From contig NZ_FOIC01000030.1 in assembly GCF_900111485.1 (NCBI RefSeq), forward strand, positions 1 through 33,217: a stretch of 33,217 nucleotides of DNA, in the 5' to 3' direction. Made by a program: the position numbers and the translations under genes. The notes beneath the pieces are model-generated. The model worked only from the letters and a program-made list of their open reading frames with translations. It had not been told where the DNA came from and did no database searches. How positions within the stretch are numbered: the first letter of the stretch is position 1; each line of letters opens with the position of its first letter. Of the stretch, positions 1-33,217 are shown one piece after another. This DNA is from Natrinema hispanicum (GTDB lineage: Archaea; Halobacteriota; Halobacteria; Halobacteriales; Natrialbaceae).

Positions 1-1
1 T

Positions 2-304
2 GAAGTCGTAGAAGTGTCCGAACGGGACACGAGCAAGACGTGTTGCGTGTGCGGTAGGGAAGACGACGGTCAGCGTGTTGAACGCGGGTTGTATGTGTGC
101 GAGTCGTGTGACGCGGCGTTCAACGCTGATGTGAACGGGGCGGAGAACATCTGTCTCGGCATCAACGAAGAAAGTAACTCTGAGTCTGCGCCCGGTTTGG
201 GTGGGGATAGGAGTACCGGCTGGTTGGCACAGCCCGGAGTCTACCTGTATGACCTCTCCTGCGGATTCCAACCGCAACGAGAGGTGGTGGACTGCAAACC
301 GTAA
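2..304 (+). CDS. tnpB: TnpB-type RNA-guided endonuclease, C-terminal part (5'-truncated by the window edge)
   Basis: The open frame runs in from the window edge; the true start lies upstream. The visible part carries the C-terminal treble-clef zinc-binding region of TnpB/OrfB: CCVCG followed about 17 residues later by CESC, then the FNADVNGAENI segment that contains the last RuvC acidic residue (Asp of NADVNGA). The tail with DRSTGWLAQPGVYL and ending VVDCKP is typical of haloarchaeal IS1341-type TnpB. TnpB proteins are guided by an RNA made from the element's right end and cut target DNA. The N-terminal and central RuvC parts cannot be judged. Confidence 0.88.
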   Translation, partial: EVVEVSERDTSKTCCVCGREDDGQRVERGLYVCESCDAAFNADVNGAENICLGINEESNSESAPGLGGDRSTGWLAQPGVYLYDLSCGFQPQREVVDCKP

Positions 305-322
305 TATCCCAACCTTGGGATT

Positions 323-342
323 CCTCCGCCTTCAGGCGGAGG
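323..342 (+). repeat. Right-end hairpin of the IS1341-type element
   Basis: Perfect 8-bp stem CCTCCGCC / GGCGGAGG with a TTCA loop, directly downstream of tnpB. In IS200/IS605 elements this structure marks the right end. In the guide (omega) RNA it forms the scaffold next to the guide, which is read from the flanking DNA just past the end. Confidence 0.7.
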
Positions 343-348
343 AGGATG

Positions 349-1608
349 TCAAACATGCCTCTCATCGGCGACCTCTCGTGCTGCTCTCGCAATTTCTCGT
401 CGTTCGGATTCGTCGTCTTGCCAGCGAGTCACAACATCGCGGCCTAGCCTCTGCAGTTCCGAATTCCGAATTTCGACCGCTTCATTAGTCTCCGTGATCC
501 GGTACAGCGTTTCCTCGTTGCCATCGATAACGTACTTCCAGCTGTTCCCTCGGGCCGCACCCATCGGATTCTGGTTTCGTGTGTACGCGACTGGTTGTGG
601 GAGATCATCCACGTCGTCGTCATCAGCTAGTCGTTCGAGCAGTAACGGTAAATCGGCAAGCGAGAACGGCTGGTCGATTTGGCCGCTCGGTCCGTTTCCG
701 ACGACCAGTGGCGTATGGATCATCTCTTCGGAAAGATGAGCCCCGTGTCCATATACGCCCTGCTCGCCGAACTCTTCGCCATGATCGCCGTGAATAACGT
801 ATGTTGGATCATCATCTGCGAGATCGTCAGTTAGCTGGCTAAGAAACGTATCTGAATACATAACAGTATCTTCGTAGGCAGTAATCAAGGAGGGCCTGAA
901 GATGGATTCAAGGAACTCGTTCCCAAGATAGAGCCAGAGATTCGCCGCATATGTAGCGAGCAGAGACTGACTTCGAAAATCATCTGCCGGGAGGAATGGC
1001 ATATGTGCGTCAACAAGGAAGATCCACAGGAAGTACGGCTCCTCGGCCTGTTTGGTCCATGAAATAATATCGTCGTAGAACGTCTCCCAGGACTGAAACA
1101 TATTGTCTTCTTGTCTCCAGTTCGACACTAACTCCAGCGCGTCGACTGCAGGCCCCCCTTTGTCGTCGATTCCAACGCGCTCGAGAAGTTGACTGATCTG
1201 TCCGGGAGAACGATCGACATCCATGAAGTCTTCGAAATGGTCGAATCCGTCGTCAAATCCGAACTGCCGTGATGTCCAGGGATTGGTCGTGAACGCAGCC
1301 GTCTCGTATCCCCGACGCGACAGGCGTTCGGGGATCGTGTCTCGGGCACGCATATGGTCTTCAATCAGTTCCTGGCTGTCGAGGACTGATGTCTCAGGAT
1401 CTGGACGTGGATAATAATCCCCTGAAAATATCACTGGCATTGAATCGAGCGTGGCTGGTCCAGGGGCGATCGCGTTCTCGAACACTAATCCCTCCTCAGC
1501 CAGTTGATCCATGGTTGGCGTATAGCCGTCAGTACTGTCCATGAATCCGCAGTAGTCCGCACGGAGACTATCTACTGTCAGCAATATTATATTATCTTGA
1601 TCACTCAT
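349..1608 (-). CDS. Sulfatase-family (alkaline phosphatase superfamily) protein, probably 3'-truncated
   Basis: A 419-residue member of the sulfatase branch of the alkaline phosphatase superfamily. Metal motifs are visible: TVDSLRAD (residues 11-18), HGDHGEEFGEQG (about 273-284) and GHGAH (287-291). Where classical sulfatases have C/S-x-P-x-R this one reads ATLDSMP (52-58), so Thr53 is the likely nucleophile. Phospho-group transfer or hydrolysis is therefore as plausible as sulfate removal. No signal peptide is seen. The stop TGA (351-349) is formed by the TCA of the insertion sequence's terminal GTCAA. The protein lacks the LGY tail found on its relative at 9260-10738, so a short C-terminal stretch has probably been lost. 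In this locus it would modify a surface glycan or its lipid carrier; that is inference. Confidence 0.85.
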   Translation of the reverse strand: MSDQDNIILLTVDSLRADYCGFMDSTDGYTPTMDQLAEEGLVFENAIAPGPATLDSMPVIFSGDYYPRPDPETSVLDSQELIEDHMRARDTIPERLSRRGYETAAFTTNPWTSRQFGFDDGFDHFEDFMDVDRSPGQISQLLERVGIDDKGGPAVDALELVSNWRQEDNMFQSWETFYDDIISWTKQAEEPYFLWIFLVDAHMPFLPADDFRSQSLLATYAANLWLYLGNEFLESIFRPSLITAYEDTVMYSDTFLSQLTDDLADDDPTYVIHGDHGEEFGEQGVYGHGAHLSEEMIHTPLVVGNGPSGQIDQPFSLADLPLLLERLADDDDVDDLPQPVAYTRNQNPMGAARGNSWKYVIDGNEETLYRITETNEAVEIRNSELQRLGRDVVTRWQDDESERREIARAAREVADERHV

Positions 1609-1738
1609 ACGTGTACTGTATTAAAATACGATTGTCTATCGATCCAAGTTGAATGAATTGTAACTGACTATTTTCCATCGTCCAGTTGTAACTCACAAGA
1701 ATCAAAGTTAGTTATTCCACTAGTACTACATCCGTTAT

Positions 1739-1747
1739 TTTTGTTAT
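1739..1747 (-). promoter_or_regulatory. ATAACAAA-type promoter element pointing to the sulfatase-like gene
   Basis: ATAACAAAA on the minus strand, about 130 bases before the start at 1608. It lies back to back with the plus-strand copy at 1764. See the finding on the recurrent element. Function is inferred. Confidence 0.45.
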
Positions 1748-1763
1748 CTACGGTATATTGATC

Positions 1764-1772
1764 ATAACAAAG
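1764..1772 (+). promoter_or_regulatory. ATAACAAAG promoter element before the small RHH-like gene
   Basis: Exact ATAACAAAG, 74 bases before the ATG at 1847. A TATA-like GGTATATT lies just upstream at 1752-1759. One of six exact copies in the window, all between genes. Confidence 0.5.
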
Positions 1773-1846
1773 GATGACACTGAAATCCCGTACGCTACAG
1801 GCAGACGAGCTTGTGGTAGTTCACACTCACAATACGAGGGACAAAT

Positions 1847-2080
1847 ATGCCAAAACAGCAACCAGAGAACACACAGCAAATAGAGATTCCAGCACGGTTA
1901 GTTGAGCGCGTCGAGAGACGGGTTCCACATACTAAGTTCGATGATGCAGGCGAGTACATTGCGTACGTCGTCGAAGAGATACTCGCCCAAGTCGAGGGTC
2001 ACGCTGACGAAAAGTTCGACAACAATAACGATGAGGAGTTGGAGGCGAGGCTCAAGTCGCTTGGATATCTCGAGGACTAA
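1847..2080 (+). CDS. Small ribbon-helix-helix-like protein with LGY tail
   Basis: A 77-residue acidic protein. Residues about 11-50 (QIEIPARLVERVERRV... EYIAYVVEEIL) have the strand-helix-helix layout of CopG/RHH-like small proteins. It ends in ELEARLKSLGYLED, closely matching the extreme C-termini of the phosphodiesterases at 2203-3798 (VEDRLRGLGYIE) and 16354-17946 (VEDRLKGLGYME). It is convergent with the phosphodiesterase, and the stops are about 120 bp apart. RHH-like proteins of this size with such a tail are, from memory, common beside alkaline-phosphatase-superfamily and glycan genes, and their role is not established. It could regulate the locus or be a partner of the tailed enzymes. 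Few basic residues are seen in the presumed DNA-binding strand. Confidence 0.75.
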   Translation: MPKQQPENTQQIEIPARLVERVERRVPHTKFDDAGEYIAYVVEEILAQVEGHADEKFDNNNDEELEARLKSLGYLED

Positions 2081-2202
2081 CCTGTACAACGATTAATAGG
2101 TTTCAACTTCTCCGCAACCGGTTTCCGAGACGCTTGTAGAGTTACCAGCACGTAATTAACAGTGGGATGAAAACACGTCCTTAATTCACCGCTCTGACGG
2201 CG

Positions 2203-3798
2203 TCACTCAATATAGCCGAGGCCACGGAGCCGGTCTTCGACACCGTCGAAGCGCTCGTTGCTATTCTTCTCGACCGACTTTTCTGTGGCCTCGTCTCCAT
2301 ATAGCTGGGTCGTAACAGACTGAGTTTCTTGTGGCGAGTTCGACGCGAAGACGGACTGGAGGACGTGTCCGTCGGCATGTTCTGGAATTGGTTCACCGAC
2401 ATCGTGGAGGACAGTCGGTGCGATGTCGACTACGGATGCATCATCTGGTGCTCCACCAGGAGCAATATCTGGACCCCAGCCGAGAAACACACCTTGTGAT
2501 CGGTGGCCTGCAGCTTTATCACCGGCCGATTCGAAGACGTTATCCGGTAACTTTGCCTTCTGCTCGTATTCGCCACGGCCGACTACGACTAAGTCTGGTG
2601 CGTCCGGATCCGTTGGGAAGAGATCATCACCGTCGTATACATTAAGAACTTGCTCACCAGTCTCTGGATCAGAGGCCTCCATTAGCGTTGCCTCAACATC
2701 CCGTTTGATTGAATCTATCTCGGAAGGCTCTACGATTCCATTGTCGAACCGATCGACGTCATTCACGTAAACGTGGCCAGGCCCGTATGCGAATGCAACT
2801 GTCTCCTTGAAGTCGACGTCGTACAGGCCGTGATCACCAGGAATTCGTTCAGCAACTCCGTTGACAAGCGACTTCGGGAGGTGACGAACGAGCCGATCAT
2901 CCGAAATTCCGATCCTATTTAGCGAATTCATCACCGCCGATTTCGTCACGCCTAGCTTCGCAAGCGATCCGCGCGTCCCGTCGTCGTCTTTTCGAGAGAG
3001 GTACCCGTGGTCGGCGAGCAGGGTGTTGAGATTAACGAACGTTGATATTGGACCGAACCCATGATCTGAGACAATGTAGAGCGATGCATCGTTCTCACTA
3101 GCGTATTGCATCGCGTCACCGACGATCTTGTCAAGCGTCTGGTAATGATCAAGAATAACGTCCTCATCCCAAACAAGGTGTTGGAGACGGTCCGGTGCAG
3201 TGTACACGAAGAAGCAGAGTCGCCAGTCACGGTCTTTGACGAGTTTGTCCATGAGCTGGCGGCGAGCCGCGACGAGGTCGTCGATGTCGTCGATGAATTC
3301 CTCTTGATCGTCCGTGTAGCTGTTCCAATCTAATCCAATCCGGTACTCGGGAATCTCTTGTTCGATCTCTTTTCGGAGGTCTGGTGGATGTGTGAACCCG
3401 TCCTTGATTTCGGGCGTGATCATACCACTGACCATCGCCCCATCGATTTTCTTCGCCGGGTATGTCATTGGGACGTTGCCGACGATGGCTGGACTCAGTA
3501 TGTCCCAGAGAGCGGGCCGGCTGAGGTCGGCGCTGGTATACATTCGACGGCTATATTGCGATTCGAGCGCGTGGAAGGCGTAAATACCGTGTTTGTCAGG
3601 GTTCGTTCCGGTTGCAATTGACGGCCAAGCTAAGGGCGTCGTTGGCGGTGCCGTGCTTCTTAATGGGGCTGCGACACCTTCTTCGAAGATTTGGCCAAAA
3701 TTAGGTAGCTTCCCGGATTCTGTCCATCTCTTAAGCAATTTCCAGGGAACGCCATCAATTCCGAGAATAAACGCCTTTTCTGTAGTGGTGTCAGTCAT
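2203..3798 (-). CDS. Type I phosphodiesterase / nucleotide pyrophosphatase family protein
   Basis: 531 residues, full length for the family. The two-metal site is visible: GIDG with Asp15, nucleophile Thr54 in PPTTPLAWPSIATG (51-64), APDRLQH with Asp203 and His207, VSDHGFGP with Asp245 and His246, and a later GHRSQG His. The family hydrolyses or transfers phosphodiester and pyrophosphate groups, for example on sugar nucleotides or lipid-linked sugars; the substrate here is unknown. No signal peptide or membrane segment is seen, so it probably acts in the cytoplasm. It ends in VEDRLRGLGYIE. The protein at 16354-17946 is a clear paralogue along its whole length, yet this copy has lower GC. The start ATG at 3798 lies 43 bases behind an ATAACAATA box. 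Confidence 0.9.
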   Translation of the reverse strand: MTDTTTEKAFILGIDGVPWKLLKRWTESGKLPNFGQIFEEGVAAPLRSTAPPTTPLAWPSIATGTNPDKHGIYAFHALESQYSRRMYTSADLSRPALWDILSPAIVGNVPMTYPAKKIDGAMVSGMITPEIKDGFTHPPDLRKEIEQEIPEYRIGLDWNSYTDDQEEFIDDIDDLVAARRQLMDKLVKDRDWRLCFFVYTAPDRLQHLVWDEDVILDHYQTLDKIVGDAMQYASENDASLYIVSDHGFGPISTFVNLNTLLADHGYLSRKDDDGTRGSLAKLGVTKSAVMNSLNRIGISDDRLVRHLPKSLVNGVAERIPGDHGLYDVDFKETVAFAYGPGHVYVNDVDRFDNGIVEPSEIDSIKRDVEATLMEASDPETGEQVLNVYDGDDLFPTDPDAPDLVVVGRGEYEQKAKLPDNVFESAGDKAAGHRSQGVFLGWGPDIAPGGAPDDASVVDIAPTVLHDVGEPIPEHADGHVLQSVFASNSPQETQSVTTQLYGDEATEKSVEKNSNERFDGVEDRLRGLGYIE

Positions 3799-4192
3799 AT
3801 TTGGTGTATTAGCTGCTATATCAGGTGTTTCCCTTTCTTGATATTGTTATATACCGCCTGTACTGCTAAAGCAGCGTAGAGTCGCTCTAGTGATTGGTCA
3901 ACTTCACGCATCCGTGTTTTCTTCCCATATGAATCAAAGTAGTAAATATAATATCTTATTTATGGGTTAGTAGAACCAATCGGAAAGGGTGCGTAGGGTT
4001 ACTCTCACAAGCTATCACCACATGTTTCGACGATGGTGACGATAGAACATATGACTGTCAAGCTCGAATATCTTTTATAGAACCGCCCCACAGTTAGGCG
4101 ATTGTATCCGAATCGGTACCTCTCGGTTAATCTCTATACTGGTTCCGTAGTAACAATATAACCAAACTACACAATATCGGATATCAATATGT
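3799..4192. other. AT-rich divergent promoter region (394 bp)
   Basis: Sits between the divergent starts at 3798 (-) and 4193 (+). On the minus strand GGTATATAACAATA (about 3842-3855) is a TATA-like box 43 bases from the phosphodiesterase start. On the plus strand a TATA-like TTTTATAG (about 4073-4080) and GTAACAATA (4150-4158, 34 bases before the ATG) precede the oxidoreductase. No ORF with coding character was seen. Confidence 0.5.
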
Positions 4193-5293
4193 ATGACACT
4201 CGACACAGCTGTCGTTGGTGCTGGTTCGATATCGGGTCTTCATTTAAGCGGCATAAAGAAAAACCCCCTAACAAGCCTTGTTGGGGTCTGTGATGTCGAC
4301 GACCAACTAGTTACGGAGGCTGCAAACGAATACGAAACAAACTCGTACTTGGATATCGATGAGTTGCTTTCTGATCAGTCCCTCGACTGGTTACACGTCT
4401 GTACGCCAGTTCAGACACACCTCGATATCAGTAAGAAAGCGATCAAAGCTGGAGTTCCACTATTGATCGAGAAACCGGTGACCGAGACAGTTGACGAAAT
4501 GGAGACGCTCATGGAGGTCGCTGAGGAGCATGACGTGCCTGTTTCGCCGGTTCATCAGCACCTCTTTCGACCTGCTGTTTTAACAGCGCGCGAGATGATC
4601 GAGTCCGGTGAGCTCGGACGGATTAGAGGTGTTGATCTCGTCTTCACTGGAAACACGTTGCCGGATGAAGTTAATAGAGGATCATGGGTTTTCGATCTCC
4701 CAGGAGGTGAGTTCGAAGAAGGGCTTCCACATCCGATCTATTTACTGCTCGGTCACGGTGGCTATCCGAAGGACGCATCTAATATCTCAGTAACAACAGC
4801 ACTCGCAAATGAATACGATCATACATTCGAATACGATACAGTACAAGTCCAGTACTCGACGGTAGACGACATCGTCTGTAGTGCAACGATGATGGCTGGC
4901 GGTCGACCAAAACGGCTAATCCACGTTCACGGGGAAGAGAAAAGTATCACCATCGATCTGCATTTGCAGATGGTTCAGGTAATCGACTCGGACTATACGC
5001 GCTCACCGCTTACCAAGACTGCACAGGCGTTTCGATACGCTGGTAGCCGTCTTGCTGGCGTTGCACAGAATGCACGTCTCGTTCTTAAGACGCAAATGTC
5101 TGATAACTGGGAGACTGAAAAGACAGGTACATCACATTACGAACAATTTGACCGGACGGCGAAAGCGCTCGAGGTCGGGGCAGAGATGCCTGTTCCACTT
5201 TCTTCTTCACGATGGACGATTCAAATCATGCACGAAATCCGTAAGGCTGCCACATCCCAGTCTAACAAATCTAGTAAATATACTATTCAATAG
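4193..5293 (+). CDS. Gfo/Idh/MocA-family NAD(P)-dependent oxidoreductase
   Basis: 366 residues. The N-terminal Rossmann motif AVVGAGSISGLH (6-17) is followed by the family signature LIEKPVTETV (EKP at 93-95) and the sugar-binding C-terminal domain, with a GHGGYP segment in the middle. Members oxidise or reduce a hydroxyl of a sugar or sugar nucleotide. The substrate cannot be read from sequence. Start: ATG at 4193 is preferred; an in-context ATG at 4189 is in another frame. It is followed after 53 bp by the flippase gene on the same strand, so the two probably form one transcript. Base composition is lower in GC than the oxidoreductases at 19449 and 27651, which suggests separate origin. Confidence 0.9.
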   Translation: MTLDTAVVGAGSISGLHLSGIKKNPLTSLVGVCDVDDQLVTEAANEYETNSYLDIDELLSDQSLDWLHVCTPVQTHLDISKKAIKAGVPLLIEKPVTETVDEMETLMEVAEEHDVPVSPVHQHLFRPAVLTAREMIESGELGRIRGVDLVFTGNTLPDEVNRGSWVFDLPGGEFEEGLPHPIYLLLGHGGYPKDASNISVTTALANEYDHTFEYDTVQVQYSTVDDIVCSATMMAGGRPKRLIHVHGEEKSITIDLHLQMVQVIDSDYTRSPLTKTAQAFRYAGSRLAGVAQNARLVLKTQMSDNWETEKTGTSHYEQFDRTAKALEVGAEMPVPLSSSRWTIQIMHEIRKAATSQSNKSSKYTIQ

Positions 5294-5346
5294 AAGAATG
5301 TAGGGTGATAGTAACTCTCGAACACAATGCAGAGTACACAATCTAA

Positions 5347-6804
5347 ATGAATGAACGATCGTTCCTAAGCGGCTTCCGAGCATCGCTCATCGCACAATTA
5401 ACTCGAATTGCTGTCAACGGTCTTATTATAATCATGATGACAAGATACTTCTTTTCCCCCCAAGAGTATGGATTACTCTTCCTCGCCGTTTCGATATTCG
5501 GCTCGGCGCTGCTGTTTAGCAGTATTGGGGTCCCAAAGTCTGCAGCACGATATGTGACTGAATATAAAGAAACAGCACCCGGGCAGGTTCGTAATGTTGT
5601 TCGAACCTCGTTCAAGGTGGTTCTAGTTATGAGTCTTGCCGTCGGCTCTATCGTCCTGTTATTCCGGAACGTAATCGCTGTGGCATTCAGCGAACCTGCA
5701 CTTGGACCACTATTGGCTGTCGGATTATTTTATATCGTGTTTCAGTCCATCAACACCTATCTGACGACGCTCTTTCAGGGTTTTAATCATATTACCAGAA
5801 GCGCTATACTGACGATCTGTTCCAACGTTGGCATCTTATGTGGCATTTTACTGCTCGTCAGAGTAGGACTCGGGCCGATCGGTGCCTTGACCGGCTATGT
5901 AATCGGGTACGGACTGGGATCCCTCGTTGGATTGGGGTTTCTCTATTGGACGCTTAGAGAGTACGAGGAACGTCCGATTGAATCCGGATTACGGCGCCGA
6001 CTTTTTGAGTACAGCGTACCACTGATGGCGACGAATGGTGCAAATATCTTATATAAGCGTGTCGACACCCTACTTATAGGTTTCTTTTTGACACCCATCG
6101 CTGTCGGTTATTACACGCTTGCGAAACAATTCTCTGACTTCATTATTGCGCCCGCTGATTCGTTCGGCTTCACTATCTCACCGGCCTTTGGAGAACACAA
6201 GGCGAACAACGGGAGCCACCAAGCGGCACGCATCTACGAGATGGCGTTCGAACACACGATACTATTTTATATTCCTGCGGCAACCGGACTCGTACTCGTT
6301 GCCGAGCCCACTATCCAGTTCATCTTCGGTGCCGATTACTTGGGTGCCGTTCCAGTCATCCGGGTATTTGCTGCGTTTATTGTGTTACAGGCAATCGACA
6401 AAATCACGAACGATGGTCTCGACTACCTTGGTCGTGCCCGACAGCGAGCGATCGTCAAAACAGGTACCGGCGTGTTCAACTTCTCTTTGAATCTCTTCTT
6501 GATTCCGGTGATCGGCGTTGTCGGTGCAGCCATTTCAACGGTCCTGAGCTACAGTATAATGGTTGCCCTCAATGTCTACCTGATTCATACCGAATTGTCG
6601 CTAGCACTCTCTCGACTCGCTCGCTCGGCTGCTCTGGTCGGTGTTATTACTGTCTGCATGGCAGCTTTTGTCGTCATGCTCTTACCCTTTGTCTCGAGTC
6701 TTGTGACGTTACTCGCTGTTGTTTTTGCTGGTGGGTGCATATGGGGGTGTCTTGCATTTGCCAGTGGCATTCCAGAGCAGAACCTCGGGGCGGTGTTCTC
6801 GTAG
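5347..6804 (+). CDS. Polysaccharide / lipid-linked oligosaccharide flippase, MOP superfamily (Wzx/RfbX-like)
   Basis: 485 residues, almost wholly membrane-embedded, with about 12-14 hydrophobic helices. The N-terminus (LSGFRASLIAQLTRIAVNG) and segments such as SPQEYGLLFLAVSIFGS and the GVPKSAARYVTEY loop are characteristic of MOP-type polysaccharide transporters. The C-terminal half has LNLFLIPVIGVVGAAISTVLSY, also typical. Such proteins flip lipid-linked glycan units across the cytoplasmic membrane; the haloarchaeal AglR involved in N-glycosylation belongs to the same broad group. It is the only flippase in the window, so it is the likely exporter for the whole locus. It follows the oxidoreductase by 53 bp. 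Confidence 0.9.
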   Translation: MNERSFLSGFRASLIAQLTRIAVNGLIIIMMTRYFFSPQEYGLLFLAVSIFGSALLFSSIGVPKSAARYVTEYKETAPGQVRNVVRTSFKVVLVMSLAVGSIVLLFRNVIAVAFSEPALGPLLAVGLFYIVFQSINTYLTTLFQGFNHITRSAILTICSNVGILCGILLLVRVGLGPIGALTGYVIGYGLGSLVGLGFLYWTLREYEERPIESGLRRRLFEYSVPLMATNGANILYKRVDTLLIGFFLTPIAVGYYTLAKQFSDFIIAPADSFGFTISPAFGEHKANNGSHQAARIYEMAFEHTILFYIPAATGLVLVAEPTIQFIFGADYLGAVPVIRVFAAFIVLQAIDKITNDGLDYLGRARQRAIVKTGTGVFNFSLNLFLIPVIGVVGAAISTVLSYSIMVALNVYLIHTELSLALSRLARSAALVGVITVCMAAFVVMLLPFVSSLVTLLAVVFAGGCIWGCLAFASGIPEQNLGAVFS

Positions 6805-7002
6805 TCGTTGCAGGCCGAGCGTCTACTAATTTGGTTCGATTGCACATCGCGACTTCAACCGCTCAAGCAGCGTAGTTTGGACGATGTAGGACCCGCCGTG
6901 TTATTGCAATTGGCGGTTGTACTCCCCAATTTCGAGAACAGTCGTTGAAATCGGATAAAACGAATAGTCAGCGGGACTGCTGGGAATATCGTGCGCTCAA
7001 AA

Positions 7003-8565
7003 CTACCTGTCGGTCTCCGCGAAGTTGTCTGGGTCGACCACCACGCCGTTGACACGAACGGTCGCATCGCCGTCGATACTTAGCTGTTCGATTTCGCCGT
7101 CGAACCGCCAAGCGTCGAGGTAGTTGGCGACGACACCCTTTGCGCCGACGCCATCGACGGAGGCTTGGGGGTCAATCGTCGCACCCTCGTCAGTACTCGG
7201 CTCGACGGCCTCGCTGACGACGAACTCGTAGTCCGTCGTTGACGTACTTGCTTCTCGACCGTCGAAGACAACCACGTTCGGTAGCTTTTTATTGTCTTCA
7301 CTGCCGACATCTACAAAGTCATCTGGATCAACCTCCACACCGTTGACACGGACTGCCGCGTCGCCGTCGACACTTAGCTGTTCGATTTCGCCGTCGAACC
7401 GCCAGGCATCGAGGTAGTTCGCGACGACACCCTTTGCGTTAATGCCATCGACGGAGGCTTGAGGGTCGATCGTCGCATCCTCGTCAGTGCTCGGCTCGAC
7501 AGCCTCACTGACGACGAACTCGTAGTCCGTCGTCGGCGTACTTGCCTCTCGTCCATCGAAGATGACGACGTTGTTAAGGGACGCGTTTTTCTTAGCGGAG
7601 GCCGTTTTCTCTTCGGTGGTCTCTGAGTTTGAACTGGTGCCAGCGGCTGCCTCCTCAGCCGTTGTCGGACATCCTTCTGGAATTCGATGAACCGGTTCTC
7701 CAGCCGAAGAGCCGATCAGTTCGCCGCCCCGTCTGGTCCGTACTGCTCCCTCATCAAATCGGGTATTCGTGACGGTGAGTTCGGTATTGCTCCCGCTCTT
7801 CCACGTTCCCGATCCGATATTCAGGTGCTGTCGGCCATCGGCAGGACCAATATCGCAGTCGATCAGTTCGCCACTGTAATAGAACTGCCAGTAGCCTTTG
7901 TGATAATTATTCCAGAGAACACAATTCTTTGCGTAGCTCCCGTCCGTCCCCAATCGAAGGTTAGATGTCTTATTGTTCGCTGAATACGTATCATGAACGC
8001 GGACGATACCGTTCGATCCAGGGTTAGGATGATCGCTTGAATTACCCGCCTGAGAACCATAGATGGCGTTATCTGGGAACTCTTGGATGTTACACCTATA
8101 GATGTCGAGCTCACCAGCATGATACCAGTACGTCCAGATACCCGCGGGGTTGTCGTTCGGTCTCCAGGTATCAATGTTCTTAACGCCGTCACCGAGATAT
8201 ACCGTGTCGATGGTACCTGTCGCGTTCTCATTTGGTACGGCGACCCGGAATGGTTGGTTGTTCGGGATGTGATCCCATTCCCCTTTAATACCGATATTTC
8301 GAATCTCCCAGTCATTCCCATCGGCAACGATTTCGTATCCTGCACCTTTACTGCTAATATCAATTAAGACGTTTTCAAAGGTCTCGTTGTCCCCAATCCT
8401 AACTCTATGTGTATCACCTGGTGCAACCTTGACGACGTCAAAATCTCCCGAAGTTGCAGAGACACCGCCAACTGCAGCCAATCCAACGCTACTGAACGCT
8501 GCTTTGAGATACGACCGCCGATTGAGACTGTCAATGAATGGTTTATTTCTGGACTCGTTGGTCAT
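7003..8565 (-). CDS. Tat-exported right-handed beta-helix protein with duplicated C-terminal module
   Basis: 520 residues from the ATG at 8565. An upstream in-frame ATG at 8622 is unlikely because a consensus TATA box (TTTAAA, 8622-8627) overlaps it. The N-terminus has a twin-arginine signal, NRRSYLKAAF (15-24), a hydrophobic stretch and VSATSG, so export by Tat is likely. Residues about 45-300 are rich in short beta-strand turns with N, G and D, like pectate-lyase-type beta-helix surface proteins. A low-complexity Ser/Thr/Glu linker follows. The end consists of two near-identical modules (332-419 and 430-517) of a type that recurs in haloarchaeal secreted proteins (TDYEFVVSEAVE... YLDAWRFDGEIEQL... 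VRVNGVEVDPD). It may bind or cut a polysaccharide; no catalytic residues can be assigned. Confidence 0.82.
   Translation of the reverse strand: MTNESRNKPFIDSLNRRSYLKAAFSSVGLAAVGGVSATSGDFDVVKVAPGDTHRVRIGDNETFENVLIDISSKGAGYEIVADGNDWEIRNIGIKGEWDHIPNNQPFRVAVPNENATGTIDTVYLGDGVKNIDTWRPNDNPAGIWTYWYHAGELDIYRCNIQEFPDNAIYGSQAGNSSDHPNPGSNGIVRVHDTYSANNKTSNLRLGTDGSYAKNCVLWNNYHKGYWQFYYSGELIDCDIGPADGRQHLNIGSGTWKSGSNTELTVTNTRFDEGAVRTRRGGELIGSSAGEPVHRIPEGCPTTAEEAAAGTSSNSETTEEKTASAKKNASLNNVVIFDGREASTPTTDYEFVVSEAVEPSTDEDATIDPQASVDGINAKGVVANYLDAWRFDGEIEQLSVDGDAAVRVNGVEVDPDDFVDVGSEDNKKLPNVVVFDGREASTSTTDYEFVVSEAVEPSTDEGATIDPQASVDGVGAKGVVANYLDAWRFDGEIEQLSIDGDATVRVNGVVVDPDNFAETDR
7015..7572 (-). repeat. Tandem in-frame duplication inside the beta-helix protein gene
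   Basis: Two copies, 7309-7572 and 7015-7278, with a 294-bp period (98 codons). Protein copies differ at only a handful of positions (for example DEDATIDPQ versus DEGATIDPQ, and NGVEVDPDD versus NGVVVDPDN). DNA copies are also close, which points to a fairly recent duplication. Confidence 0.9.
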
Positions 8566-8620
8566 TCCAGTTCGTAGGAAGTAGATAATAGAGGTGAGTG
8601 TTTGCGTGAACATGATTTCC

Positions 8621-8627
8621 ATTTAAA
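8621..8627 (-). promoter_or_regulatory. TATA box of the beta-helix protein gene
   Basis: TTTAAAT on the minus strand matches the haloarchaeal TATA consensus TTTAWA. It lies about 57 bases before the ATG at 8565, so transcription would begin near 8600. It overlaps the alternative ATG at 8622 and therefore argues against that start. Confidence 0.55.
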
Positions 8628-9019
8628 CGAGATAGTCATCTAATTGCTGAAATTACAGTTAAGCAACTCAGTGAATGTGATGGCCGAACATTTCAGAGGG
8701 CCCTCGGCCGTGGTGTTCCGAAAGCCGTGTTGGCGTAGAATTCTCTAGTCACCGTTATGTGCTCTTACAACCGTGACGTCTGTTCTACCTTGGGCCAGAT
8801 CTGTTTTTCACCAACTGCGACACGATCCAGTCCAGCAGTGAAGTCTTGTCCGTAATCGTCAGGGTGAACCGTACCAGTATTGGATAGTGTCGCTCGGGTT
8901 CGACTAGCACCGAATTACTCACACGGATTGTAACATTCAGAGGGTGTCATAGAACGCTTGTCATGATCGGTTCGGGGAGAGTGATGCTGATTGAGTGCCG
9001 AAATAGTGTCCGAAACGGG

Positions 9020-9200
9020 TGCGACTCTTCACAGAGATCGCTATACAGAACGTATATGTGTTATTCTCTGACGCTTTTTCTCATGAGCAAATTCTTGAGG
9101 TTAGACCTAGCCCATCACTTTTCAAGACGCTATTGGCTCTCCCAGGATCCACAATTTGCCAACCACTCGTACGAGACGGGAAAGAAATTCGTTCATATGT
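9020..9200 (+). pseudogene. Possible decayed sulfotransferase fragment
   Basis: Two overlapping frames carry pieces that resemble the C-terminal part of sulfotransferases: SLYRTYMCYS in one frame, then FSDAFSHEQILEVR and LFKTLLALPG in the next. In that family the order is an LY-x-Q-like helix, then F-x-x-EQILVLRSEDL, then a FLGLP-like segment. Joining them needs at least one frameshift, and the SED motif is degraded. This is a weak, by-eye resemblance. Confidence 0.25.
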
Positions 9201-9213
9201 AATTAGTATGGAG

Positions 9214-9223
9214 TTTACTATAT
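9214..9223 (+). promoter_or_regulatory. TATA box of the second sulfatase-like gene
   Basis: TTTACTATAT lies about 36 bases before the ATG at 9260. That fits a TATA box with a very short leader. Confidence 0.5.
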
Positions 9224-9259
9224 CAGTGGTAATGGAAGAGGTTGCTGTAACATTCATCC

Positions 9260-10738
9260 ATGGCTGAACGACAACCAAACATATTCATGCTGACAGTCGA
9301 TTCACTCCGTGCAGATGTCTACCAGGAGCTGATGGAGGATGTCACTAAGACTATTCGTGGTGTCGAATTCACAACGGCATTCGCAACAGCGAGTAATACT
9401 GGGAGCTCTATGCCGACGCTCGCTGCAGGCGTTTTTTGTGATCGAGTCGCGAATGGAGAACCGAACCTCAAACTCGGAGAGACGTCTGGCAAGGACGAAC
9501 TTACGACGATGGCAGAATCCCTTTCAGACGCCGGATATGACTGTTCACTCTGGAGTGACAACGTCATCTTCGGATCAGAACGGAACTACGATCGCGGATT
9601 CGATGATGGGCGGGCTGGAACTCCAAACTGGAAAAAACGGGCCCAAAAGATAATTCAACGAACTGGATCTGACCGCTTGTTCAATGTGTGTCGATGGGCT
9701 TACTTCAACGTTCTCGGTCGTATCGAAGAGAAAGTAATATCTGACAATAACTATTATATCTCCGCAAACACCTACCATAAGGCAGTTCTTGACTCCCTCG
9801 AGCAGGCGTCCGGCGGGCAGATGCATTGGATACACTATATGGACGTCCATCATCCATTTGAGCCGCCGACTGAGTACCTCGAAACTCGATCGTTGCACAC
9901 TGATCGGACTTCTTCCGAACTCGCGGAACTCTCTTCCCAGGCAATCATCCAAAATCGGGGCAAGGGAATGACCGACGAGGATATCGACGATATTGAGCAA
10001 GCGTATCTCGCTGCTTGTGAACACCTGCGGGACCAACTCGTTTCCTTTATCGAGACGCTCATCGATCGTGATCACTACGTGCCCGGTCACGACGTGATCG
10101 TTCTGACTGCAGACCACGGAGAAGGATTCGACCGCGACCGACACGGGATGCTCGGTCATACCCCGACACCAGCGTTTTGGGACGATTTAGTCCATGTTCC
10201 ACTTGTCGTCGGTCATCCGGAGTGGGAGGAAGGTACCATTGACTGTCAAGTCAGCCAGATCGACCTCGTGCCGACGATCCTCCGAGCCGTCGATGTATCG
10301 GTTCCGCCATCGGTTGATGGGCAAGCTACTGCTCTACCGACCGAGCTGTGTCGTGAGCACGTCTATTTCACAGCGACTGGTCCGTATAGAACATACCATG
10401 GCATTCGAAGTAACACCGGGTGGAAGCTCTTTTCGGACCGAATCAGCGATTCAGAATCGATTGAACTGACCGGCTCCGACGATGACCAAGCCAAGCAGGA
10501 TCACGAGCGTATCTTATTAACTACTGCTGGCAAGTCAACAGAGACGATTAGATTCGAGTGCCAGCTTGACGACAAGACACGACCGACCGACGGCGATGAG
10601 CGAGAGAAATGGCGAATACTGCGCCAACAACTCTGTGATACGAAAGGTGAGGTTGCGACTAGACGTTTCGATGCTATGTTATCTGACGAAACGGTGGCTC
10701 AACTCGAGCAACTCGGATATGTCGATAATATCCGCTGA
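9260..10738 (+). CDS. Sulfatase-family (alkaline phosphatase superfamily) protein with LGY tail
   Basis: 492 residues. Metal and catalytic motifs: TVDSLRAD (12-19), SNTGSSMPTLAAG (45-57) with Thr47 in the nucleophile region, LTADHGEGF (282-290) and MLGHTPTPAF (297-306) with His300. As in the gene at 349-1608, the C/S-x-P-x-R sulfatase signature is absent and Thr occupies the equivalent place. True sulfatase activity, which needs a formylglycine made from Cys or Ser, is therefore doubtful. The C-terminus VAQLEQLGYVDNIR carries the LGY tail. No signal peptide. It stands alone on the plus strand and is convergent with the acyltransferase gene at 10924. It marks the right end of the lower-GC block. 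Confidence 0.87.
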   Translation: MAERQPNIFMLTVDSLRADVYQELMEDVTKTIRGVEFTTAFATASNTGSSMPTLAAGVFCDRVANGEPNLKLGETSGKDELTTMAESLSDAGYDCSLWSDNVIFGSERNYDRGFDDGRAGTPNWKKRAQKIIQRTGSDRLFNVCRWAYFNVLGRIEEKVISDNNYYISANTYHKAVLDSLEQASGGQMHWIHYMDVHHPFEPPTEYLETRSLHTDRTSSELAELSSQAIIQNRGKGMTDEDIDDIEQAYLAACEHLRDQLVSFIETLIDRDHYVPGHDVIVLTADHGEGFDRDRHGMLGHTPTPAFWDDLVHVPLVVGHPEWEEGTIDCQVSQIDLVPTILRAVDVSVPPSVDGQATALPTELCREHVYFTATGPYRTYHGIRSNTGWKLFSDRISDSESIELTGSDDDQAKQDHERILLTTAGKSTETIRFECQLDDKTRPTDGDEREKWRILRQQLCDTKGEVATRRFDAMLSDETVAQLEQLGYVDNIR

Positions 10739-10923
10739 CGATTTCGGAAGGGCGAGCTTAGTAGGGCAATTCGGTAGACGGTGTATCAACTGACTCTATT
10801 GTGAGCGGAAGGGGAGAGTAAAAACGTCAAGCATATAAGGAGATTCGCCCGTGAGCCATGCAGTAGGCACCCTGTTCTGTCTTCAGAGTACGGTTGACAG
10901 AATCTGTTCGCGTGTAACTCCTA

Positions 10924-11946
10924 TTACCCCTTGCTCAGCGATCCGGCTAACTTCTGATACGTCGACTTCGCGAGTTGCATCTCGAGCCCCGACGACTCGA
11001 CGACATAATACTGGCGGAGATCGCTGTTGAACTTGGCCTTGTACGCACAGAGCCGTTCAGTGTTCGCACCGACGAGGTCGTAGCCAGTCACCGAGTCGAG
11101 TTCCGGATCGGTAAGGATGTCTTCGATGATGGCCCGGTGAAGCAGGCTGTTGACGCTCACACCGTCGTACGAGGCGGTGACGCCGCCCTGCCAGAAGTAC
11201 GCGAGATCGGGGCTATACAGCGTGATAATGCCGCTTTTGTACTGGCCATCGGACGTTCGCGCGACGTAGACGCGCCACAGCTCGTCGGGAAGCGACGAAA
11301 GGAGGTCACGGAGGAACGACCGTGAGATCGGAACCGGATCGTCGTATTCGCGGTACTGGTCGGCGACGTCCTCGTAGATCCGGAGCGCCGATGAGATCCC
11401 TTCGGTTTCGATCGAGAGATCCAGGTCGTCGAACTGTCGCATTTCACGCCGGAGGCTCTTGCTGAATCCGTCCATGACGTTCTCGAGAGTTGTCGATTCC
11501 AAATCGACGACGTACGTGAACCGGGGCTCAAGAGAGAAATCGTTCCAGCGGAACGGTCGCGGATCGGTATACTCGAGCGGACACGTCATCCGGAAGAGCG
11601 TCGTTCGGTCGTCGACGTCGGCAGTGTCGAGCACGGCCTCGGCGAGTTCGCGGTTGATTCGCTCTCGCTTGCGCCGCTTCGGACTGTTGGGGGTGATGAT
11701 CGGTCCAAGTCGCGGTACGCTCATCGACACCGGGGGTGAGAGAACCGTTCGGCCAACCGCTCTCTCGGTGACGAACACCGGCAACAACCCGACTGTTTGC
11801 TGTCCCTTGTATGCGCCGTACAGTTGTAACTCTGCACTCGTGTAGTCTGCGAGTACGGAGAGCGCAGCCGGTTCATGAAACACTTCGTATCCGGATGCCG
11901 GCAGTGCATCGCGCCACTCTTCGAGGTCGATACGCTTGACGTTCAT
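10924..11946 (-). CDS. FemAB/BioF2-like GNAT-fold acyltransferase
   Basis: 340 residues from ATG 11946 (MNVKRIDLEEWRDAL). A longer frame reaches 12165, but the trimmed start is preferred. An ATAACAAGG box lies 27 bases upstream of it and a GGAG ribosome-binding site just before it, and the extra residues look non-coding. The layout is that of peptidoglycan-bridge/FemAB-like or Acetyltransf_6 (BioF2-like) proteins. The N-terminal half contains LYGAYKGQQTVGLLPVFV, and the C-terminal GNAT domain contains VYVARTSDGQYKSGIITLY and YDLVGANTERLCAYKAKFN. In polysaccharide loci such proteins transfer acyl or aminoacyl groups to glycan sugars; donor and acceptor are unknown. It is divergent from the DUF354 gene at 12213. 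Confidence 0.8.
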   Translation of the reverse strand: MNVKRIDLEEWRDALPASGYEVFHEPAALSVLADYTSAELQLYGAYKGQQTVGLLPVFVTERAVGRTVLSPPVSMSVPRLGPIITPNSPKRRKRERINRELAEAVLDTADVDDRTTLFRMTCPLEYTDPRPFRWNDFSLEPRFTYVVDLESTTLENVMDGFSKSLRREMRQFDDLDLSIETEGISSALRIYEDVADQYREYDDPVPISRSFLRDLLSSLPDELWRVYVARTSDGQYKSGIITLYSPDLAYFWQGGVTASYDGVSVNSLLHRAIIEDILTDPELDSVTGYDLVGANTERLCAYKAKFNSDLRQYYVVESSGLEMQLAKSTYQKLAGSLSKG

Positions 11947-11973
11947 CCTGCTCCATCGTGTTCCCACAAGTGA

Positions 11974-11982
11974 CCTTGTTAT
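11974..11982 (-). promoter_or_regulatory. ATAACAAAG-like element before the acyltransferase gene
   Basis: ATAACAAGG, one mismatch, 27 bases before the ATG at 11946. It forms a divergent pair with the copy at 12159-12167. Confidence 0.45.
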
Positions 11983-12158
11983 GAGCGCTGTAATCCGCTG
12001 ATGAGGGTCGTCACGACTGACAGAAGCGATCTCGCCGAACGTGTCGTGCGTTCGTGTTTCGATGACAGGGAGGGGTATGTCTTCGCTACTGACTAGTGCT
12101 GCCGACGTGTGATTCCGCACGATCGGCTTGTTCGACGGCAGGTGTCGGTACGAACGAG

Positions 12159-12167
12159 ATAACAAAC
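12159..12167 (+). promoter_or_regulatory. ATAACAAA element before the first DUF354 gene
   Basis: ATAACAAAC, 45 bases before the ATG at 12213. It lies inside the frame that would be translated if the upstream start at 12096 were used, which argues for the trimmed start. Confidence 0.5.
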
Positions 12168-12212
12168 AGCGAGAATTGTCTATCGTCGATTCAGAGTAGG
12201 GTGGCTTTCAAC

Positions 12213-13331
12213 ATGAGATATCTGTTTTTCACGAACACGCCGGCACACGTACATCTGTACAAACACGCCGTCCAGACGCTTCAGGACCGTGGACACGAGG
12301 TACTCGTCCTTGCTCGAGACTACACCTGCACTATCGAGTTGCTCGAGTGGTACGACCTCCCCTACGAGGTCTATGGCTACTGTGATACGTCCAAAAGCTC
12401 ACTGCTGAGTCGCCTCCCGATCCACTACGTGCGTGCCATCCGGCATGCCAGACGGCTCGATCCGGATCTCGTGTTCGGGATGGGCGGCTACGCGGCACAC
12501 ACCGGTGCGGTACTCCGAGCACCGACGGTCTTGCTCATCGATTCCGAACCGGCGTCGTTCGACCACTCGATTTCGACGCCGTTCGCGCATGCCATTCTCA
12601 CGCCCGAGACGTTCCGGAAAGAACTGGGTGAGAATCACTACGTGTTCTCCGGATTCAAAGAATGTGCGTATCTCCATCCGGAAGTCTACGAACCAAATCC
12701 CTCGATTCGAGATCGACTCGACCTCGATGACGACGAACCGTACGCGATCCTTCGACTCAATGCGTTCGGCTCGCAACACGATGTCGGCAAGAACGGGATC
12801 ACGAGCGGGCAGTGTCGCCGTCTCATCGACCGTCTCAGTGACGAGGCGACGATCCTCGTCTCCGACGAAGGCGACGACGTTGACCTCGAGGGACTGCCAG
12901 CGCGACCGTTCGATCTCCACCCGGCCCTGATGCACGATGCACTCGCCGAAGCAACGTTGCTGGTCGCCGATACGCAGACGATGGTCACCGAAGCTGCGCT
13001 CCTTGGGACGCCAGCGATTCGGTCGAACTCGTTCGTCGGTGAGTCGGATATGGGCAATTTCCTGGAACTCGAGGACGAAGGGCTGATTCACAACGTGGCT
13101 CGATTCGACGACGTGCTCGACCTGTCGACGACGCTGCTTCGTGACGAGAGCGTCGACGAAACGTGGCAGCGACGACGAAACGTCTACCTTGCGGATAAAG
13201 TAAATCTCACCGAGGTCATTGTCGATGCTGCGATCGCACATGGCGATGTCGGGACGCTCGAGGCGATCCATCAGTTCGATTCCCCGCGCCGGTCCGAATC
13301 GAAACCACAGATCGGTGTCGGCAGCGATTGA
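12213..13331 (+). CDS. DUF354 family protein, GT-B glycosyltransferase-like (copy 1)
   Basis: 372 residues. DUF354 proteins share the two-Rossmann GT-B fold of nucleotide-sugar glycosyltransferases and UDP-GlcNAc 2-epimerases. Visible blocks: MRYLFFTNTPAHVHLYKH at the N-terminus, DPDLVFGMGGYAAHTGAVL, FSGFKECAYLHP, LRLNAFGSQHDVG, and LLVADTQTMVTEAALLGTPAIR, where family members contact the nucleotide. The start at 12213 is chosen because a paralogue (23703-24803) begins at the same point and an ATAACAAAC box lies 45 bases upstream. Reaction and sugar are not known. The stop is immediately followed by a 76-bp palindromic repeat. It is divergent from the acyltransferase gene. Confidence 0.85.
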   Translation: MRYLFFTNTPAHVHLYKHAVQTLQDRGHEVLVLARDYTCTIELLEWYDLPYEVYGYCDTSKSSLLSRLPIHYVRAIRHARRLDPDLVFGMGGYAAHTGAVLRAPTVLLIDSEPASFDHSISTPFAHAILTPETFRKELGENHYVFSGFKECAYLHPEVYEPNPSIRDRLDLDDDEPYAILRLNAFGSQHDVGKNGITSGQCRRLIDRLSDEATILVSDEGDDVDLEGLPARPFDLHPALMHDALAEATLLVADTQTMVTEAALLGTPAIRSNSFVGESDMGNFLELEDEGLIHNVARFDDVLDLSTTLLRDESVDETWQRRRNVYLADKVNLTEVIVDAAIAHGDVGTLEAIHQFDSPRRSESKPQIGVGSD

Positions 13332-13332
13332 T

Positions 13333-13408
13333 ACGGTCTGCTGTCACGAGTTCCCGGTGGGCCCGCAGGGCGGTCGCGGCCGGCCGACACTGACTGACAG
13401 GAGTCCGT
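13333..13408 (+). repeat. 76-bp palindromic intergenic repeat, copy 1
   Basis: Bounded by imperfect inverted ends ACGGTCTGCTGTCA and TGACAGGAGTCCGT. It starts 2 bp after the DUF354 stop codon. The reverse complement matches 19208-19283 over the full 76 bp, with roughly 85% identity by eye. No target duplication is evident here. Such an element could be a MITE-like mobile repeat or a structured 3' end. Confidence 0.8.
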
Positions 13409-13485
13409 ATGGCTGATCTCGGTCGCGACGACACTCACAATCGAAGAGAAACCGGCTTGCTGCGGACTGTCTTCTCCGTCTCGAG

Positions 13486-14550
13486 TTACACGCGTCGGCT
13501 GTTCGGTCGCTGTTCGCTCGAATCGGAGCGATTCGCCTTTGACCGATGGCAGTGGTCGGTCCCGTCGCGCTCGAGGTCCTCGTAGAGCGCTCGAGGCGGT
13601 CCGATCCACGCGCCGAGGTCGGATGCCCGCTCGATGAGCCACTGATACAAACGCCGGTAGCCGGGGAACTCGCGTTCGTTAAAGTATCGCGGGTGCCAGA
13701 GGACAGTCATAACAGCGCCGTTGTCTGCGGCTTCCTGCAGGAGTCGCTCGCAGGTCTCGCGGGCGGCCTCGAAGTTAGACGCCGGATCCGGAAGCGCTTG
13801 CTCCATGATCGTCAGTGGAAAGACGAGAAAGTCGTCGCCGAAGGGGCGAATCGGCTGATACCCAGCGTGGAAGCCACAGTCCGTACTCGAGCCGAGCGTC
13901 GCATCGTACGCGAGGCCGATCGCGCGGTGGTACTGCCACGTCTCCGGCACCGAGAGCTGCAGGTAGTGTTGGCGACCGCCGGTGACGGGGCCGCCGAGGA
14001 CGTCCTCGAGCACGCTCTTTTCCTCGCGTAACCGCTCGACATCGGTCGGGGAGTGATACGAGCCGTGCAGGCCGACTTCCCAGCCGCCGTCGTCTATGTT
14101 GTGGATGACGTCGACGATCTCGGATGCGGTCACGTCGTATCGACCGAGGTGCTGGACCCAGTTTGCCGGTGAGAACCACTCCTCGATCGGGCGATCTGTT
14201 AGCAGGTGTTGCTCGTTCAGGAAGTAAAACGCCGAGCGAACATCCAGATCGTCCTCGAGGGCCATGATCTCCTCGAACTGCCAGTAGGGGTTGGCCGACG
14301 AGAGTGCGGTCCGCAGATGATACGCTGGTCGCTCTCGAGTCGCGTAGTAGAACGATCGAGCCCCCTTGTACGGCCGGTCGACGTCGTGTGTCAGACAGAG
14401 CGCGAACGTCGCATCGTCCGGAAGCGAACCCCGAGCTCGCGGCAGGTCGTCGATGAACTCGGCTGTCGAAGCGGGCAGTGCATACGAGCGAGCAAGCGTC
14501 TCTGTGGCCCTCGAGTCGGCGTTCGATCGTCGGTCGGTCGTGTCGCGCAT
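13486..14550 (-). CDS. Polysaccharide deacetylase family protein (NodB-like)
   Basis: 354 residues from ATG 14550 (MRDTTDRRS). The frame is open to 14802, but the upstream part is Arg/Ser-rich antisense of the epimerase gene and is rejected. Motifs of the NodB/CE4 fold: LCLTHDVDRPY (motif 1 with the metal-binding Asp), GLHGSYHSP (motif 2, H-x-x-x-H), and a late VLWHPRYF His. Such enzymes remove N- or O-acetyl groups from amino sugars or glycans with a divalent metal. The epimerase stop TGA is followed after one base by this ATG, so the two are co-transcribed and probably translationally coupled. No signal peptide, so a cytoplasmic intermediate may be the substrate. Confidence 0.87.
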   Translation of the reverse strand: MRDTTDRRSNADSRATETLARSYALPASTAEFIDDLPRARGSLPDDATFALCLTHDVDRPYKGARSFYYATRERPAYHLRTALSSANPYWQFEEIMALEDDLDVRSAFYFLNEQHLLTDRPIEEWFSPANWVQHLGRYDVTASEIVDVIHNIDDGGWEVGLHGSYHSPTDVERLREEKSVLEDVLGGPVTGGRQHYLQLSVPETWQYHRAIGLAYDATLGSSTDCGFHAGYQPIRPFGDDFLVFPLTIMEQALPDPASNFEAARETCERLLQEAADNGAVMTVLWHPRYFNEREFPGYRRLYQWLIERASDLGAWIGPPRALYEDLERDGTDHCHRSKANRSDSSEQRPNSRRV

Positions 14551-14551
14551 C

Positions 14552-15607
14552 TCAGCGAACGCTCCGCTCGAGTTGCTCGACGATGCGAGCGGCTGCGTTC
14601 CCGTTGCCGTAGAGTTCCGGCTTGGCCGGTGGATCGACGGCAGCGCGAACCGCATCGACGATTTCGCTCGTCTCTGCGCCGACGAGGGTGTTCCAGCCAG
14701 CGTCGACCGTTTCGATCCATTCGGTCGTCTCCCGGAGGGTGACACACGGCGTATCGAGGTAGAACGCCTCCTTTTGGACGCCGCCGGAGTCCGTCGCAAC
14801 ACAGACTGCGTCCTCGACGAGCGTGATGAACTGCCCGTAGGTGACGGGGTCGATAACGCGAGCCGCCTCCGTTGCTCGGTCCCAGAGTCCGTACTCCTGG
14901 AGTGCTGTCACCGTCCGCGGGTGCGCGGGGAAGACAACTGGGACGTGCAACTGCGAGAAGGCATCGATGATCGACTCGAGTCTGTCCCGATCGTCCGTGT
15001 TTTTCGCCCGGTGGACGGTTGCAAGCACGTATTCGTCGGGAACGTCGAGTTCGGTCTCGGTGCCGTGAAGCCGGTCGCTGATCTGTATCAGCGTATCGTA
15101 CATGACGTCACCGGAGACGAACACGTTCTCCGAAATCCCCTCCTGTGCGAGGGTTTCCTTTGCGTGCTGGCCGGGCGCGAAGAGGATATCCGAACAGTGA
15201 TCGGTCAGGCGGCGGTTGACCTCTTCAGGCATCGACCAGTCGTACGAGCGCAAGCCAGCTTCGACGTGTGCGAGCTGGGTCGACGATTTCGCTGCGACGA
15301 GGGCGGCTGCGAGCGTCGAATTGGTATCCCCGTAGACGAGGACGACGTCGGGCGATTCGTCGTCGATGATCCGTTCGAGCTCGAGCATCATTTCGGCGGT
15401 CTGCGTGGCGTGGGAATCGGAGCCGACGCCGAGGTGGAACGCCGGCTCGGGCAACGCGAGCTCCTCGAAGAACACCTCGGAGAGTTCCGGATCGTAGTGT
15501 TGGCCGGTGTGAACGAGGAGTTCGTCGTGGGTATCTCGAAGCTGCTGTGAGACGGCAGCTGCCTTGACGAACTGCGGCCGTGCACCGACGACCGACAGAA
15601 CGTTCAT
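14552..15607 (-). CDS. wecB: UDP-N-acetylglucosamine 2-epimerase (non-hydrolysing), WecB/WbpI type
   Basis: 351 residues, the usual length. Clear family blocks: SVVGARPQFVKAAAVSQ at the N-terminus, HTGQHYD, LVYGDTNSTLAAALVA, HVEAGLRSYDWSMPEEVNR, FVSGDVMYDT, TVHRAKNTD, PAHPRT and ATDSGGVQKEAFYL. It interconverts C2 epimers of UDP-GlcNAc-type sugars. Given the wbp-like operon at 26167-30462, the closest functional parallel may be WbpI, which epimerises UDP-2,3-diacetamido-glucuronic acid to the manno form. Plain UDP-ManNAc production is the alternative. The ATG at 15607 has a good ribosome-binding site (GAGGTGATC, 7 bases upstream). The next gene begins one base after its stop. Confidence 0.93.
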   Translation of the reverse strand: MNVLSVVGARPQFVKAAAVSQQLRDTHDELLVHTGQHYDPELSEVFFEELALPEPAFHLGVGSDSHATQTAEMMLELERIIDDESPDVVLVYGDTNSTLAAALVAAKSSTQLAHVEAGLRSYDWSMPEEVNRRLTDHCSDILFAPGQHAKETLAQEGISENVFVSGDVMYDTLIQISDRLHGTETELDVPDEYVLATVHRAKNTDDRDRLESIIDAFSQLHVPVVFPAHPRTVTALQEYGLWDRATEAARVIDPVTYGQFITLVEDAVCVATDSGGVQKEAFYLDTPCVTLRETTEWIETVDAGWNTLVGAETSEIVDAVRAAVDPPAKPELYGNGNAAARIVEQLERSVR

Positions 15608-15785
15608 CAAACGATCACCTCGTCCGGGGGTGTACCTGCAAGCTGGATCATAGTCTGGTGAAACTGTGTCTCGAGTGACACAGACGTGGTGTTAGTAAAT
15701 AATCGCGTAACCGAGTTTCAGCTTTCACTGTCACTCTGGCGGCTCGAAACGACGATGGCCGACGGACGAGACGGACAAAGAGATA

Positions 15786-16025
15786 CTACGGCTGTCGGAA
15801 AATCGGGTCAACGTGGCGTTTCGCCGACTCGCGACGCGTCGTCGATCGAGACGAATCGCGAGCCGACACCACATCGGTTTGATCGAACTGTACGGCCGTG
15901 GACGTCTCGGGGCCGTCTGCCGCTTGGCTGGTGTGCGAGGAGAACACGCTGGAGCCGAGCAGGGCGAGGACGCCGAGCACGACGCTTGCGATCCCGAACA
16001 GAGCTTTGTAGACGTTCATTGGCAT
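15786..16025 (-). CDS. Hypothetical small membrane protein
   Basis: About 79 residues from ATG 16025 (MPMNVYKALFG). One strong hydrophobic helix (GIASVVLGVLALLGSSVF, about 10-28) is followed by a polar, Ser- and acid-rich tail. The last 25 residues are Arg/Ser-rich and less like coding sequence. The topology suggests a single-pass membrane protein with a small external domain. No family is recognised. It could be a chance ORF. Confidence 0.4.
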   Translation of the reverse strand: MPMNVYKALFGIASVVLGVLALLGSSVFSSHTSQAADGPETSTAVQFDQTDVVSARDSSRSTTRRESAKRHVDPIFRQP

Positions 16026-16353
16026 CACGCTGGGTGAGTACACGCTCGAAAGCGCCACCACGAATTGGTTCTCGTCGGCCGCGTTCGACCGGGGTGGCGT
16101 CTCGGCATGTATACGAAATCCTGTCTTCCCGACGATGCTTAATTATACAATCGCTTATATTCGATACCGATCACTTGATGGGCCATAGCAGCGTCCTACG
16201 TTCGGTAGCAGCATGCTACGCTGCTGTGTCGTCAACTCGATAGACGGTGGTGCTGTCTTCAAAAACGGCGGACCCCAGTCAGCACACCTGTGACGGCGTT
16301 TCGATCGCCGCCCCGTATTACTCGCTGCAGGAATCGCTCTTGTGGCGAGACCG
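16026..16353. other. 328-bp gap between two minus-strand genes
   Basis: No supported gene. A T-run following GC-rich sequence (minus strand CCGCCGTTTTTG, near 16260-16272) may end transcription of the phosphodiesterase. Around 16196-16225 there are overlapping, mutually exclusive short hairpins (CTAC/GTAG, GTAGC/GCTAC, AGCAGC/GCTGCT). An AT-rich stretch at 16144-16160 (minus strand TATAAGCGATTGTATA) could be a promoter for the small membrane protein, but is about 120 bp away. Confidence 0.4.
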
Positions 16354-17946
16354 TTACTCCATATAGCCGAGGCCCTTCAGCCGGTCCTCGACGTCGTCGA
16401 AGTCCTCGTCGACGTCTCCACCGGTATCAACCTGGGCGACAGCCGAGCGCTCGACTTTCGTCGTCGCAGGTGACGTCTCCGCGGCAAATGCGTCGAACAA
16501 CACTCTGCCGTCGGCGTTTTTCGGCACCGGTTCGCCGATCCCGTGTAGCAGGGTCGGTGCGATATCGACCACGCGTGCCCCGCGAAGCGTCGCGCCAGCG
16601 TCGATCGACGGCCCACGACACAACACGATCCCCTCGCTGCGGTGGCTCGCATCGTAGACGCCGGTGTCGCCGAGTACCTCGTCGGAGACCGTACTGCGTG
16701 ACTCGTAGGTTTCTCTCCCACAGACGACCAGGTCGGGGGCGTCCTCGTCGGTCGGGAATAGCTCGTCGCCGTCGAAGACCTCGAGCAACGGCGTGCCCTC
16801 GGCGTCGGTCGCTGACTCCAGGGCTGCTTTAATATCTGCTTTCACTCGTGGGACTTCGCTCGGCGAGACGATGCCGCCCTCGAAGCGGTCGCTGTCGTTG
16901 ATATAGCAGTTCCCAGTGTCGTGGACGAACGCGACGGTGCGGTCGAAGTCGACGTCGTAGAGCGCGTGATCGCCGGGGATCTGTGCAGCCACCGAGTCGA
17001 CCAGCTGCCGGGGCAGCGACTGGACGAGCGTCTTTTCGGTGATCCCGACGCGACTGAGTGCGCTCGTGATCGCATCCCGGGAGATGCCGAGGCTCGCGAG
17101 TGCGCCGCGGGTCCCGTCGTCTTCGCGCCGGAACAGATAGCCCTCGTTCTCGAGAATCCGGTTGACGTAGACGAGCTGATCGATTGGACCGAACCCGTGA
17201 TCGGAGACGACGTAGAGGTCCGCATCGTGGTCGTCGGTGTACGCCATGACTTCGCCGAGGATTTCGTCGAGTTGCTTGTAGTGTTCTAACAGCCGGTCCA
17301 TGTCCCAGATGAGATGCTGGAACCGGTCGGGAGCGGTGTAGACGAAGAAAAACAGCTGCCAGTCGTCGCCGGCCCGCTCCATCTGGAGGCGCATTAGTTC
17401 GCGGCGTTTCGCGAGCATGTCGTCGACGGCGACTTCGAAGTCGTCTAACCGATCGCCGTATTTGTGGTAGTCGAGGCTGATCTCGTAGTCCGGAATCCGG
17501 GATTCGATCTCGTCTTGCAGATCCGGTGGCCGCGTGAACTCTCGATCCGTCGAGGGGGTCATCATGCCCGTAACCATGGTGCCGTCGATCTCGCGGGCTG
17601 GATACGTCATCGGGACGTTCCCGACGTGGGATGGCCCGAGCAGATCCCACAGCGCTGGCTGTGCGAGGTCGTGGCTCGTGTACATCTCGTGGCTGTATTC
17701 CGACGAGAGGTTTTGAAAGCCGTAGATGCCGTGTTTGTCCGGCCAGACCCCCGTTGCGATCGACGGCCACGCGAGTGGCGTCGTCGGCGGACGAGTGCTC
17801 TCGAGCGTGCCCGATGCGCCCTCCTCGCGCATCCGGGCGATGTTCGGGAGTTCACCCTCGTCGCTCCATTGCTCGATGAGTCTCCACGGCACGCCGTCGA
17901 GTCCGAGCACGAACGCTCGCTCGGAGGGGGCTGTAGATCCGCTCAT
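16354..17946 (-). CDS. Type I phosphodiesterase / nucleotide pyrophosphatase family protein (copy 2)
   Basis: 530 residues from ATG 17946 (MSGSTAPSERAFVLGLDG). The ORF is open to 18060, but an ATAACAAAG box at 18003-18011 lies inside that extension and the paralogue starts at the same place. The catalytic set is intact: GLDG (Asp17), PPTTPLAWPSIATG (nucleophile Thr56), APDRFQH, VSDHGFGP and SHRSEG. It aligns end to end with the protein at 2203-3798, including the closing VEDRLKGLGYME. Base composition is much higher in GC than in that copy. The pair may have entered by separate routes rather than by local duplication. Substrate unknown; a phosphodiester or diphosphate of the glycan pathway is inferred. 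Confidence 0.9.
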   Translation of the reverse strand: MSGSTAPSERAFVLGLDGVPWRLIEQWSDEGELPNIARMREEGASGTLESTRPPTTPLAWPSIATGVWPDKHGIYGFQNLSSEYSHEMYTSHDLAQPALWDLLGPSHVGNVPMTYPAREIDGTMVTGMMTPSTDREFTRPPDLQDEIESRIPDYEISLDYHKYGDRLDDFEVAVDDMLAKRRELMRLQMERAGDDWQLFFFVYTAPDRFQHLIWDMDRLLEHYKQLDEILGEVMAYTDDHDADLYVVSDHGFGPIDQLVYVNRILENEGYLFRREDDGTRGALASLGISRDAITSALSRVGITEKTLVQSLPRQLVDSVAAQIPGDHALYDVDFDRTVAFVHDTGNCYINDSDRFEGGIVSPSEVPRVKADIKAALESATDAEGTPLLEVFDGDELFPTDEDAPDLVVCGRETYESRSTVSDEVLGDTGVYDASHRSEGIVLCRGPSIDAGATLRGARVVDIAPTLLHGIGEPVPKNADGRVLFDAFAAETSPATTKVERSAVAQVDTGGDVDEDFDDVEDRLKGLGYME

Positions 17947-18002
17947 GATTACAGTATGAGACGTCGAAGACGCCTGCTGTCCTGTGGGTTGACCGAGATC
18001 CG

Positions 18003-18011
18003 CTTTGTTAT
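18003..18011 (-). promoter_or_regulatory. ATAACAAAG element before phosphodiesterase copy 2
   Basis: Exact ATAACAAAG on the minus strand, 56 bases before the ATG at 17946. Divergent partner of the copy at 18186-18194. Confidence 0.5.
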
Positions 18012-18023
18012 GGAGATGATTCA

Positions 18024-18089
18024 GCACTCCGGGCGACTGACGTGTCTTTGTTCTCGGCACTCCCGGTGACTGACGTGTCCCTGTTCGGT
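18024..18089 (+). repeat. Tandem 33-bp direct repeat in a divergent promoter region
   Basis: Copies at 18024-18056 and 18057-18089 share 26 of 33 positions. The conserved core is GACTGACGTGTC. It lies between two outward-facing ATAACAAAG boxes. A 33-bp period is about three helical turns, so the repeat could be a pair of operator sites on one face of the DNA. Confidence 0.6.
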
Positions 18090-18185
18090 AGCATTACTAC
18101 CACGTCACGGGCCGCTCGAGTCGATGTGTGTATGATATCTGCATGCACAGTGTATGGGTCGCCGGTCGGCTGGCAAAAGACGGGC

Positions 18186-18194
18186 ATAACAAAG
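18186..18194 (+). promoter_or_regulatory. ATAACAAAG element before the second deacetylase gene
   Basis: Exact ATAACAAAG, 45 bases before the proposed GTG at 18240. That is the same spacing as between the element at 12159 and its gene. Confidence 0.5.
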
Positions 18195-18239
18195 CCGCCT
18201 ACTGGAGACGGACCCGGATATGGCACCGGTTCAAATCGG

Positions 18240-19187
18240 GTGGTTGCTGTGGGAAGCGTAGTGCTCTCTCTCGATGCAGAACTCGGCTGGGGCTTTCACG
18301 ATCTCCCGAATCCGCCAGCGAAGCGGGTTGCTGCCGGCCGTCGAGGGTGGTCAGCCATGGTCGACTTGCTCGAGGAGTATCGGATTCCGGCGACTTGGGC
18401 CGTCGTCGGCCATCTCATGCTCGAGTCCTGTGATGGAAGACATGCCGATCACCCAGCTCCCGACGGCTGGTTCGAGCGTGAACGAACCGACTGGCAGGAT
18501 CGGGACGAGATCCGCTTTGGCCCCGATCTCGTCCGAGATGTCCTCGAGTCGGACGTCGACCACGAGTTCGCCAGCCACTCCTTCTCACATGTCCTCTTTG
18601 GGCTCCCGGAGACGGATCGCGAACTCGCCGTGGCTGAACTCGAGCGCAGCCTCGAGATCGCCGCTGACTGGAACCAGTCGGTCGACTCGTTCATCTATCC
18701 GCGCAACGAGGTGGGGCATCGCGACGTGCTCGCTGAACAGGGGATACAGGCCTATCGAAGCCGGTCACCGACCCGGTACGGTATCCGGTGTATCTTCGAC
18801 CTGACGGTGCTTAACAAATCGTTGCTCGTGACACCGACGATCGATGAATACGGGCTCGTTGACATTCCTGCCTCGCTGTTTCTCTTCGGATTCGAGGGCT
18901 CTGCACGGACGGTTGCCGAATCGGTCTGGGACGATCCGATGGTGGCGCTTGCTCGCTACGGCATCGACCAGGCGACCGAACGTGACGGGATCTTCCACAT
19001 GTGGCTTCATCCCAACAACCTGACACACGAGCGTGATGACCGTCGCATGCGGGCGATCCTGTCCTACCTCGCACAGCGTCGTGCCGAGACCGACCTCACC
19101 GTCGAGACGATGGCCGATGTCGTCGACCGCGTGACCGGCGGGATCACTGCTGAAGCCGACGCCCGACCGACGGTGACCCGGAGCTGA
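18240..19187 (+). CDS. Polysaccharide deacetylase family protein (NodB-like, copy 2)
   Basis: About 315 residues if translation begins at GTG 18240. GTG 18249 is an alternative, and ATG 18132 lies upstream of the promoter element and is unlikely. Motif 1 is LSLDAELGWGF (Asp12 and Glu14), motif 2 is ASHSFSH (His113 and His117), and later blocks include SFIYPRNEVGH and FHMWLHPNNL. The arrangement is that of CE4-like deacetylases of the group with an SxDxE first motif. It is only distantly related to the deacetylase at 13486. Divergent from phosphodiesterase copy 2. No signal peptide is seen. The acetyl group removed is probably on a glycan intermediate; this is inferred from family and neighbours. 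Confidence 0.82.
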   Translation: MVAVGSVVLSLDAELGWGFHDLPNPPAKRVAAGRRGWSAMVDLLEEYRIPATWAVVGHLMLESCDGRHADHPAPDGWFERERTDWQDRDEIRFGPDLVRDVLESDVDHEFASHSFSHVLFGLPETDRELAVAELERSLEIAADWNQSVDSFIYPRNEVGHRDVLAEQGIQAYRSRSPTRYGIRCIFDLTVLNKSLLVTPTIDEYGLVDIPASLFLFGFEGSARTVAESVWDDPMVALARYGIDQATERDGIFHMWLHPNNLTHERDDRRMRAILSYLAQRRAETDLTVETMADVVDRVTGGITAEADARPTVTRS

Positions 19188-19207
19188 CGCGGGTCGTTCG
19201 TTCTCAG

Positions 19208-19283
19208 ACGGTCTGCTGTCAGTCAGTGCCGGCAGGCCGCGACCGTCCTGCGGTCCCGCCGGGACCCAGTGACAGGAACCCGT
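19208..19283 (+). repeat. 76-bp palindromic intergenic repeat, copy 2 (inverted relative to copy 1)
   Basis: Begins ACGGTCTGCTGTCA and ends TGACAGGAACCCGT. It matches the reverse complement of 13333-13408. It is flanked by CTCAG on both sides (19203-19207 and 19284-19288), a possible 5-bp target duplication. It sits 20 bp after the deacetylase stop. Confidence 0.8.
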
Positions 19284-19413
19284 CTCAGACGATCGGATTG
19301 CGGTCCGTACAGACCCATTCGCCAGTTGCGTGTGATCGGCCGCTACCCCGTGTTCTCCGGCACTCTCAGTGAATGATTCCACTACACGAGTGCCACGAGC
19401 AGATACGACGACG

Positions 19414-19422
19414 ATAACAAAG
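19414..19422 (+). promoter_or_regulatory. ATAACAAAG element before the oxidoreductase/DUF362/epimerase operon
   Basis: Exact ATAACAAAG, 26 bases before the ATG at 19449. The spacing fits a core promoter element with a leaderless or nearly leaderless transcript. Confidence 0.5.
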
Positions 19423-19448
19423 CCCGCTGCCGCCCCGTGTGCGAGCAG

Positions 19449-20561
19449 ATGGCACCAACGCTTCTGAATCGATTGACGGACTCGAGCGCACTGTCGCTTG
19501 GCATCCTCGGCGTCGGGAACATCGGACTGGTACACCTGAAATCGGCAGCTGCGATGCCGGGCGTCGAGGTCGTCGCGGCCGCCGATGCCGTCGCCGAGAA
19601 CCGCGATCGAGCCGAACGCGCCGGCGTCTCGCGGACGTACGACGATTACACGACGCTGCTGGCGTCCGAGGAGTTGGACGCGGCAGTCGTCGCTCTTCCG
19701 CCGTTCCTCCACGCTGATGCCGTCGAACAGGCCGCCGATGCCGGCGTCGACGTCTTCGTCGAGAAGCCGCTTGCACGCTCGACCGAGGAGGCCGACGAAA
19801 TGCTTGCGACCGCTCGCGAGGCTGGGATCGCCGTCGGCGTCGATCACACGTTGCGCTACCAGCCGGACATGGCCGGTGTCAAAACCGCCTACGACGAGGG
19901 TCGTGTCGGGCACGTTCCCTACGCCTCGATCACCCGGCTCAACGACGGCCCGCTCGGTCGGCCGCCGGCCGAGAGCGCACCGCCGTCGTGGCCGCTCGAC
20001 CGGGAGGCAGCCGGCGGCGGCTCCTTACTCGAGCTCGGTGTCCACTGTTTCGACGTCTTGGAGTGGCTGTTCGGCGACCTCGAGGTACGAGACGCGTCAA
20101 TGGGGCGAACTCTCGAAGTCGATGTCGAGGATGCCGCGACCGTCCTCATGGACGCGCCGGAGACGGGGACGACGGTCACGCTGCACTGTGGCTCCTACCA
20201 GTGGGAACAGCTGCCGGAGGTCAACACTCGGCTGCGTCTCGAGGGCGTGACCGGCACGATCAGCAATCAAGAGCACCTGCCCGAGAACTTCTACGCTGGC
20301 GCGGCGAAATCCGCCCTCTCGAACGTTGCCAGCCGATTCACGCGCGACGAGCCGGATGTCTTCGGGCCGACGTTCTACCTGCAAGCACACTACGACGCGC
20401 TGGCGGATTTCTGTGACGCGATCCGTGACGGCGAACAGCCGCCGGTCGACGGGGCTGACGGCCGGCGCACGCTCGCACTCGCCGAGCAGGCCTACGAGCT
20501 AGCCGCACAGAAAACTGACGCCGACACTGACGGGCTCGAGACGCCGGAGGTGACCTTATGA
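19449..20561 (+). CDS. Gfo/Idh/MocA-family oxidoreductase
   Basis: 370 residues from ATG 19449; an in-frame GTG at 19437 is possible but closer to the promoter box. The Rossmann motif LGILGVGNIGLVH (17-29) is followed by VFVEKPLAR (EKP at 105-107), DHTLRYQP and GGGSLLELGVHCFD, which holds the conserved catalytic His region. The C-terminal domain is the usual open sheet that binds the sugar. Its stop overlaps the next start as ATGA. It starts an operon with a DUF362 protein and an SDR epimerase, so all three probably act on one sugar or sugar-nucleotide. The substrate is not readable from sequence. Confidence 0.9.
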   Translation: MAPTLLNRLTDSSALSLGILGVGNIGLVHLKSAAAMPGVEVVAAADAVAENRDRAERAGVSRTYDDYTTLLASEELDAAVVALPPFLHADAVEQAADAGVDVFVEKPLARSTEEADEMLATAREAGIAVGVDHTLRYQPDMAGVKTAYDEGRVGHVPYASITRLNDGPLGRPPAESAPPSWPLDREAAGGGSLLELGVHCFDVLEWLFGDLEVRDASMGRTLEVDVEDAATVLMDAPETGTTVTLHCGSYQWEQLPEVNTRLRLEGVTGTISNQEHLPENFYAGAAKSALSNVASRFTRDEPDVFGPTFYLQAHYDALADFCDAIRDGEQPPVDGADGRRTLALAEQAYELAAQKTDADTDGLETPEVTL

Positions 20562-21487
20562 GCGCGGCCTCGGTCCGCGCGGTCGCCGTCGACGCGGCCA
20601 ACCGCCGTGGTGGCTGGATTCCCGATATCGACGCCCGGCTGACTCACCTCAAGTCGCCCGTGCGAGATGTCCTCGCACCCTCGCTCGAGGCGCTCGCCGA
20701 TGCCGATCGGATCACGCTCGTCCCCGACGCCCATTATCCGTTTCATCCCTCTTCGGGGATGGTCACCGATCCGGCCGTGATCGGCTCGATGGTCGCTCAC
20801 CTCGAGCGCAAGACGGACGCCGAAATCGCCGTTGCGGGCGCGAGCGACGAGCGGATCTCGTTCGACCGAACGGCGGACTATCTCGGCTACACGAGCCTGC
20901 TCGAGCGATTCGATGCGACACTCGTCGATCTGGCGGCGGAACCGCGACTCGACGAGGTCTGCTCGGTTGATGGGACGCCAGTCGCGCTCTCGGTTCCCGA
21001 GCGGCTCGTCGAGAGTACCGTCGTGGTCGTCCCGTCGCTTCGACCGACCGCAGCGGGGCCGGTCGCCGGTGCGATGCGTACGCTCGCCGCGTCGATCGAC
21101 TGTGACGCGAAGCCGGCTCGCGTTCCCGTCGCAACGAGGCCTATCGTCAATCCCGCAGTTGCCGTCATCGACGCGACGACCGCTTACGGCGGCGAGCCGG
21201 TGGCAGCAGATGTCCTGCTTGCTGGCGAGCCGTCGGCCGTCGACGCCGTCGCGAGTTCCTTGCTCGGGCGCTCGCTCGAGGCCGACGACGCGCTGAAGAC
21301 GGTCCGCGAGGACGAAGAGCCGGTGACAGTCGAAGGTGACGTCGACTTTGATCGGCTTCGGGCCACGATCCCGGACGGCGATCTGCCGCCACCGGATTCG
21401 CCACATCCAGCCGTCTCGACCGCCTACCGCGTCTATGCTGCGGTCGCCGGCGACGCCGTCCCACCACAGCTCGAGGGTGGTCGATGA
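20558..21487 (+). CDS. DUF362 domain protein
   Basis: 309 residues. Family signs are the PDAHYPFHPSSGMVTDP block near residue 55, GAMRTLAAS, and the closing ATTAYGGEPVAADVLLAGEPSAVDAVASSLLG, which resembles the conserved xxGxxPVAxDAV segment of DUF362. Many DUF362 proteins are linked to Fe-S or ferredoxin domains. This one has no cysteine cluster, so it is the bare domain. ATGA overlaps on both sides (20558-20561 and 21484-21487) tie it tightly to the oxidoreductase and the epimerase. Biochemical role is unknown. Confidence 0.75.
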   Translation: MSAASVRAVAVDAANRRGGWIPDIDARLTHLKSPVRDVLAPSLEALADADRITLVPDAHYPFHPSSGMVTDPAVIGSMVAHLERKTDAEIAVAGASDERISFDRTADYLGYTSLLERFDATLVDLAAEPRLDEVCSVDGTPVALSVPERLVESTVVVVPSLRPTAAGPVAGAMRTLAASIDCDAKPARVPVATRPIVNPAVAVIDATTAYGGEPVAADVLLAGEPSAVDAVASSLLGRSLEADDALKTVREDEEPVTVEGDVDFDRLRATIPDGDLPPPDSPHPAVSTAYRVYAAVAGDAVPPQLEGGR

Positions 21488-22464
21488 CCGCGATAACCGA
21501 CTCCCGGACTGCGGCGGTCACAGGCGCGACCGGCTTTCTCGGCTCGCGGCTCTGTGATCGCTTGCTCGCGGAGGGCTGGGACGTCCACGGGCTCAGTCGA
21601 CCGACCTCGGATCGGAATGGACTCGAGGGAGTCGAGTGGCACGTCGGCGACCTCGCTGACGACGAGACGTTGCGCTCGCTCGTCGACGGAGCCGACGTCG
21701 TCTTTCACCTCGCAGGAATCGGGCTCTGGAGTGCCGGTCCCGAGACCGTTTGGGAGGTCAACCGCGACGGGACTAGGCGCGTCCTCGCGGCCTGTCGCGA
21801 CGGCGACGTCGGACGGGTCGTCTTTACCAGCACCGCCGGGACGCGCCGGCCGCAGGGAGACGACGATTTCGCGGACGAGACGGCTGTCGCCGAGCCGATC
21901 GGGGCCTATCAGGAGTCGAAGGCCGCAGCCGAGGAACTCGTCGACCGCTACGCACAGGCGACTGGAGACGCCGTCACGGTCCACCCGACGTCGATCTTCG
22001 GCCCGGGCGACGAGGAATTCACCGCCCAACTGCTCGCGATGGGTGTCGAGCCGACGATGCCGGCCCACCTCCCGGGCGGCCTGAGTATCGTCGGCGTCTC
22101 GGATGTCGTCGACGGACTCCTGGCGGCTGCCGAACGCGGCACCAGCGGCGAGCACTACATCCTCGGCGGCGAGAACCTCACCTTCGAGCAGGCAGTCGAC
22201 AGAATCGCTGACGCGGCCGACGGCTCACCAGCACGGGTTCGCGTACCCGCAACGGCTATCCGCGCTGCCGGTCCCGTTGCCGAACTCGTCGATATCGTCG
22301 CCGACCGGCGCGTGTTCCCCTTCGATCGCGAGATGGCCGACCTTGCGACCCAGCGGTTGTTTTACACCTCGAGGAAGGCACACGACGAGTTAGGATACGA
22401 GTATCAGCCGCTCGAGGCACACGTACCCGACGCGATGGAGTGGTATCGAGCAAAGATGCAGTAA
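21484..22464 (+). CDS. NAD-dependent epimerase/dehydratase (extended SDR)
   Basis: 326 residues. The nucleotide-binding motif is AAVTGATGFLGSRL (10-23), acidic residues follow the second strand, and the active site is FTSTAGTRR (114-122) with the YQESK tetrad element (Tyr142, Lys146). PTSIFGPGD and GLSIVGVSDVVDGLL are also typical of extended SDRs that work on nucleotide-sugars or dihydroflavonol-like substrates. The enzyme could epimerise, dehydrate or reduce a nucleotide-sugar. Last gene of the three-gene operon; the start overlaps the DUF362 stop. Confidence 0.9.
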   Translation: MTAITDSRTAAVTGATGFLGSRLCDRLLAEGWDVHGLSRPTSDRNGLEGVEWHVGDLADDETLRSLVDGADVVFHLAGIGLWSAGPETVWEVNRDGTRRVLAACRDGDVGRVVFTSTAGTRRPQGDDDFADETAVAEPIGAYQESKAAAEELVDRYAQATGDAVTVHPTSIFGPGDEEFTAQLLAMGVEPTMPAHLPGGLSIVGVSDVVDGLLAAAERGTSGEHYILGGENLTFEQAVDRIADAADGSPARVRVPATAIRAAGPVAELVDIVADRRVFPFDREMADLATQRLFYTSRKAHDELGYEYQPLEAHVPDAMEWYRAKMQ

Positions 22465-22498
22465 CCGAAACGCCGGCAGAGACCGAGTTCAGAGCGGC

Positions 22499-23485
22499 TT
22501 ATCTCAGTTGTGGCCCGTCCTGCACGCGCGGTGTTTCGCCCTCTGTACCGGCCCCGACCTCCCCTTCTGCGGCCGACTCGTAGACCGCGAGCATTCGATC
22601 AGCGGTCTGGTCGATGCTCACCTCGCGGGCAGCCTCACGTCCGTTCGACCGGTCGCCGCGCTCGAGGACGTCGATGAGTCCCCGCACCAACTCTTCGTCG
22701 GTCGTGGCCACGTGGGAGGGCTCGACGCCGGCCAGTCGCTCCTGGACGTCGCCGACGTCTGTGGCGACGACAGGGAGATTACAGGCCAGCGCTTCTTTCA
22801 CGGAGTTGGGCGACCCCTCGCTGTGGGAGGTCAACAACAGCGCGTCGGCAGCGTTCATATAGTCCGCAACGGCGTCGTGATCGACGCCGTGGACGGTTCG
22901 GAGCCGGACAGGACGCTCGAGGAGGTTATCGACGACCGTCACGATACGCTCTGCTCGCGGGTGGTTTTTCACCTCGCGAGCTGGCGGGTACGGAAAGAGA
23001 ACGTCGGCGGCGTCGCTGTCGTCCCAGCCGACCCGTCGTTTGGCTTGTGTCCGTGGCTCTGGCGTGAATCGCTCGAGGTCGACACCGTCGGGGATCACTC
23101 GACAATCGACCCCCAGTGCCGTACGCATCTCCTCGGACATGACGACAACCTCGTCGCAAAACCGCGCGGACAGTCGGCTGACCGGGGCCACGGGGCCGTG
23201 GATGTCTGACCCCCACAACGAGAGGACGACCGGTGTGCGACGCTGAGCGAGCGCCATCGGACCCGTCAGCCCGTAGTGAGCGTGGATCAGATCGTAGCCG
23301 TTTTTCGCCTCGGTTATAACCCGGGGGATGGTCCGGAGGTAATCCATCGGACTCCGGTCGACGTCGGCGGCGACCTCGCCGGCCACCGACAGCGTCGAAA
23401 ACGAGACGCCTCGCTCCTCGAGTGCGGCCTGCTGTTGGGTCATAAACGGCGCGTCGGCGTACGTAGTGAGAGTGAGGACGTCCAT
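22499..23485 (-). CDS. Glycosyltransferase family 4 protein
   Basis: 328 residues, slightly short for GT4 but with both Rossmann halves. N-terminal part: MDVLTLTTYADAPF, IHAHYGLTGPMAL, LSLWGSDIHGP and IPDGVDLERF. C-terminal part: YMNAADALLLTSHSEGSPNSVKEALACNLPVVATDVGD, with the retaining-GT E-x7-E pair at Glu223 and Glu231. GT4 enzymes transfer sugars from nucleotide donors to a lipid-linked acceptor at the inner face of the membrane. The last 25 residues are polar and low complexity. It is divergent from DUF354 copy 2, and an ATAACAAAA box lies 31 bases before its ATG. Its stop lies 34 bp from that of the SDR gene, tail to tail. Confidence 0.9.
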   Translation of the reverse strand: MDVLTLTTYADAPFMTQQQAALEERGVSFSTLSVAGEVAADVDRSPMDYLRTIPRVITEAKNGYDLIHAHYGLTGPMALAQRRTPVVLSLWGSDIHGPVAPVSRLSARFCDEVVVMSEEMRTALGVDCRVIPDGVDLERFTPEPRTQAKRRVGWDDSDAADVLFPYPPAREVKNHPRAERIVTVVDNLLERPVRLRTVHGVDHDAVADYMNAADALLLTSHSEGSPNSVKEALACNLPVVATDVGDVQERLAGVEPSHVATTDEELVRGLIDVLERGDRSNGREAAREVSIDQTADRMLAVYESAAEGEVGAGTEGETPRVQDGPQLR

Positions 23486-23516
23486 GTCGATTGTCGGGCG
23501 AAACGGCCCGACTGCG

Positions 23517-23525
23517 TTTTGTTAT
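23517..23525 (-). promoter_or_regulatory. ATAACAAA element before the GT4 gene
   Basis: ATAACAAAA on the minus strand, 31 bases before the ATG at 23485. Divergent partner of 23669-23677. Confidence 0.5.
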
Positions 23526-23668
23526 CTAGGGTCCAGCCACCCTGGCGCGGCGGTCAATGCCGGAATATGTGATCGGTCCGAGCGGCGACAGAGCCGCCGG
23601 CGATGGTTTCCCTCACGTACACGGACCTGTTGGAGTCGCCCACGAGCGGCTCATCCTGTAGCGATCCG

Positions 23669-23677
23669 ATTACAAAG
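23669..23677 (+). promoter_or_regulatory. ATAACAAAG-like element before DUF354 copy 2
   Basis: ATTACAAAG (one mismatch), 25 bases before the ATG at 23703. It lies within the frame that extends to 23466, supporting the trimmed start. Confidence 0.45.
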
Positions 23678-23702
23678 AGCCGAGGACGGGTACTCGAGCG
23701 CG

Positions 23703-24803
23703 ATGCGGATCCTCGTCTTTGCGAACACACCTGCCCACGTTCACCTGTATCGACACGCCGTCGACCGTCTCGAGCGAGCGGGACACGACGTGCTCGTCCT
23801 CACCAGAGAGTACGCCTGTACGACCGACCTACTCGACTACTTCGAGCTGCCCTACCGGGTGTACGGCGACCACCGGACGGAGGGCTACTCGAAGCTCGGA
23901 TTCGCCCGCGAAGTTGGCGGGCAGTTCCTGACGATCGGTATCGAAGCGCTCCGGTTCGATCCCGACGTCGTCTTCGGCCGGGGACCCTACGCGGCCTACG
24001 CCGGCACGCTCTCGCGGACGCCGATCGTGCTCGTCCTCGATGACGAACCTGGTGATTTCAACCACACCGTCTCGCGGCCCTTCGCCGACTGTATCCTCTC
24101 GCCGGACGTGACGCGTCGCGATCTCGGCGACGCCCACTACACCTTCGATGGCTTCAAAGAGTGTGCCTATCTCCACCCCGACGTCTTCGAGCCCACCACC
24201 GACGTCCGGACGTATCTCGACGTCGATCCCGATGAGCCGTACGTGCTGGTCCGGTTCAACGCCCTCGATGCGTTACACGACGCCGATCTCGAGGGGTTCC
24301 GTCCTGACCAGCGACGGGACCTGATCGAACGGCTGAGCGAGGTTGCGACGGTCTTCGTCTCCGACGAAGGCGACGAGTTAGACCTCCGAGACCTCCCGGC
24401 GCGGCCCTATGATCTCCATCCCGCATTGATCCACGACGCGATGGCCGAGGCCGAGTTGCTGGTCGCCGATACCGGGACGATGGCCACCGAAGCCGCGCTG
24501 CTTGGCACGCCCGCGTTCCGCTATCGCGGGACCGACGACCACGAGTACGGCGAGTTCCAGGAACTCGAGCGCGCCGGCCTCGCCGAACAGTTCGACACCT
24601 ATGAGGCGGTTCGAGACCGCTCGCTCGAGGTACTCGCCGACGACGATATCGCCGAGCAGTGGGAGCAACGCCGCCGGGAGTACGTCGGCGACCTCGTGAA
24701 CCTGACCAATCTCCTCGTTGATGTCGCCGAATCTCGCGGTACCGTCGAGCGCCTCGACCGATCGACCAAGCAAGTGCTACAGCCCCGGTCACGGACGATC
24801 TGA
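23703..24803 (+). CDS. DUF354 family protein, GT-B glycosyltransferase-like (copy 2)
   Basis: 366 residues from ATG 23703. It is a full-length paralogue of the protein at 12213-13331: MRILVFANTPAHVHLYRH, DPDVVFGRGPYAAYAGTL, FDGFKECAYLHPDVFEP, VRFNALDALHDAD and LLVADTGTMATEAALLGTPAF. The block shared with nucleotide-binding GT-B proteins is complete in both. Two copies in one locus suggest two related transfer or epimerisation steps, or a glycan with two similar residues. The exact reaction of DUF354 proteins is not established. Divergent from the GT4 gene. Confidence 0.86.
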   Translation: MRILVFANTPAHVHLYRHAVDRLERAGHDVLVLTREYACTTDLLDYFELPYRVYGDHRTEGYSKLGFAREVGGQFLTIGIEALRFDPDVVFGRGPYAAYAGTLSRTPIVLVLDDEPGDFNHTVSRPFADCILSPDVTRRDLGDAHYTFDGFKECAYLHPDVFEPTTDVRTYLDVDPDEPYVLVRFNALDALHDADLEGFRPDQRRDLIERLSEVATVFVSDEGDELDLRDLPARPYDLHPALIHDAMAEAELLVADTGTMATEAALLGTPAFRYRGTDDHEYGEFQELERAGLAEQFDTYEAVRDRSLEVLADDDIAEQWEQRRREYVGDLVNLTNLLVDVAESRGTVERLDRSTKQVLQPRSRTI

Positions 24804-24870
24804 CGTCGCTTGCGGGCTGTGACGCCCGGCGGTTGCACTGATCTGCGAACCCGGCATGAGCGATCTGTCA

Positions 24871-24884
24871 CGAAAAACTTATAT
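24871..24884 (+). promoter_or_regulatory. BRE/TATA promoter of the zinc-ribbon gene
   Basis: CGAAAAACTTATAT combines an A-rich TFB-recognition element with a TATA box, ending 34 bases before the ATG at 24919. This is the most conventional haloarchaeal promoter in the window and contrasts with the ATAACAAAG elements. Confidence 0.65.
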
Positions 24885-24918
24885 CGATCTCCAGAAAAGA
24901 GCCGACTAGTTCCGTTCT

Positions 24919-25125
24919 ATGAGTCTCTCTACACTGCTCAGTGACCTGTTTTCCGGCTCGGATACCGGAACCGAGCTGCCGGACGCCAACGCGGACACCG
25001 GTGAGGGTATCAGTTCGGTTACGGTGGTTCGTGAGTGCCGACACTGTGGGACGAACGTCTCGGCCGGAACCGCCCAGTGTCCGACCTGCGATAGCGACGA
25101 GATCGTCACTTACTCCATCGAGTAA
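24919..25125 (+). CDS. Small zinc-ribbon protein
   Basis: 68 residues. An acidic N-terminal half (DANADTGEG) is followed by a single zinc ribbon, CRHC (Cys40, Cys43) and CPTC (Cys54, Cys57), of the rubredoxin-like or double-zinc-ribbon kind. Small proteins of this type are frequent in haloarchaea and usually have no assigned role. It has its own TATA promoter. Its last 16 bases overlap, tail to tail, with the end of the GT2 gene on the other strand. Confidence 0.8.
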   Translation: MSLSTLLSDLFSGSDTGTELPDANADTGEGISSVTVVRECRHCGTNVSAGTAQCPTCDSDEIVTYSIE

Positions 25126-26174
25126 GCCGGCGCTCGAGCGTCGCCGTCGCTTGGATTGCTGTTCTCGTCACACGATACCTCGAGGTCCTCGTTTGCCTCG
25201 GCGTCGAGTCGGATGGCGCTCCCGAGCGAGACGAGCCCAAGCAGGGTGGCAACGAACGACGAAAGACCGCCCGCAAAAGCATCGTCACCGCGTCCCGCCC
25301 GGACGATCGATCCGCCAAGGCCAGCCAGTCCGCCGGCCAGCCCCAGCGTACCGACGGCGTAGTAGACGACGGCCGGATTGAACGAGCGGACGACATACCG
25401 GGTCTTCAACCGCCAGCAGAAGCTCCGAAGTAACAACAGGGAGACGAACCGGATGAACGGGCCGTACTTGATACTGCTGTCCTCGTCGCCGTAGATCGCT
25501 GACATGGGGACATCTGCGACGCGACACCCCGCGACGTTTAAATGCGTCAGCAGGTGATTGAGAAAGCCGTATTGGTCGGTGATCTCGTCGAGGTCGAGTC
25601 GTTCGATCGCCTCGCTCGAGATGGCGGTGTAGCCGTTCTGTGGGTCGCCGAGCGACCAGTAGCCCGTGGCGAACTTCGAGAGCCCGGTGAGCATGGCGTT
25701 GCCGACGAACCGGAACGTCGACATCCCATCACGGTCGTCGGATGAAAGCAGCCGATTGCCCTTGGCGTAGTCGGCTTCGCCGGCCACGACCGGGTCGATG
25801 ATCCGATCGAGGATCGTGGGGTCCATCTGCCCGTCGCCGTTCATTACCGCAACGACGTCGATATCGTCTGCGACGGCACGACGGTAGCCGGTTTTGACTG
25901 CACCGCCGTAGCCCCGGTTTTCCGCGTGACGGATCGGCACGACCCGTCGCTCGTCGCCGCCATCGGCCGCCGTAAGCGCCTGATCGGCCACCTCGCTCTC
26001 GGCGTTGACTCGCGTTGCGACCCGCTGGATCACTTGCCAGCTGTCGTCTGGCGATGCATCGTCGACGGCGTAGATACGATCGACGAAGTCGGGAATCGTC
26101 TCGATGACCCGGCCGACGAACGCCGCCTCGTCGTAGGCCGTGACCACGACGGCGATCCGTTTTCCCTTATACAT
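25110..26174 (-). CDS. Polyprenyl-phosphate sugar synthase-like GT2 glycosyltransferase
   Basis: 354 residues from ATG 26174 (MYKGKRIAVVV). The ORF could start earlier, but this ATG overlaps the stop of the dehydrogenase gene by 8 bases and begins the family sequence. GT-A fold: VVVTAYDEAAFVGRVI, AVDDASPDDSW, NRGYGGAVKTGYRRA and MNGDGQMDP as the DxD-like metal motif. Two hydrophobic helices near residues 266-292 and 300-322 anchor it to the membrane, as in dolichyl-phosphate hexose synthases and GtrB-like proteins. It probably loads a sugar onto a dolichyl or polyprenyl phosphate. Being last in the diacetamido-uronate operon, it may use that sugar. Confidence 0.88.
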   Translation of the reverse strand: MYKGKRIAVVVTAYDEAAFVGRVIETIPDFVDRIYAVDDASPDDSWQVIQRVATRVNAESEVADQALTAADGGDERRVVPIRHAENRGYGGAVKTGYRRAVADDIDVVAVMNGDGQMDPTILDRIIDPVVAGEADYAKGNRLLSSDDRDGMSTFRFVGNAMLTGLSKFATGYWSLGDPQNGYTAISSEAIERLDLDEITDQYGFLNHLLTHLNVAGCRVADVPMSAIYGDEDSSIKYGPFIRFVSLLLLRSFCWRLKTRYVVRSFNPAVVYYAVGTLGLAGGLAGLGGSIVRAGRGDDAFAGGLSSFVATLLGLVSLGSAIRLDAEANEDLEVSCDENSNPSDGDARAPAYSME

Positions 26175-27651
26175 CGTTGCCTCCATCGGTTGTCGCGCTC
26201 TTCGGCCCGGCCCCGTCCCGGCCGGCGCTGTCGCGGTCACGCAAGCCACGCGGCGGCCGACCGTCGCTCGAGCCAGCGAGATCGTACTCCCGATGGGCAG
26301 TCGCCGAGAGATCGACCGCGTCCCGGCCGTCGATGACGACCATCGGCTCGAGCGCGGCCCAGTCGATCCGCTCGAACGCCTCGTGAGGCGTAACGAGCAC
26401 GGCGGCGTCGAACGTCTCGTCAGACAGGTCGTCGATCGTTACCGGTCGTGCACCGTAGTCAGCTGGATCGACCAGCGGGTCGACACCCGCAACGTCGGCT
26501 CCGCGCTCGGACAGTACGTCGATGACGCCCAGCGCCGGAGAAGCACGCGTTTCCTCGACGCCGGGACGGTACGTGACACCGAGGACGACGACCGACGCGT
26601 CTGCGAGATCGGTGTCGATTTCTGTGAGTTCTCCCTCGAGTCGGTCGACGACGACCGCGGGCATCTCGTCGTTAACCCGGCGAGCCGTCTCAGTGACGGC
26701 CATCGGCTCGTCGGTCCGGCCGAGCAGGAAATGTGGATAGTACGGAATGCAGTGGCCGCCGACGCCGGGGCCGGGATCGTGAAGCTGGCACATCGGCAAG
26801 TCGTTAGCCGTGTCGATCGCTTCGCGGACCGAAATCTCGAGCTCGTCTGCGAGCCGACTCAGTTCGTTGGCCAGCCCAATGTTGACGTCCCGATAGATCC
26901 CCTCGAACACCTTGACGGCCTCCGCCGTCGTCGCGTCCGAGACGGGGTGGACCTCGTTGTCCGAGAGTTCATCATAGACGAGTGCGGCTGCGCGCGTACT
27001 CTCCGGGTCGATCCCGCCGACGACCTTGGGGTAGTGGCCGCGGATGTCGCGCAAGGCGGTGCCCGAGGACGTTCGCTCGGGGCAAAAGGCGAGCCCGAAC
27101 GCGTCGGGTGCAAGGCCACTTTCGCTCGCGAGATGGGGCTCGAGGACATCACGACAGGTTCCCGGCGGCAGGGTCGACTCGGCGATTACCAGATCGCCGG
27201 GTGCGAGTCCGGCTGCGATGTCGTCGACGACCGATTCGACCGTCGTGAGATCGGGATTATTGTCCTCGTCTAAGAGCGTCGGGACGATGATGACGTGGAT
27301 CCGGGCCGAATCGGCTGCCGCCGCCCCATCCGTCGTGGCCGCGAGCCGCCCGGCAGCGACCTGGTCGGCGACGAGATCGTCGAGTCCGGGCTCGCCGACG
27401 ACGTGGCTTTTGCCGTCGGCGATCGTCTTGATGACGGCCGGATCAATGTCGACGCCGGTTACGTTCCCCGTCGTCTCGGCGTAGACTGCCGCCAGTGGCA
27501 GCCCCATCTTGCCGAGCCCGTAGACGGCGACCGGCACCTCGCCGCCCGTCAGCCGCTCACGCTGTCGGTCGGGCGACAAGGTCGAGCCGTAGAGCCCGCC
27601 AGTCGCTTCGGAGCCAGCGCCAGCGCTCGTGTCGGTCGACCGCTCCGCCAT
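26167..27651 (-). CDS. wbpA: UDP-sugar 6-dehydrogenase (UDP-GlcNAc dehydrogenase type, WbpA/WecC-like)
   Basis: 494 residues. After a polar N-terminal extension of about 38 residues the Rossmann motif VYGLGKMGLP (43-52) appears. Then come FCPERTSSGTAL, AEAVKVFEGIYRDVNIGLANEL with Lys247, and GPGVGGHCIPYYP with the catalytic Cys301. The C-terminal UDP-binding domain has LGVTYRPGVEETR. The spacing and FCPER block match UDP-HexNAc dehydrogenases rather than UDP-glucose dehydrogenases. It oxidises C6 of UDP-GlcNAc to the uronic acid, or UDP-ManNAc if paired only with the 2-epimerase. Start is 1 base inside the preceding stop (TGATG). The Ser/Asp-rich C-terminal 30 residues are unusual. Confidence 0.88.
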   Translation of the reverse strand: MAERSTDTSAGAGSEATGGLYGSTLSPDRQRERLTGGEVPVAVYGLGKMGLPLAAVYAETTGNVTGVDIDPAVIKTIADGKSHVVGEPGLDDLVADQVAAGRLAATTDGAAAADSARIHVIIVPTLLDEDNNPDLTTVESVVDDIAAGLAPGDLVIAESTLPPGTCRDVLEPHLASESGLAPDAFGLAFCPERTSSGTALRDIRGHYPKVVGGIDPESTRAAALVYDELSDNEVHPVSDATTAEAVKVFEGIYRDVNIGLANELSRLADELEISVREAIDTANDLPMCQLHDPGPGVGGHCIPYYPHFLLGRTDEPMAVTETARRVNDEMPAVVVDRLEGELTEIDTDLADASVVVLGVTYRPGVEETRASPALGVIDVLSERGADVAGVDPLVDPADYGARPVTIDDLSDETFDAAVLVTPHEAFERIDWAALEPMVVIDGRDAVDLSATAHREYDLAGSSDGRPPRGLRDRDSAGRDGAGPKSATTDGGNDV

Positions 27652-28676
27652 CAGACTTCCACCTCCGGTCCCCGTGACGACTCGTCGTCCGCGTCGTCGC
27701 TCGGTCCCATCGCGAGCCGGTCGATCAGCTGGACGGTTTTGAGTGCCTCGATGCCATCCTCAGCCGTTACCTCGGGGTCTGAGCCGGTTCTGGCTGCCTC
27801 GACGAACGACTCGAGTTCGTTGCGGAGCGGCTCGCCGGTGTCGACGCGGGGCCGTTCGACGACGCTCTCGTGGCGGTATCGGGACTGACCGTCGTCAGCG
27901 AGGTATTCCGGATAGGAATCGCGGTGGATCAGCACCGACTGCTCGAGGTAGTCGACCTCGACGAGACACTCGCGAGCGGTCACGGTGAGCCGGCGCACCT
28001 TTTTCTGGGTGACACGACTCGCCGTCACCGTCGCGACGACGTCGTTGTATTCGATCGTCGCGGTGGCGTACTGGCCGTCATCGGTGCCCATCGCGGCGAC
28101 GGAGTGGGGTCGCTCGTCGAGGATCGCACCGACGACGTCGACATCGTGGACCATCAGGTCGTAGATGACGTTGCCCGGTGCCACGCGATCGACCGGTGGG
28201 CCGAGCCGTTCGGCTGCGACGCTGATCACGTCGAGGTCATCGATCAACTCCGCGACCGTCTGTACTGCCGGATTGAATCGCTCGATGTGGCCGACCTGTA
28301 AGACCAGCCCTGCGTCGTGTGCCTGCTCGGCAAGTTCCCTGGCCTGTTGGACGGTTTCGGCGATCGGTTTCTCGACCAAGACGTGAACGCCGGCCTCGAG
28401 ACAGGTCGAGACTGTTTCGTAGTGGGCGTGGGTCGGGACGGCCACTGTCACGACGTCACAGCGCTCGAGAAGGGTGTCGAGCGAGACTGCCTCGGTGTCG
28501 TACGCGGCGGCGACGCGGTCGGCGATGTCGTTGTCGTGGTCAGTAATGCCGACGAGGTCGACGCTGGGCAGTTCGGCGTAGACTCGCGCGTGGTTTTCGC
28601 CCATCGAGCCGACGCCGACGACGCCGGCCCGAAGCTGTTCGTCGGTCGTCGCGGCAGCTACTCTGTCCGTACTCAT
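27651..28676 (-). CDS. wbpB: UDP-HexNAc-uronate 3-dehydrogenase-like oxidoreductase (WbpB/WlbA-like, Gfo/Idh/MocA family)
   Basis: 341 residues. Rossmann motif VVGVGSMGENHARVY (19-33), EKPIAET (EKP at 102-104), and GHIERFNPA (129-137), a pattern typical of WlbA/WbpB proteins. Late in the second domain KKVRRLTVTARE marks the open sheet. In the Pseudomonas pathway WbpB oxidises C3 of UDP-GlcNAc-uronate with NAD, giving the ketone used by the aminotransferase WbpE. Here the aminotransferase gene is immediately upstream (ATGA overlap) and the dehydrogenase immediately downstream, the expected company. It is more compact than the oxidoreductases at 4193 and 19449 and unlikely to be redundant with them. 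Confidence 0.85.
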   Translation of the reverse strand: MSTDRVAAATTDEQLRAGVVGVGSMGENHARVYAELPSVDLVGITDHDNDIADRVAAAYDTEAVSLDTLLERCDVVTVAVPTHAHYETVSTCLEAGVHVLVEKPIAETVQQARELAEQAHDAGLVLQVGHIERFNPAVQTVAELIDDLDVISVAAERLGPPVDRVAPGNVIYDLMVHDVDVVGAILDERPHSVAAMGTDDGQYATATIEYNDVVATVTASRVTQKKVRRLTVTARECLVEVDYLEQSVLIHRDSYPEYLADDGQSRYRHESVVERPRVDTGEPLRNELESFVEAARTGSDPEVTAEDGIEALKTVQLIDRLAMGPSDDADDESSRGPEVEV

Positions 28677-29875
28677 TGGCTGGTGAAGTGATCGCGCACT
28701 GCTTCGACGACGGTGCGCCTGTCGCCGGCCGAGAGTTCCTGATGGACGGGCAGTGACAGCACTTCGTCGGCCGCCAGTTCCGCCGCCGGGAGCTGTGCCG
28801 CAGCCGTGCTGACTGTCTCGTAGGCCGGCTGACGGTGGATCGGTGTCTCGTAGTAGATTCCGGTGCCGATGTCTCGCTCTGCGAGTGTCGCCGCGAGCGC
28901 GTCCCGGTCGTCCGTCCGCACCGTATACTGGTGGTAGACGTGTCGACGATCGGTCGGCACCGTCGGCGTCTCAAGCGGGAGATCGGCGAGTTCTTCGTCG
29001 TAGACAGCGGCGTTCTCGCGGCGCGTGCGGTTGAATTTGGGCAGTCGCTCGAGTTGAACGCGGCCGATCGCTGCCGCGATGCTGGTCATCCGGAAGTTGT
29101 GCCCGAGGCAGACGTGGTCGTAGCTGCCGGTCCCGCTGACGTCCCGGCCGTGATTGACGAAGCTCGCGGCGCGGTCGGCGACGTCGTCGCGGTCGGTGAC
29201 GATCATCCCGCCCTCGCCGGTAGTCATGTTCTTAGTCGGGTAAAACGAGAAACAGGCCGCGTCGCCGCAGGTGCCGACGCGTTGCCCGTCGACTTTGGCC
29301 CCGTGGGCCTGACAGGCATCCTCGACGACGAACAGGTCGTGCTCGTCGGCGATCGCACACAACGTCGGCATGTCGGCGGGCAGCCCGTAGAGATGGACCG
29401 GCAAGAGCCCGACGACGTCGTCCCGATCTGCGAGAATCCGTCGAACGTCAGCCGGGTCCAGGGTGTACGTCTCGGGATCGATGTCGGCGAAGACGGGCGT
29501 CCCCCCGGCCAGCCGAATCGCGTTCGCGCTCGCGACGAACGAAAACGGTGACGTGATCACCGCATCTCCATCGTCGAGTCCGACCGCCTCGAGCGCGGCG
29601 TGTAACGCAGTCGTTCCGTTTGATGTCGCGACCCCCTCGTTGGCCCCACAGTAGGTCGCGAATTCTTCCTCGAAGGCCCTGACTTCCGGGCCGTCGGCGA
29701 GTCGGCCGTCCTCGAGGATGGCCGTGACGCGCTCGCGAGCGTCGGCGCTAAGTTCAGGATCGGCAATCGGAACGGGTGTCGTGTCTCCGCGGGAGTCGCC
29801 ATCATATCCCGATTCTGTGCCCGTGCCAGCATCGATACCACCATCGGTCTCGGGGTTCGTCTCGGTGTCCGTCAT
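28673..29875 (-). CDS. wbpE: DegT/DnrJ/EryC1/StrS-family sugar aminotransferase (WbpE-like)
   Basis: 400 residues. The first 40 residues are acidic and low complexity, and the domain starts at PIADPELSADARER. PLP site: VVEDACQAHGA (Asp186 pairs with the ring nitrogen) and SFYPTKNMTTGEGG with the Schiff-base Lys215. Other family blocks are ATSNGTTALHAAL, PVHLYGLPADM and LGHNFRMTSIAAAIG. The enzyme transfers an amino group from glutamate to a 3-keto or 4-keto nucleotide-sugar. In this operon the 3-keto product of the WbpB-like enzyme is the likely substrate. Start ATG 29875 overlaps the acetyltransferase stop as ATGA. Confidence 0.92.
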   Translation of the reverse strand: MTDTETNPETDGGIDAGTGTESGYDGDSRGDTTPVPIADPELSADARERVTAILEDGRLADGPEVRAFEEEFATYCGANEGVATSNGTTALHAALEAVGLDDGDAVITSPFSFVASANAIRLAGGTPVFADIDPETYTLDPADVRRILADRDDVVGLLPVHLYGLPADMPTLCAIADEHDLFVVEDACQAHGAKVDGQRVGTCGDAACFSFYPTKNMTTGEGGMIVTDRDDVADRAASFVNHGRDVSGTGSYDHVCLGHNFRMTSIAAAIGRVQLERLPKFNRTRRENAAVYDEELADLPLETPTVPTDRRHVYHQYTVRTDDRDALAATLAERDIGTGIYYETPIHRQPAYETVSTAAAQLPAAELAADEVLSLPVHQELSAGDRRTVVEAVRDHFTSQ

Positions 29876-30462
29876 GCGAGCTGGTTTGCTCCATCGAGAG
29901 GGTCCGGAAGCGGTTGGACGGTTGCTGGCGTGCCAACAGCTAACGTGTCTGCCGGGACATCGTCGGTGACGACCGAACCGGCCGCGACGAACGCGTTCTC
30001 GCCGATCGTCACACCTGGCAACAGCGTCGCGTTCGCGCCGATCGATGCGCCATCCTCGATCGTTGGGCCCTCGAGTCCGTTCTCGGTTCGGATGGGATAC
30101 TCGTCGTTCGTCAATACCGCTCCCGGGCCGACGAAGACGTTGCTGCCGATCGTCGTCTGGGTCGGGACGTAGACGTTCGTCTGCAGGCTGACGTGCGAGC
30201 CGATCTCGGTCTGGCCGTCGATAACGGTCTTGGTGCCGACGAGGACATCGTCGCCGATCGTCGTCCCCTCGCGGACTAAGACGTCGTGTCCGGTCACGAA
30301 CCCGTCGCCGATCGTCACGTCACTGTAGACGATCGAGCCCGCTCTGATCGTCGCGCCGTCACCGATCCGGGCTGGCTCGTCGAACTCGCCGTAGCCGACC
30401 GTCGCGTCGTCATCGATCGTACAGCCGTCACCGGCGACGACGTCACGTACTGTTTCGCTCAT
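29872..30462 (-). CDS. wbpD: Left-handed beta-helix (hexapeptide) N-acetyltransferase, WbpD-like
   Basis: 196 residues. It is built of hexapeptide repeats ([LIV]-G-x4), for example ARIGDGATIRAGSIVY, TTIGDDVLVGTKTVI, ASIGANATLLPGVTIG and ENAFVAAGSVVT. A loop LTNDEYPIR and GTPA at the end are typical of the WbpD/WlbB group that acetylates the 3-amino group of UDP-2-acetamido-3-amino-2,3-dideoxy-glucuronate. Length agrees with that family. It is the first gene of the five-gene operon. ATG 30462 is preceded by a strong ribosome-binding site (GGAGGTG), so the transcript has a leader. Confidence 0.9.
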   Translation of the reverse strand: MSETVRDVVAGDGCTIDDDATVGYGEFDEPARIGDGATIRAGSIVYSDVTIGDGFVTGHDVLVREGTTIGDDVLVGTKTVIDGQTEIGSHVSLQTNVYVPTQTTIGSNVFVGPGAVLTNDEYPIRTENGLEGPTIEDGASIGANATLLPGVTIGENAFVAAGSVVTDDVPADTLAVGTPATVQPLPDPLDGANQLA

Positions 30463-30527
30463 GGCCGGCCACCTCCAGCGCCGTGGCTACCCCAGTGATC
30501 GATCGAGCGACTGTGATGAGTACTCAT
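30459..30527 (-). CDS. Possible 22-residue upstream ORF coupled to the acetyltransferase gene
   Basis: ATG at 30527; the stop TGA (30461-30459) overlaps the acetyltransferase ATG as ATGA. The peptide is rich in His, Ser and Gly. The operon's promoter element lies upstream at 30633-30641, so this ORF would be in the leader. An ORF this short can arise by chance. Translational coupling is a guess from the overlap. Confidence 0.2.
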   Translation of the reverse strand: MSTHHSRSIDHWGSHGAGGGRP

Positions 30528-30632
30528 GACACGCGCGTAAGCCGCTCCGTGGCGTCGTGTGTGATCGTATATTCGTTGCATAGTCAATCGATACCCGCGT
30601 GGGTGATCGTGCAGAAACAGCCGGTAACGAGG

Positions 30633-30641
30633 CTTTGTTAT
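30633..30641 (-). promoter_or_regulatory. ATAACAAAG element of the diacetamido-uronate operon
   Basis: Exact ATAACAAAG on the minus strand, 170 bases before the first gene of the operon. The leader would be the longest in the set, about 140 bases if the element sits near -30. Confidence 0.45.
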
Positions 30642-30697
30642 CCCCGGCTTGCAGGGGGTGTAGCCACGAACTACGGCAGCATCAGAGCGATTCCTCG

Positions 30698-30725
30698 CGC
30701 AAGCGGCGTGAGTCGGCCGCTTGCG
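30698..30725. repeat. Perfect 10-bp inverted repeat in an intergenic region
   Basis: CGCAAGCGGC and GCCGCTTGCG with an 8-base spacer. It lies about 57 bp upstream of the operon's ATAACAAAG element on the minus strand and about 200 bp before the gene at 30928. It could be an operator for a dimeric regulator or an RNA hairpin. Confidence 0.5.
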
Positions 30726-30927
30726 GCCACGGACGAACGGATGGGTCCCGTTCTCATTCGGAAACGTTGGATTAGGCGTCTGTCACGGCCGCTAACTGGT
30801 ACAAAACCCTTTCGCGAGGGTAGTCGAGTGATAGTAAAGTGTCACAGTCTGGCATTCGGCGGTGTGAGGTATCCGAGCACATCAGACTGCCGGAATCGGC
30901 ACCGGAGACAACGGGACGAGGGGAGCG

Positions 30928-31464
30928 ATGTCTGAGACCGAACTCACCCAGGCCAAGCTGTTCGACGTCTTTAGCAACGCGCGGCGACGACGAACGGTCC
31001 AGTTCCTCAAACAACAGGGCGGCTCCTGTGATCTCGCGCCGCTCGTCGAGCAGGTCGCTGCCTGGGAAAACGACACCGATCCCGACGACGTGACCCGAAC
31101 CCAGCGCCGACGGGTCTACATCTCGCTGTACCAGACCCATCTGCCGATGCTCGAGGATCACGGCATCGTCGACTGGGATCCGGAGGGCCACGAAATCGAG
31201 TTGCTCCCGAACGAGGAGCGCTTCGAGCCCTACCTTGATCGGCACCTCGAGAGCCAGCACGCGTGGCACCGCTTCTATGCAACCGTCACGGCTGTTGGCG
31301 TCGTCGCGTTCGGGCTGTCGGTGCTCGCGATCGGGCCGTTGACGAGCGGACTCGCGCCGGTCGTGGCGTTGACACTCTGTGTCGTCGTGTTCGCCCTCTC
31401 AGTGGCCCAGCATGTCTCACGTCGTCCCCTCGCCGAGCTTCCGCTTGGTCGGACGAGCCGGTAG
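30928..31464 (+). CDS. Winged-helix membrane protein (DUF7344-like)
   Basis: 178 residues. Residues about 8-85 form a winged helix-turn-helix-like domain (LFDVFSNARRRRTVQFL... RRRVYISLYQTHLPMLEDHGIVDWD), the pattern of haloarchaeal DUF7344 putative regulators. Two hydrophobic helices follow (about 112-130 and 137-158), and the end is short and basic. It may be a membrane-tethered transcription regulator; no ligand domain is seen. It is divergent from the diacetamido-uronate operon, so it is a candidate regulator of it, by position only. A GAGGGGAG-like ribosome-binding site precedes the ATG. Confidence 0.8.
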   Translation: MSETELTQAKLFDVFSNARRRRTVQFLKQQGGSCDLAPLVEQVAAWENDTDPDDVTRTQRRRVYISLYQTHLPMLEDHGIVDWDPEGHEIELLPNEERFEPYLDRHLESQHAWHRFYATVTAVGVVAFGLSVLAIGPLTSGLAPVVALTLCVVVFALSVAQHVSRRPLAELPLGRTSR

Positions 31465-31788
31465 CCCGTCTTCGCTGTCCCCGTCGTCAGGAGGGGCAGA
31501 CCATAGCCGAGCTGGTCGTGTCGATCGATACCCCGCATTCCGTCTGCGGAGACAGTCCCTCCGTGAGCGACTCGTCTGCGGTTCGGCGAGCTGCGACCCG
31601 AGTTGACGTCCGCTCTCGATAGGACACGCTCTGGACCGAACCACGACACAGCAAGTGCCTGCAGTTGCGTCTCTCGTCGGTCGATCAGTCTCATGTCGCC
31701 GTGGCGGTGCCAGCAGTCTCTCGAGGCTCGGAGTCACCGTACCCCACGGGCTTGGTTTGCGGGAAGCTCGCGTTCAGCGCGGCGGATA
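31465..31788. other. 324-bp gap between convergent genes
   Basis: The gap lies between the stops of the winged-helix protein (+) and the DUF1616 protein (-). No supported gene, repeat or structured element was recognised. ORFs across it have no coding character. Confidence 0.4.
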
Positions 31789-32769
31789 TCACCTGTCGGT
31801 CACGTTCACCCAGAAGTGAGTTTCCTCTGCAGCGTTTTCGTTCGTCGGAGTGGCTGGCGGCTCGTCGTGATAGAGTAAGACACTGATTCGGACCGTTTCG
31901 TTGGCTGCCACCGTCGGTGTCACCGATTGCTCGCTGCGTGCGGTCGTCCCGTCGGCGACGGTCGTATTGAGCCGCTGTAACTCGGTTCGCTCGACGACGG
32001 CATCGTCCTCGAGGACCTGCTGTTGGATGACGACCGTGTAGTCCTGCTGGGCACCTTCGTGATTTTCGATCGCGATGGTTATCGGAATCGACGTTCCCGG
32101 CGCGACGTCACTCGGGAGCTCGCCGGCGACCACCTCGCCGTCGTCGGTTTCGCTATACAATGCGAGTTCCGTGTATCCGCCCGCCGAGACGGGCAGTAAC
32201 ACCCCTACGAACAGTGCGCTGACTGCCGTCCCGATCGCTATCACGAGGACGACCGACGACGCCGTTACACCTGCATTGCGGAGCCGCCTGAGACTCGCGA
32301 TCGGAGCGACGGTAAACCGCTCTGTGTCCGGCGTTCGAACTCGTCGTACGACGCCGAGTTGTGCCAACACGACCGTCACGGCTGCGAATGCTGCGGCGAT
32401 CGACTGTGCGCTCAACCCCCAGTCGGTGACCGGCAACACGAGGACGATCAGCGGCACGATCGCAAGCGACAGGACGAAGGCCAGCCCCATGCGTTCGATG
32501 CCGTCGATTCCGCGGGGGCGGGCCTCCGCTGCCGTCGCCGCCGTTCTGTTCGCGCTTCGCTTATCGGTCGGAAACAGCGTCGAAACGAGCGCATAGCCCG
32601 GCAGAAACAGGACAAGCGGCACCATCGCGAACAAGCGGAGCTCGCTTTCGGTTCCGAATCGCGTCACCAGCAGATACGCGACGACCGCGCCGACCGAGAC
32701 GGCTGCGAGATCGAACGGGTAGCGGCGAATGAATCCGAACCGCAGCCAGGTACTCGCTCGATGACTCAT
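31789..32769 (-). CDS. DUF1616 family membrane protein
   Basis: 326 residues. Four hydrophobic helices in the first half (about 21-36, 47-64, 93-112, 122-140), with the signature LFLPGYALVSTLFPTD after the second and GLAFVLSLAIVPLI in the third. A fifth helix at about 172-196 is followed by an extracellular beta-rich domain of about 130 residues (ITIAIENHEGAQQDYTVVIQQQV... VRISVLLYHDE). This is the DUF1616 layout, common in archaea near glycan and surface-layer genes. Function unknown; an envelope role is inferred. ATG 32769; an ATAACAAAG element lies 95 bases upstream. Confidence 0.86.
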   Translation of the reverse strand: MSHRASTWLRFGFIRRYPFDLAAVSVGAVVAYLLVTRFGTESELRLFAMVPLVLFLPGYALVSTLFPTDKRSANRTAATAAEARPRGIDGIERMGLAFVLSLAIVPLIVLVLPVTDWGLSAQSIAAAFAAVTVVLAQLGVVRRVRTPDTERFTVAPIASLRRLRNAGVTASSVVLVIAIGTAVSALFVGVLLPVSAGGYTELALYSETDDGEVVAGELPSDVAPGTSIPITIAIENHEGAQQDYTVVIQQQVLEDDAVVERTELQRLNTTVADGTTARSEQSVTPTVAANETVRISVLLYHDEPPATPTNENAAEETHFWVNVTDR

Positions 32770-32864
32770 CGACGGTCCACCGACTGTCGCTGTTTGGCAT
32801 CCGAGTTCGGTCCCTGTACGGAGAAGACGAGTGCCATACTCGTTGGACGATGCAGTCTTCCGTG

Positions 32865-32873
32865 CTTTGTTAT
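32865..32873 (-). promoter_or_regulatory. ATAACAAAG element before the DUF1616 gene
   Basis: Exact ATAACAAAG on the minus strand within TATAACAAAG, 95 bases before the ATG at 32769. It lies just outside the left end of the right-hand insertion element. Confidence 0.45.
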
Positions 32874-32883
32874 ACGCTGAACA

Positions 32884-33217
32884 GGCGCAATACCACGGCC
32901 TTTAGGCCGTGGATACGCGCCGTCACTCAGTGTCACGCCCCACCGTCTCCGACAGGACTGGATATTCCACCGTTCTCAATCCAATCTTTTACAATTGAAG
33001 CAAGTATAAGCGATTATACAGTCGTTCCACGAATGCTGGAAGTCCATCGCACCCACCGAGCACGAATCCTCAACCGCTCACAGGTAGAGGACTCGCTCGA
33101 CCGCCACGGATGGTCGGCCAGCAAACTTTGGAACGTTGCCAACTATCACTCCCGCCAAGTCTGGGAGGACACGGGCGAAATTCCCGACCACGAGGAGTTG
33201 AAACGCGAGTTGAAAGG
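32884..33217 (+). mobile_element. Left end of an IS1341-type (tnpB-only) element
   Basis: Starts with a long hairpin: an outer stem GGCGC (32884-32888) / GCGCC (32917-32921) and an inner perfect stem CCACGGCC-TTTA-GGCCGTGG (32893-32912). After about 110 bp of leader, tnpB begins at 33033. A subterminal hairpin at the left end is characteristic of IS200/IS605 elements. The right end is outside the window. The hairpin differs in sequence from that of the element at position 1, so the visible ends do not show that the two are the same element. Confidence 0.7.
33033..33217 (+). CDS. tnpB: TnpB-type RNA-guided endonuclease, N-terminal part (3'-truncated by the window edge)
   Basis: The first 61 residues are visible, MLEVHRTHRARILNRSQ then HGWSASKLWNVANYHSRQVW. 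This is the start of haloarchaeal IS1341-type TnpB proteins and corresponds to the N-terminal helix-turn-helix/WED region. No frameshift is seen in the visible part. A TATA-like stretch TATAAGCGATTATA lies about 15-28 bases before the ATG. Catalytic RuvC residues would be downstream of the window. Confidence 0.85.
   Translation, partial: MLEVHRTHRARILNRSQVEDSLDRHGWSASKLWNVANYHSRQVWEDTGEIPDHEELKRELK

Follow-up and report, generated by a model that had tools for sequence, protein, structure and literature searches.

A C-terminal LGY tail shared by AP-superfamily enzymes, CysD-type proteins and small RHH-like proteins as a candidate docking tag

A short peptide with the core LxxLGY is shared by unrelated proteins in Natrinema hispanicum and in other archaea and bacteria. 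It is anchored at the C-terminus, restricted to a few protein families and added on to their folds, and a small stand-alone protein that carries it is genetically linked to enzymes of the alkaline-phosphatase (AP) superfamily. We consider it about an even call that this LGY tail is a docking tag assembling enzymes of sulfate activation with enzymes of sulfuryl or phosphoryl transfer, because a peptide on a flexible linker is common to unrelated enzymes of one theme and because a carrier of the same peptide is encoded beside untagged enzymes. The first-pass annotation of this DNA had proposed a docking or targeting signal; its picture of a shared, C-terminal, non-catalytic tail stood, and docking itself is what we infer from these properties.

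The window, which is the whole 33,217-nucleotide stretch of N. hispanicum DNA analyzed here, contains four LGY tails, and ORF translations bore out all four as they had been described. The stand-alone carrier is a 77-amino-acid (aa) ribbon-helix-helix (RHH)-like protein of the RHH-A type (positions 1847–2080, forward strand), recognized from its ORF, family alignments, an RHH-B profile match and an AF2 model. It ends in DEELEARLKSLGYLED, and this tail (2030–2077, forward strand) is supported by an alignment of 46 relatives and by a helix at residues 59–72 of the model. Its divergent neighbor (349–1608, reverse strand) is an AP-superfamily "sulfatase-like" enzyme of the S1 subfamily (PF00884) that has no tail; the formylglycine (FGly) motif CxPxR is absent from this enzyme, which has ATLDSMPVIFSG there. 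Convergent with the carrier is a tailed phosphodiesterase, an NPP-type AP enzyme of 531 aa (2203–3798, reverse strand; PF01663, E = 1e-41) that ends in GVEDRLRGLGYIE and whose tail, ERFDGVEDRLRGLGYIE (2206–2256, reverse strand), matched a genome-wide tail profile with E = 6.6e-6. Another tailed NPP-type phosphodiesterase (16354–17946, reverse strand, in an ORF open to 18060; PF01663, E = 9.9e-43) has the C-terminal end DVEDRLKGLGYME, and its tail, EDFDDVEDRLKGLGYME (16357–16407, reverse strand), was the best match to the profile (E = 8.4e-7). The remaining tailed protein is a sulfatase-fold AP enzyme of 492 aa (9260–10738, forward strand; PF00884) with the C-terminal end TVAQLEQLGYVDNIR, in which SNTGSSMPTLAAG replaces the formylglycine motif CxPxR and the tail, SDETVAQLEQLGYVDNIR, lies at 10682–10735 (forward strand; profile E = 0.0024). 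The tailed window enzymes do belong to different fold branches by Pfam, as the annotation had stated, with two in PF01663 (144–147 bits against a cut-off of 23) and the protein at 9260 in PF00884. At the window edge, an ORF at 14–304 contains CxxC pairs and resembles the end of an IS200/605-type TnpB gene. Three FemAB-like acetyltransferase-type genes of this genome lie close to LGY-tailed phosphodiesterases, one in the window (10924–12165, PF13480) and two elsewhere whose products are similar by sequence (L099:2556-3566 and L100:6244-7254).

To define the distribution of the tail, a profile of 17 positions was searched against the whole window genome (92 contigs). It gave 16 matches at E ≤ 0.14, every one of them ending 0–3 residues before the stop codon, and 11 of the 16 lay outside the set that had built the profile. 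These matches comprised 13 AP-superfamily enzymes, one PF01507 CysD-like protein of the PAPS-reductase fold, which ends in GRAQDKEDLMERLRDLGYM (ERLRDLGYM), and two RHH-like small proteins, of types A and B. The AP enzymes fall in PF01663, in PF00884 and in a "WDVLVLLDACRVDL" subtype that is unassigned by Pfam and was placed by its motifs. Seven weaker matches (E > 0.14) were internal in five cases and near the C-terminus but without the LGY core in two. Within this genome, the matches at E ≤ 0.14 were confined to the AP, CysD-like and RHH-like families.

Anchoring was equally clear in a larger sample. With the residue directly before GY set as L, M or I, the core LxxLGY occurred 199 times in 20,201 distinct ORFs (1.96 Mb), a sample enriched for the tail in that its loci were picked for tail-bearing genes. 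The core was followed by 1–5 residues before the stop in 151 of the 199 occurrences, by 6–12 in none and by 13–50 in 7, and the other 41 lay deeper. Among 3,551 ORFs in 20 control haloarchaeal stretches of 20 kb, none ended in the tail. Its occurrence is far above chance. The consensus from 221 distinct tails is [DE]x(2)[DE][VIL]x(2)[RK]L[RK]xLGY[LMI]x(0-4), and the residues just upstream are rich in E and D. No description of an LGY motif was found in the open-access literature searched, a result that covers that literature alone.

We then considered how the tail relates to the folds that carry it. An AF2 model of the enzyme at 16354, which rests on a shallow alignment of 8 sequences, had a pTM of 0.77 with much of the core confident; the linker at residues 493–518 had a pLDDT below 50 and the tail helix at 517–525 one of about 45. 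The core is an NPP fold, with NPP structures as the top matches in a PDB fold search; when the phosphodiesterase sequence was searched against the PDB, no match was obtained. Residues D17, T56, D207, H211, D249, H250 and H435, which are likely metal or nucleophile positions, are invariant in the phosphodiesterase alignment. Related phosphodiesterases of about 460 aa, the best-scoring PF01663 matches in haloarchaea, end where the AP fold usually does and are untailed (0 of 22), and nearly all fetched members of the 530–580-aa type carry the tail. Because a low-confidence linker precedes the tail, related phosphodiesterases end before it and unrelated families share it, sequence and model together indicate that it is an add-on and not integral to the AP fold; the same three observations agree with the proposal that it is not catalytic.

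The active sites of the tailed enzymes also bear on their function. The nucleophile motif of type I sulfatases, CxPxR or SxPxR, is missing from all 14 sulfatase-fold proteins with a tail that were inspected, and Thr/Ser motifs such as PWTLPVHASLFTG are found instead, so these proteins are unlikely to be classical type I sulfatases. As the active sites of the tailed AP enzymes are of NPP or Thr type, their substrates may be phosphate rather than sulfate compounds. Several AP enzymes without LGY in Dehalococcoidia and Methanoperedens-type loci were seen to end in other short basic tails, such as KELKSPGDIS, IIQLRKSGRL and IRGLKSLKKI (L066:15664-19793, L062:369-4348 and L067:946-4062), which may represent another tag of the C-terminus.

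In the AF2 model of the 77-aa carrier, an RHH-like region (about residues 10–53) is followed by a low-confidence linker (about 55–58) and the tail helix. Alignment of the 46 relatives left just R68, L69, L72, G73 and Y74 without variation, making the tail the best-conserved part of the family. Neither this protein nor four A-type relatives matched PF01402 (RHH_1) in Pfam, and the RHH-B sister family did match, at 21.5–24.2 bits against a cut-off of 20.5. As RHH-A and RHH-B are homologous even without the tail (hhalign probability 98), the label "RHH-like" given in the first-pass annotation holds through this profile kinship and not through a Pfam match of the protein itself. The strand positions of RHH-A are variable (A, T, Q or S at position 11 and E, F, K or A at position 13), whereas the aligned RHH-B proteins have invariant T and K there. 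Because these DNA-reading positions vary in the A type and are fixed in the aligned B type, RHH-A is unlikely to be a DNA binder of the typical sort. A contig search with the single 77-aa sequence found no match, and a search with the family alignment found relatives. A PDB search with the RHH alignment gave no significant match, and Foldseek gave none with the monomer model, as would be expected if the RHH strand forms only in the dimer. Phage records held no protein related to the carrier. Two haloarchaeal plasmid records did hold one, annotated as hypothetical in both, with sulfatase or sulfatase-like genes nearby. LGY-tailed RHH-B (L097:9219-9428 and relatives) is widespread in haloarchaea, and at least three of the genomes checked encode it next to a GT2-like, dolichol-phosphate-type glycosyltransferase.

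The small protein proved to be strongly linked to the superfamily of the tailed enzymes, as the annotation had proposed, and the opposite outcome, small proteins with no tie to these enzymes, was not what we observed. An AP enzyme was present in 31 of 35 RHH-A or RHH-C loci versus 0 of 20 control stretches (p = 2e-11, a value that overstates independence, since the control stretches were selected by their position, from the same genomes or similar ones, and the RHH loci include some that are related to each other). According to lists compiled by hand from search outputs for 146 genomes, 22 of the 23 genomes that have S1 also have RHH-A, compared with 3 of the 123 that lack S1. RHH-B, with an AP enzyme in 2 of 6 loci, shows no clear link to this superfamily. 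Some loci are tightly packed: in L328 a tailed AP gene is followed in a row by RHH-A and by an S1 gene without a tail, with the RHH-A stop overlapping the S1 start by a few bases, and a stop–start overlap likewise joins RHH-C to the gene of a tail-less phosphodiesterase in L194.

Of 26 AP enzymes encoded no more than 600 bases from a separate LGY protein, 25 have no tail; the sole exception is the convergent phosphodiesterase of the window. Among those farther away, 56 were tailed and 34 were not, although nearly all of these 34 share a locus with a carrier and the sample was picked for tails or carriers. The contrast between a tail in cis and a carrier in trans is suggestive only. Some AP enzymes have neither a tail nor a carrier next to them; C54 and C62 of the window genome were cited as such, and C54, one more sulfatase-fold protein, was also noted later as tailed. 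Since the divergent S1 enzymes form one subfamily, a single event may account for the missing tail in all of them. The first-pass annotation had suggested that the small protein competes for the same partner as the enzymes. Since the AP enzymes beside it are usually without a tail, supply of the tag in trans fits better.

We also examined which other genes carry or accompany the tail. Of 30 sampled haloarchaeal PF01507 loci, 27 were tailed, and the three tail-less ones included two of CysH type (ECGLH end) and one other. Bacteria and ANME/Methanoperedens archaea contain the tailed set as well. ANME, Methanoperedens, Dehalococcoidia (Chloroflexi) and relatives have RHH-B, RHH-A, a TauE-like transporter, CysD, CysN and a short phosphodiesterase clustered together, and the CysD of these loci ends in MQKLRALGYM. 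The Methanoperedens protein (L071) is a CysD, with 358 bits against the NCBIfam PRK05253 cut-off of 195; the CysD-like proteins of the window genome and of G151, a Deferribacteres-labelled MAG, scored 82 and 87 bits, below that cut-off, and on these scores they are PF01507 members not assigned as CysD. The tailed set of G151 comprises RHH-like and CysD-like proteins, several phosphodiesterases and a sulfotransferase. There, the tailed sulfotransferase gene is followed 14 bases on by APS kinase, and the CysD-like LGYM gene is followed directly by a tail-less NPP enzyme. The CysD-like tailed protein was found repeatedly in relatives of G151, sometimes with an NPP neighbor. Tailed sulfotransferases were found in two related bacterial genomes, G151 and G165; a general link of the tail with PF13469 sulfotransferases was rejected, as all others inspected in the same genomes were without it. 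In four haloarchaeal genomes (G004, G009, G021 and G025), a tail-less 460-aa NPP-type gene was seen less than about 2 kb from a CysD-like LGYM gene, a layout resembling the bacterial pairs. Taking CysD, CysN, APS kinase, sulfotransferase, the TauE-type transporter and AP enzymes together, the theme of the tag is best read as sulfate activation and transfer.

Three other explanations have to be weighed against docking. The 77-aa protein could be an ordinary RHH transcriptional regulator acting on the sulfatase-like gene that diverges from it, with a tail that serves as a dimer or effector-sensing element and whose likeness to the enzyme tails is secondary. The divergent regulator-target layout of many haloarchaeal loci fits this, as does the PF01402 match of RHH-B above the cut-off, with conserved VTIKIPRELY strand residues. 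We nevertheless think it unlikely: no A-type protein tested matches PF01402, its two outward strand positions are variable, the tail is better conserved than the strand, operon and overlapping layouts also occur, and the regulator reading does not account for the tails of the enzymes.

The tail could also be an intrinsic structural element, a packing helix or a means of homo-oligomerization, that each family reached independently. Canonical CysD (1ZUN) has a related end, which would make the tail a part of the CysD family, and the phosphodiesterase model from 8 sequences is compatible with packing. With the same peptide shared by four or more unrelated families, a low-confidence linker before it and related phosphodiesterases ending ahead of it, we regard this as quite unlikely. 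A role as a C-terminal degron, or as a protease or proteasome docking signal that sets a joint enzyme lifetime, seems very improbable to us. The strict anchoring 1–5 residues from the end speaks for such a signal, but 1–5 residues follow the Tyr, and the residue before it is Gly in all 221 distinct tails. The tail is therefore not the proteasome-docking motif HbYX (hydrophobic residue, penultimate Tyr, any last residue), which none of the 221 fits. A degron would also leave the family restriction and the linkage with CysD, CysN, APS kinase and AP enzymes unexplained. HbYX, PDZ-type and degron readings were all set aside because the distance from the Tyr to the end varies.

If the tail is instead a docking tag, it would form a short amphipathic helix on a flexible acidic linker. 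It would be carried in cis by CysD-type sulfate-activating proteins, by AP enzymes of haloarchaeal glycan clusters (most of the 530–580-aa NPP type and many with the sulfatase fold) and, in rare cases, by a classical sulfotransferase; the RHH-like protein would supply it in trans to untagged AP enzymes such as the divergent S1 neighbor in the window. The tail would bind a common putative receptor, which may be the AP domain, the complex that activates sulfate or some protein beyond those seen in this analysis, and this binding could channel activated sulfate, with the tailed AP enzymes acting as glycan sulfotransferases. APS formation is thermodynamically very unfavorable, and channeling would help. 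More tentatively, and with considerable doubt, we suggest that LGY may define a hitherto unrecognized sulfation metabolon of archaea and bacteria, in which CysD-type activation is tethered to AP glycan sulfotransferases and RHH-derived proteins that do not bind DNA plug the tag in. Such a metabolon, if true, would suggest how AP-fold sulfotransferases receive activated sulfate. The tag could flag candidate parts of sulfation pathways in genomes by their last 15 residues, it is a directly testable candidate for enzyme assembly, and it gives RHH-like "hypothetical proteins" a proposed job besides DNA binding.

Several known systems resemble parts of this arrangement. AP-superfamily "sulfatase-like" proteins were identified by genetics in 2025 as N-glycan sulfotransferases of Halobacterium salinarum, deletion and expression in Hfx. 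volcanii having shown that they sulfate the N-glycan (PMC11980604); the portion of that account drawn on here identifies neither their sulfate donor nor their partners. The enzymes concerned, Agl30 and Agl31 (VNG1056C and VNG1057C), are like the tailed AP enzymes in superfamily, in sulfatase annotation and in their place in a haloarchaeal glycan cluster, and that same portion, unlike the LGY set, describes no C-terminal tag or small carrier (PMC11980604). NPP/ENPP enzymes (PF01663) share the core fold and conserved active-site positions with the tailed phosphodiesterases, which differ in adding an acidic linker and LGY tail, often 35–50 residues, after the usual end of the fold; a literature search on PAPS hydrolysis by NPP enzymes found nothing informative. 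In CysDN ATP sulfurylase, Pseudomonas syringae CysD (1ZUN) has a related ...EEKKRQGY near its C-terminus but no LxxLGY core, unlike the CysD of ANME, Methanoperedens and Chloroflexi, and we are not aware of any CysD-like tail borne by a stand-alone carrier. CopG/RHH antitoxins and regulators (PF01402), of which RHH-B is a member, likewise combine a short RHH domain with a C-terminal interaction segment, but the A-type proteins are without the conserved DNA-reading strand residues, their C-terminal segment is the enzyme tag, and no toxin gene was seen. Encapsulin cargo-loading peptides and similar tags place one short C-terminal peptide on unrelated enzymes, as LGY does. The cargo peptides differ in sequence, LGY has in addition a stand-alone carrier protein, and among the gene neighborhoods listed no encapsulin shell gene was noticed. 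A shared C-terminal docking tag is of a known kind, whereas the LGY tag, its set of families and its stand-alone carrier appear to be new.
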